From Oscillospiraceae bacterium (lineage in GTDB: Bacteria > Bacillota > Clostridia > Oscillospirales > Acutalibacteraceae): a DNA stretch of 64,000 nt. The stretch lies in assembly GCA_015066095.1 (NCBI GenBank), contig SVPC01000002.1, positions 1 through 64,000 of the forward strand, given 5' to 3'. Positions 1 to 64,000 of the stretch are shown here, one piece after another (the first letter of the stretch is position 1; each line of letters begins with the position of its first letter). The position numbers and the translations under genes were made by a program. The notes below the pieces were generated by a model. The model made no database searches, was not told where the DNA came from, and saw only the letters and a list, made by a program, of their open reading frames with translations.

Positions 1-1998
1 AGTACCTGCTGTGGAGATATATGATATAGACTCATCTGTAATAGTTGTAGTATCAGGTTTGTTTACAATCAACTGCAATGCGCCACCGATTGTAACAGTG
101 TTGTTGTTTTCTTTGAGTTTACCTAAAGTAACAGTATTAGCATCTTTAACTATAATGTTAAAGTTTGCGTTGTTAATAAGTTTTATCGTACCTTCATAGT
201 CAGCGGTAAAGCCCAACTTCGGAGTCATCGCCGCATTATTCAGTATGAGATTAACATCACCCGAATAGGTAATCGTGGAGTTGTTATTGTTTAAAAGTCT
301 AATGTTCTTATTGATATTTGAATTAATTGTAACAGTTTGACCGGCTGATGAATGATTTGCGTTGAAGATACCAAGTGCAAAAATATTGTTAGTTCCCAAT
401 GTACCTTCGCCAAATGTTATATTATTACCACCAAAGCAAAATGTACCATGATTATCTGTGTACGAAACAGTTACATTATTAAAATCAACATCGCCTGCGA
501 GAATTATACTTTTATTATACTTTAAAGTATATTTATTACTGCTATATGAACTTATAACAACTTTAAAAGCGTGAGCTGTAGCTTGGCTTGTAGTTGTATC
601 CGCAAACCAGGTAGCATTGCTAAGTAATACTATGTTTGCAGTATCTACACCAGTAAGCCCATCAGCGTTTGCAGCAATAATAGCTGCATCAACAGATGTG
701 TAAAGGGTAGAACTATCGGGAGTTGCGGTACCTGCTGTACCTACATAATAGGTTTTAGTTACTTTATTCCTTTCAGCAGTAAAGGTATATGTACCTGCAT
801 CGGGAATTGATACATAGTAGCCTTTACCCTGTTTTGTTACAACATTAGCGGTTACATCGTTACCACTGGCATCAGTAACCTTTAATGAATAAAATACATT
901 ATTAACATCAACTACATATTTACCTGCATCTGCAGCAACAGGCGAAATGACATCGTCAAATTCTGTACCGTTTTTGATGTAGTAGAAACCTTTACCATAA
1001 GTACCTGCTGTGGAGATATATGATATAGACTCATCTGTAATAGTTGTAGTATCAGGTTTGTTTACAATCAACTGCAATGCGCCACCGATTGTAGTGGTAA
1101 CTGCATTATTCGTGTTAGATAAAGTAACAGTTTTAGCATCTTTAACTATAATATTGTAGTTAAAGTTATCATTAACAATTACAGAACTACCTGTACCACT
1201 CGCGGTAAAGCCCAATGTCGGAGTCATAGCTGCATTATTCAGTATGAGATTAACATCACCCGAATATGTAATTTTACCGCTACTATAGTTACCTAGTCTT
1301 ATTTGTTTACTGGTAGATGCATTAATTAAAACAGTTTGACCGTCTGATGTACGGGATGAACCATCAAAATATCCCATTGCAAATCCATTGTTAGAACCTA
1401 ATGTACCTTCTCCAAAGGTTACATTATTACCACCGAAGTCAAACTCACCCCAGTTTTCTCCATACAAAACAGTTACATTTTCAAAATCAACATCGCCCGA
1501 TAGATGAAAATATTTATTATACTTTAAAGTATATTTATTGCTGCTATAAGAACTTATAACAACTTTAAAAGCGTGAGTTGTAGACTGGCTTGTAGTTGTA
1601 TCCGCAAACCAGGTAGCATTGCTAAGTAATACTATGTTTGCAGTATCACCTGCTTGGAGTTCATCAGCATTTGCAGCGATAATAGCCTCATCAACAGATG
1701 TGTAAAGGGTAGAACCGTCGGGAGTCTCGGTTCCTGCTGTACCTACATAATAGGTTAAATTAATGCCGGATTTCTTTTCGGCAATAATTGTATAAGCACC
1801 TGCTTCAAGGCTTGAAAGGTCAATATAACCATCTCGTTCGGTAGCAACAACTGCATCATTAGCATCAGTTGCCTTAACAGTCCAAACATTAGAGTTTAAA
1901 TTAACCTTATAACGACCTACAGTAGATGTAAAGTCAATAGCATCCTTTTTACCTGTAGCGTTGGTAATAAACCATTTTGTATTAGCAGTAACTTTTGT
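1..1998 (-). repeat. Tandem ~1.0-kb in-frame repeats within the beta-helix protein gene
   Basis: Bases 1-95 recur essentially unchanged at 1000-1094 (offset 999, a multiple of three). Other blocks, for example the one beginning at 601, recur at 1603 (offset 1002). The two units encode near-identical ~333-residue modules. Long stretches of exact identity suggest recent duplication or gene conversion, and more copies may lie beyond the window edge. Confidence 0.9.
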
Positions 1999-3909
1999 AA
2001 GGCTACTTGTACTATCAGAACTTAAACCTAAACCTGCAGAATCAATTACCTGCAAAGCACCGTTGATAGTAGCACCTTCTCCAGTATTATTTTGTGCAAA
2101 AGCAAAAGATTTGTGAGCATTTTTTAAATGAATATTTACATCAGTATAAGTAGCAGAACCCCATTCATTTGTAAACTGAACATATCTCACATTTGTGCTG
2201 TTAACAACCAAATTGATAGGTTCAACAAAAGTATGACGTCCATGGTTTATGCTGTTTAAATAAACTCTCTGATCTGCCGAAAAAGAAGAGTTAATCTCAA
2301 CAGTCTGACCATTATATTCAGTATTAGTAGTAGATGCATAGTAAAGTTTATATGCGATACCAGAGCAGTTGGTAATATTAACATCAGAATCAAATATAGC
2401 GCTTGTACCATTAAGAGAAAGACGATTAGAAGAAGGTAAAGTAATATTAACATTAGAATATCTTGCAGTAGTACCTGCGCCGCTGTTAGCAATCATATAA
2501 GAATCTTTATTATTATATGATACCGGTTTATCAACAGTTATTGTGGTTTTGGTGTTACTATCTGCAGATTCAACATGCAAATTGAACTTATATTCTGAAA
2601 TAGCGCCCGTATTAACAGCGGTACCCATTGTTTTTACATTAAGGGTATCAATATCAGTAAGGCCTGCATCTTTACCAAGCCCAATTGCCTCCATAATGGT
2701 GGTAACAGGACTGGTTTCACTGCCGTCACCAAAAGAGTTGCCGTCGGTAGCGCTAACATATACAACTTTGGTTTCGGGAGCTGTTTTTGTAACAGTAAAG
2801 TTATATGTACCTACACCATATTGAGTAAGATTAAGTAAAGCAGCTTCAGTAGTAGCATCAGCAGTAGCTACAACAACAGTGGGAGCATCTGCCTTGGCAA
2901 CGCTAACGCTATAACCTGCTTTTACTGCATATACACCAACAGTTTCGGTAAAGTCAAGCGCATTCTTAAATTCGGGTGTGGTATTGTTAAGAATCCACTT
3001 TGTAAAAGGTTGTGTTGTGGTTTCTCCATCAACAGTAACAGTGTTAACAATATTTTCAAGACCGCTTAAAGTAGCACCTGCGGAGTTGATAATCTGAATC
3101 TGTCCGTTTTCGATAAACTGTAAAAGATTTGCTGACTTAGCAAAAGTGATTGTATCGCCATTTTTAATATTGAAGTTTATCGCATTCTTAAAGGTTGTTG
3201 TATGGGTAGCGTTACCAGAACGGCCACCAAAGGTAATGGTTTGTGTGCCGCCTGCAACATCGTAAACCAAATCAAAACGGTTAGCAAATGTGGCACTATA
3301 AGCTTCCGCACCAAGATATAAATGAGTTACACTACTTTTTAGCACAATGTTTTGTATATCGGTTGCGGTAGTATTACCGGCCGCATTTTTACCTGCAATA
3401 TATCTAAATTGACTATATGTATCGGTATAACCTTCATCAATATAAAGGTCCTTATTACTTAAAATTAAAGGCTTGCTCGCATCACTAGAAGACATTTTAA
3501 CATCCTTAAAGGTTAAAGAACCTTTGCCATCAAAAGTCAAAGCACCTTTACTTTTAAGTACTGTGTTAGCAGCTTGACCAATCACCTTAACATCGCAATC
3601 AAAGGAGAAAGTATTGGATGAAGCATACCACATGTTTGTAGTTGCACCGTTGGGGTTAGAAGCATAGATTACAATAGTGTGACCGCTGATATTAAAGCCA
3701 TCTAACTTAGCCTGTGATATTACCTTTTCCACGGTCAAGAATGGGTAATCGACCGAGCCGTCACCCTCTGTGTCAGAACCTGTTGCACTTATATAGTATT
3801 CATGCATGGTTGTTTCTTCTGCATATGCTGTGATTGCTACTGAACAGCATGAAAAAACAATCATAACTGAAAGTACTATACTAAGCAGTTTGTAAATTTT
3901 GTTTTTCAT
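1..3909 (-). CDS. Very large secreted protein of repeated beta-helix-like units (5' part, runs off window)
   Basis: The frame is open from an ATG at 3909 (SD GGGAG just upstream) to the window edge, giving 1303 codons with no stop seen, so the C-terminus is missing. Residues 1-30 form a signal peptide (MKNKIYKLLSIVLSV, cleavage near AYA-EE). About four units follow, starting near residues 37, 378, 718 and 1053, each with a head motif like YYVGTAGTxTPDxSTLYTSV and then Asn/Thr/Val-rich beta strands, as in pectate-lyase-like parallel beta-helices (DUF1565-like head). The last two visible units are near-identical at DNA level. It is a paralogue of the protein at 4771-9129. The role is probably as a cell-surface or matrix protein, possibly glycan binding. 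That is inference, since no catalytic residues are recognisable. Confidence 0.8.
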   Translation of the reverse strand, partial: MKNKIYKLLSIVLSVMIVFSCCSVAITAYAEETTMHEYYISATGSDTEGDGSVDYPFLTVEKVISQAKLDGFNISGHTIVIYASNPNGATTNMWYASSNTFSFDCDVKVIGQAANTVLKSKGALTFDGKGSLTFKDVKMSSSDASKPLILSNKDLYIDEGYTDTYSQFRYIAGKNAAGNTTATDIQNIVLKSSVTHLYLGAEAYSATFANRFDLVYDVAGGTQTITFGGRSGNATHTTTFKNAINFNIKNGDTITFAKSANLLQFIENGQIQIINSAGATLSGLENIVNTVTVDGETTTQPFTKWILNNTTPEFKNALDFTETVGVYAVKAGYSVSVAKADAPTVVVATADATTEAALLNLTQYGVGTYNFTVTKTAPETKVVYVSATDGNSFGDGSETSPVTTIMEAIGLGKDAGLTDIDTLNVKTMGTAVNTGAISEYKFNLHVESADSNTKTTITVDKPVSYNNKDSYMIANSGAGTTARYSNVNITLPSSNRLSLNGTSAIFDSDVNITNCSGIAYKLYYASTTNTEYNGQTVEINSSFSADQRVYLNSINHGRHTFVEPINLVVNSTNVRYVQFTNEWGSATYTDVNIHLKNAHKSFAFAQNNTGEGATINGALQVIDSAGLGLSSDSTSSLTKVTANTKWFITNATGKKDAIDFTSTVGRYKVNLNSNVWTVKATDANDAVVATERDGYIDLSSLEAGAYTIIAEKKSGINLTYYVGTAGTETPDGSTLYTSVDEAIIAANADELQAGDTANIVLLSNATWFADTTTSQSTTHAFKVVISSYSSNKYTLKYNKYFHLSGDVDFENVTVLYGENWGEFDFGGNNVTFGEGTLGSNNGFAMGYFDGSSRTSDGQTVLINASTSKQIRLGNYSSGKITYSGDVNLILNNAAMTPTLGFTASGTGSSVIVNDNFNYNIIVKDAKTVTLSNTNNAVTTTIGGALQLIVNKPDTTTITDESISYISTAGTYGKGFYYIKNGTEFDDVISPVAADAGKYVVDVNNVFYSLKVTDASGNDVTANVVTKQGKGYYVSIPDAGTYTFTAERNKVTKTYYVGTAGTATPDSSTLYTSVDAAIIAANADGLTGVDTANIVLLSNATWFADTTTSQATAHAFKVVISSYSSNKYTLKYNKSIILAGDVDFNNVTVSYTDNHGTFCFGGNNITFGEGTLGTNNIFALGIFNANHSSAGQTVTINSNINKNIRLLNNNNSTITYSGDVNLILNNAAMTPKLGFTADYEGTIKLINNANFNIIVKDANTVTLGKLKENNNTVTIGGALQLIVNKPDTTTITDESISYISTAGT

Positions 3910-3999
3910 AAAATCTCCCTTTCCAAAACAAAATATTATAGATTTTTCACTCATCAAATCATAAAAGTATACAAAATGAGCGATTTTAATACATAATAA

Positions 4000-4028
4000 A
4001 TTATAAGGCATTTCGTACAAATTGTCAA
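4000..4028 (-). promoter_or_regulatory. Consensus sigma-A promoter for the repeat-protein gene
   Basis: On the minus strand TTGACA (4023-4028), a 17-base spacer and TATAAT (4000-4005) match the sigma-A consensus at all 12 positions. Transcription would start near 3993, leaving an ~84-nt leader before the ATG at 3909. The rest of the 3910-4175 gap is AT-rich and holds no gene. Confidence 0.85.
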
Positions 4029-4148
4029 TTGATTTTAATATCATTTATCATTTTTGTGCCTTTTGTCAAAAAACAATAGTTTTAATTAGGCATTTTGATA
4101 ATTTGATACATTTCGAGTGTTAAAATTTGTAAAATTGCACACAAAAAA

Positions 4149-4169
4149 GAACGACCTATGCGGTCGTTC
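4149..4169 (-). terminator. Palindrome GAACGACC/GGTCGTTC, terminator-like, REP-related
   Basis: A perfect 8-bp inverted repeat with a 5-base loop lies just past the stop of the transposase gene. On the minus strand it is followed by TTTTTT, so it can act as an intrinsic terminator. Its arms match the palindromes inside the transposase gene, so it may equally be a REP sequence lacking the TGTAGGG head. Confidence 0.65.
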
Positions 4170-4175
4170 AACACA

Positions 4176-4670
4176 TCATTCACCGTTAGGCGTTATTCCC
4201 AACTTTTGCGGGTTGTTTTCGATATATTCCCACGTTTCGTTGTAATCTAGCTCATTACGAATTATATGGTCGTAATAAGATTTTTGCCATAACTTTTTAT
4301 CAAAACTTTGTAGACCCGATTTTTTTACACCCTTGATGTAATCATTGGTTGTCATTGTTTTAAAAAATCGCATTACATCGTGTAGGGAACGACCTGCGTG
4401 TCGTTCCGTTATATTTACGATAAAATGTAAATGGTCAGGCATTATTACGTATTTATCAAACTTGATATTTGAAAATTTGTTTTCGGTTTCTTTTATCCAA
4501 TTATGAATGATTTGATTTTGAAGACACGGAACAACACACAGGTCGTTCCCTACATTTTCAATTCGGAATAAAGGTTTTCTATTTTGTGTACACAATGTCA
4601 CAAAATAACAACCTATTTCACCATAATCATAATTTTCTAATCGGTTTTGTTTTCTTTTCATCAATTCCAT
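4176..4670 (-). CDS. REP-associated tyrosine transposase (RAYT, Y1/HUH family)
   Basis: This 164-residue protein resembles IS200-like Y1 transposases of the RAYT group, which nick single-stranded REP hairpins. The HUH motif is visible in IMPDHLHFIV near residue 79. The catalytic tyrosine region is WQKSYYDHIIRNELDYNE, followed by WEYIENNP, close to the C-terminus. Length is typical of small RAYTs. The gene stands alone between two paralogous surface-protein genes with no second transposase gene. Two REP-like palindromes lie inside the frame, encoding VGNDLCVVP and TERHAGRSL, and a third lies just after the stop. The start at 4670 has a weak upstream GGTGA; the ATG at 4661 is an alternative. 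The frame looks intact, so it may be active. Confidence 0.85.
   Translation of the reverse strand: MELMKRKQNRLENYDYGEIGCYFVTLCTQNRKPLFRIENVGNDLCVVPCLQNQIIHNWIKETENKFSNIKFDKYVIMPDHLHFIVNITERHAGRSLHDVMRFFKTMTTNDYIKGVKKSGLQSFDKKLWQKSYYDHIIRNELDYNETWEYIENNPQKLGITPNGE
4381..4554. repeat. Inverted REP-like elements inside the RAYT gene
   Basis: The 14-mer TGTAGGGAACGACC at 4381-4394 is repeated in perfect inverted orientation at 4541-4554. Each copy opens an imperfect hairpin: GGAACGAC/GTCGTTCC at 4386-4407, and GGAACAAC/GTCGTTCC at 4528-4549. Two inverted REPs around a spacer is a REPIN-like arrangement, but here it lies within coding sequence and stays in frame. Confidence 0.75.
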
Positions 4671-4720
4671 AACATCACCAAAACAATAGATTTTTGCGTG
4701 GGTGTACTTAAATTACACAC

Positions 4721-4744
4721 AAGGGGAACCTTTCGGTTCCCCTT
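4721..4744. terminator. Strong hairpin at the end of the glycan-uptake operon
   Basis: AAGGGGAACC and GGTTCCCCTT form a 10-bp stem with a 4-base TTTC loop, 27 bp past the stop of the surface-protein gene. No clear T run follows on either strand, so it is either an atypical terminator or an RNA 3'-end stabiliser. Confidence 0.5.
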
Positions 4745-4770
4745 GCTGTAAATAATATTTAGTTTAAGGT

Positions 4771-7700
4771 TTATTCAGCCTTCTTCTTACGAAGAACGAG
4801 AAATACTACCAATCCACCAACTGCAAGTAATGCAACAATGGCTGCAATAATTATATAAATAACCCAACCAGTATTAACATTACCTGAATTAACAGGAGCA
4901 TCATACTTTAACTTAACGCTTCTGGTAACGCCTTCTTCAATTTCAATTTCACGGAAGAAATATTCAGAACCATCTTCGTTAATTGCATAAAGTTCGTAAG
5001 TACCAATAGGGACATTAGCAAAACCAAATGCACCCTTTTCATCGGTTACAACTTCGCCTACTCCCTTAAGAACAATCTTAAGTCCTTCAATAGTATCAAG
5101 TTGAGGTGTGTAAACAGTACCTGTAAAGCTACTGGTTGCACCTTCTGATATGTCGGTTTCAGTACTGTCGCCTGATAATTCGCCACCGAGAGCAGATGTA
5201 TCGGTTACAACATTAAATGTAACAACATCATCCTGTGCGATATAGCCCGAGAAACCGGTAGGAATCTTGGTAGTACCGTTTACAACATAAAGGTCGTAAT
5301 AACCGGTCATAATTTTACCAAAGTTGAAATTACCACTTGCATTGGTTCTTGCTGTGTAAGATTTAGCATCAGATACCAACAACATCTTTGCACCAACTAC
5401 GGGTTTACCGTTTTGGTCCTTAAATGTACCCTTAGCCTTAGCAAAGGTGGCAAACTTATCTTCTTCAAGTATGTCGTCCTTTTCCCACCATTCGCCATCA
5501 TTGGGGTTTTGAAGTTTTATAAGATGCTTAATGAACTCAGCGTCGTAGTTCATTATTTCTAATATTAAGGAACCGTTAGTCCAATAGGTTAAACCTTTGC
5601 CGCCCCTATCATCAGTGAAAACTCCACCCCAAAACTCGAAGTTTGCGGTTACACGATCAAGACCGTCGTAGAATTTCTGGTTGCCCTCAAACAAGTCAGT
5701 CTTAGTCTCGTCACCTTTCTTGTAAACTGTACGGTCGAACATTACACCTTCAGAATATGGAGCTAAATTCACAACAAAGAAAGCTACTTCGGTTCCATCT
5801 ATAGATTCATTTTTAGTGTCGGGGTCATAATTTTCAGGAACTGTAACCTCGGCAACTATTTCGTAATAGTCACCGACCTTCTTTTCGGAGATTATTACAG
5901 TATCTCCCATTTCTTCACGGCCACCATCTTTACGAAGTGTAGGTCTGCTATCTGAATAAAGTGAGGTATAAATGCTATATTCAAAGATGTAAGTTTCACC
6001 AGGTACTACTCTAGCGCGGGTACCAATATGCTGACCATTACCGGATAAAGAGAAATAAAGCATTTTGTGAGAATCATCGGTAAGAGGTGCAATTTCCTTA
6101 TCAGAAATAGTATAAGCACCTGGAGCCGAAGAAAAATCTACCACGCCACCTGTGTGTTCAACATTGTCTGCATTGAGTTGACGGCTATAAGCCTTAGCGC
6201 CGCCCTTAATGTCGAAGACACCCTTATTAGCGCTGAAAGATATAAAATCATCGTCAGAAGCTGCATTAGTAATATACCATTTACCACCTGCAACCTCAAG
6301 GTCGCTGAAGTTTTTGTAAACACCATATGGTAAAGTAACATTGCCGTCAACTATCATCTGAAGTGCACCGTTAAATGTAGCGCCCATTTGAGAAATATCG
6401 AAGCTGATAGTTTTAGCATTTTTAACAATAATATTGATGTTACCGTTATAAATATTGGGTCCGGTGGCCTGGTCATTACCACCAAACTTTAACGGAAGTG
6501 TTGATTCGGCGTTATCCAGATAGATATTGTAGTTGCCGGTTGATGTGTGATTGTGATAATGGGCATTAAAACCAAGTGAATTAGACTTAAAGTAACCCTC
6601 AATACGAATATCGACATCCTTAGTGTGCACAACACCGTGACCTGTTTTCCACAAATGAACTCTTGGAGCAACAAACTCAGCATCTTTTTCAATAGTCAAA
6701 TTATAATCGCAGATGATAAATGCATCGTACTGATGAGCTACAGTAAACTTAACATTGCGGAAAATGGCGTTTCCTGTAAGCTCTGCATTGTTACTGCCTT
6801 TATCAGAGGTTTGGAGGGTGCCGGGGTTACCATCTATTGTAGAAGTGATTATAGCCTGACAAGCAAAATTTGCAGGTTCGGTACCCCAATAAACAGTATT
6901 GCCACTGGGGATGTAAATGGTAGCAACGTCGATTGGAGTCAATCCATCCTGTGCAATAAGACGTGTTGCGTCAGCGTATGTTTTAACAGGGTTCTCCTTT
7001 GTACCTGCAGTTGCAGGACGTTCGCCTGATGCGATTGTGATACCATCGTTAGATACATAGTAATCCATGTAGATGGGGTCGCGTTCAATACGAACTTCAT
7101 AGAAACCTGCAGGAAGAGTAATTGTAGTACCTGTTTTATCAAAGGTGTACTCTTGCTGTGTATCCACATTCTTAGCAACAACATCGTGTTCTGGGTTGTC
7201 AAGATTTACTTTATAAGTACCAATAGTATCAGTAAATTCAAGCAAATTGCCGTTACCCGAAACGTTATTTATAAAATATAACTTATCAGCTGGAACATTT
7301 GTTAATTCACCTGTTTTTTCAGTAGGCAAAGCAGATGAATTAATAACCTGTAAACCTTTTTCAAAAGTAGCGCCGCCTATATTTATAAACTCGGCATTAT
7401 TAGCAGATTTAATATTAACATTAACTGCCTCTTTGAAAACTGTTTTGCCACTAGGTGCACTATTATAGTATGCATTAAAGCCTATTCTAGCGGTTGTAGC
7501 GGGAACATTACATTCTAAATCAACTACACCAGAATAGGTTAAATTTGCATAACTCCAGTTGGAAAGTCTGATAGAAGTTATAGTAGTTGGTTCAGTTGTG
7601 GCATTATAAATTAGCTTTTGACCGGGAACAGTCTTACCGGTTCTAGTATCACCAAAAACTAATGCACACTTTGTATGAGTATATTTAACAGTCGAACTAA

Positions 7701-9129
7701 TATTTACATTACCGTTTTGTAAATACAAAGCCTGATTCTCACTTGCCTTGTAAAGTTCTACATTGTCGTAGTTGGTCCAAGCGGTAGTGTTATTAGCAAT
7801 AGCATATTCTGCAGGGATACGGGTTTGAACTGCTGGGTCGTTGCCAGCAATATTCAAAGTGAACGCATAGTTAGGATATTCACCCTGAGGAACCTCATCA
7901 CCTATTAACTTAATGTTAACTATATCTCCTACAATTAAACCATCAGACAAAGCCTTGGTAATCGCAGCAGCAATTGAACCAATAGGGGTATCTTCAGATG
8001 TACCATCACCTGTTCCATCCTCTTCAACATAATATGTTTTTTCAACAGGAATCTTAGAAGCAGTAATGTTATATACACCTGCGGGAAGTGTAAGATAACC
8101 ATTTTCAGCATTGATTACAACACTAGAATCAGTAACAGATGTGGCCTTAACATTTTCAAAATCAGCGCTAACCTTAAATTTACCCTTTGTATCTGTTAAT
8201 TCAAAAAGGCTGTTAGCCTGAAGTTTGTTGTTAAGAACCCAAAGCTTACCAGAAGGAACCCTTGCAAGGTCGGTACCCTCAGCAGCAGTTACCTCGGTTG
8301 CAGTATGGTTGATAATCTGCATATAACCATCTTGACCAAAAACAGCATTATTTTTGTTATCAGAGAAAGTTACAGAAGCAGCAGCCTTAACAACTATGTT
8401 AAGCGCAGCATTATAGGTAACTGAACCATTATTATCACCATTACCATAAGCAAATACTGGTGTACCTGTACCTGCATTATAAACAATGTTAATATCTGCA
8501 TTATGAGTAATACTTGAAAAATGGTTTGAAATATTGAATGCATTAATAGGCATTTCAGATATAATTGTATATGGTGTATTAGTAACTTTTAGGACGCCAC
8601 TATCGTTACCACCGCCGTAGAAACCGGACTGTGAAGTATTACCAAGATAGCGAGTACCTTGCCCAAATGTCACATTGTGTCCGTTGGCGAAAATATATTT
8701 CCAACTCGAGCCGAAGTTAATACCTATATTCTTAAAATCGGTATCACCGCCCATATGGATTTGTTTGCCGGCACCAATGATAGCAGAACCATCTTTATTT
8801 TCTGACTGAACAATCAACTTGAAGTCGTGGGCAGTTAATTTATCTGAAGTATCAGCGCGCCAAGAAACATCGGTAGTTCCCAAAACCAGAGCGGTTACGA
8901 TATCACCTTCACCAAGGCCTTCAGCATTAGCAAGTTCAATAATCCTGTTAAGTGTTTTTACAGCCCTGAGTTTTTTGCTACCATCTCTGGAGTCGTTACC
9001 ACTCGATGCTACATAATAGGTCTTTTCTTCAGTTGCAGCAGAAACTGTATTAAAAACACAAAGACATGCCGAAAAGACAATTACGAGTGTAAGCAAAATG
9101 CTTAGCGCTTTGTAGATTTTCTTTTTCAT
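4771..9129 (-). CDS. Membrane-anchored beta-helix surface protein with Ig/carboxypeptidase-regulatory-like domains
   Basis: The start is the ATG at 9129 (MKKKIYKALS), which has AGGGGA upstream; a longer frame opens at 9159 without an SD. The 1452-residue protein has a signal peptide (to about residue 32, TVSA-AT) and three beta-helix-like units starting near residues 36, 365 and 690 with heads such as TYYVASSGNDSRDGS and TYYVEEDGTGDGT. A beta-sandwich region (~1010-1230) follows, then two CarboxypepD_reg/SpaA-like domains (~1230-1400), a transmembrane helix near the C-terminus, and a RKKK tail. No LPxTG motif is present, so it is probably held in the membrane rather than linked to peptidoglycan. 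It is the last gene of the AraC-flanked operon and a paralogue of the 1-3909 product. Glycan capture is inferred only. Confidence 0.8.
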   Translation of the reverse strand: MKKKIYKALSILLTLVIVFSACLCVFNTVSAATEEKTYYVASSGNDSRDGSKKLRAVKTLNRIIELANAEGLGEGDIVTALVLGTTDVSWRADTSDKLTAHDFKLIVQSENKDGSAIIGAGKQIHMGGDTDFKNIGINFGSSWKYIFANGHNVTFGQGTRYLGNTSQSGFYGGGNDSGVLKVTNTPYTIISEMPINAFNISNHFSSITHNADINIVYNAGTGTPVFAYGNGDNNGSVTYNAALNIVVKAAASVTFSDNKNNAVFGQDGYMQIINHTATEVTAAEGTDLARVPSGKLWVLNNKLQANSLFELTDTKGKFKVSADFENVKATSVTDSSVVINAENGYLTLPAGVYNITASKIPVEKTYYVEEDGTGDGTSEDTPIGSIAAAITKALSDGLIVGDIVNIKLIGDEVPQGEYPNYAFTLNIAGNDPAVQTRIPAEYAIANNTTAWTNYDNVELYKASENQALYLQNGNVNISSTVKYTHTKCALVFGDTRTGKTVPGQKLIYNATTEPTTITSIRLSNWSYANLTYSGVVDLECNVPATTARIGFNAYYNSAPSGKTVFKEAVNVNIKSANNAEFINIGGATFEKGLQVINSSALPTEKTGELTNVPADKLYFINNVSGNGNLLEFTDTIGTYKVNLDNPEHDVVAKNVDTQQEYTFDKTGTTITLPAGFYEVRIERDPIYMDYYVSNDGITIASGERPATAGTKENPVKTYADATRLIAQDGLTPIDVATIYIPSGNTVYWGTEPANFACQAIITSTIDGNPGTLQTSDKGSNNAELTGNAIFRNVKFTVAHQYDAFIICDYNLTIEKDAEFVAPRVHLWKTGHGVVHTKDVDIRIEGYFKSNSLGFNAHYHNHTSTGNYNIYLDNAESTLPLKFGGNDQATGPNIYNGNINIIVKNAKTISFDISQMGATFNGALQMIVDGNVTLPYGVYKNFSDLEVAGGKWYITNAASDDDFISFSANKGVFDIKGGAKAYSRQLNADNVEHTGGVVDFSSAPGAYTISDKEIAPLTDDSHKMLYFSLSGNGQHIGTRARVVPGETYIFEYSIYTSLYSDSRPTLRKDGGREEMGDTVIISEKKVGDYYEIVAEVTVPENYDPDTKNESIDGTEVAFFVVNLAPYSEGVMFDRTVYKKGDETKTDLFEGNQKFYDGLDRVTANFEFWGGVFTDDRGGKGLTYWTNGSLILEIMNYDAEFIKHLIKLQNPNDGEWWEKDDILEEDKFATFAKAKGTFKDQNGKPVVGAKMLLVSDAKSYTARTNASGNFNFGKIMTGYYDLYVVNGTTKIPTGFSGYIAQDDVVTFNVVTDTSALGGELSGDSTETDISEGATSSFTGTVYTPQLDTIEGLKIVLKGVGEVVTDEKGAFGFANVPIGTYELYAINEDGSEYFFREIEIEEGVTRSVKLKYDAPVNSGNVNTGWVIYIIIAAIVALLAVGGLVVFLVLRKKKAE

Positions 9130-9185
9130 AAAAATCCCCTTTTCTAAAAATTGAATCATTATATATTGGAAATATCGCTAGATAT

Positions 9186-10076
9186 TTATTCCCACTTTTT
9201 AACGCAGTAGCGTTGATATAGGATATAAACTGTTCCAATTAATGCCAGTACTATAACAAAATAAATCCAAAGCATTGCTGAACTTAAACCATATTTCTGT
9301 TCAACCATATTTTCATATGCCACCGAAACAAGTTTATTATCCAAGCTTACAAATAATTCAATCATTGTGTAAATGATAACAAGTGAAATGATGTGACGAA
9401 GACTGGGTACTGTAATGAGCCAGAATTCTTCCCATTTGTTTGCACCCTCAATTTTAGATACCTCGTACATTGAAGAAGATATACTCTGCAAACCTGCAAG
9501 GAAGAGGATGGTTTGTACACCGCACTTCCAAATAAGGTTGATTGTATTTGAAAGCAAGAATGTAAGAATGGGAGAGATTTCACTAGGAATACCTAGTCCA
9601 CTAATAATCTCTGCATAGTTTATCAAACTTTCACTTCCCTCACCGGAGGAGAACAAAGGCATCGTAACTACATCGCTATTGAGCTGATCCATAACTACCG
9701 AGTTAGCTATAATAATCGGTAAGAAGAATATAGCTCTGAAAATTGTTCTACCCTTAAACTTTTGATTGAGTAAAACAGCCAAAATAAGACTTAATGCGAT
9801 GATAATAGGAAGTGAATAAAACATCATACCTATTGATTCACCAAGGTTATCTACATAATCTGGGTCAACTGTAAATAAATCTTTAAAATATGAAAAACCG
9901 ACATAATCTGTTTTAACTTCGCCAGCGTTAATTGATACATCGTTAACCGAATACCAAATAGAACTTACGAGTGGGACAATAAAGAACATAAGCAAACCTA
10001 TTGCCCAGTGTGCTACGAATGTATAACCAGCACGGTTACGCACACTTTCCAAGCTTCTAACGCGTTTCTTAGCCAT
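9186..10076 (-). CDS. Carbohydrate ABC transporter permease, MalF/UgpA type (second system)
   Basis: This 296-residue inner-membrane protein has about six hydrophobic helices and the ABC permease EAA-type loop EVSKIEGANKWEEFWLITVP near residue 205, which docks the transport ATPase. ATG at 10076 follows a strong AGGAGGG. It is the eighth cistron from the DUF5696 gene end of the operon and lies 10 bp after that gene. Its natural MalG-type partner is not adjacent. The only unpaired MalG-type permease is at 22573-23562, 12.5 kb upstream. The substrate is unknown, presumably an oligosaccharide. Confidence 0.85.
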   Translation of the reverse strand: MAKKRVRSLESVRNRAGYTFVAHWAIGLLMFFIVPLVSSIWYSVNDVSINAGEVKTDYVGFSYFKDLFTVDPDYVDNLGESIGMMFYSLPIIIALSLILAVLLNQKFKGRTIFRAIFFLPIIIANSVVMDQLNSDVVTMPLFSSGEGSESLINYAEIISGLGIPSEISPILTFLLSNTINLIWKCGVQTILFLAGLQSISSSMYEVSKIEGANKWEEFWLITVPSLRHIISLVIIYTMIELFVSLDNKLVSVAYENMVEQKYGLSSAMLWIYFVIVLALIGTVYILYQRYCVKKWE

Positions 10077-10086
10077 ATTGTCCCTC

Positions 10087-12345
10087 CTATCCTATTTTAA
10101 ATTCGTATGGTTGCAAGTTGCCAACAGAACTGTTTGCAACCTCATTTAAAAGGTTTGTATAAATGACAACACCGTTACTGAAAACCGACCTGGCTACACC
10201 ATTAATAATGGTATAGTTATCGAGTGTTGCATCCTTTACGGAATTATAAATATTAATGAATCCCTTGTCAACCATAGTAGTTTTTATCTTCTGTTGGTTG
10301 TCTTCAAATACAGTAGCATAAAGCTTGTATTCTTCTAAATCGTCAGATTTTCCTTCATAACCATCGGTAATATAGTAGGAAAGACCCATGCCATAAGCCA
10401 CAGCCTTTGCTATCTCTTTATCAGGATTTTGAGCGATATTTACGCTTTCTGTATAAAGTGATTTATAAGAATGGAAAACCATTTGATAGAAAGGCACATC
10501 ATAAGTGAACACATCATAATCTCCTGAGGTAGACGGAGCATCAAAGACAACATCTGCAGCACAAGCAGCGTAAGAGTTTGCTTCAGCCACAGCGGTTAAG
10601 TAACCGTTTTTCTTTGCTTTTTCGATGATTTTCTTAGCATCAGCTTCTATGCTATTACGGTTGATGTATTTATTATCATTATAATCAGAGTAAGCCGTAG
10701 AGCCAAGGGTTGAAAAGCTTATAGCCTTTGCATCATAATCCTCTGCTTTTTCGATAGCAGCATCCCCTGCTTCGATTAAATAGTCTCTGCCTAGCGCGTA
10801 GTACTTATTAGCATCATCTTTTACACGTGTCGGTGAAGTAGGATAAACTTCAGCATCGTACAAAATAGCAGTCTTAGCCATATCACCGCTAACTGAAAAA
10901 CCGTTCCCTGATTTGCTATAGAAAACTATATCATTATCAAGGAAAAGATTTGTAGATTTACAGAAAGACATTAAATCTTCCAAATCACTTGTACTACCAT
11001 AAACCGACGGATAACTGCTGCCACCTGCAATAGAACCAGCACGCAAACCATTATCACCGTATCCCATAAGTCTTACTTCAGGCAATATACCATTATCTTT
11101 CTTTAAAGTTTTAAGAATTTCTTGAGCCTGCGAGAAAGTGGTTAAAGGAGATATTTCCTTATAAGGGATACCAAAGAATGACTGTGTTGTATTGGTACCT
11201 CCCAAGAAAGTTACACTATAAGGTGATGTTTCGGTCTCAATCTTTTTAAGTTCACCCTTTTCTTCAAGATATGAACGATATTTCTTAGCCATACCATTAT
11301 AATCGGCATCTGCACCATATAACGGATAATAAGCAACAGAGAATACTTGGCCCGAAATATCATCATTTACACGCTTGGTGGTCCTGAAAATATTTTGTCC
11401 GTAATATTCATACATAAATTCGTCGTAACCGCGAACAAGGAAAACTGGACTAACAGTAGAATAGCCTGTTCTGCTATTTGCAGCTTCTACATTAATTTCA
11501 GTAGAACCAACAGCACCTTCAACTATACCAAGCAACCCTTGTTTTGAGTTATAAGCACCAAATACAGGTAGACGAATAGCTTCGTCATCTTGCCTTGATA
11601 TAGGGTTACGAATTGTAGCATCACGACCGTAAATCGGAGCCTGATAACTAAGTGTTCCTTCTGTGGTCTCACTACAATTGATTATTGCACCGTTACCGGC
11701 AGGAACAAAAATATTAGCATCTGCCGAGTTTTTAACACTACAAAAATTAGGTGCAACACCAACAGAAGACAAAACATATTCCTCGCCGTCTTCCATAATA
11801 AGAGAAGAGTCGATTTGAATCTTTATGTGGTTTTCTTCCAAGATATAGTCGATAGGTACTGCTATTTTATACTGTTCAAAGAAATAGTAAACACGCAGAC
11901 CGTTTTCTATTTCACCACAATAAATGTTACCTGCGTCTACCATTTCGCCGGCTTCATTTGTATAAATTGCGCCATCTTCAGTAACGCTGGCACTGGTTAC
12001 AGTATCCCACTCGAGAGTTTTTGTATTAACAACAGTAATATTTAACGCACTACTACCGTTATCACCGATAGAACCGTCTTTAAATGCTTCATAGAAAATA
12101 TCAGACCAATAAGAGCCACTTTTATGTTCATATATAACGGCTCTTGCCTCGGCATCCCATTTTAGACGATATTCTGAATTAGAAGCAATCAATTCTTTAT
12201 TATAAACTTTTTCGTTCATACCGCTTTTGTAAGCGTTAGTAATGGTTTCTTCACCGCAACCGGCAAAACATATAACCATCAAGCAGAGTGCCATTACAAA
12301 AGCTAATATGCGTAGCATTTGTTTTTTGACAATCTTCATTTGCAT
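10087..12345 (-). CDS. DUF5696-family lipoprotein, possibly glycoside-hydrolase-like
   Basis: The protein has ~752 residues and a lipoprotein signal peptide ending in CFAGC, so it is probably anchored outside the membrane. The body resembles DUF5696 proteins, which in other Firmicutes accompany sugar ABC transporters and Yip1-family genes (recalled from annotation, not searched). The second half alternates strands and helices as in a TIM barrel (for example NLFLDNDIVFYSK, DAKAISFSTLGST, NGYLTAVAEANSYA). Glycosidase function is inference and no catalytic pair can be assigned. GAAGGA lies 6 bases before the ATG at 12345; upstream in-frame TTG and GTG codons at 12351 and 12348 are alternatives. 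Confidence 0.7.
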   Translation of the reverse strand: MQMKIVKKQMLRILAFVMALCLMVICFAGCGEETITNAYKSGMNEKVYNKELIASNSEYRLKWDAEARAVIYEHKSGSYWSDIFYEAFKDGSIGDNGSSALNITVVNTKTLEWDTVTSASVTEDGAIYTNEAGEMVDAGNIYCGEIENGLRVYYFFEQYKIAVPIDYILEENHIKIQIDSSLIMEDGEEYVLSSVGVAPNFCSVKNSADANIFVPAGNGAIINCSETTEGTLSYQAPIYGRDATIRNPISRQDDEAIRLPVFGAYNSKQGLLGIVEGAVGSTEINVEAANSRTGYSTVSPVFLVRGYDEFMYEYYGQNIFRTTKRVNDDISGQVFSVAYYPLYGADADYNGMAKKYRSYLEEKGELKKIETETSPYSVTFLGGTNTTQSFFGIPYKEISPLTTFSQAQEILKTLKKDNGILPEVRLMGYGDNGLRAGSIAGGSSYPSVYGSTSDLEDLMSFCKSTNLFLDNDIVFYSKSGNGFSVSGDMAKTAILYDAEVYPTSPTRVKDDANKYYALGRDYLIEAGDAAIEKAEDYDAKAISFSTLGSTAYSDYNDNKYINRNSIEADAKKIIEKAKKNGYLTAVAEANSYAACAADVVFDAPSTSGDYDVFTYDVPFYQMVFHSYKSLYTESVNIAQNPDKEIAKAVAYGMGLSYYITDGYEGKSDDLEEYKLYATVFEDNQQKIKTTMVDKGFINIYNSVKDATLDNYTIINGVARSVFSNGVVIYTNLLNEVANSSVGNLQPYEFKIG

Positions 12346-12379
12346 CACCAATCCTTCAAAATTAAGAGTTCAAATACCA

Positions 12380-14503
12380 TTACCTATGAACGGCTTCTTC
12401 GTAAATCTCAGCTATGAATGAGATGAACTGTTCCGCAAGTATACCGCACATAAGAATAACGAATACTACCAAAATCATAAAGAAAATAATTACAATCGCG
12501 GTCAAGAGGAACTTGAAGAAATCATAATCATGAATCTTAATCATAGCAATAGCCAACATGAAGAAAGTATACAACAAAACTACCGTTTCAATGCCGCCGA
12601 TAAGACCTGCGGTTGATAAAGGTAAGAAATTGGTAAGTATAACCTTCAAGAACAAGAATACAACCCAAGGCATCACGCAATAGCTTGTAGAAATGTATAC
12701 ATCTTTAAATGTACCTTTGCCCTCAAACATTGTACATACGAGCCAGTTACATACTGACCATAAAATCAACAAACCGATTGTAGAGAAAACAGTATACAAT
12801 GAGTTGTAATTTCTTAACAATGTGTTTGTAAACAGGAAGCCTGTTGAAGTTACATTGAGCACCGAAGCTATGTAGAAAAGAAGTGTGAGTATAATAGAAA
12901 TAGGCCATGAACCCATATTCTTAAACTTCAAATCATCAAATGCCGTGAACGGATGTAATACAGCATTAAACAAAAGCTTCACTTTAGCATTATTTATTAA
13001 CTTTTTGTTGTTTTTACGCAAATAACGTATAAACAAGCAAACCGCAATAATAATAACAACGAGAATTAGAACTAATATAGCAAAATAATCTGCAACAAAC
13101 TGTGCAACTATTTTATTCCAAGCTAAATCGTAAACTGCGTAGTCACAAGCTTCTTCAGCATACTCAAGAGCTTTATCTAAATCACCCTTGTTGTAACTAA
13201 CCATTGCAAGACCACGGTAAGCAAGCTGGCAGTTTCTGTTCTCAGAGAGTACTTTTTGCCACATTTCACCCGCATCATCATAGTCACCCTTTAAATAAAG
13301 GCTTTGTGCCTGACGAATAAGTTTACCATATTCGGTGGGTTGGAAAACTGTGAATGAAAAACTTTGAAGGTCGGCAACAATAACGTCGTCACCATTAAGT
13401 GTAATTGCACAAGGTTTCTTAAATAAGCCTAACTGGTCACCACTACCGATACCGCCACCGAAAGCAGACATAAGGTTACATTCAGAGTCATAAACATAAA
13501 TCTTTCCATGACCTGTTTCAAGCGCAAAGATATATTCGTCGTGGCTGGTTGCAATAGCATCTATAGACTGACCTGCCGCACCGTAAACCAAGTCGGTTTC
13601 AACGAAGTTTACATCCCCCGAAGAACTGATTTCACCGGTAAGACTTCTCTTAAAGAGAATGTTTGCACCATTATGGCTGATTTTCTTAATTTGTCCTGTA
13701 TCAGAGTTTGCACCAAACTTACTGCTTGTTATAGCAGAAGTACAGGTTACCATAAAGCCTTGTGTATCAAAAGAAAAGTCAGTAAACGAATAAGGTAAAG
13801 TTTTAACCGAATAGTTTTGCTTTTCTTCCGAATCTGTTAACTTATCCCATAAGAATGCAAGAGTATCCAAAGCAGAACTTTCAACAGTGTTAGGGCCATA
13901 GAAACCCATAAATTCATACTCTGGAGTAAACATCATAGCACCATAGTAACAACCTAAAGACAAGATATAGGTGTAACCATGTGTATCTTTTGCAATCGAT
14001 GTAGGTTTAAAAAAGAAATCATCAGGCAATAAAGCTGAATCAGGTGCTTCAATAGTTTCAATTAAAACACCATCTTTATCTAAAATCAGTACTCTTGCAT
14101 TTGCTGTATCTGAAATGTACATATTGCCATATACGTCGGCATAAATACCTTCTGCACCATCAAAATCAATAGGCTGACCTTTTTTGTCAACAACATTGAT
14201 TTCAGCCGCAGCGGTGTATGTTTTATTTATTCTAACCAAACGAGATTCATCGCCACACAAGAGCAAAAGACCGCTATTTTCGGTATAGAAAATATCAGTA
14301 ATACCATCGAATCTTTCCTTCAAACCAAAGGAAGCGGCATTAAACTCATCAAGTGGGAGATACATCTCTTTAGAAAGACGTTGTTCCTGTGAACCGCCGG
14401 GTACGTCAACCTTAATGTAGTTTTCGGTATCGGCAAAAGTGGTAAAGGTTGTTCCAAATATAACTAATACAAGAACAATACTTGCTATGATTTTCTTTAA
14501 CAA
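12380..14503 (-). CDS. NHL-type beta-propeller, TPR and Yip1-domain membrane protein
   Basis: This 707-residue protein has a signal peptide (1-24). A beta-propeller of NHL-like repeats (~40-385) follows, with segments such as GAEGIYADVYGNMYISDT and KPCAITLNGDDVIVADL. Next are a short TPR region (~395-450, AQSLYLKGDYDDAGEMWQ), a transmembrane helix near 465-490, and a C-terminal five-helix Yip1-like membrane domain (~510-700). The translation start is TTG at 14503 with GAGGAAGG upstream. The propeller probably sits outside the cell. Its operon position between the MalFG pair and the DUF5696 gene suggests a sensing or scaffold role in glycan uptake, which is inference. Confidence 0.7.
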   Translation of the reverse strand: MLKKIIASIVLVLVIFGTTFTTFADTENYIKVDVPGGSQEQRLSKEMYLPLDEFNAASFGLKERFDGITDIFYTENSGLLLLCGDESRLVRINKTYTAAAEINVVDKKGQPIDFDGAEGIYADVYGNMYISDTANARVLILDKDGVLIETIEAPDSALLPDDFFFKPTSIAKDTHGYTYILSLGCYYGAMMFTPEYEFMGFYGPNTVESSALDTLAFLWDKLTDSEEKQNYSVKTLPYSFTDFSFDTQGFMVTCTSAITSSKFGANSDTGQIKKISHNGANILFKRSLTGEISSSGDVNFVETDLVYGAAGQSIDAIATSHDEYIFALETGHGKIYVYDSECNLMSAFGGGIGSGDQLGLFKKPCAITLNGDDVIVADLQSFSFTVFQPTEYGKLIRQAQSLYLKGDYDDAGEMWQKVLSENRNCQLAYRGLAMVSYNKGDLDKALEYAEEACDYAVYDLAWNKIVAQFVADYFAILVLILVVIIIAVCLFIRYLRKNNKKLINNAKVKLLFNAVLHPFTAFDDLKFKNMGSWPISIILTLLFYIASVLNVTSTGFLFTNTLLRNYNSLYTVFSTIGLLILWSVCNWLVCTMFEGKGTFKDVYISTSYCVMPWVVFLFLKVILTNFLPLSTAGLIGGIETVVLLYTFFMLAIAMIKIHDYDFFKFLLTAIVIIFFMILVVFVILMCGILAEQFISFIAEIYEEAVHR

Positions 14504-14531
14504 TCTGTTTTACCTTCCTCTCATAGTCAGA

Positions 14532-15395
14532 TTATTCCTTAATACCGGAACTACCCATAGTTTCTAATACGTTACTTTGTGTAACAACAAATACCAAAAT
14601 CGGCGGTAGCATCAAAATTACAGTAATCGCCATCGAGCTACCAGAACGCGCGATACCGCCTGCCGCAACCGAACTCATAACATAAGGCAAGGTTTTGAGT
14701 TCTTCACTGAAGATTGTACCGCCCGGAACTACCGACCACATCGCCTGGAACGAGAACAGTAACACTGTCATAATAGCAGGTTTCATAATCGGCATAACTA
14801 TTTTCCAATACATTCCGCCAACACCGGCGCCGTCTATTCGTGCGGCTTCAAGAAGTGAATCGTTAACACTCGCATCCATAAACTGTTTCATAAGGAAGCA
14901 GTTAACTGTTGACGGTATTGCAGGTAATATGTAAACCCAATATGTATCGATAATGCCCATTGTTGAGAAAATCAAATACTGCGGAACACCAAGTGTGGCG
15001 TGGTTGTAAAGCATCATCGTGGTAATGAGTGTAAAGCTGAATTTTGCACCTTTAATCTTAGATTTAGAGAAGGTGAAAGCAGCCATAGAACCGGCAATAA
15101 TTGAAACAATAGTAGTAGCAATTGCAATAAACAAACTATTGAATACATATCTTGAAAGCGGAATTTCCAAGTTACTAAGCAAAGCCGGTAATACTTTATA
15201 GTTATCAAATGTGGGACGTGCTACCCAAAATCTTGGGGGGAATATAAGCAATTCGTCCAAAGGTTTTAATGATGTAATAATACAATAGAAAAGTGGGAAC
15301 ACGGTAAACAAACCAAATAATATAAGTATTGTAAAATATCCGATATTACCAGCTGTAGTACGTGTAAACTTTCTATACTGAGAGCCCTTAGCCAA
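14532..15395 (-). CDS. Carbohydrate ABC transporter permease, MalG/UgpE type (first system)
   Basis: This 287-residue permease has six membrane helices and the EAA loop LLEAARIDGAGVGGMYWKI near residue 180, followed by MPIMKPA. It pairs naturally with the MalF-type gene immediately upstream (43 bp away). The start is TTG at 15395, preceded by AGGAG at suitable spacing. The pair plus the giant binding protein make a complete importer except for the ATPase, which in Firmicutes is often a shared MsmK-type protein encoded elsewhere. Confidence 0.9.
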   Translation of the reverse strand: MAKGSQYRKFTRTTAGNIGYFTILILFGLFTVFPLFYCIITSLKPLDELLIFPPRFWVARPTFDNYKVLPALLSNLEIPLSRYVFNSLFIAIATTIVSIIAGSMAAFTFSKSKIKGAKFSFTLITTMMLYNHATLGVPQYLIFSTMGIIDTYWVYILPAIPSTVNCFLMKQFMDASVNDSLLEAARIDGAGVGGMYWKIVMPIMKPAIMTVLLFSFQAMWSVVPGGTIFSEELKTLPYVMSSVAAGGIARSGSSMAITVILMLPPILVFVVTQSNVLETMGSSGIKE

Positions 15396-15438
15396 AATTT
15401 ACAACTCCTAACTTTTAATCTAGCAAATTATCTTTATG

Positions 15439-16356
15439 TTAGCGGTCACTCTTACCGATAAGATTGAGCAATCCACCTATCAAATAACGGAAGATAATAA
15501 TTATTGCAAATAAGAATACTGATAATGCTGCGGCGTAACCCATTTCATAACGTGTTGTACCAATATCACCTATGTACTGTACCAATGTATCAAGTGAGTT
15601 GTTAACACTGGGGTAACCTGCAAGTGTAGTTTGGAGAGCACCCATTGAGAACGCAGTCTGAATTTGCATAACTGCACTAAACAAAAGAATTGTCTTCATT
15701 GAAGGCATTGTGATATACCACAATTCGTGCCATCTGGTTCTAATACCATCAATTGCACCGGCTTCGTAAAGTTCGGTATTAACGTTTTGAAGACCTGCGA
15801 TATTAGCAAGGAACGATACACCCATACTTGACCAAAGTTGGATTGCAACGATAAGCACAAAGTTGTATTCAGGATTTTGGAACCATTGAATCGGCTCGGT
15901 AATAAAGCCAAAGCTTATTAGTAAGTTATTTATGTAAGCGTAGCTGTCACCCGAGAACATAATTTGGAAGATATATAATGCGTTACCAACAAGAGAGGGT
16001 ACGTAGAATATAAATGTCAAAAATACGCGTATTACACGGGGGAATTCGTTAATCATCCACGCTAATAAGAATGCCAACAAGTAACCACCCGGACCTACTA
16101 AAATACCGAATGAAAGAGAGTTCGCAAGAACTGTAAAGAACAGGTCATCAGCGGTGAACATTCTTATATAATTTTCAAAACCTACGAAAATAGGAGTTGA
16201 AACCATATCGTAATCAAAGAAACTGAGTACCATAGACGAAACTATGGGAATAACAGTAAATAAGAAAAACGCGAGCATAAAAGGAGCCATAAACAAATAA
16301 AATGATATGTCATCCTTCACCAGTCTCTTTTTTGTTAAGCTTGGGCTTTTTTTCAA
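15439..16356 (-). CDS. Carbohydrate ABC transporter permease, MalF/UgpA type (first system)
   Basis: This 305-residue protein has a cytoplasmic N-terminus (KKSPSLTKKR) and six hydrophobic helices. The EAA loop LYEAGAIDGIRTRWHELWYI is followed by TMPSM near residue 215. The start is TTG at 16356 with GAGG upstream; no in-frame ATG offers a better site. It follows the giant solute-binding protein gene by 29 bp and precedes its MalG-type partner. Confidence 0.9.
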   Translation of the reverse strand: MKKSPSLTKKRLVKDDISFYLFMAPFMLAFFLFTVIPIVSSMVLSFFDYDMVSTPIFVGFENYIRMFTADDLFFTVLANSLSFGILVGPGGYLLAFLLAWMINEFPRVIRVFLTFIFYVPSLVGNALYIFQIMFSGDSYAYINNLLISFGFITEPIQWFQNPEYNFVLIVAIQLWSSMGVSFLANIAGLQNVNTELYEAGAIDGIRTRWHELWYITMPSMKTILLFSAVMQIQTAFSMGALQTTLAGYPSVNNSLDTLVQYIGDIGTTRYEMGYAAALSVFLFAIIIIFRYLIGGLLNLIGKSDR

Positions 16357-16385
16357 AGTTTTCGCCTCATTCCAAAATAATTAGT

Positions 16386-19220
16386 TTAATTTCCTCTGTT
16401 AGTGTATTGTTTCCACTTTCTTGCAATTTCATTGTTAGCTTCGGTACCAAATTTCATCATCATATCTTTGGTGTTCTTACCGTTACTTACAACGTTCCAA
16501 TAAGCTTGATAAATAGCACGCTGAACATAGTAACTACCGGGATATTCAGGGATTTCAGTAACTTCTGCACGGGCTGCAACCAATGCTTCAAGCGCACCAT
16601 CATCCCAAGAAAGACTTTCCAAAGCTTCCTTATTAGAAACAGCCACACGACCTGCGGGTCCTAAGATTGTTTCTACATCGTTTGAGTAAGAAAGTTGAGT
16701 ATCAGCGCTGGTCCACCATTTAAGGAATTCCCATGCTTCTTTTTCTCTATTATTGTCAGCAGCCATTTTAAGAATTGAACAAGCAGTACCTGTTCCGGCT
16801 GTGATGTGATTATCAGCCTTGCCGTCGCCATCCTTATCGGGACCGGGGATTGATGTAAAGCCCCATAAACCTTCAATTTCGGGGGCAGCAACTTTAAGTG
16901 TTGTATAAAGTGTATAAGCCGAAACACCCAAAGGTGTGGTACCTGTACGGAAACGGTTGTAGAAATCCATCGTCATTGGAACTTTAAGTTTTGTGTAATA
17001 GTTAGTCCACTCTTCAAAAATCTCGGCCGATTCAGATGTCAACATATTAGTTGACTTACCATCGGGAGAATAGAGTTCCAAACCATTTTGCATAAGCAAT
17101 GACGGGAATAAACTATCAATTGAAGTACTTGCAGGTAAGCAAACATTCATATTGTTACGTGTGAGTAACTTGGTAGCAAGTTTGAAGTCATCCCAAGTTT
17201 TGGGAATCTCAAGCTCGTACTCTGCAAGGATATCTTTACGATAGAAAAGTACGGGGAAAGACTGAGTATCGGGAAGACCATATAAACCGCCTTTATACCA
17301 GTACGGATTTGCTGCATTATCAGCAAATCGTGTTAAAACTTGCTTATAATCGTCGAAATTTGTAAGGTCATACAAAACGCCACGCATTGCAAGGTTTACA
17401 GGCTCAGTACGGGTGTGTTGCAAAACAAGGTCAGGACCTTTACCCGAAAGTACAGCCTGAATAATAGTAGCGTTAACAAGTTTCATATTAACCTTAATGC
17501 CTGTTTGAGGAGTAAACTTTCTATCAATCAAAGCATTAAGTACTTGAGCCTGGTCACGGCCCCAGTTAACCCAAACGGTAAGGGTTTTATCGTCGACATT
17601 TTCCTCTTCTACATAATCATCCATAAATGAGTAGATGAAACGCTCTGTAGAGAAACCAAGTTCTTGGAAGAAACCGGGTTCTTCGAAAGCCTGTGCATTA
17701 GGAGCAGAAAGTGCCAAACGGTCAATCTGCAAAGGCATGGAACGTAAATCGGATAAAACAGAAGAAACTGAACAATAGTTTGTATAATATGTACTCTTAT
17801 AACGGTGAGAATCATACTTGTTATCAAGCATTTGATTCACTGTTTGAAGCATATTCATAATAACTGAATAGTTAGAACCGCTATCTTCACCAGTGATTTC
17901 AAGCAAGGTATTAGCCGCTTCTTCTAACAGCGCTTTTATTTTGAGCATACGCTCTTCCATATCGGAGATTTGCTTAAATAACTCGTAGTCGCGGTAAATA
18001 TCAACAGTTTCACCTGTGATTTTTGTCATATCAACGTAGAGGTCACCCATTTCGGCAACTGCTTCATTAAGCTTTGTACGTACAATAGACATATCAGAAG
18101 CGGTAACTGTCATAGCAATTTGATGTTTACCTGCTTCTAAATAGAATAAATAGGGGTTGTTTTCTTTTTCTTGGAAGGTGCTTTTTTGCCAACTTTCATC
18201 ATAGTTGAAACCTGCATTTTCTGCTTCTAAGAAAGGAACTTCACCATCGATTTTAATAGTACGATAACTTTTCGCACCGATAACTCCACTCTGACGGAAA
18301 GAGTAAGAAAGCTGATAATAACCGCTCTTCTTAACCTCTACATTCCAAACAAGTGTATCACCAACGGTTGACCAGTTATTACCTATAAAGTTAATTAAAC
18401 GTTTTTCAACTTCAGAAGGAGTGATATCTAAAGAGCCCTGTTCAGCGCCGCCAACAAGGAAATAACCGCTCTTTAATGCAGCGTCTTCACCTTCAATAAT
18501 AATGGGGTCACCATTATAATATTGTGACTTATCAGCTGAAGCGATATAATCTTTATAAGGCTTTGCTTGTGAGGTTTTTGCAAATTTAAAATAATCAAGT
18601 TCTATAGAGCCTTTAACAGGAACGATTTCAACAATGTGCTCACCCTTTGTGAGATTTACCATAAATCTTTCGGTTTTTTCTAAGGCATCATCATATGCTT
18701 CATTATAATAATATACATCGGCAATAACCTGCTCGGGTACATATTCATTACCCAAAGCGTCGGCACTGATACCGCCTTCTTTATCCTTCCACATACGGGG
18801 GAATTTTAATTTTTCCATATTGGAATAGAGATATTTGCCGTCTATTTTAAGGCCTACAGTTACATCGTCTTTCATGTCATCCAAAGCCTTGTATGACATA
18901 CCGATGTAATATAAGCCGTCTTTTTCAATATTAACAATAAATTCAATAGGTTTTTTGTTTAAAACCTTACCTTTTAAGTCTTCTTTTGAAAATGCGTCAA
19001 CAGAAGAATATTCAGATTTTGAATATTTTGACAAATAGGTCGTATATGAATTTTTATCCTTTGAAGATTTTATAGCAAGTTCAGTAATGCCCTGCTCCGC
19101 TTTAGGTGCTGTTTCGGTATTTGCCTTTTGAGCACTTGACAAAACAAGACTTGAAGTAATACAACTTATTATTACTAAAATTGCTAATAAACTACGAAAT
19201 GCTTTTATTTTCAAAATCAT
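16386..19220 (-). CDS. Giant extracellular solute-binding protein with N-terminal carbohydrate-binding-like domains
   Basis: The start is taken at ATG 19220, five bases after GAGG; the adjacent ATG at 19223 is too close. The 944-residue product is about twice the usual length for a family 1 sugar-binding protein. A signal peptide with possible lipobox VIISC leads. Two beta-sandwich modules follow (~70-225 and ~240-390; for example KDGLYYIGMSYKAL and KKSGYYQLSYSFRQSG), then a helical linker (~390-530), and a typical binding domain from ~545 to the end (LTVWVNWGRDQAQVLNALID, GKGPDLVL). The fused modules may pre-bind polysaccharide next to the transporter, which is inference. It heads the set with the MalFG pair at 14532-16356. 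Confidence 0.85.
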   Translation of the reverse strand: MILKIKAFRSLLAILVIISCITSSLVLSSAQKANTETAPKAEQGITELAIKSSKDKNSYTTYLSKYSKSEYSSVDAFSKEDLKGKVLNKKPIEFIVNIEKDGLYYIGMSYKALDDMKDDVTVGLKIDGKYLYSNMEKLKFPRMWKDKEGGISADALGNEYVPEQVIADVYYYNEAYDDALEKTERFMVNLTKGEHIVEIVPVKGSIELDYFKFAKTSQAKPYKDYIASADKSQYYNGDPIIIEGEDAALKSGYFLVGGAEQGSLDITPSEVEKRLINFIGNNWSTVGDTLVWNVEVKKSGYYQLSYSFRQSGVIGAKSYRTIKIDGEVPFLEAENAGFNYDESWQKSTFQEKENNPYLFYLEAGKHQIAMTVTASDMSIVRTKLNEAVAEMGDLYVDMTKITGETVDIYRDYELFKQISDMEERMLKIKALLEEAANTLLEITGEDSGSNYSVIMNMLQTVNQMLDNKYDSHRYKSTYYTNYCSVSSVLSDLRSMPLQIDRLALSAPNAQAFEEPGFFQELGFSTERFIYSFMDDYVEEENVDDKTLTVWVNWGRDQAQVLNALIDRKFTPQTGIKVNMKLVNATIIQAVLSGKGPDLVLQHTRTEPVNLAMRGVLYDLTNFDDYKQVLTRFADNAANPYWYKGGLYGLPDTQSFPVLFYRKDILAEYELEIPKTWDDFKLATKLLTRNNMNVCLPASTSIDSLFPSLLMQNGLELYSPDGKSTNMLTSESAEIFEEWTNYYTKLKVPMTMDFYNRFRTGTTPLGVSAYTLYTTLKVAAPEIEGLWGFTSIPGPDKDGDGKADNHITAGTGTACSILKMAADNNREKEAWEFLKWWTSADTQLSYSNDVETILGPAGRVAVSNKEALESLSWDDGALEALVAARAEVTEIPEYPGSYYVQRAIYQAYWNVVSNGKNTKDMMMKFGTEANNEIARKWKQYTNRGN

Positions 19221-19343
19221 CATATCCTCGTTCAAATAAAGTCGAAATAAAATTGAAATTAATTCCAAAAGTCCCGAAACGGAACAAACACAAAAGTAAA
19301 AAAATTAAGTAACGCCTACCTATATAATATACAGGTGATTTTC

Positions 19344-19377
19344 TTTCTGTCCCCCACACTTTGGTGGGAGACAGAAA
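19344..19377. other. Stable intercistronic hairpin
   Basis: TTTCTGTC at 19344-19351 pairs with GACAGAAA at 19370-19377, and CCCAC pairs with GTGGG inside. It lies 11 bp past the beta-helix lipoprotein stop and upstream of the giant binding-protein gene, with no T run on the minus strand. It may stabilise or process the mRNA and so set separate expression of the two halves of the operon. The surrounding 168-bp gap also holds an imperfect palindrome ACCTATATAATATACAGGT at about 19318-19336. Confidence 0.5.
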
Positions 19378-19388
19378 TTGATTAAAAA

Positions 19389-21077
19389 TTATTTGTACCA
19401 GTAAACAGTTGCGTCAGGTTCAAACTCCTTAAATGCATCTAATGTTTGTTGTTTAGTTTTTGCAACATGCTTTGATACAAGAGTACTTTCTTTAAGCCAA
19501 CAGAACTGTGCGGTTAATTGCTCTGTAGTACGCAAACTCTGTTTTATATAGTATACATTATTTTCTCTCTTCCAAGCATCATATGTAGCCTTGTTGCCAA
19601 TATCAAATTTATAAATCATACGACCGGGACAGTCTATGATGTTGTTAGAGAATGAAACAGGGCCTGTAATTTGGTCTGCTACAAAATTTCCGTAATGAAC
19701 ACCATCAATACCGCGGATACCACCATCATCCGGACGGGTACCCCAACCAAGAGAGGTAAAACGACAAATATTATTATCCATATAATAGTTATAGAAATCG
19801 GAAGGACCGCCATTTTCTTCTTTGCCACCTTCCCAAGTTTCTATATCACAGTTATTAAACTCTAAAAGGTTATCACATATATAGATATCGTGGTAATTAA
19901 ATCTATTCTTACCAGCATGACCCTGTGGTGAATAAGCCGAGTCGAATGTTTGATAAACCCAGTTATGGCACCAGTATAGGTTTTCGCCGCCGCAATAGGT
20001 AGTTATAGCATTACCGGCACGGCCAGTACCACCTTGGAAACGGCCACCGCCTACATAACCTGATTCACAGTTAGTTACAGTCCAGTTATTGTTATTATAA
20101 TTTCCAAATATTCCTGAAGCATAACGAAAAGCAAGGTTATCAAATATTACATTTTGAGTACCGGTACCCATTGTGGCACCTACAGCACCGCCCACTTCAA
20201 TAGAATCCCAAACCTCTGCGGGATTTCCTCTATCGCAGTATATGTAGAGTGTTGCGATTGATTCATCAACATAGAAGTCGGTATTCTTTTCGACTGCACC
20301 TATAGTGAGTTTTCGATAACCATGTTCTTCACCTTGATTAAAGATAACTTGACCAGGATAAGCATACATATAGCTTATTTGCCAAACATTTTTCTTTTTA
20401 GATGGTTTCCATATTTCTTGAGCGAAGTTTTTAGGAGAACCATAGAACATTGGTTTTCTACCTTCACCGTAAGAACCGTAGGTTATTCCCCTTCTAACGG
20501 GGAAATTTTCAAGCATACGCCAAAGACAACCGCGTTCAAACAATACTGCATCGCCGGGTTCTAAATTCAAACTTTCAATTGCTTCTAAAGTTTGAATAGG
20601 TGTTTTGGGCGAAAGACCATCATTAGCATCATTACCCTTAGTAGAAACATAATATATTCTACCCTTTAACTCATAAAACTCCTCTGTATTGGGTGTATTA
20701 AGAATTTCATCACGAAGTTTATTTCTTTCCTTTTCTGCATAGCCTTTATAATTAGTAGCAAGGTTAGAACCATCAATAACAGGCTTTATTTCGTAAGCGT
20801 CAGTTCTTTCGGTATTTGATTTTGTATTAGCATCTGCTGTTATAATACCATCATAAGGACTAACACTGTTAGAATCATCTGAAGAAAGGTCTTCGGTAGT
20901 ATCGTCGGAAACAGGTTCCGACGATACATTCGATTGATTTTGAGAGTCATCCGGGTTTTTCTCGGGTGGCGTGGTTGTACAGCTCGCGAGCAAAAGCATC
21001 ATTAAAGCCATCATCACGGCAATAACACGCTTTGCATAAGAGCTTTTAAAAATTTTAGAAAGCTTCATTTTTTTCAT
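19389..21077 (-). CDS. Beta-helix (pectate-lyase-fold) lipoprotein
   Basis: This 562-residue protein has a lipoprotein signal peptide ending LLASC, then an acidic, Ser/Asp-rich linker (~35-75). The mature part opens with the head IYYVSTKGNDANDGLSPKTP (~residue 141), shared with the two large surface proteins of this region, and then right-handed parallel beta-helix sequence rich in Asn, Gly and Tyr (to ~555). Such folds are found in polysaccharide lyases and glycan-binding proteins. The catalytic residues cannot be judged by eye. ATG at 21077 has AAGGAGA upstream. It lies 17 bp after the solute-binding lipoprotein gene, which supports a role in binding or cutting the transported glycan. Confidence 0.75.
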   Translation of the reverse strand: MKKMKLSKIFKSSYAKRVIAVMMALMMLLLASCTTTPPEKNPDDSQNQSNVSSEPVSDDTTEDLSSDDSNSVSPYDGIITADANTKSNTERTDAYEIKPVIDGSNLATNYKGYAEKERNKLRDEILNTPNTEEFYELKGRIYYVSTKGNDANDGLSPKTPIQTLEAIESLNLEPGDAVLFERGCLWRMLENFPVRRGITYGSYGEGRKPMFYGSPKNFAQEIWKPSKKKNVWQISYMYAYPGQVIFNQGEEHGYRKLTIGAVEKNTDFYVDESIATLYIYCDRGNPAEVWDSIEVGGAVGATMGTGTQNVIFDNLAFRYASGIFGNYNNNNWTVTNCESGYVGGGRFQGGTGRAGNAITTYCGGENLYWCHNWVYQTFDSAYSPQGHAGKNRFNYHDIYICDNLLEFNNCDIETWEGGKEENGGPSDFYNYYMDNNICRFTSLGWGTRPDDGGIRGIDGVHYGNFVADQITGPVSFSNNIIDCPGRMIYKFDIGNKATYDAWKRENNVYYIKQSLRTTEQLTAQFCWLKESTLVSKHVAKTKQQTLDAFKEFEPDATVYWYK

Positions 21078-21093
21078 TATTGCTCTCCTTCAA

Positions 21094-22518
21094 TTATTTG
21101 AGTTTTGCTGCGGTTGTATTATATTCCTTAACCCACTTATCAACAGTTTTCTCATATTCGTTGATTTTTCCGGCCATAAATTCTTTCTTAGTATATTCAA
21201 GAACACTATAGTATCCTTGGTCCATTTCATCGGGATAAGCGTAAGGAAATACTTTATTCTTTTGGCTCATACACCAGTTGTAAACTTCGAGGTTTTGTTT
21301 ATTACCGAAGTAAGCACTGAGTTCGTAGTTAGCGCCATCAAGGAAGTAACGTAAGAAGTAAGGAACTGCCTGAGGATTCTTAGCACCCTTAGGAATACCA
21401 TAAGCTTCAGCTTCGCCATGACCTTGATAATATTTCTTTTGTCCGTCAATCTTAGGCATTGGAACAAAATAAAGAGTATTAGCCGACTTCAAATTACCAA
21501 AATAAGGATTCTTCTGTCTGGCGTGTACTGCAGTACCGATAGAGAACAATACTGAACCTTCGTTAAATGTCTCCTGACCGCCAAATGCAAACAAACCTTC
21601 ATTGTTATAAAGTTCACCAAGTAATTCATGTGTTTTTATAAAGTTTTTGTTGCTCATATTGCTGCTATATTTGCTGCCGTTAAACTTGATAGAACCACTT
21701 ATACCATAGGAAGTAAGATAAACGCCAAAGCCACCTTCACCATTAGCACCTGGATTACCTGTGAGTTCTTTAAACTCTTTACACATTTCAATGTACTTGC
21801 TCCAAGTCCATTTGTCTTTTTTCCAAAGTTTGTAGGGGTCTTCAAAATCGTACTTTTTAATTAAAGTGCTATTGTAGAACAATAAATTGATAGAACCAAT
21901 ATGAGTATTCTGCAAAGAAACAGCATAAGTTTTACTGCCGAATGTGTAAAGGTCCATAATATTTTTATCCCAAGCCTCATCAGTAAAATCATACTTGGCT
22001 ACAGTAATGGGTTGGAAATTCTTAACAAAATCAGGTCTGGGACCACGTAGACGAGCCATATCAGGAATGTTTTCACCTGAAGCAATAAGTGCGGGGAGTT
22101 TTGTATAGTACTGTGCGTGGGAGACGGTTTTCCAATCAACCTTAATGCCTGTTGCTTTTGTGAATGCATTAATAGCAGCAGGAGCGCCTGTGTATTCTAC
22201 TGCAGGGTTCCAGTTGTACATTACAACCGTGCTACCTGCAAGTTTCTTAGGCATAGAAGCTAAAACTTCTTTCCAAGTTTTACCGCCGATTTTGTTTTCT
22301 TTCGGAACAGAAGAGGTGCCTTGACTGCCTGTGCCCGTGCTGCCAGAAGCAGCATCAGAAGTGGTGTCACCTACTTGGCTTTGTGTTACTTCATCTACAA
22401 AGAAATCGTCGTTTACTTGTTCTGAAGATGTGTCGTCGCCGTCACCGCAGCCAACTATGGTAAAGAGCATACAAAGTACCATAGCAAGTGCAAGAATAGT
22501 TTTTAATGTGTTTTTCAT
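21094..22518 (-). CDS. Extracellular solute-binding lipoprotein, family 1 (second system)
   Basis: The start is placed at ATG 22518 (MKNTLKTILALAMV) because AGGAAAG lies six bases before it; a longer frame from 22572 only adds a poor N-terminus. The 474-residue product has a lipobox IVGC, a low-complexity Asp/Ser/Thr/Gly linker, and a sugar-type binding domain from ~85 (STVVMYNWNPAVEYTGAPAA, KATGIKVDWKTVSHAQY, SGENIPDMARLRGP). It would deliver a glycan to a membrane pore, probably formed by the permeases at 22573-23562 and 9186-10076. It follows the first permease gene by 54 bp. Confidence 0.88.
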   Translation of the reverse strand: MKNTLKTILALAMVLCMLFTIVGCGDGDDTSSEQVNDDFFVDEVTQSQVGDTTSDAASGSTGTGSQGTSSVPKENKIGGKTWKEVLASMPKKLAGSTVVMYNWNPAVEYTGAPAAINAFTKATGIKVDWKTVSHAQYYTKLPALIASGENIPDMARLRGPRPDFVKNFQPITVAKYDFTDEAWDKNIMDLYTFGSKTYAVSLQNTHIGSINLLFYNSTLIKKYDFEDPYKLWKKDKWTWSKYIEMCKEFKELTGNPGANGEGGFGVYLTSYGISGSIKFNGSKYSSNMSNKNFIKTHELLGELYNNEGLFAFGGQETFNEGSVLFSIGTAVHARQKNPYFGNLKSANTLYFVPMPKIDGQKKYYQGHGEAEAYGIPKGAKNPQAVPYFLRYFLDGANYELSAYFGNKQNLEVYNWCMSQKNKVFPYAYPDEMDQGYYSVLEYTKKEFMAGKINEYEKTVDKWVKEYNTTAAKLK

Positions 22519-22572
22519 AGATATCTTTCCTTTCATTATTATATTATAAACCGCTTGCGCGGAAATTTCCAA

Positions 22573-23562
22573 TTAACCTACAATACCGCTAGTTGCAATA
22601 CTTGCAACAAACTTACGCTGAATTAATATGTAAAAAATGATGAGCGGAAGAACGAATATGAGACAACCTGACAAAAGTACGGGAACCTGTAGTAACGATG
22701 CCTCACCGATAGAAATGTTAAGTTTATTAACAAGACTATTGCCTCCAAAGGTTGACAGAGCAACCGCAAATGTAGTTTCTTCCGTATACATATTTGCTAA
22801 GAACAAATCGTTCCAGTGCCAAATTACCGAGAAAAGCAATACGGTAATCATAGCGGAACCTGAAGACGGAAGAACGATAGTTAAGAAGGTTTTCCAAGGA
22901 CCTGCACCGTCTATCCACGCTGCCTCTTCAAGTTCTTTTGGCAATCCCTTAAAGAATTGCATATATATATATATGAAGAGACCGCCCTTAAGACCTACGC
23001 CCAAAAGACCCGGCAAATAGAACGCCCACGGCGAATTGGTTATATTTGGTTGTAAATCTGTACCTATTAAATCGCCGATAGCTCCGAAAATTCCCAAAAA
23101 ATCAAGATGACTAAACTGAACATAGGTTGGGATGATAATCATCATAGAAGGAACCAGAATATTCAAAATCATTAAAGCGCTAAGGAGCCCTCTGCCCTTT
23201 ATCTTGAAACGTGCCATACCGTAAGCGGCAATCGCACAGGTCATAAACTGGATAAGTGCAGTTACAATTTCATAAACAAAGGTGTTGACTAATGAATCGC
23301 CAACATCGTATACAATCCACGCATTTTTAAAGTGTTCTAATGTTGGGCTTTTAGGAACCCATGTAACCGTAACATCATAAGAGTCGTTTATACCCATTAT
23401 GGAGTTTAGCAACATAAACAAGAACGGATAAACAATAACATAACTTATCGACAAGAAGAATATGTACCTAAACATGTTAGCAATAATGCCGGGAGCGTGC
23501 TTTTTAGTGAGTAATTTTCCTCTTTCAAAATCTATATCGCTCAAAGCTTTTGGCATCCTCAT
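22573..23562 (-). CDS. Carbohydrate ABC transporter permease, MalG/UgpE type (second system)
   Basis: This 329-residue permease is the first gene of the operon. It has six membrane helices and the EAA loop LEEAAWIDGAGPWKTFLTIV near residue 215, followed by LPSSG. ATG at 23562 is preceded by AGGAGG nine bases upstream; a closer ATG at 23567 is out of frame. Its MalF-type partner is not adjacent but probably at the far end of the operon. The ~168-nt leader before it carries an inverted repeat. Confidence 0.88.
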   Translation of the reverse strand: MRMPKALSDIDFERGKLLTKKHAPGIIANMFRYIFFLSISYVIVYPFLFMLLNSIMGINDSYDVTVTWVPKSPTLEHFKNAWIVYDVGDSLVNTFVYEIVTALIQFMTCAIAAYGMARFKIKGRGLLSALMILNILVPSMMIIIPTYVQFSHLDFLGIFGAIGDLIGTDLQPNITNSPWAFYLPGLLGVGLKGGLFIYIYMQFFKGLPKELEEAAWIDGAGPWKTFLTIVLPSSGSAMITVLLFSVIWHWNDLFLANMYTEETTFAVALSTFGGNSLVNKLNISIGEASLLQVPVLLSGCLIFVLPLIIFYILIQRKFVASIATSGIVG

Positions 23563-23690
23563 AGCATGGCACCTCCTATTCGTTCATTTTCGGTGAAATA
23601 ATAACCACTTGAGTTATCTTTCAAGTTAACAGTCATAAGTTTTTTTTGCGTAATTGACCGCACATTAACACCGCCTATTAAATCTTATAA

Positions 23691-23718
23691 GCCATATTAC
23701 CTCAGAGTAAAATATGGC
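23691..23718. promoter_or_regulatory. Inverted repeat in the operon leader
   Basis: GCCATATT (23691-23698) and AATATGGC (23711-23718) are perfect 8-bp arms separated by 12 bases. They lie about 12-39 nt downstream of the predicted transcription start of the glycan-uptake operon. It could be a repressor site or an RNA hairpin; no known operator is recognised. Confidence 0.5.
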
Positions 23719-23736
23719 ATTATCATTTACTGTACT

Positions 23737-23765
23737 ATTATAAACTATTCGACAAATTTATGCAA
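23737..23765 (-). promoter_or_regulatory. Predicted promoter of the glycan-uptake operon
   Basis: On the minus strand a consensus -10 TATAAT (23737-23742) lies 17 bases from a weak -35 TTGCAT (23760-23765). Transcription would begin near 23730. A weak -35 abutting a direct repeat is typical of promoters needing an AraC-type activator. Confidence 0.7.
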
Positions 23766-23767
23766 TA

Positions 23768-23800
23768 TATAATTGTTGCATATATATTTATAATTGTTGC
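23768..23800 (-). promoter_or_regulatory. Two 12-bp direct repeats, probable AraC-regulator operator
   Basis: TATAATTGTTGC occurs at 23768-23779 and again at 23789-23800, 21 bp apart (two helical turns). The nearer copy ends two bases before the -35 hexamer of the glycan-uptake promoter. Direct half-sites next to a -35 box fit the known binding mode of AraC/XylS activators, and the divergent gene encodes one. The assignment is inference. Confidence 0.7.
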
Positions 23801-23921
23801 GATTTTTATACAAATGGTTAAAAATAAATCAACAGTAATTGTAATAATTATTCATTATTGAGCAAAATACCGAAATTTTCACCCAAAATATGGTAAAATA
23901 GCGGTAAAAAAACAAAAAGTC

Positions 23922-23950
23922 TTGCCAATTTCGACCCAATATGATATCCT
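23922..23950 (+). promoter_or_regulatory. Predicted promoter of the AraC-family gene
   Basis: TTGCCA (23922-23927), a 17-base spacer and TATCCT (23945-23950) lie 36 bases before the ATG at 23986. The hexamers are moderately conserved. Confidence 0.5.
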
Positions 23951-23985
23951 AAAAGTATAGAAATTTCACCAAAATGGAGTTTTTT

Positions 23986-24819
23986 ATGGAAAATATATAT
24001 TTACCTAATTTTTATACTCATACTGTTAATTCTAACCAAAATGCCTTTTTAAACATTCACCAAATAGGGCGCGATATAAGTTCGCCGGGTTTTTCTTATC
24101 CGCAGTATCACAATTCATATACCGTTTCAATAGTAAAAAGCGGTAAGGGTACACTTGAAACATTAGGCAAAAAGTATAATTTGTCAGTTAATGACGCTTT
24201 TTTAACCTTACCAAACGAACTTTCGGTACAAACAGCCGATAGCGATGAACCTTGGGAAGTTTGTTTTTTCTCATTCAGCGGGTCTTTAGCGCAGCAGTTG
24301 TTGGAAAAAACAGTTTTTAAAAATGGCACAGTTGTTGTTAATATGAAAAGTGGTGATTTGGCGCAAGATATCATAAACACCACCATTTTTCTGAACACAC
24401 GAAACCATAGTGATTTCTCATTATTAGAGTATTTTTTTAAATTTTTGTCTCATATAGATATACAAAAAGCATTCCCGCTGACCGAAACTAATGACGGACA
24501 GCAGAAGTATGTTGGAGAAATTAAGAAATATATTCAAGCCCATTATTTAGAGCCAATAAAAATTTCAGAAATAGCCGACCAACTAAATATTAATCGTTCC
24601 CACCTTTACCGCATTTTCAAAAAAGAAGAAGGCGTGGGTGTTGAAGACTACATAATAAATATACGCATGAACCACGCAAAGATTCTATTAAAAGATACCA
24701 CTCTTACCGTTTCGGCGGTATCAACCCTTGTGGGTTATAAAAACTATGCTACATTTTTTAAACGATTTAAATTAGCCACAGGCATCACCCCACTTGAATA
24801 TAGAAATAACAATACATAG
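23986..24819 (+). CDS. AraC-family transcriptional regulator
   Basis: The start is placed at ATG 23986 because GGAG lies six bases upstream, rather than at the in-frame ATG 23974, which overlaps that SD. The 277-residue protein has an N-terminal cupin-like sensor region (~20-110; YHNSYTVSIVKSGKGTLE) and a C-terminal double helix-turn-helix (~180-275). The HTH segments IKISEIADQLNINRSHLYRI and VSAVSTLVGYKNYATFFKRF, then GITPLEYR, are classic AraC features. It is divergent from the glycan-uptake operon and probably activates it on binding a sugar ligand. A bidirectional terminator lies beyond it. Confidence 0.9.
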   Translation: MENIYLPNFYTHTVNSNQNAFLNIHQIGRDISSPGFSYPQYHNSYTVSIVKSGKGTLETLGKKYNLSVNDAFLTLPNELSVQTADSDEPWEVCFFSFSGSLAQQLLEKTVFKNGTVVVNMKSGDLAQDIINTTIFLNTRNHSDFSLLEYFFKFLSHIDIQKAFPLTETNDGQQKYVGEIKKYIQAHYLEPIKISEIADQLNINRSHLYRIFKKEEGVGVEDYIINIRMNHAKILLKDTTLTVSAVSTLVGYKNYATFFKRFKLATGITPLEYRNNNT

Positions 24820-24840
24820 ATGTGTCTATATAGGTGATCC

Positions 24841-24909
24841 GTAGGGGCGAACAGTGTTCGCCCATTTGGATAAGATGCAAATTATCGGGCGACCAATGGT
24901 CGCCCCTAC
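24841..24909. repeat. REPIN-like doublet of palindromes
   Basis: A 69-bp element bounded by inverted 10-mers GTAGGGGCGA and TCGCCCCTAC contains two perfect palindromes, 24845-24863 (GGGCGAACA-G-TGTTCGCCC) and 24887-24905 (GGGCGACCA-A-TGGTCGCCC). Two REP-like hairpins in inverted orientation match the REPIN layout. The head TGTAGGG is shared with the palindromes in the RAYT gene at 4176-4670, so that transposase may move this family. Confidence 0.8.
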
Positions 24910-24944
24910 ATTATATTATTTTAATCATTACAACAAATTTTGAC

Positions 24945-24963
24945 GGGAGGGGAAACCCCTCCC
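24945..24963. repeat. Palindrome GGGAGGGG-AAA-CCCCTCCC
   Basis: A perfect 8-bp GC-rich inverted repeat with a 3-base loop lies in otherwise AT-rich spacer next to the REPIN-like element. It is not needed as a terminator, because a separate one follows, so it is probably another REP-type sequence. Confidence 0.6.
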
Positions 24964-24995
24964 ATACGAGTTTACAACACTCTATACACCCGACA

Positions 24996-25032
24996 AAAAG
25001 CGGTAAAAGTGAAAATCACTTTTACCGCTTTT
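24996..25032. terminator. Bidirectional intrinsic terminator between the AraC gene and clpE
   Basis: AAAAGCGGTAAAAGTGA and its exact complement form a 17-bp stem with a 3-base loop. A T run follows on both strands, so it ends the converging AraC-family and clpE transcripts. Confidence 0.9.
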
Positions 25033-25034
25033 AA

Positions 25035-27329
25035 TTATGCCATAACAGTTTCTATTTCAATTTTTTCATTAACCGTAGCCTTTATAGCAGAAATACTGCC
25101 CTCACTGTTATCTACAATTATATCAACTATTTTATTTTCTAATTCGCGTCGTATGAGATTGCGCAATTCCCTGGCACCGCGCTTACCGCCGTCACACTTT
25201 TGTGCCAAATATTTGCAAAGCTTTTTATCATAAGAAAACTCAATAAGTTTTTCTTTCAATGCATCCTTTAACTCATTAAGCATTAGTGCGGCGATTTTGG
25301 TAAGTGTATCGTGTGATAACGGTGAGAACACCACAATTTCATCCACACGGGCAATAAACTCTGGGCGCAAAAAACCTTCGAGCGCTTTTAGTGCCTTTTC
25401 TTTAGAGCCTTCCGCCTGTGTTTTACCAAAGCCCAAAAGATTATCACTCTTTTCGCTACCCGCGTTAGATGTCATTACAATAACGGTGTTTTCAAAGTTA
25501 ACCGTTCTTCCCTGTGCATCGGTAACTTTGCCCTCGTCAAGAATTTGCAAAAGGATATTAAGCACATCGGGATGCGCTTTTTCAATCTCGTCAAAAAGTA
25601 CTACCGAATAGGGTTTTCTTCTCACTTTTTCAGTAAGTTGTCCTGCTTCATCATAGCCTACATATCCGGGAGGCGCACCGATTATACGGGAAACCGAGTG
25701 TTTTTCCATAAACTCGGACATATCAAGTCTAATAAGCGTTTCGGGCGTATTAAACAACTGTTCCGAAAGCACCTTTACAAGTTCGGTTTTACCCACACCT
25801 GTGGGACCTACAAATATAAACGATGCCGGGCGGTGCACCTTACTTGTCTGTACTCGAGAGCGCTTAACCGCACTTGCCACCAGTTTTGTAGCCTCTGTCT
25901 GACCGATAATTCTTTCGTTTAGTGCATCTTCCAAAGATGCCAACTTTTTAAGGTCGCTTTCCTGAATCTTTGTGGCAGGTATACCTGTCCACAACTCGAT
26001 TACTTTTGCGATATCCATATCGGTAACAGTATTATTAAGGTTAGTATTGCAAAGTTCGTCTGCTACCTTTTTATACTTATCAAGGTCGGCTTTTACCATA
26101 GCCTGTTTTTCGTAATCAGGGTTTTCTACATCTTGCTCTAACTCTTCAAGTTTTATAGAATATTCCGCAACCTTTTTGTTAGCCACATACAAATCATCTA
26201 TAGCCTTATTCGCAAGACTCGCACACGCACAAGCCTCATCCAAAAGGTCGATAGCCTTATCGGGCAAATAGCGGTCAGTTACATATCTTTCAGAAAGTAA
26301 TACTGCTTTTTTAACTATATCGTCAGGTATAACCACATTATGGAAACCTTCATAGTAACCCTTTACACCCAAAAGTATCTCTTCACTTTCGGCGATAGAT
26401 GGTTCTTCAATAGTAACAGGTTGGAAACGTCGTTCAAGTGCCGCATCTTTTTCAATATATTTGCGATACTCTTTAAAAGTGGTAGCACCGATAACCTGAA
26501 TCTCACCGCGTGAAAGTGCAGGTTTTAAAATATTGGCGGCGTTCATACTGCCTTCTGCCGAGTCACCTGCGCCGACAAGATTGTGAATTTCATCTATGAA
26601 AAGAATTATATTCCCTGCTTCTTTTATTTCGGAAACCAAGCCCTTTACGCGGCTTTCAAACTGACCACGGAACTGAGTGCCTGCCACAAGACCTGTAAGG
26701 TCTAAAAGATAAATTTCTTTATCCAAAAGTCTTGCGGGTGCTTTACCGTTTGCAATTTGTAAAGCCAATCCTTCTGCAATAGCGGTTTTACCGACACCCG
26801 GCTCACCTATAAGGCAAGGGTTATTTTTAGAACGGCGGGATAAAATTTGTATAGTTCTGTAAAGTTCTTTATCTCTACCTATAATAACATCTATCTTGCC
26901 GTTCTTTGCTTTATCTGTAAGATTTTGACAATACTGCTCTATAAACTTACGGCGCTTTTTCTTTGGTTTTTCCTTATCTTTTTCTTTAGTATCGGCAGAT
27001 TGCTTTTCTTCCTTAGAAGTGCCACCCATACTACCAAAAATATTTTTTAAAAACGGCATTGCAGGTGCAGTACCTAAATCAAAGGTTTCATCGTTAAGTT
27101 CGGCATCGTCCGATTCTTCATCAAGCGCCATAATATCCATAAACTGTTCGCTCATTTGTTCTATATCTTCATCCGATATATTCATTTTTTTGAGCATATC
27201 CTCAACCGGTTTTATGCCCATTTCCTTTGCGCAAACAAGGCAAAGACCGCTAGGCTCTGCATTGGGATTAGACATATCAGACATAAATACTACTGCCGGA
27301 CGTTTTTTACATTTGGAACAAAGTTTCAT
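25035..27329 (-). CDS. clpE: ClpE-like ATP-dependent Clp unfoldase with N-terminal zinc finger
   Basis: This 764-residue Hsp100 protein unfolds substrates for ClpP in the cytoplasm. Cys4, Cys7, Cys30 and Cys33 form the CX2C-X22-CX2C finger typical of ClpE; the Clp N-repeat domain of ClpC is absent. Two AAA+ modules follow, with Walker A GEPGVGKTA (~169) and GPTGVGKTE (~500), Walker B LFIDEIHN and LFDEIEKAHPD, and a coiled coil of moderate length between them (~385-440). ClpE is a CtsR-controlled heat-shock gene in Bacillus. No CtsR box is evident here, and the gene sits last in the ruvC operon, 13 bp after cvpA. A ClpC-like name is the alternative. Confidence 0.85.
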   Translation of the reverse strand: MKLCSKCKKRPAVVFMSDMSNPNAEPSGLCLVCAKEMGIKPVEDMLKKMNISDEDIEQMSEQFMDIMALDEESDDAELNDETFDLGTAPAMPFLKNIFGSMGGTSKEEKQSADTKEKDKEKPKKKRRKFIEQYCQNLTDKAKNGKIDVIIGRDKELYRTIQILSRRSKNNPCLIGEPGVGKTAIAEGLALQIANGKAPARLLDKEIYLLDLTGLVAGTQFRGQFESRVKGLVSEIKEAGNIILFIDEIHNLVGAGDSAEGSMNAANILKPALSRGEIQVIGATTFKEYRKYIEKDAALERRFQPVTIEEPSIAESEEILLGVKGYYEGFHNVVIPDDIVKKAVLLSERYVTDRYLPDKAIDLLDEACACASLANKAIDDLYVANKKVAEYSIKLEELEQDVENPDYEKQAMVKADLDKYKKVADELCNTNLNNTVTDMDIAKVIELWTGIPATKIQESDLKKLASLEDALNERIIGQTEATKLVASAVKRSRVQTSKVHRPASFIFVGPTGVGKTELVKVLSEQLFNTPETLIRLDMSEFMEKHSVSRIIGAPPGYVGYDEAGQLTEKVRRKPYSVVLFDEIEKAHPDVLNILLQILDEGKVTDAQGRTVNFENTVIVMTSNAGSEKSDNLLGFGKTQAEGSKEKALKALEGFLRPEFIARVDEIVVFSPLSHDTLTKIAALMLNELKDALKEKLIEFSYDKKLCKYLAQKCDGGKRGARELRNLIRRELENKIVDIIVDNSEGSISAIKATVNEKIEIETVMA

Positions 27330-27342
27330 TTTTTAAAGACTC

Positions 27343-28020
27343 CTAAAATACATTGGTTAAAAATTGGAAAACAAAAGTTTTTTCTATATTTTGATTATTA
27401 AAAATCCACACGCCGCCGGTAAACGAAATTACCAGTAACAAAATTTCGCAAACAAGTATAGCAAATATACCGCCCTTTGCAATACCTATTATACCGCCCA
27501 AAAAGTGATTTAACTTGCCAACCACACTAAATGAAAACATTTTATTTATAACTTTTGCAAGTATTTTTACAATAAACATAAAAATGATTATGAGAATTAT
27601 GGAAAATATCATCTCAATAACATTGGTAGCAATTGGTTTTATAACACGCTGTGAAATATCTTTTAAAACCGCCGTCATACCATCGCCACTGCTCTCATTT
27701 AAAGACTGTGCTAACGCTTTCTTAGAAATACCCAAAGTATCAGCATTATCGGTTACAAAATCAGGCAGATTTTTCCACAGTTCATCTACTGTCTGATTAG
27801 TACTTTGATTAACAGATTCACTCCCCGATTCCACAATCTTTGGCTCTACAAACTTTTGGTATGTAGTATCGGCTAATGGCGCACTTATAGAAAACGCAAG
27901 TAACAAAGCCAGTACAAAACCTACCACCTCGATAAGCACCCGTACAAAGCCTTGCTTTGCCGAGATTAAAGCCACTATAAGGATAATAGCAACAATTATC
28001 AAATCAATAACAATGCCCAT
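27343..28020 (-). CDS. CvpA-family membrane protein
   Basis: This 225-residue protein has four hydrophobic helices. The N-terminus IVIDLIIVAIILIVALISAK followed by QGFVRVLIEVVG is the signature of CvpA/colicin V production proteins. A hydrophilic loop (~55-110) separates the helix pairs. The family's cellular role is not settled; in enterics it is linked to envelope stress and purF. Its stop is 13 bp before clpE and it follows the DUF5711 gene by 4 bp, so it is co-transcribed with both. Confidence 0.85.
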   Translation of the reverse strand: MGIVIDLIIVAIILIVALISAKQGFVRVLIEVVGFVLALLLAFSISAPLADTTYQKFVEPKIVESGSESVNQSTNQTVDELWKNLPDFVTDNADTLGISKKALAQSLNESSGDGMTAVLKDISQRVIKPIATNVIEMIFSIILIIIFMFIVKILAKVINKMFSFSVVGKLNHFLGGIIGIAKGGIFAILVCEILLLVISFTGGVWIFNNQNIEKTFVFQFLTNVF

Positions 28021-28024
28021 AAAA

Positions 28025-29302
28025 TTACTCCTGTTCTAACTTGATTTCGTCTATTATATTATCCGTAATTACCGCTACGGTATCCTGCCCTGTGGGACAA
28101 ATCTTTATGACCCCGAATCCGCAATCTTTACTGCGCATAATTTCACCTTTTTCATCCAAGATATATGCCTTGGTATCACAAATACAGTAAATATTTCCAT
28201 CCCTTAATGCAAAATCGGTAATTATACCTTTGAATTCTAACTCACTTTCCAATTCCCCATCATCCGAAAAAACGACAATTCGGTTATCGGTTTTATCACT
28301 TTCACGGTTATACACAATTGCTATGCCGTTATCACTCGCTCTGAACATAGATGTACTGTACTCGTTACTATACGAAACCGTTTCATAGTCTGACCAATAA
28401 ACAAAATCATACTTATTTGAAGTAAGTGTGGAAAATCCGCTTCCTTGTGATGTATCAAGGGTGTATACAACCGTTCCCTCGTATGTTTTTTGGAATTTAG
28501 GTGTGGCAGAATCAAACTCAAACACATAAACATTTGAATCATATTTACCTACATTTGATTTTATAGTAGAAACAGCGATTTTTTTGCCCGAAGTCGCTAC
28601 CGCCACATTATTTACAAGGTCGTTTGAAGAAAACCACTCATACTGCAATTCATCATTTTTATCATATACACTGACCTGCGCGGCGTAATTATCCGCTGTG
28701 GTTACAAGCGCATAAGTGCCATCGTCACCAATAGCGGCATTTTTAATTTTTTGCTTGGTTTCAACCGTACTTTCCAAATCATTTAAAGTGAAAATCAAGG
28801 CTTGTGTGCCGCCTTGCTCAAAAACCAAAGCGCGTGTTTCACTGGTTTTTAAAACGGGGTTTTCAAAACCGTGACTGTAAGAAAAAATCTTCTTACCGCT
28901 ATTTGAAAAAGCGCTTATACTGCTATTGGTGAGCAGATAATAATACGACCCTTTTGAAACCGCATTAACAGTATTACTGCTTTCAAGGTTAAGCGGATAA
29001 CTGCCTCCACCTATAACTGCAGTCCAGTTAGAGAAAGTTTCGATTATACCGGCAGGGATAGCAAGTTCGCAAATTAATATTATAACGGCAATCAAAGCAA
29101 CCGCCATCGCGCCTATTTTAAGCCGTCTTTTGCGTTCCAACTTTTTTCCTGGCACTACGCGCATTTTCTTTTTGGGTATATAATCTTCCTCTTGCGGTCG
29201 CATCTTAATTTCTTCGTTTTGCACACGGCCTTTAAGATGCTTTTTATTAACTTTTGGAGCAGATTTAAACGCACCTCGGCGTTTTCTTTTATACTCAGCC
29301 AT
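28025..29302 (-). CDS. DUF5711-family membrane-anchored beta-propeller-like protein
   Basis: The 425-residue protein begins with a very basic cytoplasmic tail (1-63; KRKRRGAFKSAPKVNKKHLK), then one transmembrane helix (~64-90). An extracytoplasmic domain of WD/PQQ-like repeats follows (for example SKGSYYYLLTNSSISAFSNSG, SDDGELESELEFKG, RDGNIYCICDTKAYILDEKG). This layout matches clostridial DUF5711 proteins, whose function is unknown. It lies 10 bp after truA in the long housekeeping operon. Confidence 0.7.
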   Translation of the reverse strand: MAEYKRKRRGAFKSAPKVNKKHLKGRVQNEEIKMRPQEEDYIPKKKMRVVPGKKLERKRRLKIGAMAVALIAVIILICELAIPAGIIETFSNWTAVIGGGSYPLNLESSNTVNAVSKGSYYYLLTNSSISAFSNSGKKIFSYSHGFENPVLKTSETRALVFEQGGTQALIFTLNDLESTVETKQKIKNAAIGDDGTYALVTTADNYAAQVSVYDKNDELQYEWFSSNDLVNNVAVATSGKKIAVSTIKSNVGKYDSNVYVFEFDSATPKFQKTYEGTVVYTLDTSQGSGFSTLTSNKYDFVYWSDYETVSYSNEYSTSMFRASDNGIAIVYNRESDKTDNRIVVFSDDGELESELEFKGIITDFALRDGNIYCICDTKAYILDEKGEIMRSKDCGFGVIKICPTGQDTVAVITDNIIDEIKLEQE

Positions 29303-29312
29303 AATACTTTCC

Positions 29313-30047
29313 TTAATAGTGTACTTTTTCTAAAAATAAGCCTTTTGCGGGAGCGGTAATTCCCAAACTGTTACGGTCTTTTTCCGCCATAATTTTTTGT
29401 ATGTCACTTGGCAAAATCTTGCCATCTGAAACAGCAACCGCCGTCCCTACAATTATACGCACCATATTATATAAAAATCCATCAGCCGTAACCGTGAGTT
29501 TTATAAAATCACCATCTTTGGTAAAATTACATTCCCTGATAGTTCTAACTGTGTCTTCCACGCTTCTGCCCGACGAAGAAAAGGCGTAAAAATCGCGCTT
29601 TCCTATGATTTGTTTGGCAAACTCGTTCATTTTATCAATATCCAAAGGCCGTTCTATTTGCCACGAATAACGCGTTTTAAACGGCTCTTTTTTGTCGCTG
29701 TTGTAGATATAGTAACAATAGGTTTTACCCTTTGCGTTATATCGTGCGTGAAAATCGTTTGCCACCTCTTTACAATCAGTGACCGCTATATCACTTGGCA
29801 ATACCGAATTAAGACCTTTCAAAAACGCTTCGGGCGGTATGTTATCTTCACAGTCAAAATGGCAGGTAAACTCACGCGCGTGAACACCCGCATCGGTACG
29901 CGAAGTACCTGTTACAGCGGTTTTGGTTTTCAATATTTCACCTAGTGCATTACACAAAATTTCTTGCACAGTAACCGCGTTTTCCTGCACTTGCCAACCG
30001 TGATAGGCAGTGCCGTCGTATGAAATTGTAAGTAAAATTCTTTTCAT
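29313..30047 (-). CDS. truA: tRNA pseudouridine(38-40) synthase TruA
   Basis: TruA isomerises uridines 38-40 in the tRNA anticodon arm. The 244-residue protein starts with the family-typical MKRILLTISYDGTAYHGWQ and has the catalytic aspartate in TSRTDAGVHA (~residue 51), where most homologues read GRTDAGVHA. ATG at 30047 is preferred over an in-frame TTG at 30062. It follows ecfT by 17 bp, the usual ecfA1-ecfA2-ecfT-truA order of Firmicutes. Confidence 0.93.
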   Translation of the reverse strand: MKRILLTISYDGTAYHGWQVQENAVTVQEILCNALGEILKTKTAVTGTSRTDAGVHAREFTCHFDCEDNIPPEAFLKGLNSVLPSDIAVTDCKEVANDFHARYNAKGKTYCYYIYNSDKKEPFKTRYSWQIERPLDIDKMNEFAKQIIGKRDFYAFSSSGRSVEDTVRTIRECNFTKDGDFIKLTVTADGFLYNMVRIIVGTAVAVSDGKILPSDIQKIMAEKDRNSLGITAPAKGLFLEKVHY

Positions 30048-30064
30048 AAAGCACCGCCCCAAAA

Positions 30065-30877
30065 TTAAAGAAAAATGTTAAATAAAATAACACCCGCACA
30101 GTAAAACAAGGTAATCAAAATAACATAAACATCAACCCAACCCATGCGGAGTTGCTTCATACGGGTTTTACCTTCGCCACCGTTATAACAACGGCATTCC
30201 ATTGCTTCTGCCAGTTCATAAGCACGGCGCACAGACGAGATTAAAAGCGGGATTAAAATGGGAATAAGTGCCTTTATTCTCTCTTTAAGACTGCCGTTTT
30301 CAAGGTCGGCCCCCCTTGCCTTTTGGGCGTTCATAATCTTTTCGGCTTCCTCTACCAAAGTGGGGATAAACCTAAGTGCTATGGTCATCATAAGTGCCAA
30401 TGTATGCACCGCGCTTTTAAGACCTATAAACTTTAAAGGAGTAAGCAAACGCTCAATAGCATCAGTTAAATCATTGGGCGTTGTGGTATAGGTAAGTGAA
30501 GAACTTACAACTATAAGCAACACTATTCTAAGCGACATAAAAAGCGCCCTGTAAATGCCGTCATAGGTAATGGAAATACCCCAAAACTCAACCAAAACAC
30601 CGCTTATCGCATCCCCATAAAACATATTTATAACCGAAGTTAAAATGATAATCGGCAAAATTGCTTTAAGGTTTTTAAGGTACATCTTTATAGGTACTTT
30701 TGAAACCAAAACAGTAGTTATCACAAACAAGGCGGATAATGCGTGTCCAAACCAGTTTTCTGCTATAAAAATGAACACTACTGCAAGTATCAACAATACC
30801 ATTTTTACGCGTGGGTCGGCTCTGTGAATAGGTGACCGAGTTTCTACATACTGCCCGAAAGTAATATCTTTAAGCAT
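30065..30877 (-). CDS. ecfT: ECF transporter transmembrane protein EcfT
   Basis: This 270-residue integral membrane protein couples the two EcfA ATPases to exchangeable vitamin-binding S components. It has six to seven helices, and the coupling segment contains QKARGADLENGSLKERI (~residue 180) with the Ala-Arg-Gly motif. A second motif, RRAYELAEAMECRCY, lies near 220. ATG at 30877 overlaps the ecfA2 stop by 8 bases and has AGGTGA five bases upstream; a GTG at 30886 is less likely. No S component gene is nearby, which fits a shared group II module. Confidence 0.93.
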   Translation of the reverse strand: MLKDITFGQYVETRSPIHRADPRVKMVLLILAVVFIFIAENWFGHALSALFVITTVLVSKVPIKMYLKNLKAILPIIILTSVINMFYGDAISGVLVEFWGISITYDGIYRALFMSLRIVLLIVVSSSLTYTTTPNDLTDAIERLLTPLKFIGLKSAVHTLALMMTIALRFIPTLVEEAEKIMNAQKARGADLENGSLKERIKALIPILIPLLISSVRRAYELAEAMECRCYNGGEGKTRMKQLRMGWVDVYVILITLFYCAGVILFNIFL

Positions 30878-31733
30878 TACGGTCACCTGCCTTTATCTGT
30901 TTCAAAACCTCTACTGCACGTTCTACAGTAAACACATCGCACGGCACATCTATACCGCTTTGTCTTAATTCATCAAACACGCGGGTTACAATAGGTACAT
31001 TAAGACCGATTTCACGCAGTTTGTCACCATTTTTAAAAACATTTTCGGTCTTATCAAACATAACAAGATTGCCCTTGTTCATAACAAGCAGTTTATCGGT
31101 TATTTGCGCCATATCTTCCATACTGTGGGATATGATAATTACCGTAGCGCCAGTAGCTTTGCGGTAGTCATGAATTATATCAATTACATCCTGTCTGCCC
31201 TTTGGGTCAAGACCTGCAGTAGGTTCATCAAACACAATAATCTGCGGATTCATAGCCATTACACCCGCAATAGCGACTCTACGTTTTTCACCGCCCGACA
31301 AATCAAATGGTGACTTTTGTAAATACTCATCTTTTACGCCAATTATTTTGCAGGTTTCAAGAACTCGATTTTTAAGTTCTTCATCCCGAAGACCCATATT
31401 TTTAGGGCCGAAAGCAATATCATCGTATACAGTTTCTTCAAATAACTGATATTCGGGATATTGGAAAACAAGCCCCACTTTAGAGCGGACTTTTCTTATT
31501 TCTTTTGGTTTATCCCAAATATTTTGGTCTTCTATTAAAATTTCACCGTCGGTGGGTTTCAAAAGACCGTTGAGATGCTGTACCAAGGTAGATTTACCCG
31601 ACCCTGTATGCCCTATTATGCCTATTATTTCGCCCTTTTGCACGGTAAAACTTACTTCCCTTACGGCATCATTTATAAACGGAGTATTACCGCCGTAAGT
31701 GTGTGTAAGGCTTTTGACCTCTAAAATTGCCAA
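30870..31733 (-). CDS. ecfA2: ECF transporter ATP-binding protein EcfA2
   Basis: This 287-residue ABC ATPase carries Walker A GHTGSGKST (~39-47), Q-loop VFQYPEYQLFEETV, ABC signature LSGGEKRRVAIAG, and Walker B QIIVFDEPTAGLDP. It forms a heterodimer with EcfA1 that powers vitamin uptake. The start is TTG at 31733 with GGAGG suitably upstream, directly abutting the ecfA1 stop. Confidence 0.93.
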   Translation of the reverse strand: MAILEVKSLTHTYGGNTPFINDAVREVSFTVQKGEIIGIIGHTGSGKSTLVQHLNGLLKPTDGEILIEDQNIWDKPKEIRKVRSKVGLVFQYPEYQLFEETVYDDIAFGPKNMGLRDEELKNRVLETCKIIGVKDEYLQKSPFDLSGGEKRRVAIAGVMAMNPQIIVFDEPTAGLDPKGRQDVIDIIHDYRKATGATVIIISHSMEDMAQITDKLLVMNKGNLVMFDKTENVFKNGDKLREIGLNVPIVTRVFDELRQSGIDVPCDVFTVERAVEVLKQIKAGDRNA

Positions 31734-32579
31734 TTATTTTTCCTCCAAGCTTTTGGCTATTGCCTGCGCTGTTTCTTTTATCGACAAAACATCGGTAGAA
31801 ATATCAAAACCTTCTTGTTTTAAAGTGTATAAAAGTTCGGTGGTTTGCGGTACTGATAACCCAACCGATTTTAAAAGACTGACGTTTTTGAAAATTTCTT
31901 TTGGTGTATTGTCGTCTATAATCACACCATCGTTCATTACCATTACGCGGTCGGCATTCTCTGCCTCCTCCATATAGTGGGTTATAAGAACAACCGTAAT
32001 ATTTTTTTCTTTATTGAGTTTATGCAAAGTTTCAATAATTTCTTTTCTGCCAACGGGGTCTAACATAGCAGTAGGCTCGTCAAGAATTAAACATTCGGGT
32101 TGCATTGCAATAATACCTGCAATGGCAACTCTTTGCTTTTGTCCGCCAGAAAGGCGGTGGGGTGTAGATTCGCGGAAGTCGTACATACCCACGCTTTTTA
32201 GTGCGTCATCAACCCGCTCACGAATAACTTTAGGCTCGAGCCCCAAATTTTCAGGGCCGAATGCCACATCTTCTTCAACAATAGATGCCACGAGTTGGTT
32301 ATCGGGGTTTTGAAAAACCATACCCACCTTGCGCTTAACCTCTATTTCGGTATCCTCATCACGGGTATTTATACCATCAACCAAAACATCGCCGTCTGTC
32401 GGCTTAAAAAGACCGTTTAGAAGTTTTGCCAAGGTAGATTTACCTGAGCCGTTATGCCCTAAAATCACCGTGAAACTGCCACGCTCTATATTGAAAGAAA
32501 CATTATCTACCGCTCTGTGAGTTGTTTCTTCATCGACATACTCATATACGGCATTTTTTACTTCAATTATATTATCCAT
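31734..32579 (-). CDS. ecfA1: ECF transporter ATP-binding protein EcfA1
   Basis: This 281-residue ABC ATPase has Walker A GHNGSGKST, Q-loop VFQNPDNQLVASIV, signature LSGGQKQRVAIAG and Walker B CLILDEPTAMLDP. The VFQNPDNQ Q-loop is typical of EcfA1. ATG at 32579 overlaps the stop of the upstream methyltransferase gene by 8 bases, indicating translational coupling; a GTG at 32585 is the alternative start. Confidence 0.93.
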   Translation of the reverse strand: MDNIIEVKNAVYEYVDEETTHRAVDNVSFNIERGSFTVILGHNGSGKSTLAKLLNGLFKPTDGDVLVDGINTRDEDTEIEVKRKVGMVFQNPDNQLVASIVEEDVAFGPENLGLEPKVIRERVDDALKSVGMYDFRESTPHRLSGGQKQRVAIAGIIAMQPECLILDEPTAMLDPVGRKEIIETLHKLNKEKNITVVLITHYMEEAENADRVMVMNDGVIIDDNTPKEIFKNVSLLKSVGLSVPQTTELLYTLKQEGFDISTDVLSIKETAQAIAKSLEEK

Positions 32580-33444
32580 TATCACTTGTCCAAATCGTAG
32601 TATTACCGCAAGGCATAGAAAAACCTTTTTCGGTTATTGGAAGACCTATTTCATCGGTATAAACCTTGCCACCGCGGTCTTTCGCGATATATTCTTTAAC
32701 CATATAGTCAAGTATTGTATGCGACAGTCCGCCTGTATAAGAATTTAAAAAGAAGAACAAAGCATTGTCCGATAAAAGTTTGCCCGTTTCGGTTAAAAGT
32801 TCAGTAAGTTGCTGTTCAAGTTTCCAAACCTCGCCGTTTGGTCCCCTGCCGTAAGACGGCGGGTCCATAATAATAGCATCATATTTTTTACCGCGTCTGA
32901 TTTCGCGCTTAACAAATTTAAGGCAATCATCCACAAGCCAACGCACATTGGCATCTATAAGAGCCGAAGCCGCCGCATTTTCCTTTGCCCACTGTACCAT
33001 ACCTTTGGAGGCATCAACATGTGTCACACTTGCCCCTGCAGACAAACAAGCCACCGTAGCGCCGCCTGTATAAGCAAATAAATTAAGCACCGATATTTCG
33101 CGGTTTTCTTTTTCTATAAGTTTTTTAGCCAAACTCCAGTTAATCGCCTGTTCGGGGAAAAGACCTGTATGCTTAAATCCCATAGGCTTTAAGCGGAAAG
33201 TCAGGTCATCGTATTTTATACTCCACACATCGGGAACATTTTTATAAGTTTCCCAATGACCGCCGCCCGAGCTTGAGCGGTGATACTTTGCATGGGGCTT
33301 ATGCCACAATTTATTTTTACGCTCACCCGACCAAATAATCTGTGGGTCGGGACGAATTAAAATAATATCTCCCCAACGTTCAAGCCGCTCACCCGAATCG
33401 GCATCGATTAGTTCATAATCTTTGAATCCTTCTACTGTTCTCAT
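32572..33444 (-). CDS. Class I SAM-dependent methyltransferase, RlmI-like without PUA domain
   Basis: The 290-residue protein has a SAM-binding motif VLNLFAYTGGATVACLSAG (~120-138), the acidic loop VTHVDASKGMVQWAKEN, and the catalytic-type motif MDPPSYGRGPNG (~195). These resemble 23S rRNA cytosine methyltransferases of the RlmI/RlmK group. The N-terminal PUA domain of RlmI is absent, so the target is uncertain but probably rRNA. The start is ATG 33444, nine bases after AAGGA. It is located between ruvB and ecfA1 in the same operon. Confidence 0.8.
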   Translation of the reverse strand: MRTVEGFKDYELIDADSGERLERWGDIILIRPDPQIIWSGERKNKLWHKPHAKYHRSSSGGGHWETYKNVPDVWSIKYDDLTFRLKPMGFKHTGLFPEQAINWSLAKKLIEKENREISVLNLFAYTGGATVACLSAGASVTHVDASKGMVQWAKENAAASALIDANVRWLVDDCLKFVKREIRRGKKYDAIIMDPPSYGRGPNGEVWKLEQQLTELLTETGKLLSDNALFFFLNSYTGGLSHTILDYMVKEYIAKDRGGKVYTDEIGLPITEKGFSMPCGNTTIWTSDNG

Positions 33445-33456
33445 CAAAAAATTCCT

Positions 33457-34500
33457 TTAAAAAATTGATTGTTGGTTACCATTTTCTTTTATTTCAAAAC
33501 CTAAATGGTCGTAAGCTAACTTTGTAACACAGCGGCCACGCGCCGTTCTTGTTAAATAGCCGATTTGCATTAAATACGGCTCGTAAACATCCTCAATAGT
33601 AACCGCTTCTTCACCCAAAGCCGCCGCTAAGGTATCAAGTCCCACAGGACCGCCCGAATAGTTGGTAATTATGGTTGAAAGCATCTTGCGGTCAAAATCA
33701 TCAAGTCCCAATTCGTCAATTTCAAAACGGGATAATGCCTTTCTTGCCACTTCTTCGGTGATAATTCCGTCAAATTCCACCTGTGCAATATCACGCACAC
33801 GGCGAAGCAGTCGGTTTGCAATACGGGGTGTGCCGCGTGAACGGGATGCAATTTCCAATGCGCCGTCAGGTTCGATACCTATCCCTAAAATACCTGCCGA
33901 GCGGGTAACAATTTGCGCTAATTGTTCGGGTGTGTAAAGTTCTAATCTTAAAAGCACACCAAAACGGTCACGAAGCGGTGCGGTAAGTTGACCCGAACGT
34001 GTTGTAGCACCCACCAATGTAAAGTGCGGAACATCAAGTCTTATAGACCGAGCAGACGGACCTTTGCCAAGAATAATATCCAAAGAAAAGTCTTCCATAG
34101 CAGGGTATAAAATTTCTTCCACATTACGCGAAAGACGGTGAATTTCGTCAATAAAAAGCACATCGCCTTCATTAAGCGAAGTAAGTATTGCCACCAAATC
34201 ACCCTGTTTTTCAATAGCGGGGCCTGATGTCACACGAAGATTTACACCCATTTCTTTTGCAATAATGCCCGAAAGGGTAGTTTTACCAAGTCCGGGAGGG
34301 CCATAAAGCAAAACGTGGTCAAGGCTCTCATTTCGCTGTAAAGCCGCCTTGATATATATCCGCAAATTCTCCTTAACCTTGTCCTGACCGATATAATCGT
34401 CAAGTGTTTTAGGTCTCAAAGTCAGTTCGCCGTCGTCTTCTTTGTAACTGTAATCAGGCGACACTATGCGGTTTTCAAAATCCATTTCTTGTTCTATCAT
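33457..34500 (-). CDS. ruvB: Holliday junction branch migration helicase RuvB
   Basis: This 347-residue AAA+ motor drives branch migration with RuvA. It shows the family N-terminus [19 protein letters not shown], Walker [10 protein letters not shown] (~67), Walker [12 protein letters not shown], sensor motif [18 protein letters not shown], and the C-terminal winged helix ([17 protein letters not shown]). It follows ruvA by 3 bp. Confidence 0.97.
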
Positions 34501-34503
34501 TTT

Positions 34504-35106
34504 TTATATCCCCCTTGCGAGAGTTTTAAGCGCTTGTTTTATAATTTCTTCGGTAGAAAGTGTAGGGTCACATTTGCCCACAGCGAGTGATGCTTCACTT
34601 TGTGTATATCCGAGTGTGACAAGTGCTGTGACCGCTTCTTTGGTGTTGGAGTTTGCAGTAGCATTACCCACTGCCTTTAATTCGATTGTATCACCACTTT
34701 GCAACGAACCTACTTTATCGCGAAGTTCCAACACAATTCTTTGAGCAAGTTTTGGACCTACGCCACTTGCCGCTGTGAGCGCCTTATGGTCACCACTTGC
34801 AATATAAAGTGTAAGCTGCGAAGCCGTAAATTCCGATAAAAGAGCTAGTCCCATTTTAGCGCCAACGCCGTTCACCGATGTGACAAGTTTAAAGGCTTCC
34901 AACTCTTCTATTTCTTTAAAGCCGTATAAATCCATCGCATCTTCACGCACCGATAAAAATGTGTAAAGCATTACCTCATCACCTTTTGGTGGTAGATTGT
35001 AAAGGGTATTTTTGGTAACAAAACACTTGTAACCCACACCGCCACATTCCACAACGGTGCAGTTATTGTCGGTATAAATAAGTTGTCCCCTAACTGATGC
35101 TATCAT
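34504..35106 (-). CDS. ruvA: Holliday junction DNA-binding protein RuvA
   Basis: This 200-residue protein has an OB fold (1-62), two HhH motifs (GVGAKMGLALLSEF and GVGPKLAQRIVLELRDK), and a C-terminal RuvB-binding domain (~150-198). It forms the tetramer that holds the four-way junction. It follows ruvC by 2 bp. Confidence 0.96.
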   Translation of the reverse strand: MIASVRGQLIYTDNNCTVVECGGVGYKCFVTKNTLYNLPPKGDEVMLYTFLSVREDAMDLYGFKEIEELEAFKLVTSVNGVGAKMGLALLSEFTASQLTLYIASGDHKALTAASGVGPKLAQRIVLELRDKVGSLQSGDTIELKAVGNATANSNTKEAVTALVTLGYTQSEASLAVGKCDPTLSTEEIIKQALKTLARGI

Positions 35107-35108
35107 AT

Positions 35109-35594
35109 TTATCTCCTTAAAATCGAATCGGAATAATGTCCGTCACAAATTGCTATTGCCAACGCATCGGCAGTATCGTCGGGTTTTGGTATTGCTTTGA
35201 GTGATAAAAGGCTTTTTACCATCTCCATAACCTGATGCTTTTCTGCCCTGCCGTATCCTGTAACCGCCTGTTTTACCTGAAGCGGTGTATACTCGTTTAC
35301 CATAACACCTTTTTGCTTTGCAGCAAGAACGATTACTCCCCTTGCCTGTGCCACATCTATTGCTGTGGTAGAGTTGGTATTAAAGTAAAGTTTTTCGATA
35401 GATAAGCGGTCAGGCTTGTACTTTTCCAAAATTTCAAGCATATCGTTATAAATAACATTAAGCCTGTCAGGGAAAGGTGTTTTTGCCTTTGTGGTAATCG
35501 CCCCGTAGCCAACTACCGAGAAGCGGTTTTTACTATAATCAAGCACACCATAACCGACTATTGCATAGCCGGGGTCTATACCCAAAATTCGCAT
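35109..35594 (-). CDS. ruvC: Crossover junction endodeoxyribonuclease RuvC
   Basis: This 161-residue resolvase has the RNase H-like acidic residues in ILGIDPGYAIVGYG (Asp6), SIEKLYF (Glu near 66) and KPDDTADALAIAICDGH (Asp near 138-141). ATG at 35594 is preceded by AAAGGGG. It is the first gene of the 11-gene operon running to 25035. Confidence 0.96.
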   Translation of the reverse strand: MRILGIDPGYAIVGYGVLDYSKNRFSVVGYGAITTKAKTPFPDRLNVIYNDMLEILEKYKPDRLSIEKLYFNTNSTTAIDVAQARGVIVLAAKQKGVMVNEYTPLQVKQAVTGYGRAEKHQVMEMVKSLLSLKAIPKPDDTADALAIAICDGHYSDSILRR

Positions 35595-35646
35595 TTTTCC
35601 GCCCCTTTCTTAAAAAGTACACACTCTTGGCATTATAATTCATAAT

Positions 35647-35675
35647 ATTATATCATATTTAAGTACAAGTAGCAA
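35647..35675 (-). promoter_or_regulatory. Predicted sigma-A promoter of the ruvC operon
   Basis: TTGCTA (35670-35675), a 17-base spacer and TATAAT (35647-35652) on the minus strand lie 53 bases upstream of the ruvC ATG. No LexA box was recognised. Confidence 0.7.
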
Positions 35676-35719
35676 CTATTTTTTGTTAATAAAAACTAAA
35701 CTTTTTATATTATTTTTAA

Positions 35720-35748
35720 TTGACTTTTTGATATGAAAGTTATATAAT
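35720..35748 (+). promoter_or_regulatory. Predicted sigma-A promoter of guaB
   Basis: TTGACT (35720-35725), a 17-base spacer and TATAAT (35743-35748) give an almost perfect promoter. Transcription would start near 35755, about 32 nt before the ATG, so there is little room for a riboswitch. Confidence 0.85.
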
Positions 35749-35786
35749 CAATATAATATAGATTTTTGAAAAGGAGTAAAGTTATT

Positions 35787-37295
35787 ATGGCTTATTATTT
35801 CAAAGAAGTTTCCCACACTTTTAACGAATACCTTTTGGTTCCGGGTTATTCAGGAAGCGAATGCATCCCTGCAAATGTTTCTTTAAAAACTCCGCTTGTA
35901 AAGTTTAAAAAGGGTGAAGAACCTGCTATTTCTATGAACATACCTATGACATCTGCTATAATGCAGTCGGTTTCGGGCGAACGTTTAGCGGTAGCACTTG
36001 CACGCGAAGGCGGTGTTTCCTTTATTTTCGGTTCACAGTCAATCGAAGACGAAGCAGCTATGGTAGCCCGTGCAAAATCGTACAAAGCAGGCTTTGTTGT
36101 TAGCGCTTCTAACGTTACTCCTGAAGATACATTGGCTGAAATTTTAGCCCTTAAAGAAAAGAACGGCTATTCTACAGTAGCAGTTACATCTGACGGTACT
36201 GCAAACGGCAAACTTTTAGGTATTGTTACAGGCCGTGACTACCGCGTTAGCCGTATGTCTACCGACGTAAAGGTTAAGGAATTTATGACTCCGCTTGAAA
36301 AGTTAGTTGTAGCAGACGACGGCACCACTTTAAAACAAGCCAACGATATTATTTGGGACAATAAACTCAATTCTTTACCTATTGTTGACAAAAACGGTAA
36401 TCTTAAATATTTCGTTTTCCGTAAGGACTACGATGCGCATAAGTCTAACCCTAACGAATTGCTTGATAAGGACAAGCGTTATATTGTTGGTGCAGGTATC
36501 AACACACGCGACTATGCAGAACGTGTACCCGCTTTGATTGAAGCAGGTGTTGATGTACTTTGTATCGACTCTTCTGAAGGTTTTAGCGAATGGCAAGCAC
36601 GCACAATCGCGTTTATCCGCGAAAAGTACGGCGATACTGTAAAGGTGGGTGCAGGTAACGTTGTAGACCGTGACGGCTTTATGTTCTTAGCAGAAGCAGG
36701 TGCCGATTTTATTAAGGTTGGTATCGGTGGCGGTTCTATCTGTATCACCCGTGAAACCAAGGGTATCGGCCGCGGTCAGGCTACCGCTCTTATTGATGTT
36801 TGTGCCGCTCGTGACGAATATTTCGAAAAGACAGGCGTTTATATTCCTGTATGTTCCGACGGCGGTATCGTACACGACCATCATATGACATTGGCTCTCG
36901 CTATGGGCGCTGACTTTATGATGCTCGGCCGTTATTTTGCTCGTTTTGACGAAAGCCCGACAAATAAAATTAACATTAACGGCAACTACTATAAAGAGTA
37001 CTGGGGTGAAGGTTCCAACCGCGCCCGTAACTGGCAGAGATATGACCTTGGCGGTGATAAGAAATTATCATTTGAAGAAGGTGTTGACTCTTATGTTCCT
37101 TATGCGGGTACATTAAAAGACAATGTAAACCTCTCACTCGCAAAGGTTAAATCTACAATGTGTAACTGCGGTGCGCTCACTATTCCCGAACTTCAACAAA
37201 AAGCAAAACTTACATTAGTTTCTGCTACAAGTATTGTAGAAGGCGGCGCACACGACGTTATCCAAAAGGAAACCTCAATGGGCACAATTAAATAA
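35787..37295 (+). CDS. guaB: Inosine-5'-monophosphate dehydrogenase, variant catalytic loop
   Basis: IMPDH oxidises IMP to XMP with NAD+, the first committed step of GMP synthesis. ATG at 35787 follows AAGGAG at ten bases; the frame opens at 35766 without an SD. The 502-residue protein has a split TIM barrel with a CBS pair inserted (~95-225). The catalytic cysteine lies in [20 protein letters not shown], whereas most bacterial enzymes read GPGSICTTR, so this belongs to a divergent IMPDH branch. The flap region holds the conserved ARNWQRYD segment. It is a single-gene transcript with its own promoter and terminator. Confidence 0.93.
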
Positions 37296-37311
37296 TTCGT
37301 AATTCATAATT

Positions 37312-37340
37312 AAAGCCACGGAATTTTTCCGTGGCTTTTT
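37312..37340. terminator. Bidirectional terminator between guaB and spoIVA
   Basis: AAAGCCACGGAA and TTCCGTGGCTTT form a 12-bp stem with a 2-base loop (37312-37337) and a T run on the plus strand. On the minus strand TTTAATTA follows, so spoIVA transcription may end here too. Confidence 0.88.
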
Positions 37341-37357
37341 TATTTGTATTTTATTAT

Positions 37358-38836
37358 TTATAACAGTATGCAAACAAGCCCGTTGCAACCTTCGTTTATA
37401 ACCCGTTCAACCGTTTCTTGCACACGCATTCTGGCATCTATGGGCATACGCGCAAGTTTACTGTGAAGCCCCTCATTCACAAGTTCGTGAAGCGATTTAC
37501 CAAATATATTTGAATCCCAAATTTTTACAGGGTCCTCCTCGAAACCTGAAAGCAAATACATCACCAAATCTTCAGATTGTTTTTCACTTCCCACAATGGG
37601 GCTTACCTCAGTAGAAATATTGGCTTTCATAAGGTGTATAGATGGTGCAGATGCCTTTAAACGCACACCGTATCGACCGCCCTGTTTTACTATTTCAGGT
37701 TCTTCAAGTTCGAGTTCGCTAATATCAGGCATAATTATACCATAACCTGTAGCTTCTACTTCTTCAAGTGCACCTTTTACCTTATTGTACTCTTTCTCAG
37801 CTTTGGAAAGTCTTATAAGAGTTTCCATAAGACCTTGTTCATCTTCTATGTCGAGTTTAGTCTGTTCGCTTAAAATCTTATAAAAAAGACTCGGCTTAAC
37901 GGTTATGTTTACACCCGCGCAACCATCACCCAAATTGATGTGATTTATATTTACATTTTCTACACATTCGCACTCGTAAAAAGCCTTGTCAAAGTTTTTA
38001 ATATCCCTTATATGGCATATACCCTCGCCCGAGCATTTTATAGCCTTTATAATCTCGGCACGAAGCGGATGTGAAAGCGGTAAATTGTTTATCCAACGCG
38101 GAAAACTAACCTGTATTTCCTTAACGGGAAACTCGAATAAAATTTCACCCAAAATTCCCTTGATATCATCTTCTGAGAGTTCAAGACAGTTAATAGGTCT
38201 TACGGGCACTCCGTATTTTTGTGCCAATGTTTGAGCACAGTCTTTCGCTTCCTCAGATTCGGGGTACATACAGTTAAGCAACACTATAAACGGCTTGTTT
38301 ATGTCTTTGAGTTCGTTTATTACGCGTTCTTCCGCTTCTTCATACTCATAACGCGGAATATCACTTATACTGCCGTCGGTCGTTATCACAAGACCTATTG
38401 TAGAGTGCTCATTTATAACCTTTTGTGTGCCTATTTCCGCCGCCATATTAAAGGGTATCGGCTCTTCATACCACGGAGTCATAACCATGCGCGGTTGGTC
38501 GTTTTCTATGTAACCCAACGCACTCGGCACTATGTAACCTACGCAATCAATTAAACGCACATTCATTTTTGCACTGTCGTCAATGCAAATCTCTGCGCCC
38601 TTTTCGGGGATAAATTTAGGCTCGGTAGTCATAATCGTTCTGCCCGAAGAAGATTGCGGCAATTCATCATTTGCGCGTTCACGCAGATATTCTTCATCAA
38701 TATTGGGGATAACCAGTTTATCCATAAACTGCTTTATAAATGTAGATTTGCCCGTTCTTACAGGACCCACTATACCGATATAGATATCCCCACCAGAACG
38801 CTTTGCTATATCGTTATATATGCTCTTGTCACTCAT
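37358..38836 (-). CDS. spoIVA: Stage IV sporulation protein A (spore coat morphogenetic ATPase)
   Basis: SpoIVA polymerises with ATP hydrolysis on the outer forespore membrane and forms the coat base. The 492-residue protein matches the family length, with Walker A GPVRTGKST (~24), a switch-like LIDCVGY, and the conserved hydrophobic C-terminus GCNGLVCILL that contacts SpoVM. ATG at 38836 has GGAGG upstream. A sigma-E-type promoter is visible, in line with mother-cell expression. Confidence 0.96.
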   Translation of the reverse strand: MSDKSIYNDIAKRSGGDIYIGIVGPVRTGKSTFIKQFMDKLVIPNIDEEYLRERANDELPQSSSGRTIMTTEPKFIPEKGAEICIDDSAKMNVRLIDCVGYIVPSALGYIENDQPRMVMTPWYEEPIPFNMAAEIGTQKVINEHSTIGLVITTDGSISDIPRYEYEEAEERVINELKDINKPFIVLLNCMYPESEEAKDCAQTLAQKYGVPVRPINCLELSEDDIKGILGEILFEFPVKEIQVSFPRWINNLPLSHPLRAEIIKAIKCSGEGICHIRDIKNFDKAFYECECVENVNINHINLGDGCAGVNITVKPSLFYKILSEQTKLDIEDEQGLMETLIRLSKAEKEYNKVKGALEEVEATGYGIIMPDISELELEEPEIVKQGGRYGVRLKASAPSIHLMKANISTEVSPIVGSEKQSEDLVMYLLSGFEEDPVKIWDSNIFGKSLHELVNEGLHSKLARMPIDARMRVQETVERVINEGCNGLVCILL

Positions 38837-38874
38837 AATTTTTCCTCCGTTTTGAAAGCACTTGCTGTCTTTGT

Positions 38875-38902
38875 AAAATAGTATGCAGGTGACAACTATT
38901 TT
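38875..38902. promoter_or_regulatory. Inverted repeat AAAATAGT-N12-ACTATTTT, candidate operator
   Basis: The perfect 8-bp arms at 38875-38882 and 38895-38902 abut the feoAB -35 hexamer and cover the spoIVA -10. Placement suggests a metal- or iron-responsive regulator of feoAB, but it does not clearly match Fur, MntR or DtxR boxes. Confidence 0.5.
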
Positions 38903-38907
38903 ATGAC
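38878..38907 (-). promoter_or_regulatory. Sigma-E-type promoter of spoIVA
   Basis: On the minus strand GTCATAAA (38900-38907), a 14-base spacer and CATACTAT (38878-38885) fit the sigma-E consensus of Bacillus (GTCATATT and CATACAAT, spacing 13-15). It lies ~42 bases before the spoIVA ATG and overlaps the -35 box of the divergent feoAB promoter. Confidence 0.75.
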
Positions 38908-38931
38908 AAACCTGAATTATAAGAATATTAT
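38903..38931 (+). promoter_or_regulatory. Predicted promoter of feoAB
   Basis: ATGACA (38903-38908), a 17-base spacer and TATTAT (38926-38931) lie 21 bases before the feoA ATG. Confidence 0.65.
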
Positions 38932-38952
38932 GTAGTGTAGAGGTGCAAACTT

Positions 38953-39183
38953 ATGAATCTTTGTGAACTTAAAAAAGGGCAAAAATGCATTATATATGAG
39001 CCGCAAGCGCCCGAAAATATAAACCGCCGACTAATGGATATAGGACTTGTTGATAACACTGTGGTGGAGTGTGTAGAAATAAGCCCTTTCGGCGACCCAA
39101 AAGCTTTTTTAATACGCGGTGCTGTAATAGCGCTTCGAAAAGACGAGAGCCAAAACATCACCGTTAAGGAATTGATAGTATGA
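38953..39183 (+). CDS. feoA: Ferrous iron transport accessory protein FeoA
   Basis: FeoA is a small cytoplasmic SH3-like protein that supports FeoB. The 76-residue sequence has the family pattern CIIYEPQAPENINRRLMDIG, ALRKDESQNITVKEL, and a typical length. ATG at 38953 follows AGAGGTG. Its last codons overlap feoB by ATGA, so the two are translationally coupled. Confidence 0.93.
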   Translation: MNLCELKKGQKCIIYEPQAPENINRRLMDIGLVDNTVVECVEISPFGDPKAFLIRGAVIALRKDESQNITVKELIV

Positions 39184-41192
39184 GCCGTAACATAACTGTA
39201 GCCCTTGCAGGTAACCCGAATGTGGGCAAATCCACCATTTTTAATGCTCTTACAGGTATGAAACAACATACAGGTAACTGGGCGGGAAAAACTGTTGAAA
39301 ATGCAAAAGGATACACTAAAAGCCAAAAATTTCACTATACTTTTGTTGATATTCCGGGTACTTATTCTCTTTTGGCACACTCACCCGAAGAAGAGGTTGC
39401 GCGAGATTACCTGTGCTTAGAACACCCTGATATTGTAGTTGTGGTGTGTGATGCCACCTGTATCGAAAGAAACCTCAACTTAGTATTGCAAACAATGGAA
39501 ATTTGCAAAAATGTGGTGGTGTGCGTCAATCTATTAGACCAAGCGCGTAAGAAAAAAATAATTGTAGATTTAAAAGCCTTACAAAAAATGTTAAAGGTAC
39601 CCGTTATAGGTACTGTCGGACATAATAAAAAAAGTATTTTAAAATTGCTCAACACACTCGACAAAGTAGCCGAAAATCCTAAAAAAGACTACTTAAAAAT
39701 CAATTATCCTTTTCCTTTGGAAAATGCTGTAAATAATTTAGCAAAAGAAATAGAACATAACCTTGTAAAAGACGCTAACCCCCGTTGGGTAGCACTTAAA
39801 CTGTTAGAAACCAACCCACAGCACCAAATAAACACCCTTTTAAAACCGCAGTTTTTAGAAACACAGACACTGCCGACTTGTGACTTTGACCTACACACAT
39901 TGGTGACAACATCTATAATTTCCAAAGCCGAAAAAATAGCAAAATACTGTGTAAAAACTTTGCAAAAAAGGCACAATTTAGACCGCAAATTAGACAATAT
40001 TCTTACAAGCAAAACCTTTGGCATACCCGTAATGCTATTATTTTTAGGGCTAATTTTTTGGATAACAATAAGTGGTGCTAATTATCCTTCACAGTTACTG
40101 TCACAGTTTTTTTCGTATTTAGAAACCAAACTCACAGCGCTGTTTTTATACTTACAAGCGCCCGATTGGTTGCACAATTGCCTTATAAACGGTGTATGGC
40201 GCACCCTTTCTTGGGTGGTATCGGTAATGCTTCCTCCCATGGCTATATTCTTTCCGCTTTTTACTTTGCTCGAAGATTTAGGTTATCTTCCGCGTATTGC
40301 CTTTAACCTTGACAGACCCTTTAAAAAATGTAACGCCTGCGGCAAACAAGCGCTTACAATGTGTATGGGGTTTGGTTGTAATGCGGTGGGTGTTACAGGT
40401 TGCCGTATAATTGATTCCAAACGCGAACGGCTACTTGCGATACTTACCAACAACCTTGTTCCCTGTAACGGCAGATTCCCCACAATTTTAACGCTTATAA
40501 GTATGTTTTTGGTGTTCGGCACTGCTTCAGATTTACTTTCTGCCTTGCTTCTCACAACCGTAATTTTACTCGGTATTAGCGCCACATTTATTGTGACAAA
40601 ACTGCTATCAACCACCGTTTTAAAGGGTGAACAATCATCATATACTCTCGAATTACCTCCCTACCGCAAACCCCAATTTACAAAGGTAATTATTCGCTCG
40701 GTTTTCGATAGAACTTTATTTGTATTAGGGCGCTCGATTGCGGTTGCCGCCCCTGTGGGGCTTATCATCTGGTGTATGGCAAATATCTATATTGGCGAAA
40801 GTTCCCTATTGCACCAAGCCGCCGAGATTTTAGACCCGTTTGCGCGACTTTTAGGGCTTGACGGCGTTATTTTACTGGCGTTTATCCTTGGCTCACCTGC
40901 CAATGAAATTGTATTACCCATTATAATTATGGGATATATGAACACGGGCAAACTTGTGGAAACCGGTTCGCTTTCGTCATTACGCGAACTGCTGATAGCA
41001 AACGGTTGGACCGCCAACACTGCAATTTCGGTTATACTGTTCTCGCTTTTTCATTGGCCGTGTGCCACCACGATTATGACCATAAAAAAAGAAACGGGCA
41101 GTATAAAATGGACTGCACTTTCAGTGATTTTGCCAACCATACTTTCAATTTCGGTTTGTATACTATTTAATTTTATTGTAAATTTAATATAG
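39180..41192 (+). CDS. feoB: Ferrous iron transporter FeoB
   Basis: FeoB imports Fe2+ under anaerobic conditions. The 670-residue protein has an N-terminal G domain with G1 GNPNVGKST (~11-19), G3 DIPGT and G4 NLLDQA. A helical GDI-like domain (~170-260) and a polytopic membrane domain (~280-670) follow, with Gate-type segments (PPMAIFFPLFTLLEDLGYLP and MGFGCNAVGVTGCRI). The cysteine-bearing motif is typical of the family. No feoC is present. Confidence 0.95.
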   Translation: MSRNITVALAGNPNVGKSTIFNALTGMKQHTGNWAGKTVENAKGYTKSQKFHYTFVDIPGTYSLLAHSPEEEVARDYLCLEHPDIVVVVCDATCIERNLNLVLQTMEICKNVVVCVNLLDQARKKKIIVDLKALQKMLKVPVIGTVGHNKKSILKLLNTLDKVAENPKKDYLKINYPFPLENAVNNLAKEIEHNLVKDANPRWVALKLLETNPQHQINTLLKPQFLETQTLPTCDFDLHTLVTTSIISKAEKIAKYCVKTLQKRHNLDRKLDNILTSKTFGIPVMLLFLGLIFWITISGANYPSQLLSQFFSYLETKLTALFLYLQAPDWLHNCLINGVWRTLSWVVSVMLPPMAIFFPLFTLLEDLGYLPRIAFNLDRPFKKCNACGKQALTMCMGFGCNAVGVTGCRIIDSKRERLLAILTNNLVPCNGRFPTILTLISMFLVFGTASDLLSALLLTTVILLGISATFIVTKLLSTTVLKGEQSSYTLELPPYRKPQFTKVIIRSVFDRTLFVLGRSIAVAAPVGLIIWCMANIYIGESSLLHQAAEILDPFARLLGLDGVILLAFILGSPANEIVLPIIIMGYMNTGKLVETGSLSSLRELLIANGWTANTAISVILFSLFHWPCATTIMTIKKETGSIKWTALSVILPTILSISVCILFNFIVNLI

Positions 41193-41194
41193 TG

Positions 41195-41221
41195 AAAAGG
41201 GAGCCAAAACGGCTCCCTTTT
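41195..41221. terminator. Bidirectional terminator between feoB and the phosphonate operon
   Basis: AAAAGGGAGCC and GGCTCCCTTTT form an 11-bp stem with a 5-base loop. T residues on both strands let it serve the converging feoAB and phosphonate transcripts. Confidence 0.88.
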
Positions 41222-41228
41222 GAAATAT

Positions 41229-42329
41229 TTAAAGATTTTTCATAAAACTTTCTTTATTTTGTTTTGCGGTTGTGGTAGGGCGTCCCAAATCCGCTCTCGA
41301 GCCTATAGAACATTTAACCTCGATAAAGCAAAGTTCCGCACTTTGTTTCGCGTTCATTAATGCTTTATCAAGCGCATTAAGACTATCTACACTAACCGCA
41401 TTTTTATAACCGCAACCCTTTGCAATAGCAACAAAATCTATTTTTTCTGCCACAGTGGGCATACCGCCCACCGTTTCGTGAGATGCATTATTTATAACTA
41501 TATGCACAAGATTTTTAGGGGCATTTGCGCCGATAACCGCCATAGAGCCCAAATGCATAAGCGCCGCGCCGTCACCGTCAATACACCACACCTTTTTATT
41601 TTTTCGGTTTAGCGCCACCGACAATGCAATAGACGAACTGTGTCCCATAGAGCCAACCGTCAAAAAGTCGTACCCGTGACCTTGTTTTTCTCTTTCTCTG
41701 ATTTCAAAAAGTTCGCGCGATGCCTTACCCGTAGTAGATATCACTGCATCTTCCCCGCTTACTTTCACAATGCGCTCTATAATTTCTTCACGGCTTAACG
41801 CATTATTGTTTTGGTATTTGATTTTTTTATGGAACTCCAAAGCGCCTTTTTTTACAACAAAAGCCACCTGTTTGCCCTTATCCAATAACGGTTGCCATTC
41901 TTCTAATTGTTTTAAAACCTCTTTTTCGGTAGTTTCTTTACTTATTATAAAGGTTTCTATATCCATATCTTCCAGCAACTTAACAGTTACTTTGCCTTGA
42001 TAAATGTGTTGTGGCTCGTCGTGAACACCCGGTTCTGCGCGCCAACCCACAATAAACACACACGGTATGCCGTAAACTTCGGTGTTCATAAGCGAAGCAA
42101 CGGGGTTGATTATATTACCTATACCACTGTTTTGCATATAAACCACAGGCACTTTGCCCGTCGAGAGATGATACCCTGCCGCCAAAGCTACTGCATTACC
42201 TTCATTTGCGGCTATAATATGATTTTTGCTAATGCCGTACCTATCCATCACCCAATCGCAAAAGGGACGTAGCAACGAATCGGGTACACCTGTAAAAAAG
42301 TCGAATTTCTCAAGAAATTCTAATTTCAC
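41229..42329 (-). CDS. Phosphonopyruvate decarboxylase
   Basis: This thiamine-diphosphate enzyme converts phosphonopyruvate to phosphonoacetaldehyde, the irreversible step that pulls PEP mutase forward. The 366-residue protein has the N-terminal substrate region FFTGVPDSLLRPFCDW, the active-site glutamate region AANEGNAVALAAGYH, and the ThDP motif GDGAALMHLG continuing to VINNASHE. The start is GTG at 42329 with GGAG seven bases upstream. It is the last gene of the phosphonate operon, 4 bp after the reductase gene. The family symbol is aepY or ppd. Confidence 0.92.
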   Translation of the reverse strand: MKLEFLEKFDFFTGVPDSLLRPFCDWVMDRYGISKNHIIAANEGNAVALAAGYHLSTGKVPVVYMQNSGIGNIINPVASLMNTEVYGIPCVFIVGWRAEPGVHDEPQHIYQGKVTVKLLEDMDIETFIISKETTEKEVLKQLEEWQPLLDKGKQVAFVVKKGALEFHKKIKYQNNNALSREEIIERIVKVSGEDAVISTTGKASRELFEIREREKQGHGYDFLTVGSMGHSSSIALSVALNRKNKKVWCIDGDGAALMHLGSMAVIGANAPKNLVHIVINNASHETVGGMPTVAEKIDFVAIAKGCGYKNAVSVDSLNALDKALMNAKQSAELCFIEVKCSIGSRADLGRPTTTAKQNKESFMKNL

Positions 42330-42333
42330 ATTA

Positions 42334-43437
42334 TTACTCCTTTGTTATATTTTTGTATAAATTATAAAAAGTATCGTGGTCAAGTTCACAAGGATTATTT
42401 TTAAGTCTACCCACATCTACAGAATCAGTTAGAATATCAAGTTCTGCTAAAGTGGCTTTAGGTCCATAGATTTCAAGTTCATCTAAAAATTCAAAATAAT
42501 CTTTAACGGCACTCTTGGCATCATTACTACCAAAAGCGTGTGCGATGTCATCAAATGTAGACAACATATACTCCTTACCGCGCTTGTCTATACACTTATC
42601 GGGATTATTGAGCATATACTCCCAAATATACGGCAAACCAATACCCACCGCGTGACCGTGGGGTATACCGTAAAGGGTGGTCATTTTATAACTCATAGCG
42701 TGAGCCGATGTGGTTGCAGTGATGTTGATTGCCCTACCCGCATAGTTTGAGCCGAGCATTATTTCTTCACACGCTTTTGCATCATTTTTGAAAATATAAT
42801 CTTTATAATTAGCCATTATTTTTTGTATGGCAATTTTGGCATACTCTTTACTCTCGTCAGTAGAATTTACCGACCACCAAGACTCAATTGCCTGACAAAG
42901 CGCATCCAAAAGGGTGCATTTCTTTTGATAAACAGGCAAAGTGTAAAGTAGTGTCGCATCCAAAAACGCATATTCTGGCAATAAATAATCGGGAGCTATC
43001 GACTGTTTTTCCCCACCGTAATAAAAAACAGAAAAGCGTGTAGACTCACTGCCTGTACCCGCAGTTGTAGGCACTGCCAAAAGCGGAATGTCATTATCCT
43101 TAAGTTCTTGTTTAAAATAAAGTTCACCTTGTGGCATAGTAGAAAAAAGTTTGATACATTTAGCCACGTCAATAGCACTGCCGCCACCAAATGCCACCAA
43201 AGCGTCGCACTTTTCGGCTTTAAAAACATCTACACCCTTACATATTTCTTCATATTTAGGGTTGGGCGTGAAATCGGTAAAATACACACAAGGTATATCT
43301 ATCGTTTCAAAATATTGTTGGAGCCCCATTTTAAAGAAAGTGCCACTGCATACTAACATATATTTTTTAGCACCGTTTTCTTTAAGCACTTCCCCTATTT
43401 TTTCATAACTTTTTTGTCCGTTTACTATCCTTTGCAT
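42334..43437 (-). CDS. Phosphonoacetaldehyde reductase (iron-containing alcohol dehydrogenase family)
   Basis: The 367-residue protein has the group III alcohol dehydrogenase NAD-binding motif FGGGSAIDVAK (~85) and metal-ligand histidines in SAHAMSYKMTTLYGIPHGHA (~245-264). Located between PEP mutase and phosphonopyruvate decarboxylase genes, it most likely reduces phosphonoacetaldehyde to 2-hydroxyethylphosphonate. No aminotransferase is present, which argues against 2-aminoethylphosphonate as the product. ATG at 43437 has GGAGG upstream and follows the mutase gene by 2 bp. Confidence 0.88.
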   Translation of the reverse strand: MQRIVNGQKSYEKIGEVLKENGAKKYMLVCSGTFFKMGLQQYFETIDIPCVYFTDFTPNPKYEEICKGVDVFKAEKCDALVAFGGGSAIDVAKCIKLFSTMPQGELYFKQELKDNDIPLLAVPTTAGTGSESTRFSVFYYGGEKQSIAPDYLLPEYAFLDATLLYTLPVYQKKCTLLDALCQAIESWWSVNSTDESKEYAKIAIQKIMANYKDYIFKNDAKACEEIMLGSNYAGRAINITATTSAHAMSYKMTTLYGIPHGHAVGIGLPYIWEYMLNNPDKCIDKRGKEYMLSTFDDIAHAFGSNDAKSAVKDYFEFLDELEIYGPKATLAELDILTDSVDVGRLKNNPCELDHDTFYNLYKNITKE

Positions 43438-43439
43438 TT

Positions 43440-44756
43440 TTATTCCTCCGGTATAAGATTTATTATATCCTTAATACTCATACACAGTTGGTCGGCCTCT
43501 TTTGCCCTGTGATTTGTGAGTATTGTTTCTGCCGTTTTTTGCATTGCAGGGAAACCGCTGCGTGTTAGTTGATTAGCATAAATCACCACATTTACACCGC
43601 GTTTTTTAAACTCTTGTTCGGTAACGGTATTAAACGAAGTGGGAACAACCACAATGGGTGTAGCTGAATTTTGTGCTCTGAATTTATCCACAAATTCGAA
43701 AATCTCATGGGGTTCTTTTTTGCGCGAGTGAATCATAATAGCATCTGCCCCCGCATTAGAAAAAGCAAAAGCGCGTTTTAAAGCGTCATCCATACCACGT
43801 TCTAAAATCAGGCTTTCAATTCTCGCACATATCATAAAATCACGCGTTTTTTGAGCATTTTTACCTGCCCTTATCTTTTCGCAAAAATTTTCTATACTAT
43901 CTTGGGTTTGTGTGACCTCTGTGCCGAAAAGCGAATTCTTTTTAAGCCCAGTTTTGTCTTCTATAATCACCATAGAAACGCCCATACGCTCAAGACTTTT
44001 AACGGTATAAACAAAATGTTCTGTAAGTCCGCCTGTATCACCGTCGAATATAATCGGTTTTGTAGTGACTTCCATTATATCGTCAATAGTGCGAAAACGC
44101 GATGTCATATCCACAAGTTCAATATCGGGCTTACCCTTTGCGGTAGAGTCGCATAAACTTGAAACCCACATCGCATCAAACTGATAGGTCTTGCCGTTCT
44201 TGAACACCTTAGTGTTTTCGGCGATAAGCCCTGTAATACCGCTATGAGCTTCCAAAGCGGTAACTAAACCCTTTGTTTCGATAAGTTTTTTTAGTCTGCC
44301 ACGGCGGATATCCGGTGTTCCTAAATATTTGCGAGAGCCTTTTTCTATTTCACTAAACCGTTCACTCACAGCATACGGAAACTCGACAAGTCTGCCGCCA
44401 TACTCTGCCAAAATACCGGTCACCTCATCACGCACAGGCTTTTGAAACCCTGTACGCCAATCATCTCCGTGTACTACTATATCGGGTTTTAACTCATGTA
44501 AAATATCCTTATAACTGAGTGTTTTTTGCTCAACAACACGACCAACCCCAATAATGTTTTCAAAAAGCGCTTTTCTTTCCGAAAAAGGGATAAGCGGATA
44601 ACGCTTGTAACTGGCTATCACTTCATCCGAAAGCACACCAACTGTCAATTCTCCCAAGTTTGCGGCTTTTTTAATAATATCGATATGTCCCGTATGAATA
44701 TACTCGGTCGAAAAGCACATATAGACACTTTTCTTTTCACTTGAAAAATTGCTCAT
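43440..44756 (-). CDS. Fused cytidylyltransferase-phosphoenolpyruvate mutase
   Basis: PEP mutase makes the C-P bond of phosphonopyruvate. The 438-residue protein begins with a ~135-residue nucleotidyltransferase domain of the TagD type (YMCFSTEYIHTGHIDIIKKA, with HTGH as the HxGH motif, and VVHGDDWR). The mutase domain follows (~145-438) with FDGDTGG and the mutase hallmark EDKTGLKKNSLFG (~265-277). The fused domain probably activates the final phosphonate as a CMP ester for transfer to a surface glycan or lipid, which is known for related fusions but inferred here. ATG at 44756 sits in an RNA hairpin. The family symbol for the mutase is aepX or pepM. Confidence 0.93.
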   Translation of the reverse strand: MSNFSSEKKSVYMCFSTEYIHTGHIDIIKKAANLGELTVGVLSDEVIASYKRYPLIPFSERKALFENIIGVGRVVEQKTLSYKDILHELKPDIVVHGDDWRTGFQKPVRDEVTGILAEYGGRLVEFPYAVSERFSEIEKGSRKYLGTPDIRRGRLKKLIETKGLVTALEAHSGITGLIAENTKVFKNGKTYQFDAMWVSSLCDSTAKGKPDIELVDMTSRFRTIDDIMEVTTKPIIFDGDTGGLTEHFVYTVKSLERMGVSMVIIEDKTGLKKNSLFGTEVTQTQDSIENFCEKIRAGKNAQKTRDFMICARIESLILERGMDDALKRAFAFSNAGADAIMIHSRKKEPHEIFEFVDKFRAQNSATPIVVVPTSFNTVTEQEFKKRGVNVVIYANQLTRSGFPAMQKTAETILTNHRAKEADQLCMSIKDIINLIPEE

Positions 44757-44785
44757 ACCAATCTCTCCTTTTGATTAGTATGAGC
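44751..44785 (-). promoter_or_regulatory. RNA hairpin enclosing the SD and start codon of the PEP mutase gene
   Basis: In the minus-strand RNA, 13 bases (complement of 44773-44785) pair with 13 bases (complement of 44751-44763) with one U-G wobble. The 9-base loop AAAAGGAGA is the SD itself, and the start codon (44754-44756) is inside the 3' arm. AATTTTT follows on the minus strand and TTTTTT on the plus strand, so it also resembles an intrinsic terminator. It could attenuate transcription from mutS2 or control translation of the phosphonate operon. Confidence 0.8.
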
Positions 44786-44808
44786 TTTTTTAAATGGTAA
44801 ATACCCTT

Positions 44809-47196
44809 TTAGTTTTTGAGTGTGGCTATGGTTACGCCATTTTCACCTTCACCAAATGTACCAAGGCGGAAAGTATCTATGCTCTTGTGATGTCTTAAAT
44901 GCGCCTGTATATTTTTACGCAGCACACCCGTTCCCTTTCCGTGAATAATTCTTATGGTTTCAAGTCCCGACAAAATTGCATTGTCAATATAGTTATCAAG
45001 TTCCATAATTGCTTCGTCACTTGCCTGTCCGCGCAAATCAATCTCACCCGATATTACACGGTCTTTACGCGAAGCAATACCCGAAACATTACGGGTTTTC
45101 TTAATTTCGGTAGACGGCGCATTTTTAGATTTAAGACGCAAATTCTCAAAATCCACCCACATTTTTATAGAACCCGACATAACATAAGCCTGTTTTTTAT
45201 CGGCTTTAACATCAATAACCGTCGCGTCGCGGTTTAGTTCTGCAATTATTACAATATCACCTTTTTCGAGTGTTTTTACTGCTTCACCCGAAACCTTACG
45301 GCTTATAACCGGATTGGCTTCATCTTCAAGTTCTTTTAAGGTGTTTTTAAACATACCCCGCGCTTTTTCCTGCATTTTAGCGGCATTTTCGGCATTGATT
45401 GCCTTTTTCATCTCTTCAAGTTCATTCAAAAGAAGCGATGATTTATACCTTGCATTTTCTATTATAGCATTAGCCTTTTCACGTGTCTGGTCCATAAGTT
45501 TTTGAGTTTTAATTTCAAGCTCATGTTCACGCATATCGCTTTTTTTCTTGGCATCCATCATTTCAGAACGCAGTTTCCGGGCGATTTCACGCTCTTTTTC
45601 GGCTTGACGTGTAGCATTTTCAAGCGATGCTACCACCTTTTCAAAACGCAAATCTTCTTCGTTTATCTGATTTTTTGCCGTTTCGATAATATCCTTTTCA
45701 AGACCCAATTTGCCCGAAATAGCAAACGCATTAGAACGCCCCGGCATACCGATTATAAGGCGGTATGTAGGTTTGAGTGTTGCCACATCAAACTCGCACG
45801 ATGCGTTTTGCACACCGTCTGCATCAATAGCATACGATTTAAGTTCAGGATAGTGGGTTGTTGCCACAACGCGACTGCCATAAGCCGAAAGCCTCATTAA
45901 AATCGCCTTAGCAAGTGCCGCCCCCTCAACAGGGTCTGTACCTGCGCAAAGCTCGTCAAACAGCACTAGTGAATCATCATCGGCATTTTTAAGTATGTTT
46001 ATGATATTAACCATATGAGACGAGAAGGTAGAAAGCGACTGTTCAATGCTTTGCTCGTCACCGATATCGGCAAAAACCGAGCCGTAAACCGCAACACGGC
46101 TACCGTCATCACAAGGAATCATAAGACCGCACATAGTCATAAGTGTCATAAGTCCCACAGTCTTAAGTGTAACAGTTTTACCGCCTGTGTTAGGACCTGT
46201 AATTATAAGGGTGTTATACTCCTTGCCAAGTTCTACTGTAATAGGAACCACTGTTTTATAATTTATAAGCGGATGACGTGCATTTTTAAGGTAAGTTATA
46301 CCGTCTTTGTTTATTTGCGGTACAACCGCTTTCATCTTATAAGCCAAACGGGCTTTTGCAAAAATAAGATTAAGTTCTGTCAAAGCATCATAAGACGGAA
46401 TGATACTGTTGCAAAAACTACCTGCTTCTGCCGATAATTCAGCCAAAATACGGTCAATTTCTTCCTTTTCTTTGAGTTTTAATACACGGATTTCGTTATT
46501 TGTTTCTACAACCGTCATAGGCTCAACAAAAATGGTAGAGCCCGTAGCAGATGTATCGTGAACAATACCGCTCACCTGACCTTTGTGCTCGGCTTTTACA
46601 GGCACTACAAATCTGCCGTCGCGTTGGGTTATAATGGCTTCCTGTAAATATTTTGCAGTGGGACCTTTTATGATTTTCTCCAAACTTTCGCGTAATTTTG
46701 CCGATTTTGATGCTATTTTACGGCGAATATCATAAAGTGTGGGTGAAGCGTTATCATTAAGTTCTTCTTCATTTTTTATAGCAAAATTTATTTTATCTTC
46801 AAGATATTTGTTAGGCACAAGACCTGAAAAATAATCTTCAAGCGATGTATTTTCCATACTAAGACAATTACTGCGCCACTCTTTTACAACCCTTATAGCG
46901 CGTAAGGTTTCAGCAATACTTATAAGTTCAGGTATGGAAAGTACCGCCAGAGACTGTGCACGGCGCAAAGCATTAGAAACATTTTTAGCACCTGCGAAAT
47001 TTGGTGCCGAATATTTTGCCATGAAAATATATGCATCCTCTGTATTGCGAAGCAAAGTTTCCACCATAGAAAAATCGGTTTGGGGGATAATTTCCAATGC
47101 TTTACTGCGCGAATCTTCAATAGAAGTTTCGGCGCTTAAAAGTTCCAATATTTTATCCAGTTCCAATGTCTTTAAATATCGCTTACTTACTGACAT
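44809..47196 (-). CDS. mutS2: MutS2 ATPase with Smr domain
   Basis: MutS2 acts in recombination control or, as shown in Bacillus, on collided ribosomes. The 795-residue protein lacks the mismatch-recognition domain of MutS. It has Walker A GPNTGGKT (~335), Walker B LVLFDELCAGTDP, a long coiled coil (~515-640), and a C-terminal Smr domain with IDLRGQA and HGKGTGVLR. It follows recO directly. The phosphonate operon starts 52 bp after its stop. Confidence 0.95.
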   Translation of the reverse strand: MSVSKRYLKTLELDKILELLSAETSIEDSRSKALEIIPQTDFSMVETLLRNTEDAYIFMAKYSAPNFAGAKNVSNALRRAQSLAVLSIPELISIAETLRAIRVVKEWRSNCLSMENTSLEDYFSGLVPNKYLEDKINFAIKNEEELNDNASPTLYDIRRKIASKSAKLRESLEKIIKGPTAKYLQEAIITQRDGRFVVPVKAEHKGQVSGIVHDTSATGSTIFVEPMTVVETNNEIRVLKLKEKEEIDRILAELSAEAGSFCNSIIPSYDALTELNLIFAKARLAYKMKAVVPQINKDGITYLKNARHPLINYKTVVPITVELGKEYNTLIITGPNTGGKTVTLKTVGLMTLMTMCGLMIPCDDGSRVAVYGSVFADIGDEQSIEQSLSTFSSHMVNIINILKNADDDSLVLFDELCAGTDPVEGAALAKAILMRLSAYGSRVVATTHYPELKSYAIDADGVQNASCEFDVATLKPTYRLIIGMPGRSNAFAISGKLGLEKDIIETAKNQINEEDLRFEKVVASLENATRQAEKEREIARKLRSEMMDAKKKSDMREHELEIKTQKLMDQTREKANAIIENARYKSSLLLNELEEMKKAINAENAAKMQEKARGMFKNTLKELEDEANPVISRKVSGEAVKTLEKGDIVIIAELNRDATVIDVKADKKQAYVMSGSIKMWVDFENLRLKSKNAPSTEIKKTRNVSGIASRKDRVISGEIDLRGQASDEAIMELDNYIDNAILSGLETIRIIHGKGTGVLRKNIQAHLRHHKSIDTFRLGTFGEGENGVTIATLKN

Positions 47197-47955
47197 TTAT
47201 TTCTCCTTAATGCTATTGTAAAATTCAAGTGTAGAAAAGCGGTGGTCGGTCTGCATTGTTATGTATTCACCAGTAATTTCTTCCAGTTCCCTTGCCTTTT
47301 TTTCGGGAATTTCGAAAGAATAAAGGTTACCCATTTTTGAATAAACAATATGCCTCATTGCGCTCAACAATGTACGGTCAATAGCACGGGCTCTGCCGTT
47401 TTTTTCACATTCCACACAACAAAGGCTACCGCTATCTATCATAAAAAACATCACATTATCTTCAAACTTGCCGCAGTTTTCACAGGCGACCAAGTCGGGC
47501 GCATAACCCGAAAGGGTTGCCACGCGCAGTTCGGTTATTGCTTTCATAAGAGCAGGGCTTCGCTTTTGCTTAGTCAGAAAATGAAGCGAGTTTAAAATAA
47601 GGCGCAAAAGTTCTTCATTCTTTTCGCCCGATACCGCGAACTCACTTGCCAACTCGCAAAAATACTGCGAAAGAGATAAAACTTCAATATCACTTCCCGC
47701 ACCGAAAAACACACTTTCAGGCACGGCTTCATATATCCGCAAACTGCCGTTTTTATTTTTGATTGTAAAACTGCCATATGTAAGAAGCGAGGTAGCACTC
47801 GCTTTTTTAGATTTTATATTTTTAGCACCACTTGCAAAGGCTTTCAATATGCCATAGTCACGACTGAAGAGAGTGACTAATCGGTCGCTCTCCCCGATTT
47901 TCATTTCCTTTATTACCAACGCCTGCGTGGTGAATCGGTTTTCCTGCTGTGACAC
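47197..47955 (-). CDS. recO: DNA repair protein RecO
   Basis: RecO loads RecA on SSB-coated DNA with RecR. The 252-residue protein has the N-terminal OB fold (TQALVIKEMKIGESDRLVTL) and a zinc-finger pair CENC and CVEC (~150-180). The start is GTG at 47955 with a perfect AAAGGAGG upstream. The yqzL-like frame overlaps its first ~98 bases. Confidence 0.93.
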   Translation of the reverse strand: MSQQENRFTTQALVIKEMKIGESDRLVTLFSRDYGILKAFASGAKNIKSKKASATSLLTYGSFTIKNKNGSLRIYEAVPESVFFGAGSDIEVLSLSQYFCELASEFAVSGEKNEELLRLILNSLHFLTKQKRSPALMKAITELRVATLSGYAPDLVACENCGKFEDNVMFFMIDSGSLCCVECEKNGRARAIDRTLLSAMRHIVYSKMGNLYSFEIPEKKARELEEITGEYITMQTDHRFSTLEFYNSIKEK

Positions 47956-48049
47956 TATCGCTTCCTCCTTTGCAAGAATTTACAAAATACAAATAATCGG
48001 TCACTTTGCCGCTTTTGGTAAAGCGTATCCAACTGCTTTCAAATTTCAT
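47858..48049 (-). CDS. YqzL-like small protein overlapping recO
   Basis: The 63-codon frame starts at ATG 48049 with MKFESSWIRFTKSGKVTDYLYF, which matches the N-terminal pattern of YqzL proteins (Trp, Phe, Thr-Gly, Tyr-Leu) found between era and reco in Firmicutes. YqzL is usually shorter. The last ~32 residues here overlap recO in another frame and look unselected. The function is unknown. The genomic position supports the call. Confidence 0.6.
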   Translation of the reverse strand: MKFESSWIRFTKSGKVTDYLYFVNSCKGGSDSVTAGKPIHHAGVGNKGNENRGERPISHSLQS

Positions 48050-48103
48050 AATATCACCCAAAAATAGTTTTAGGTGATGTTGCGAAAATATTAAAGGTAA
48101 AAA

Positions 48104-49024
48104 TTAGTCTAAACCGAAAGTATGTATAAGACCCTGACGGTTACGCCAATCTTCCTTAACTTTTACCCATAATTTTACAGTGGCTTTAATACCGAAAAAG
48201 TTTTCGATATCGCGCCTTGCCATTGTGCCAATTCGTTTAAGCATAGCGCCGTTTTTACCGATAATTATGCCTTTGTGGGAGTCTTTTTCGCAAATAATGG
48301 TGGCTTCCACCTCGACAATCGGCTCACCGAGTGTAGTATCGCGTTCAAAAAAGCGTTCTAAATCCACCGCAATACCGTGCGGTACTTCTTTGTCAAGTGT
48401 GCGAAGCAATTTTTCGCGTATCATTTCGGCAACCATAACCTTTTCAGGTTGGTCGGTAACATCGTCATCGGGGAAATAATGTACCGACGGCTTTGAAAAT
48501 TTGCCAAGTTCATTAAGTAAAATATTCACACCGTCACCCGTCTTAGCAGAAAGCGGAATTACGGTTTCAAAATTGAACTCTTTGGTGTATGCGGTAATAA
48601 GGGTTAAAAGTTCTTCTTTTTTCTCTAATAAATCTATCTTATTTATTACAAGAACCGCCTTAAGTTTACGCTTTTTAAGCTCTGTTATCAGTTCCATTTC
48701 GGCAGGGGGTAAATTATCCCCATCAAAACCGAATTTCGGGTTGGCTTCCACCACCAAAACTGCCGCATCAACATCACTCATACCGTCACTTACGGCTTTG
48801 TTCATATTCTTGTCAAGTTGATTTCTGGCTCTGTGAAAACCTGGGGTATCAATAAAAACAATTTGATTTTCGCCCTCGGTCTTTATACCCATAATTTTAG
48901 TGCGCGTAGTCTGTGGCTTGTCCGATACAATCGCCACTTTTTGACCTAAAATTTTATTCATTAGTGAAGATTTACCCACATTGGGTCTTCCGATAATTGT
49001 AATAAATGCAGATGTTTGTTTCAT
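48104..49024 (-). CDS. era: GTPase Era
   Basis: Era is a GTPase needed for 30S assembly through 16S rRNA 3'-end binding. The 306-residue protein has G1 GRPNVGKSS (~12), G3 DTPGFH, G4 NKID and a C-terminal KH domain with IIGKNGAMLKRIG (~250). It follows ybeY by 3 bp, a standard linkage. Confidence 0.97.
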   Translation of the reverse strand: MKQTSAFITIIGRPNVGKSSLMNKILGQKVAIVSDKPQTTRTKIMGIKTEGENQIVFIDTPGFHRARNQLDKNMNKAVSDGMSDVDAAVLVVEANPKFGFDGDNLPPAEMELITELKKRKLKAVLVINKIDLLEKKEELLTLITAYTKEFNFETVIPLSAKTGDGVNILLNELGKFSKPSVHYFPDDDVTDQPEKVMVAEMIREKLLRTLDKEVPHGIAVDLERFFERDTTLGEPIVEVEATIICEKDSHKGIIIGKNGAMLKRIGTMARRDIENFFGIKATVKLWVKVKEDWRNRQGLIHTFGLD

Positions 49025-49027
49025 AAT

Positions 49028-49510
49028 TTACACCTTATTGATAGCTAAACCTAATAAATCAAGTATAGCTTCTTCCTTTTCTCTCATAATAGCCTGTTCC
49101 ATACCGCCGTTTACGTGGTCGTAACCCAAAAGGTGAAGCATAGAATGTACTGTCAAAAACGCGAGTTCACGTTCAAAAGAATGGCCGTAAAGATTTGCCT
49201 GTGCTTCGGCGTGTTCATAGGAAATCACAATATCGCCCAGCATATATGCCCCGTTTTCGGGGTTTATATCATACTCACCGTTTTCACCCAAAGGGAAAGA
49301 CAACACATCGGTCGATGCATCTATATTCCTGTAATCGCGGTTCATTTCTTTTATAATCTCATCATTTACAATGCTCACATCTATCTGTGAAGGCTCACAA
49401 AACCCCTCGTATGCCAAGGTGGCATTACACGCCTTTCTTATAAGCAAACGGCAACCCGTAGGCAATTTAAAGCCTTTTTGTTTAACCGAAATATTAACCT
49501 TTACGCTCAT
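49028..49510 (-). CDS. ybeY: Endoribonuclease YbeY, rRNA maturation factor
   Basis: YbeY is a zinc-dependent RNase for 16S rRNA processing and ribosome quality control. ATG at 49510 follows GGAGAG; a longer frame to 49531 adds residues lacking an SD. The 160-residue protein has the metal motif HSMLHLLGYDH (~119), the family HGxLHLxGYDH pattern with Ser in place of Gly. It overlaps the phoH 3' end by 17 bases. Confidence 0.95.
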   Translation of the reverse strand: MSVKVNISVKQKGFKLPTGCRLLIRKACNATLAYEGFCEPSQIDVSIVNDEIIKEMNRDYRNIDASTDVLSFPLGENGEYDINPENGAYMLGDIVISYEHAEAQANLYGHSFERELAFLTVHSMLHLLGYDHVNGGMEQAIMREKEEAILDLLGLAINKV

Positions 49511-50465
49511 TTTTCTCTCCGTTTCTTTCATACGCTTTAATAATTTCCTGTACCAATCGATGACGGACTACATCCTTTTCATTAAGCCTGCATATTGCAA
49601 TATCGTCAATACCTTTAAGAATCCTTACCGCATCTTTAAGACCCGATTTTTTACCGTCGGGCAGGTCGATTTGGGTAATATCACCCGTAACTACCGCTTT
49701 AGAATTAAAGCCCAAACGGGTTAAAAACATTTTCATTTGTTCGCTTGTGGTGTTTTGCGCTTCGTCAAGGATAATAAAACTATCGTCAAGTGTTCTTCCG
49801 CGCATATACGCCAAAGGTGCTACCTCAATGTCACCGCGCTCAACATACTTTTGAAAATTTTCAGAACCCAACATTTCGAACAAAGCATCATATAAAGGGC
49901 GCAAATACGGGTCTATTTTCTGTTGCAAATCACCCGGCAAAAACCCTAATCTTTCACCTGCTTCTACTGCAGGACGGGTTAAAATAATGCGGTTTACGGT
50001 TTTGGCTCTAAAAGCAGACACCGCCTGTGCCACAGCCAAGTAGGTTTTACCCGTACCGGCAGGACCTACACCGATTGTTATAGTATTGTTTTTTATAGCG
50101 TCTATATATTTACGCTGACCGAGTGTTTTTGCCTTTACCGGTTTACCCGACGCAGTAATGCAGACACAATCAGCCGAATATAAACCGTCTATCTGATTGT
50201 CTTCGCCGTCGGCCACAAGACTCACCGCATAATCGACATTTTGCTTACCTATTTGCTCACCTTTGTTTATCATTTTAATCAAACATTCGATAGTTTTTAC
50301 CGCTGACATAACATCTTCCGGTTCGCCCTTAACCTTAACACTGCTACCGTGCGAAGTAATAACCACCGAATATTTTTTCTCGATTTCTTTTATGTTTTCA
50401 TCAAAATTACCGAACAAATTTACAAGTTGTTCTATTCTTTCGGTATCTATCGTTTTTTCGAACAT
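49494..50465 (-). CDS. phoH: PhoH-family ATPase (PhoL type)
   Basis: The 323-residue protein has a KH-like N-terminal part (~25-80) and a P-loop ATPase domain with Walker A GPAGTGKTYLA (~145) and Walker B FIILDEAQNT (~245). It probably works in RNA metabolism with YbeY. ATG at 50465 is preceded by GGAG at six bases; a TTG at 50477 is less likely. In Bacillus the same yqfC-yqfD-phoH-ybeY order occurs. Confidence 0.93.
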   Translation of the reverse strand: MFEKTIDTERIEQLVNLFGNFDENIKEIEKKYSVVITSHGSSVKVKGEPEDVMSAVKTIECLIKMINKGEQIGKQNVDYAVSLVADGEDNQIDGLYSADCVCITASGKPVKAKTLGQRKYIDAIKNNTITIGVGPAGTGKTYLAVAQAVSAFRAKTVNRIILTRPAVEAGERLGFLPGDLQQKIDPYLRPLYDALFEMLGSENFQKYVERGDIEVAPLAYMRGRTLDDSFIILDEAQNTTSEQMKMFLTRLGFNSKAVVTGDITQIDLPDGKKSGLKDAVRILKGIDDIAICRLNEKDVVRHRLVQEIIKAYERNGEKNERKG

Positions 50466-50495
50466 ACACTTCTCCAAAATAATATAATCTATATT

Positions 50496-50523
50496 ATTAT
50501 ATCATAATATTACGAATTTTCAA
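50496..50523 (-). promoter_or_regulatory. Predicted promoter of the phoH-ybeY-era operon
   Basis: TTGAAA (50518-50523), a 16-base spacer and TATAAT (50496-50501) on the minus strand lie ~30 bases before the phoH ATG. Confidence 0.65.
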
Positions 50524-50652
50524 ACATTTATTAAATTATAATTTCAAAAAGAAAAAATTATAGTTTGTCGCGTGCCGCGACAGGCAATTACGCCTTTACA
50601 CTTAATAAAATCTCAACCCCTTATCCCCGACCATATAGACACATATGAATTG

Positions 50653-50841
50653 TAGTTTATCGGGGAGATAAAAAACAAAAAGCCTCCCTTGTGTAAAGGG
50701 AGGTGGGTTTGCGTAAGCAAACTCGGAGGGATTGTAATACCTTTTAAATACTAAAAAATCAAACAATCCCCCACCGCTTCGCGGAGCCCCCTTTACACAA
50801 AGGGGCCATTGGTCTGTGCTTTTCATTAGTCCGATAAACTA
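50653..50841. repeat. MITE-like palindromic element between yqfD and phoH
   Basis: Perfect 11-bp inverted repeats TAGTTTATCGG (50653-50663) and CCGATAAACTA (50831-50841) bound a 189-bp segment. Its inner halves also pair: CCTCCCTTGTGTAAAGGG near 50683 against CCCCTTTACACAAAGGGG near 50789, plus smaller hairpins. It fills much of the 384-bp gene-free gap 50466-50849, which also has a palindrome GTCGCGTGCCGCGAC near 50568. The 74-codon frame across it is a by-product of the repeat. Confidence 0.75.
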
Positions 50842-50849
50842 TAACTTTC

Positions 50850-51989
50850 CTACCCTATCATTATATTTCCCCCTGTTGTTATTTCTTTATTTTCTAAAAT
50901 CACCGCTTTAAGTATTGCTGTATCTTCGTTTTGTAAAAACTCTTTTTCTTTAATTTTACCATTATACTGCTTTGCTAATTTGCTGTCTAACATATCACAC
51001 GCTTTATCATAACTCAACTGTTGTGTGCTTTCTTTGTAAAAGGCAAAACGCTTGGTATAGAGCGTTATAGGTAATTTGCGCGAAAACAAAGTTGCTTGTT
51101 TTTTGTGCAGTGTAAAGGTGTATTTCCCCTTTTCACTGCCAATATAAAGCGGGATTTTAATGCCAAAAAACTCCAACACACTTTTTTCTTTTATCTTTCC
51201 CGTAGGATATTTCACCTTATTATTAAGTGCCTGTTCAAGCAGTATCTCTGTTTCGCAATCCGCTTTTATTTTACCAATAGAATGTACAAATTTTGTGCCA
51301 CTTTGATTTTCTATTATACCCGATACCAAAACATCGCCTTTGCTTACTACATCGCCCACTTTTACAAGGCAGTTTCCTGCCGTTACATCTATATGGGTTA
51401 TAATGCCGTCAGAAGTTGATACCAAATTACACGGAACAGAGTTATCTTCTTGTTTTTGTTTGATTTCAGTAACATTCACAGTAAGGCAACTGCCCTCCAC
51501 ATTAAGACTTGCCCATGCGAGTTTATCGCATTTTAAAAGCAACTCCTGTGCTAATGCTTTAGCCTTTATATTCTTTGAACTCATACCCGTATGAATTCCT
51601 AATTCCTGACACGATGCTATAATTTCCTGTTCTTTCACAGTTTTTAGCCCCTCAACCTCTATTACCCATATATGTCCCGACATAACATACAAAAAAACAA
51701 AAAATACAATAATTCCGCTAAAAACACCGAATCTTTTATTGTAACGCTTTATAAAAAACGGAAAACCCTTTTTATCAATTATGTGTACCCTTATACCGCT
51801 TTTACGAAGTATAGCGGGTAATTTCAAAAAGTCTTTAACCAACATTTTACAGCGAATTCTCTGCTTAACATATCTTGCCGACCAAATATTTATGCCACTT
51901 TTCGAGCAAATATTTAAAACCTTTTCAGGGTAAATGCCGTAAAATTCCACCTCTAAAACACCGCAAAAAAATCTATATAAAAAAAGCAT
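50850..51989 (-). CDS. yqfD: Sporulation protein YqfD
   Basis: The 379-residue protein has a cytoplasmic N-terminal region (~1-85), one transmembrane helix (~90-110, FSGIIVFFVFLYVMSGHIWV), and a forespore-facing domain beginning IEVEGLKTVKEQEI. This layout and its pairing with yqfC identify YqfD, a sigma-E-regulated sporulation protein of unclear biochemical role. It follows yqfC by 9 bp. Confidence 0.9.
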   Translation of the reverse strand: MLFLYRFFCGVLEVEFYGIYPEKVLNICSKSGINIWSARYVKQRIRCKMLVKDFLKLPAILRKSGIRVHIIDKKGFPFFIKRYNKRFGVFSGIIVFFVFLYVMSGHIWVIEVEGLKTVKEQEIIASCQELGIHTGMSSKNIKAKALAQELLLKCDKLAWASLNVEGSCLTVNVTEIKQKQEDNSVPCNLVSTSDGIITHIDVTAGNCLVKVGDVVSKGDVLVSGIIENQSGTKFVHSIGKIKADCETEILLEQALNNKVKYPTGKIKEKSVLEFFGIKIPLYIGSEKGKYTFTLHKKQATLFSRKLPITLYTKRFAFYKESTQQLSYDKACDMLDSKLAKQYNGKIKEKEFLQNEDTAILKAVILENKEITTGGNIMIG

Positions 51990-51998
51990 ACTAAACCC

Positions 51999-52295
51999 CT
52001 ACTCACAAAACTCCAAAGTTGATATTTTACCGCCCACGGTTATAGTGTTTTCTTCGAAAGAACTAATATCAAAATCACTGCCGCAAAGTATTAGTGCGCC
52101 ATTTTTAAGCCTCAGTTTCAAGTAATTTTGGTTATACTCATAAACGCCTAAACACCCCTCAATAATAATGCGTTTATTGCCAAACATTTCAATCTGCGGA
52201 CCTTTCAAAAATTCTTTTTCAATACCGTCTGCCATAGAAAAAATTTTCCATTTTTCTTTCTTTTTACTGCTTTCTACCTTTAATCGTTTTGCCAA
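51999..52295 (-). CDS. yqfC: YabP/YqfC-family sporulation protein
   Basis: This 98-residue protein has the YabP/YqfC beta-rich core (GPQIEMFGNKRIIIEGCLGV, LKNGALILCGSDFDISSFEE). The start is TTG at 52295 with GGGGGAG eight bases upstream. It is the first gene of the yqfC-yqfD pair and divergent from the ylbJ-like gene. Confidence 0.88.
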   Translation of the reverse strand: MAKRLKVESSKKKEKWKIFSMADGIEKEFLKGPQIEMFGNKRIIIEGCLGVYEYNQNYLKLRLKNGALILCGSDFDISSFEENTITVGGKISTLEFCE

Positions 52296-52358
52296 TGCCC
52301 CATCTCCCCCGTAATAATGCTATGTGTAAATAAATAAAATAATTCATAGGTGATAAAT

Positions 52359-53396
52359 ATGAAAAAATTTATATATACCATAAGCACAGTTTCAGTAATT
52401 ATTTTGGCGGTCTTACTGCTTGAACACCCTTTAATATGCAAAGAAGCAATTGCAAGAGGTCTTGGGCTTTGCACACAGATAATCATACCTTCCCTATTCC
52501 CCTTTACATTTTGTGTTTTATTTTTACAACGCGCTTTAGCGGTAAAAAACACCAATTTAAAAAATCTTTACCGTTTTAAATTTTTGGGGTTGCCACCATC
52601 TCTTTTTATTATTTTTTTATTATCGCTTATAGGCGGTTATCCCATAGGCGCAAAATTACTCGCCGAATCTGATGCCACACCCGAAACCGCCTCTGTTATG
52701 ATTAATTTCTGTGTTAATGCAGGACCTGCTTTTATAATTTCCGCCGTAGGAAGCGGTGTTTTTTCTTCGCCACAAATCGGTGTTATTCTGCTTATCTCCC
52801 ACATAATACCGCCATTTATAATCGCCTTTATTTCACGTAAAAAATTGAATATATGCCAAAATCAAAAGCAACCGACCCATTTAAGTTTTAGTGATAATTT
52901 TATATTATCCGCAACCCAAAGCGCTTCGGCGCTTAAGAGCATTTGCATTTATGTATTGCTTTTTTCTGTGGTTTGCGCGTACATAAACAAATTAGGTCAA
53001 TCTATACCGTTTATAAAGCAAATCGGAATATTTTTAGAGGTTACAAACGGCTTAACACTCACCAAAAATATTTATATAGTTTCGGCTTTACTGGGTTTTG
53101 GCGGTATAAGTGTATGGTTTCAAATTTTTGCCCTTATAAAACAAAAAAGACCAAACCTGTTAAAGTTTAGTCTATGGCGCATTTTTCACGCATTATCGAG
53201 TGCCGGTATAACTTTTATGTTAGTAAAGATATTTCGTCCGCAAATCCCCACCCTTTCAAACGGTATTTCATCAAACTTCTCACCCTTTAGCACTTCCGCC
53301 GCCGTAGGTATTTCGCTGATAATTATGGGTATTTTACTGTTAATATCTATAGGAGATAAAAAATATACTGGAAAATTACTTGACGATATAGTATAA
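52359..53396 (+). CDS. YlbJ-like sporulation integral membrane protein
   Basis: The 345-residue protein has about eight hydrophobic helices with nucleoside-recognition (Gate) motifs (LSLIGGYPIGAKLLAES and NAGPAFIISAVG). The pattern matches YlbJ/SpoVV-type proteins, which help dipicolinic acid cross the spore membranes in Bacillus. That function is transferred by similarity. ATG at 52359 is eight bases after AGG; a GTG at 52350 is an alternative. The 63-bp gap to yqfC must hold both divergent promoters. Confidence 0.85.
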   Translation: MKKFIYTISTVSVIILAVLLLEHPLICKEAIARGLGLCTQIIIPSLFPFTFCVLFLQRALAVKNTNLKNLYRFKFLGLPPSLFIIFLLSLIGGYPIGAKLLAESDATPETASVMINFCVNAGPAFIISAVGSGVFSSPQIGVILLISHIIPPFIIAFISRKKLNICQNQKQPTHLSFSDNFILSATQSASALKSICIYVLLFSVVCAYINKLGQSIPFIKQIGIFLEVTNGLTLTKNIYIVSALLGFGGISVWFQIFALIKQKRPNLLKFSLWRIFHALSSAGITFMLVKIFRPQIPTLSNGISSNFSPFSTSAAVGISLIIMGILLLISIGDKKYTGKLLDDIV

Positions 53397-53418
53397 TAAT
53401 TTCAAAGGATGTGCAAAA

Positions 53419-53634
53419 ATGAGTAAAATCGGTTTTAATAAAAAATTACAAAAATCTTGCGCTTATTGTGTTCACAGCGCAAAACTTGAAATGACAAACG
53501 AAACAATCTGTAAAAAACGCGGTGTTATGGATGAGCGTGATTATTGCCGCAGTTATAAATACGACCCATTAAAACGCGAGCCGCAAAGGGTAAAAATTTC
53601 GGATAATTACTCCGCAGAAGATTTTAAATTGTAA
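53419..53634 (+). CDS. Small conserved Cys-rich protein
   Basis: The 71-residue protein has four cysteines spaced CAYC, C (ICKKRGV) and C (YCRSYKYDP), suggesting a zinc site. Similar small proteins occur in many Clostridia, but I know no function. AAAGGATG precedes the ATG, and it follows the ylbJ-like gene by 22 bp, so it may be co-transcribed. Confidence 0.7.
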   Translation: MSKIGFNKKLQKSCAYCVHSAKLEMTNETICKKRGVMDERDYCRSYKYDPLKREPQRVKISDNYSAEDFKL

Positions 53635-53647
53635 GGAGATTGAAAAA

Positions 53648-53992
53648 ATGTATAATAATATAAGCGGCAAAATCAAAAGTTTAGCAAAATTTTTATTTGG
53701 ACTTTTCGCGATGTTAGGTATCGCTTCAGGTTTAGTGTTATTATTTATTGGATTAACAGAATCGGTAAATGATTTTATTATTAGTGGTATTATTACTATC
53801 ATAGTAGTACCAATTATTGCTTGGATTTCCACTTGGCTTTTGTATGGGTTTGGCGAATTAATAGAAAAGACTTGTATTATAGCCGAAAATACGGAAAATC
53901 TCCGATATATTTCCCCTGAATTTTTTAAAAAAACAGATAGGCGATATATTAAAGAACTCGAAGAACTACAATCAAAGCTCATAATGAAATAA
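53648..53992 (+). CDS. Small membrane protein, function unknown
   Basis: The 114-residue protein has two transmembrane segments (~14-36, AKFLFGLFAMLGIASGLVLL; and ~45-68) and a charged C-terminal tail (RRYIKELEELQSKL) that may form a coiled coil. ATG at 53648 has AAGGAG nine bases upstream, which favours it over the antisense frame. It follows the Cys-rich gene by 13 bp. Not recognised. Confidence 0.7.
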   Translation: MYNNISGKIKSLAKFLFGLFAMLGIASGLVLLFIGLTESVNDFIISGIITIIVVPIIAWISTWLLYGFGELIEKTCIIAENTENLRYISPEFFKKTDRRYIKELEELQSKLIMK

Positions 53993-54015
53993 TTGTAATT
54001 CTGTTATATAAAATC

Positions 54016-54042
54016 AAAACCTCCGCTTTGGCGGAGGTTTTT
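54016..54042. terminator. Bidirectional terminator
   Basis: AAAACCTCCGC and GCGGAGGTTTT form an 11-bp stem with a 4-base loop. It separates the converging small-membrane-protein gene and the 54047-55684 gene, with T runs on both strands. Confidence 0.9.
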
Positions 54043-54046
54043 AGTA

Positions 54047-55684
54047 TTATTTAAACTCTATTTTTTCTATCACATTACCCTTTAAGACAAGTTCTACGGT
54101 TTGACCTGCTTTAGCAAAAGGTAATAAATCCGACTTTGTAACAACTGCGGTATAGATTGCTTCATCATCTGCAAATTTTAGATAATACACAGTATTACCG
54201 CTCACCACAGCAGAATTTATATTTTCAATAACCTTTACAATCTTTTCCGGCTCTTGTTCAGGCTCATCACTAACATTTTCGGTCTTGAGTTTAGAAATAT
54301 AGTCCTCTCTCGCACTCTCAACCGTACTGCCCGTACCCACTATCTGATACTGATTAACATCAACAAAAGCGTACATCTTGACAAGCCCTGCCGCGTCTTT
54401 AAGCGACATAAAATAGGTTGGTCTGTCCGAAACATTTAAAAGTAGTGGGAATGTAGAGGTATAATTAAGATGCTGTACCTGACCCTCGGCAGAATCCATT
54501 GCCGAATATTCTTCTGCACCCGGAATAGTGTAGAATTTAGTAGCCTTGGTACGTAAATTTGTTAGCACAAAACCAACATTCGACTCGTCACTTGTTACCG
54601 ATGTCATACCTGTGTAAAGATACACATCATCATCTATAGCCAAGTAATTATGGCCGTCGGTCGGCTGTAATACACCACTTTGACCAAAAATCGAATTGAA
54701 AAAGCCCGAGCGGTATTTACCGTTGTAATTAAGTTGTTCAAGTATCATACTTGAATTATAAACTTGGTCTACCCAAGTGGGTATTTCATCAATTTTATAA
54801 TACTTGCTTTCACCTGTTTGCGCGTTCATAAGCACCGCGCCGTCTATATCGCTGCCACTCCAAAAACCGATTTTAAAATCTATAACAGACGCCACCCAGT
54901 AAGGTGTGCCGTTATCGTCAATTTCAAATGAAACATTATCAAATATTTTAGTGGGATATTTAAAACGCAAAGCACGGGTAAGGTCGCGCATAAAATACTC
55001 GCCTTCCGAGTACATTATGCCTTCACTGAGCCTTACAAGACGGGTTTCCTGTGTGGTCATATCCACCGTAATATAAGCAGGTATACCTTCGCTTTGGTTA
55101 TTAAACCACTTTATAATATCACCGTACATAAGCGGTGTTACGCGGACAGGTCTGCCCTTGTAATTTATTTGGGTATAAATGTCCTGAATCTCAAACTGCG
55201 AAACCAAATCTGCCATTTCGCCAAGTTTTCTTTGCCCCAGTCGTGTGGCGGTATCTTTATCAACCACAGGAATTTGCTCTTGATTTATCTCGGCAACATC
55301 AGTGACGAAATCACCGTCTTTTAAGGTAATAAGCTGATTATAGCTTTTAGCATTAAACAACTCACTGCCCACAATAGACATAACAGCGCTTAAAACCACA
55401 AGACTTAAAACACTTATAACAGCAAACTTTATGGGTTTTGCCATCTTTTTAAAGCCTATCTTGGGAACACCTACAACATTTTCAGGCGATTTCATCTCTT
55501 TGATAGCGGCAATCAACTGCGAAAAAGCGTTTATAGCCACACTTACCACAATAATAAAGCCTATAAAAAACCAAAAATCACGGCTTTGTAAATTTATGGG
55601 CGGTAAAGCAAACCAATAATAAAGCGCAATTATAACTATCGTTACTGCCCACTTTATAACTGATGCTAATATTCCTTTTTTCAT
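54047..55684 (-). CDS. Membrane-anchored protein with large extracytoplasmic domain, unknown function
   Basis: The 545-residue protein has three N-terminal transmembrane helices (~5-27, 36-60 and 88-110) and a ~435-residue extracytoplasmic region. That region ends in a small OB-like domain (~480-545, VVSGNTVYYLKFADDEAIYT). Segments such as PTYFMSLKDAAGLVKMYAFV suggest PepSY-like repeats, tentatively. Similar proteins are common in clostridial genomes without a known role. ATG at 55684 follows CAGGAG. Confidence 0.6.
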   Translation of the reverse strand: MKKGILASVIKWAVTIVIIALYYWFALPPINLQSRDFWFFIGFIIVVSVAINAFSQLIAAIKEMKSPENVVGVPKIGFKKMAKPIKFAVISVLSLVVLSAVMSIVGSELFNAKSYNQLITLKDGDFVTDVAEINQEQIPVVDKDTATRLGQRKLGEMADLVSQFEIQDIYTQINYKGRPVRVTPLMYGDIIKWFNNQSEGIPAYITVDMTTQETRLVRLSEGIMYSEGEYFMRDLTRALRFKYPTKIFDNVSFEIDDNGTPYWVASVIDFKIGFWSGSDIDGAVLMNAQTGESKYYKIDEIPTWVDQVYNSSMILEQLNYNGKYRSGFFNSIFGQSGVLQPTDGHNYLAIDDDVYLYTGMTSVTSDESNVGFVLTNLRTKATKFYTIPGAEEYSAMDSAEGQVQHLNYTSTFPLLLNVSDRPTYFMSLKDAAGLVKMYAFVDVNQYQIVGTGSTVESAREDYISKLKTENVSDEPEQEPEKIVKVIENINSAVVSGNTVYYLKFADDEAIYTAVVTKSDLLPFAKAGQTVELVLKGNVIEKIEFK

Positions 55685-55751
55685 ACAGTACACTCCTGAA
55701 AATTTTATATATTAAAAATACCATAATTTTGAATTTATGTCAAATATATCA

Positions 55752-55780
55752 TTGCAAAATTGCATAGTTTAAAGTATAAT
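55752..55780 (+). promoter_or_regulatory. Predicted promoter of the flavin reductase-yfcE pair
   Basis: TTGCAA (55752-55757), a 17-base spacer and TATAAT (55775-55780) lie 21 bases before the ATG at 55802. Confidence 0.65.
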
Positions 55781-55801
55781 GTTTTTTGGAGAGTGACAGC
55801 G

Positions 55802-56299
55802 ATGTTTGATGAAATAAGTATTAAAAGCGTTAAGAAAAATCTTGTAAAAGCAATTGCCGACGAATGGATGCTCATTACCGCCGGTGACAAAGACGGATAT
55901 AATATGATGACCGCATCATGGGGCTTTTTAGGCGAAATGTGGGGCGAAGATACCGCTATGGTGGTAGTCCGTCCTCAAAGATATACTATGGAATTCATCA
56001 ATAAAAATGACTATTTTACCATTAGTTTTTACGGCGAAAATAAAGATATTCACAAAATTTGCGGAACAAAGTCAGGCAGAGATGTCGATAAAACCGCTCT
56101 CACAGGCCTCACCCCCGTTTTCCTACATAATTCGGTCTTTTTCCGCGAAGCCAACCTTGTGCTTGTTTGTAAAAAGCAGTATGTAGGCGATATGACCGAA
56201 GATAATTTTATAGACAAGGAACCGCTTAAATGGTATGAAAACAAAGATTATCACAAAATGATTTTCGGTAAAATCGAAAAAGTTTTAGTAAAGGTATAA
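55802..56299 (+). CDS. Flavin reductase-like FMN-binding protein
   Basis: ATG at 55802 has GGAG ten bases upstream; the frame opens at 55760 without an SD and across the predicted promoter. The 165-residue protein resembles the split-barrel flavin reductase family (MLITAGDKDGYNMMTASWGF, VVRPQRYTMEFI, YFTISFYG). It may reduce free flavin or serve as a flavodoxin-like redox partner; the substrate is unknown. It precedes yfcE by 5 bp. Confidence 0.8.
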   Translation: MFDEISIKSVKKNLVKAIADEWMLITAGDKDGYNMMTASWGFLGEMWGEDTAMVVVRPQRYTMEFINKNDYFTISFYGENKDIHKICGTKSGRDVDKTALTGLTPVFLHNSVFFREANLVLVCKKQYVGDMTEDNFIDKEPLKWYENKDYHKMIFGKIEKVLVKV

Positions 56300-56304
56300 G
56301 AAAA

Positions 56305-56850
56305 ATGAAATTTTTAATTGCGTCTGATATTCACGGCAGTCTTAAATACTGTGAAATGCTTTTGAAAGCATTCAAACAAGAAAAAGCCGATAAAATAATA
56401 TTGCTTGGTGATATTCTCTATCACGGTCCGCGTAACGATTTGCCCGAAAATTACGCACCAAAAGCCATTATTGAACTTTTAAATCCGCTTAAAGATAAAT
56501 TGCTCTGTGTACGCGGTAACTGTGATACAGAAGTTGACCAAATGGTGCTTAATTTCCCCATTTTGGCAGATTATGCCGTAATACCTGTGGGTGACAAACT
56601 TTTATATGCCACCCACGGTCATAAATACAATGCACAAACACCTCCGCCTTTAAGCAAAGGTGACCTGCTTATCAACGGTCACACCCATGTACCCAAATGC
56701 GAGGATATGGGCGATTTCATTTATATGAATTGTGGCTCAGTTTCTATCCCTAAAGAAAATTCACCACACAGTTATATGATTTTGGAAAACGGCAAATTCC
56801 AATGGATTGACCTTGTAACAGGCGAAATTTTTAATCAATATGAAGTATAA
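56305..56850 (+). CDS. yfcE: Metallophosphoesterase YfcE-like phosphodiesterase
   Basis: The 181-residue calcineurin-like phosphodiesterase has the metal motifs SDIHGS (~7), LLGDILYHGPR (~34), VRGNCD (~73), ATHGHKY (~108) and NGHTHVP (~127), in order. YfcE enzymes hydrolyse phosphodiesters; the natural substrate is unsettled. It is probably co-transcribed with the flavin reductase gene. Confidence 0.9.
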   Translation: MKFLIASDIHGSLKYCEMLLKAFKQEKADKIILLGDILYHGPRNDLPENYAPKAIIELLNPLKDKLLCVRGNCDTEVDQMVLNFPILADYAVIPVGDKLLYATHGHKYNAQTPPPLSKGDLLINGHTHVPKCEDMGDFIYMNCGSVSIPKENSPHSYMILENGKFQWIDLVTGEIFNQYEV

Positions 56851-56876
56851 AAAGCGGTGCTTTGCACCGCTTTTTA
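56849..56876. terminator. Bidirectional terminator between yfcE and spoIIE
   Basis: AAAAAGCGGTGC and GCACCGCTTTTT form a 12-bp stem with a 3-base loop and T runs on both strands, serving the two converging genes. Confidence 0.9.
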
Positions 56877-56877
56877 T

Positions 56878-59187
56878 TTACACCGCTTTTTCTAAAATAG
56901 CACACATTACAGTAATATCGTCCTGTTTTTTATCACCCAAACGGCGTTTGGCGCAAAGACACAAATGCTCTGATAAATCTTGTGCAGAGCCGTCAGTCCA
57001 ACTTTCAATCTCGGCGCGTATCCAGTCTGTACCCTCACTTGTGACACCGTCTGACATAAGCACCACCACATCTCCCACTTTACAGCGTATAGCCGCTTTG
57101 TCAAAGCCAATATCCCGTAATATACCAACCGGTAGCGAACTGCTTTCTGCTTTACCTGTTTTGCCGCTTCTGCGCACAATTGTGGGTGCTGCACCCGCTT
57201 TATAAAGTTCGAGCATACCTGTGTGCAAATCAACACTCGCGATATCCACCGTCGCCAACGATTCATCGGTAGATTTAAAAAGCATAGAGGAATTGAGAAT
57301 TTTAAGCGAACAATTATAACCAAACCCCGCTTTTAAAAGTCGCGCCATAAGTCCCGAAGCCATTGCACCGTCTACTGCTGCTCTGCCCCCTGTACCCATA
57401 CCGTCGCTCAAAATCATAACAAAATGCCCCTTGTTATCGGTAAAATATTTAAAAGCATCGCCGCTCATTATATTGCCCTGTGCGTTTGACTGACTCACAC
57501 CAAAATCTACTTTAATCTCGGTACGCTCACAAAGTGAAATATAAATTTCTCCACCTACTTCACTAACCGTAGGTATATCGAAATCGCGTTCACAAGCTAA
57601 AGATACCAGTTTCATCACCTGTGCTTTGTTTATAACAAGTTCGGGTGTTTTTTTAAGTTTCAATTCTATTGTCATTCTGCCAAAACGGTCTATTCTGCTG
57701 CAACATTCACTTATGTTTATATTTAAATTTTTAAGCGCCGCCGCCGCATTTTCGGCAGAAGAATTATCAAATCTTTCCTGCATTTCAAAATCACGCGCCA
57801 TATCGGAAAGCATAGAAGCAATACCGCCAAACTGGTCGGACACAACACTTCTGACTTCGTCTATGCGGTTTTCTGCCGCTATTTTAGAAGCATAATCGGT
57901 ATACCTTTTATAAGTGGCATTACTCATACCGCCAAGCCTTAAACATCTGCCCTTAAATTCCTCAGGTGCCGCCGTTTCGGGACTAACACTACCCTCTTTT
58001 ACCGCTTTGGTCATCTCTAAAACGGCATTTACTGTATCTTCCCGTTTCTTTTCCCAACAATGTATGCGCAGTTTACATCCTGCACAGGCATCTTGCTCTA
58101 TTGAATTTATTACTGCACCAAAATCGGGTGAATTGATTTTTGAAAGTTCATTTGACACCTGTTCCACCGTTTGCGAAACATCTTTAAGTGCGTTAGATGC
58201 CAAACAGAGCCGCATTGTAAGTGATTTTTTAAACCCTGTAGGCACCGAAATTTTTGGATAAGCCGAAAAAATCTTACCGAGATATACCCCTGCTCCTCGC
58301 GGTAGTACCAAGAATATTATAGCGCCCAATATCACCTCGGTAACAACCGCAGGAATAGCGATAACATCTCCCGCAGTAACCGCTCCGATAAAACCCAAAA
58401 TCACAAAAATAAATATTTGCGCATATTTACCCAGTGAAGAAAATACACCGCAAAAAAGTCCTGCCACCGCAAAGGATACCCCCACCGTGCCCGAAGCACC
58501 GCTTAAAACCATAGTAAATGCGGTAGTAATACCGCTTACCGCACCCGAAATTATACCACCGTATTTAGCCGAAAGCAAAATAAGCAAAACACTTAAAATA
58601 CCGCCTAATGATACCGAATAAAGCGCGACATTGTTAAAGCCCAAAAGCAAAATATTTATTACAATAAGTACGCTAACAAGTTCATCAGGAGAAAGCCCTG
58701 CATTATCGCGCGAAAAAATTCTAAAACTGCGCCTTACAAAGTAAGTACCGACCGATGCTATAACAGATTCGCTTATGACATCAATCACACTGCCGCCCTG
58801 TATTTTAAGCGCCGCACCGCTTGTCAAAAACGAAGCCAAAAATGTTATTAAGGTAAGAAAAACCTCACTGTTTACAAGCCTTTTATAATTGCTAAGTAAC
58901 AATTTTATAGAAAGTATCGCAAACAATGCTGCAAGATACTTAAATGCTCCGTTGCCCACAGCAGGTATAAAATAGCCCACAAATACACCTATAGCACACG
59001 CAGGGGTATATGTTAAAGAGCAACCTGCTATTACCGACAAGCCAAACGGCAAAAGCTTGTCCATTACCACCCCTTTAGTGGCGACAAAACCCACTACCGC
59101 CATTAAAAAATGTACACTTATAGCCAAAAACAACTCTTTGTGACTCAATTTTTCCCTGTCGGCAGAAACCTTTACAAATTCCTTCAT
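56878..59187 (-). CDS. spoIIE: Stage II sporulation protein E (serine phosphatase)
   Basis: SpoIIE dephosphorylates SpoIIAA to activate sigma-F in the forespore. The 769-residue protein has about ten transmembrane helices (~20-310), a central regulatory region with CAGCKLRIHCWEKK (~370-550), and a PP2C-type phosphatase domain (~560-769) with LSDGMGTGGRAA and LMSDGVTSEG. GAAGGTGA precedes ATG 59187. Confidence 0.95.
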   Translation of the reverse strand: MKEFVKVSADREKLSHKELFLAISVHFLMAVVGFVATKGVVMDKLLPFGLSVIAGCSLTYTPACAIGVFVGYFIPAVGNGAFKYLAALFAILSIKLLLSNYKRLVNSEVFLTLITFLASFLTSGAALKIQGGSVIDVISESVIASVGTYFVRRSFRIFSRDNAGLSPDELVSVLIVINILLLGFNNVALYSVSLGGILSVLLILLSAKYGGIISGAVSGITTAFTMVLSGASGTVGVSFAVAGLFCGVFSSLGKYAQIFIFVILGFIGAVTAGDVIAIPAVVTEVILGAIIFLVLPRGAGVYLGKIFSAYPKISVPTGFKKSLTMRLCLASNALKDVSQTVEQVSNELSKINSPDFGAVINSIEQDACAGCKLRIHCWEKKREDTVNAVLEMTKAVKEGSVSPETAAPEEFKGRCLRLGGMSNATYKRYTDYASKIAAENRIDEVRSVVSDQFGGIASMLSDMARDFEMQERFDNSSAENAAAALKNLNINISECCSRIDRFGRMTIELKLKKTPELVINKAQVMKLVSLACERDFDIPTVSEVGGEIYISLCERTEIKVDFGVSQSNAQGNIMSGDAFKYFTDNKGHFVMILSDGMGTGGRAAVDGAMASGLMARLLKAGFGYNCSLKILNSSMLFKSTDESLATVDIASVDLHTGMLELYKAGAAPTIVRRSGKTGKAESSSLPVGILRDIGFDKAAIRCKVGDVVVLMSDGVTSEGTDWIRAEIESWTDGSAQDLSEHLCLCAKRRLGDKKQDDITVMCAILEKAV

Positions 59188-59220
59188 AATTTCACCTTCA
59201 AAAATTTTTTATCACTTTAA

Positions 59221-59226
59221 ATTATA
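59221..59226 (-). promoter_or_regulatory. Candidate -10 element for spoIIE
   Basis: TATAAT on the minus strand lies ~34 bases before the spoIIE ATG. No good -35 is seen at 17 bases, which would fit Spo0A-dependent activation as in Bacillus, but no clear 0A box was found. Confidence 0.4.
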
Positions 59227-59350
59227 CTCTTACGACTTTGATTTTTTTGTCTTATGTTCGGTGTAAAACTATAGTTTTTTTTGCGTTTTATAGGCGTTTT
59301 GTAATAAAAAATACCAAAAAGGAAAAAATAGCACCGAAGGTGGTAGTATT

Positions 59351-60004
59351 ATGAAAAAAATTATAAAATTATGTATTTGTTTGGGACTTTGCGCGGTATT
59401 ATTTGTCACAAATGCTTTTTCCCTTTCTAAAATCGGCTCTCGTTCAGAAGAGGTAAGGCAAATTCAAACCGCACTTAAGCAAAGAGGTTATTTTAATAGT
59501 GAAATTGACGGTATTTTCGGTACGCTTACCAAAAAAGCGGTCGAGCGCTTCCAAAAGGACAACGGACTGACAGTTGACGGTATTGCAGGTAAAAACACGC
59601 TTAAAGCACTTGGTATAAAGGACGGCGACAACAATTATTACGGCGGTTATTCTTCTGCCGATTATGATTTATTGGCGCGACTTATTTCAGCAGAATCACG
59701 TGGTGAGCCATATATCGGTCAGGTTGCGGTGGGCGCAGTAGTTTTAAACCGCATAGAACACCCCTCTTTCCCCGACACATTATCGGGTGTAATTTACCAA
59801 AGAGGTGCTTTCTCCTGCTTAGATGACGGCCAGTTTTACGAGCCAATTGCCGACAGTTGTTATTCGGCAGCGCGCGATGTTTTAAATGGTCTTGACCCAT
59901 CAGGCGGCGCTATCTATTATTATAACCCCGTAACCGCCACAAATAAGTGGATTAGAAGTCGTAAGATTATTACAACAATTGGTAAACACCGTTTTTGCGA
60001 ATAA
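59351..60004 (+). CDS. sleB: SleB-like spore cortex-lytic enzyme (cell wall hydrolase)
   Basis: The 217-residue secreted protein has a signal peptide (1-24), a peptidoglycan-binding domain (~28-88, SRSEEVRQIQTALKQRGYF), and a C-terminal hydrolase_2 domain (~105-215). That domain carries the catalytic glutamate in ISAESRGEP and the motif GQVAVGAVVLNR. This is the SleB/CwlJ architecture used in germination, a lytic transglycosylase. No YpeB partner gene is adjacent. SD GAAGGTGG precedes the ATG. No sigma-G promoter was clearly recognised. Confidence 0.88.
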   Translation: MKKIIKLCICLGLCAVLFVTNAFSLSKIGSRSEEVRQIQTALKQRGYFNSEIDGIFGTLTKKAVERFQKDNGLTVDGIAGKNTLKALGIKDGDNNYYGGYSSADYDLLARLISAESRGEPYIGQVAVGAVVLNRIEHPSFPDTLSGVIYQRGAFSCLDDGQFYEPIADSCYSAARDVLNGLDPSGGAIYYYNPVTATNKWIRSRKIITTIGKHRFCE

Positions 60005-60060
60005 ACCGCTCAAATTTGCTTACTTTATTTAGGTAACTTTTCACAAAAAAATAGTTATCC

Positions 60061-60089
60061 TTGACTTTACTGTAAAATAATTATATAAT
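60061..60089 (+). promoter_or_regulatory. Strong sigma-A promoter of greA-lysS
   Basis: TTGACT (60061-60066), a 17-base spacer and TATAAT (60084-60089) predict a start near 60096 and a ~115-nt leader before greA. Confidence 0.85.
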
Positions 60090-60097
60090 AGTGTTTA

Positions 60098-60159
60098 TTG
60101 TAATGCTCTTTAGTGGCGAAGGTTTAAAATCGTTCCCACACGCCGAATATGCATTACAA
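60098..60159 (+). promoter_or_regulatory. Structured 5' leader of greA
   Basis: TTGTAATGC (60098-60106) and GCATTACAA (60151-60159) form a perfect 9-bp outer stem beginning right at the predicted transcript start. Inside it, GGCG (60115-60118) can pair with CGCC (60141-60144). No T-box, lysine or other known riboswitch pattern is recognised. Confidence 0.5.
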
Positions 60160-60210
60160 ATTCATTTCTCAGCAAGTCACAGGTAAAATAATGTAAAGGT
60201 GGTTTTTATA

Positions 60211-60687
60211 ATGGCAAAAACTATTAAAGTTACCGAAGACGGATTAGCAAAACTCAAGGCAGAATTAGAAAATCTTAAAACCGTGGGCAGAGCAGATATT
60301 GCTGAAAAAATAAAGATTGCCCGTGGTTACGGCGACCTTTCTGAAAATAGCGAATATGACGAGGCTAAAAACGAACAAGCTAAAATTGAAGCCCGTATTG
60401 CTGAAATCGAAGTAATGCTCAAGAATATTGAAATTATAGAAGATGTAAAAGGCGATTCTCAGACCGTTGTTATCGGTGTTAATGTTAAAGCACTTGATAT
60501 GGAGTTTGATGAAGAGGTTGAATATCGCGTTGTAGGCTCTACCGAAGCAGACCCCTTAAATGGTAAAATTTCGGACGAATCACCTTTGGGTAAAGCGCTT
60601 TTAGGCAAAAAAATCGGTGATGAGGTTATCGTTGATGCACCTGCAGGCGAACTCAAGTTCAAAATTTTAGAGATAGGCAATAATTAG
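60211..60687 (+). CDS. greA: Transcription elongation factor GreA
   Basis: GreA rescues backtracked RNA polymerase by stimulating transcript cleavage. The 158-residue protein has the usual length, an N-terminal coiled coil (1-75) with the tip residues in [17 protein letters not shown], and a C-terminal FKBP-like domain ([13 protein letters not shown]). ATG at 60211 follows AAAGGTGG. It is upstream of lysS by 25 bp. Confidence 0.96.
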
Positions 60688-60712
60688 GATTTTTTCTAAG
60701 GGATGTGTTAAT

Positions 60713-62215
60713 ATGGAAAATAATCAAAAGAAAAACGGCGCTGTGGAACAGGATTTTAACGAAATAGTAAAAATCCGCCGCGAAAAGCTTGCCGCTTTAA
60801 AAGAATCGGGTAACGACCCGTTTGTTATCACAAAGTTTGACTTTGATAACGATTCGAAAAACATTAAAGACAATTTCGGAGAATTTGAAAATAAAACCGT
60901 TAAAATCGCAGGTCGTATTGTTGCTCGCCGTATTATGGGTAAAGCAAGTTTTGTAGGTCTTTCTGATTCCACAGGCAAAATTCAGCTTTATGTTCGCCGT
61001 GACGATGTTGGTGAAGATGTTTATGCCGCTTTCAAAAAGTGGGATATCGGTGATATTGTAGGTGTAGAAGGTTTTGTGTTTAAAACCCAGACAGGTGAAA
61101 TTTCAGTTCACGCACATTCAATAACACTTCTTTCAAAATCACTTCTCCCCTTGCCCGAAAAGTTCCACGGCCTTACAAATAACGACCTTCGTTTCCGTCA
61201 AAGATATGTTGACCTTATTATGAACGAAAATGTTAAGCGTAACTTTATTGTTCGTTCAAAATTCATTAAGTTTATGCGCAAATATCTTGACGATATGAAC
61301 TATATCGAGGTTGAAACCCCTGTACTTAATACAATTGTAGGCGGTGCGGCTGCCCGTCCTTTCGTTACACATCATAACACCCTTAATATACCTATGTATA
61401 TGCGTATCGCAACCGAACTCCCATTAAAACGCCTTATTGTTGGTGGTATGGACCGCGTTTACGAAATCGGACGTATTTTCCGTAACGAAGGTATGGACCC
61501 CAAACATAACCCCGAATTTACAACAGTTGAATTATATCAAGCTTATGCCGATTTTCACGATATGATGGACATCGCAGAAGGTATTATCTCAGGTGCCGCT
61601 AAAGAAATCCACGGCACTTACGAGGTTGAGTGGATGGGCGAAAAAATCGACTTAACCCCCGGTTGGCGCAGACTTACAATGGTTGATGCTGTAAAAGAAT
61701 ATGCAGGTATCGACTTTGGCGCTATTACCGATGATGAAGAAGCAGTTAAGGCTGCAGAAGCTATCGGTGTAGAACTTGCCGAAACCGCAGACAGAACTTG
61801 GGGTAACGCACTCTATGCTTGTTTCGACCAAAGAGTTGAAGAAAAACTCATTCAACCTACATTCATTACAATGTACCCTGTTGAGGTTTCTCCCCTTACA
61901 AAGGCTTCTCCCGAAGACCCACGCCTTACCGAGCGTTTTGAGTTGTTTGTTTGCCACAGCGAACTTGCAAATGCATATTCCGAGCTTAACGACCCAATCG
62001 TTCAGCGTGAACGCTTTATGAAGCAGTTAGAACTCCGTGAACGCGGTGACGACGAAGCAGAAATGCTTGACGAAGATTTTCTTACCGCTATGGAATATGG
62101 TATGCCACCCACAGGCGGTATGGGTATCGGTGTTGACAGAGCAGTAATGCTTCTTACTAACTCCGACACCATAAGAGAAGTAATCTTGTTCCCCACGATG
62201 AAGCCGTTGGATTAA
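60713..62215 (+). CDS. lysS: Lysyl-tRNA synthetase, class II
   Basis: LysRS charges tRNA-Lys. The 500-residue protein has an N-terminal OB anticodon-binding domain (~60-150) and a class II core with motif 2 FRNEGMDPKHNPEFTTVELY (~265) and motif 3 GMGIGVDRAVMLL (~470). The end LFPTMKPLD is the family terminus. It is co-transcribed with greA and terminated just downstream. A degraded second copy of its last codons lies at 62898-62924. Confidence 0.97.
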   Translation: MENNQKKNGAVEQDFNEIVKIRREKLAALKESGNDPFVITKFDFDNDSKNIKDNFGEFENKTVKIAGRIVARRIMGKASFVGLSDSTGKIQLYVRRDDVGEDVYAAFKKWDIGDIVGVEGFVFKTQTGEISVHAHSITLLSKSLLPLPEKFHGLTNNDLRFRQRYVDLIMNENVKRNFIVRSKFIKFMRKYLDDMNYIEVETPVLNTIVGGAAARPFVTHHNTLNIPMYMRIATELPLKRLIVGGMDRVYEIGRIFRNEGMDPKHNPEFTTVELYQAYADFHDMMDIAEGIISGAAKEIHGTYEVEWMGEKIDLTPGWRRLTMVDAVKEYAGIDFGAITDDEEAVKAAEAIGVELAETADRTWGNALYACFDQRVEEKLIQPTFITMYPVEVSPLTKASPEDPRLTERFELFVCHSELANAYSELNDPIVQRERFMKQLELRERGDDEAEMLDEDFLTAMEYGMPPTGGMGIGVDRAVMLLTNSDTIREVILFPTMKPLD

Positions 62216-62224
62216 TAATAACTA

Positions 62225-62262
62225 AACACCCTATGACCTAAAAAGTCATAGGGTGTTTTTTA
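62225..62262 (+). terminator. Intrinsic terminator of greA-lysS
   Basis: AACACCCTATGAC and GTCATAGGGTGTT form a 13-bp stem with a 7-base loop (62225-62257), then TTTT. Confidence 0.92.
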
Positions 62263-62281
62263 AAAAACGAAATCTTATGTT

Positions 62282-62656
62282 TTATTCACCATATACAATT
62301 AACAAGGTTATTCCGTTGCTATCCAAATAAACGCATTGGTCTCCACCGAGCATTCCCTCTGTATAGAATGAAACCATCCAAACACTTAATTCTTTATCAA
62401 AAGACACGTGTGATGTGTCCCACTCAATAGTACACTCTTTTTTTGCTCTCTCCAAAGCATCCTCTGCATTGGAAAGTTTAGACTCGTTTGTATTTTTGAA
62501 ACCATCGTGTTTTACACCAGGATTATTATCTTTATATATCTCTGCATGTTCAGAATACGAAAAAGAAGATACTTCAATATTAGATTTGGGTTGATTGCAA
62601 CCTGTAAATAATAAAAGAAAAGAAAAAACTAAAATAAAGCAAATAATTTTTTTCAT
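62282..62656 (-). CDS. Small lipoprotein, unknown function
   Basis: The 124-residue protein starts at ATG 62656 (GGGTGA upstream) with a lipoprotein signal ending LLFTGC. The mature part is short and polar, with a helix near residues 60-80 (SNAEDALERAKKEC) and a beta-rich C-terminus (WDTSHVSFDKELSVWMVSFY). This pattern is reminiscent of PepSY-type inhibitor domains, tentatively. It lies between lysS and a duplicate of the lysS 3' end, so it may have arrived by integration. Confidence 0.65.
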   Translation of the reverse strand: MKKIICFILVFSFLLLFTGCNQPKSNIEVSSFSYSEHAEIYKDNNPGVKHDGFKNTNESKLSNAEDALERAKKECTIEWDTSHVSFDKELSVWMVSFYTEGMLGGDQCVYLDSNGITLLIVYGE

Positions 62657-62676
62657 ACTATCACCCATTTTTCTTA

Positions 62677-62705
62677 ATTATATCACATGGCGTTCAAAAT
62701 AACAA
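62677..62705 (-). promoter_or_regulatory. Predicted promoter of the small lipoprotein gene
   Basis: TTGTTA (62700-62705), a 17-base spacer and TATAAT (62677-62682) on the minus strand lie ~20 bases before the ATG, so the inserted gene has its own promoter. Confidence 0.6.
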
Positions 62706-62897
62706 TATGTTTTATAAAATATGAGTTTTGGGCCATTTTTTAGACCATTTCAGAGGTATGATATGCCCCGAAAAGGCAATTTGAGGTAAGATAATTTTTT
62801 GAGAGTAAAAATGCAGTAATCAAAACGTGTAGGAAAAATCACGATAAAGCAAGATGGGGTAAGATATTTTGCTTTTATTTTTATAACCCTTGCATAC

Positions 62898-62924
62898 TCC
62901 CCACAATGAAACCGTTAGATTAAC
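62898..62924 (+). pseudogene. Duplicate remnant of the lysS 3' end
   Basis: CTC CCC ACA ATG AAA CCG TTA GAT TAA reads LPTMKPLD and stop, the lysS C-terminus. It differs from the true end only at synonymous third positions after the first codon. A terminator like the lysS one follows. The 352-bp gap 62657-63008 otherwise holds no gene. Confidence 0.8.
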
Positions 62925-62935
62925 AAAAAACTTAA

Positions 62936-62972
62936 ACGGACTATGACACAAAATGTCATAGTCCGTTTTGTT
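62936..62972 (+). terminator. Terminator-like hairpin after the lysS remnant
   Basis: ACGGACTATGAC and GTCATAGTCCGT form a 12-bp stem with a 7-base loop and TTTTG follows. The inner part CTATGAC/GTCATAG is the same as in the true lysS terminator, so it was copied together with the gene end. It could also end enolase transcription on the minus strand. Confidence 0.8.
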
Positions 62973-63008
62973 TAATAATTTAAAAAGTAGATATTCCCTA
63001 TATTTTTT

Positions 63009-64000
<992 letters not shown>

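Follow-up and report, generated by a model that had tools for sequence, protein, structure and literature searches.

A recurrent Firmicutes gene cassette of two CUT1 permease pairs with DUF5696 and NHL/TPR-Yip1 proteins, putatively for glycan import

Introduction

Importers of the CUT1 class (MalEFGK or UgpBAEC type) combine a substrate-binding protein (SBP) with MalF and MalG permeases and a UgpC-type ATPase that can be encoded elsewhere, and they can share one ATPase (MsmX/MsmK). Here we describe a locus in a 64,000-nucleotide stretch of an Oscillospiraceae bacterium contig, SVPC01000002.1 (hereafter, the window), that resembles these importers in its SBP, MalF and MalG genes and in having a UgpC-type ATPase gene on another contig, but differs from them in carrying two permease pairs, a CBM35 domain on one SBP, an NHL/TPR-Yip1 protein and a DUF5696 protein.

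Two further systems invite comparison. Glycoside hydrolase (GH) family 129 is represented by NagBb, an alpha-N-acetylgalactosaminidase, and the GH129-like Zobellia DagB, a 3,6-anhydro-D-galactosidase; DUF5696 is similar in predicted fold over its full length, whereas the window copy is a lipoprotein within an importer cassette, lacks the catalytic Asp and Glu at their columns and has conserved residues of its own (D556, N592). Gram-positive beta-mannan loci, such as the galactomannan cluster of Bacillus sp. N16-5, share GH26, GH5, GH113, GH130 and CBM35 with the surroundings of the cassette in other lineages. By contrast, the excerpted description of the N16-5 cluster reports one CUT1 importer and names no double importer, DUF5696 or Yip1 (PMC3542313), and the single importer led us to reject this strain as a characterised member of the cassette family. 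On balance, we think it probable that the window locus belongs to a family of glycan-import cassettes that are widespread and co-inherited in Firmicutes and operate as outlined in the Discussion.

Results

Architecture of the locus

Ten ORFs run along the minus strand from 23562 down to 4771 (Table 1), where the original prediction had placed them, and Pfam and NCBIfam searches agree with its account of same-strand genes with short gaps that include two MalF-type permeases, two MalG-type permeases and two binding proteins. Counted from mechanically called ORF starts, the intergenic gaps are 0-43 nt, except for 120 nt ahead of the CBM-SBP gene; the strong hairpin between bh2 and this gene is perhaps an mRNA stabiliser. 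The family matches comprise four BPD_transp_1 permeases, two SBPs, DUF5696 and TPR-Yip1, with two permeases nearest to UgpA/MalF models and two nearest to UgpE/MalG-type models; the permease at 9186 scores 17.5 bits, below the Pfam cut-off of 26.4. Paired MalF and MalG genes, as in CUT1 importers, thus occur twice, with SBPs (SBPa and CBM-SBP) nearby. The CBM35 match in CBM-SBP, at residues 276-344, is sub-threshold (20.2 against a cut-off of 28), and the family profile also matches the structure of a CBM35-bearing glucanotransferase (9e-5).

Table 1. Features of the operon and its borders in the window
Feature	Coordinates	Strand	Basis
AraC-family regulator, divergent, upstream of operon	23974..24819	+	
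MalGa, CUT1 permease pair a, first gene here	22573..23562	-	Pfam/NCBIfam; orthology by phmmer
SBPa, lipoprotein SBP_bac_1	21094..22572	-	Pfam
bh2, beta-helix lipoprotein, outside conserved core	19389..21077	-	sequence match and model
Intercistronic hairpin, 14-nt arms, 93% complementary, ahead of CBM-SBP gene	19344..19377	-	
CBM-SBP, fusion of CBM35-type domain, helical linker and SBP, core gene 1	16386..19268	-	
MalFb, CUT1 permease pair b, core gene 2	15439..16356	-	
MalGb, CUT1 permease pair b, core gene 3	14532..15395	-	
Fusion of an NHL/TPR region and a Yip1 membrane domain, core genes 4 and 5	12380..14503	-	
Lipoprotein DUF5696 of predicted GH129 fold, lacking the catalytic pair of GH129; core gene 6	10087..12351	-	
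MalFa, CUT1 permease pair a, core gene 7	9186..10076	-	
bh_big, large repetitive surface protein, CarboxypepD_reg domains, C-terminal TM segment, outside conserved core	4771..9159	-	
Terminator-like hairpin, 12-bp, 3' of last operon gene	4719..4746	-	

Among the ten operon genes, we found neither an ATPase gene nor an annotated GH family in Pfam or NCBIfam. The earlier claim of an operon with no ATPase and no hydrolase is therefore correct for the ATPase, but for hydrolases it is true of annotation and not of fold, because DUF5696 and bh2 have predicted glycosidase-type folds. The assembly containing the window (1.32 Mb, 28 contigs, 95.5% complete) has one DUF5696 match and 11 permease-domain matches, four of which lie within the operon. 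Another contig (G000:C11) encodes a 391-aa UgpC-type ATPase (NF008653, 495 bits against a cut-off of 432) that presumably serves the operon permeases, an arrangement ordinary for such importers that accounts for why the operon itself encodes no ATPase.

Conservation of the cassette

DUF5696 matches (E <= 0.001) were detected in 67 of 196 class genomes, and above the family cut-off in 57 of 196. Cassette neighbours were present at all 18 fetched class loci with near full-length DUF5696 and at neither of the 2 with a shorter relative, these 20 regions having been chosen, not randomly drawn, from the DUF5696 match rows. Scanning named genomes with a CBM-SBP alignment yielded at least 577 confirmed relatives, of which we kept the best 80 and, after dropping 14 loci with <8.9 kb after CBM-SBP, counted gene order in 66. 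The order CBM-SBP, MalFb, MalGb, NHL, Yip1, DUF5696, MalFa, MalGa was found in 63 of these 66 loci, not all of them independent, since two genomes contribute two loci each (L089/L095 and L104/L139); two of the 63 have at least one cassette gene in fragments. NHL/TPR and Yip1 are separate genes in many relatives and a single fused gene in the window. The cassette is present in named species of Paenibacillus and Cohnella.

Co-occurrence across Firmicutes, proposed as a check on the original prediction, is thus borne out. It is scarcely credible that the locus comprises two ordinary, independent CUT1 importers: each pair does resemble a normal CUT1 F/G pair, but this explanation is contradicted by how consistently (63 of 66 loci) the two pairs recur in constant order with one set of partner proteins, on which grounds we rejected chance neighbourhood.

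The three exceptions to the order of the co-inherited cassette are L098 and two of the closest relatives of the window (best 80 of at least 577), L082 and L083, where MalFa is not followed by MalGa. MalGa likewise does not follow MalFa in L063 and L064, and the L087 sequence ends too early to show its position. In most relatives MalGa is directly after MalFa, unlike in the window, where, as in L082 (upstream order MalGa-SBPa-bh2-bh2), it lies upstream with SBPa. One importer does sit inside the other in the window, as originally described, but we rejected nesting as a functional design: the layout is derived, because both permease pairs are neighbours in the usual order (63/66 loci).

SBPa was identified in 43 of the 66 loci (upstream in 36, downstream in 7) and was not seen within the span counted in the other 23; the true number of loci without it is lower, given that L082 has one farther upstream and L085 has an SBP missed by the SBPa profile. 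In L098, one of the best 80 of at least 577 relatives, a GH5 gene separates MalGb from NHL-Yip1, and neither DUF5696 nor MalFa/MalGa was found within the span covered. This locus, from Candidatus Avimonas (L098:9836-18744), is a natural half-cassette consisting of CBM-SBP, MalFb, MalGb, GH5 and NHL-Yip1.

Assignment of permeases and binding proteins

We examined pairing by partial correlations of distance matrices over 81 loci and over a subset of 48 loci carrying SBPa, a weak test given raw correlations of 0.80-0.96. The MalFb-MalGb value (0.48) was the highest of all, whereas MalFa-MalGa reached 0.20 over 81 loci, under MalFa-NHL (0.29), and 0.43 in the SBPa-bearing subset. Together with gene order elsewhere, these values support pairing of a with a and b with b. 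CBM-SBP correlated with MalFb and MalGb at 0.33 and 0.24 (0.12 and 0.40 in the subset), which, along with gene order, supports its assignment to pair b. SBPa showed no covariation with MalFa or MalGa (0.07 and 0.10) and a value of 0.32 with NHL, so that its presumed partnership with pair a remains an inference.

DUF5696 as a GH129-fold protein

The window protein matches DUF5696 at E 6e-112, and its predicted fold gives a full-length GH129 match over residues 52-753. PF11308 (Glyco_hydro_129) had no match in the host genome at E <= 0.001. The GH129 nucleophile Asp (NagBb D435) is not kept, being replaced by S547/T548. At the column of the GTE-motif Glu, which we take to be the second catalytic residue of NagBb (acid/base), the window copy has A589, with some doubt about register because E590 is one residue away. 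The alignment thus shows that this copy has lost the catalytic positions, and we consider that it probably binds glycan rather than cutting it. Across 89 DUF5696 sequences, Asp occupies column 548 in 59, an acid is present at column 589 in 22 and both columns are acidic in 14, so that some members of the wider family may be active. Other positions are more constant: D556 (82/89), N592 (81/89), N638 (87/89) and D472 (71/89), with D556 in 37/37 and D472 in 34/37 sequences of A3. Outside the cassette, DUF5696-related proteins of ~567 aa (L076:1087-2787, L077:9433-11127) retain the GH129-type Asp and Glu and are possibly active enzymes.

Could DUF5696 nevertheless be an active exo-glycosidase that uses altered catalytic residues, such as D472/D556, to trim captured oligosaccharides before import? 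The full-length fold, the constancy of D556 and D472 and the frequent Asp at column 548 are compatible with such an activity, as is the GH5 gene within the L098 cassette, where DUF5696 is absent. A Zobellia GH129-like enzyme is active despite missing one of the two NagBb catalytic residues, according to the excerpted report (PMC5698469). We consider this activity unlikely, given S547/T548 and A589 in the window where GH129 has Asp and Glu, the low frequency of an acid at column 589 and the presence of Cys at column 556 in 5 of 6 control sequences.

Alternatively, DUF5696 might be a pseudo-enzyme that replaces the classical binding protein as the surface receptor of MalFa/MalGa, with SBPa being optional. 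Its gene lies directly ahead of MalFa, both permeases of pair a are missing along with it from L098, the constancy of D556, N592 and N638 suggests a kept site, covariation between SBPa and pair a is lacking and up to 23 loci have no SBPa in the span counted. Nevertheless, at least two of these loci (L082, L085) do have an SBP, the DUF5696-MalFa partial correlation is only 0.13, falling to 0.02 in the SBPa subset, and we know of no TIM-barrel SBP in any ABC importer, all of which makes this role quite unlikely. Still less likely, in our estimate, is a single dual-channel importer in which NHL/TPR-Yip1 joins both CUT1 pairs, one fed by the CBM35-SBP and the other by a pseudo-enzyme receptor.

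Surface beta-helix proteins

Of the accompanying proteins originally viewed as parts of the machine, DUF5696 and NHL/TPR-Yip1 belong to the conserved core of the cassette, but bh2 and bh_big lie outside it because their relatives occur in few loci: L064, L082 and L087 for bh2 (among the 20 class regions and the best 80 of at least 577), and L063 and L064 for bh_big among the compared loci. The 562-aa bh2 protein has no Pfam family; its N-terminal sequence matches GH136, and its model (pLDDT 64.6) is a right-handed beta-helix that matches the folds of GH136, PL6, PL9 and BT_1002, which we take to be GH141. Acidic invariants were seen across 5 bh2 sequences only. From this sequence match and modest-quality model, bh2 is a candidate surface glycosidase or lyase. 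The 1348-aa product of ORF 1-4044 (-), which is open at the start of the window and contig and has no Pfam match, is 26% identical to bh_big.

Neighbouring enzymes and the possible substrate

In the flanks of other cassettes we scanned 42 of the 57 downstream proteins and 86 of the 161 upstream ones, with 25 of 87 families listed; three clusters lying mostly on the minus strand were regarded as shadow ORFs of genes in the cassette and set aside. GH26 was found in 7/42 downstream and 16/86 upstream proteins scanned, GH130 in 2/86 upstream proteins, and CBM65 (10/42), GH5 (6/42), GH10 (3/42), GH30 (3/42) and GH113 (2/42) in downstream proteins. A CBM65-carrying protein cluster is common to 13 loci, with members just after the cassette at L150:21223-22644, L101:20790-22541 and L152:20999-22531.

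Judged by its profile only, a CBM35-GH26 cluster accompanies 29 of 100 loci, on the downstream side in several Paenibacillaceae and on the upstream side in Lachnospiraceae; near the cassette, it was found in 0 of the 9 closest relatives (L082-L090, best 80 of at least 577) and 0 of 20 class relatives. Loci with this neighbour include L124 (Cohnella thermotolerans) and L156 (Paenibacillus illinoisensis). In 49 genomes, searched out of a selection of 50 of the best 80 loci and holding 95 GH26 rows, 24 loci have a GH26 nearby where 0.39 would be expected by length. This enrichment is inflated by relatedness and by the choice of loci, which was made non-randomly after the neighbour clusters were seen and excluded the nine closest loci as well as most of the short ones; the counts of 29 of 100, 0 of 9 and 0 of 20 do not depend on that selection. 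Taking GH26 or GH130 in the genome as the mark of a beta-mannan locus, we found 0 matches to each in the host genome (95.5% complete). Neighbours in closer relatives include GH3 and GH36 (L063), phosphomannose isomerase domains (L062) and uronate-type genes (L083). We infer a substrate of the beta-mannan type in some other lineages; here it may be a hemicellulose or pectin oligosaccharide.

Regulation and flanking elements

Control of the operon probably lies with the AraC-family gene that diverges from it upstream; a search for AraC sites in 23500-24000 gave short repeats only. Rfam returned no match at the gathering threshold, and promoter (66 vs 65.5 in shuffles) and terminator (15 vs 13.4) scans showed no excess. 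A perfect TTGACA-17-TATAAT at 10243-10271 (-), inside the DUF5696 gene at its 3' end and ~170 nt ahead of MalFa, is a possible internal promoter, although promoter counts overall equal those in shuffles. Just after the operon is a Y1/IS200-like transposase ORF (4176-4670, -); hairpins and 22-29-nt repeats occur both inside this ORF and in its surroundings. The window also contains a SpoIVA gene (37358-38836, -), whose presence in a 1.3-Mb genome suggests a spore-forming lineage with small genomes.

Discussion

In the mechanism that we propose for this co-inherited cassette, oligosaccharides would be caught at the cell surface by the CBM35-fused SBP, acting with MalFb/MalGb, and, where present, by the second SBP, acting with MalFa/MalGa. 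Import would proceed through two CUT1 channels drawing on one and the same UgpC-type ATPase, whose gene lies outside the operon. DUF5696, a lipoprotein of predicted GH129 fold, would probably act as a glycan binder, and NHL/TPR-Yip1 as a probable membrane scaffold or organiser tying the parts together. What the sequences establish is which genes are present and in what order they recur, the modelled fold of DUF5696, the absence of the catalytic residues from the window copy and the existence of a UgpC-type ATPase gene elsewhere; the rest of the mechanism, including glycan uptake itself, the scaffold role and the pairing of SBPs with permeases, is a proposal.

Within the literature library and terms searched, we found no four-permease cassette, no paper on DUF5696 and none that joins Yip1 with mannan and a permease, and the match for Yip1, ABC transporter and Paenibacillus in the library searched concerned bacteriocins. 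Occurrence in named, culturable Paenibacillus and Cohnella makes the cassette genetically testable. If its components form one machine, this would be a recurrent Firmicutes architecture for glycan uptake, built from four permeases plus three partners without a transport role, and one we did not find described in the literature searched; it would at once provide a function for DUF5696, for NHL/TPR-Yip1 proteins and for CBM-fused binding proteins.
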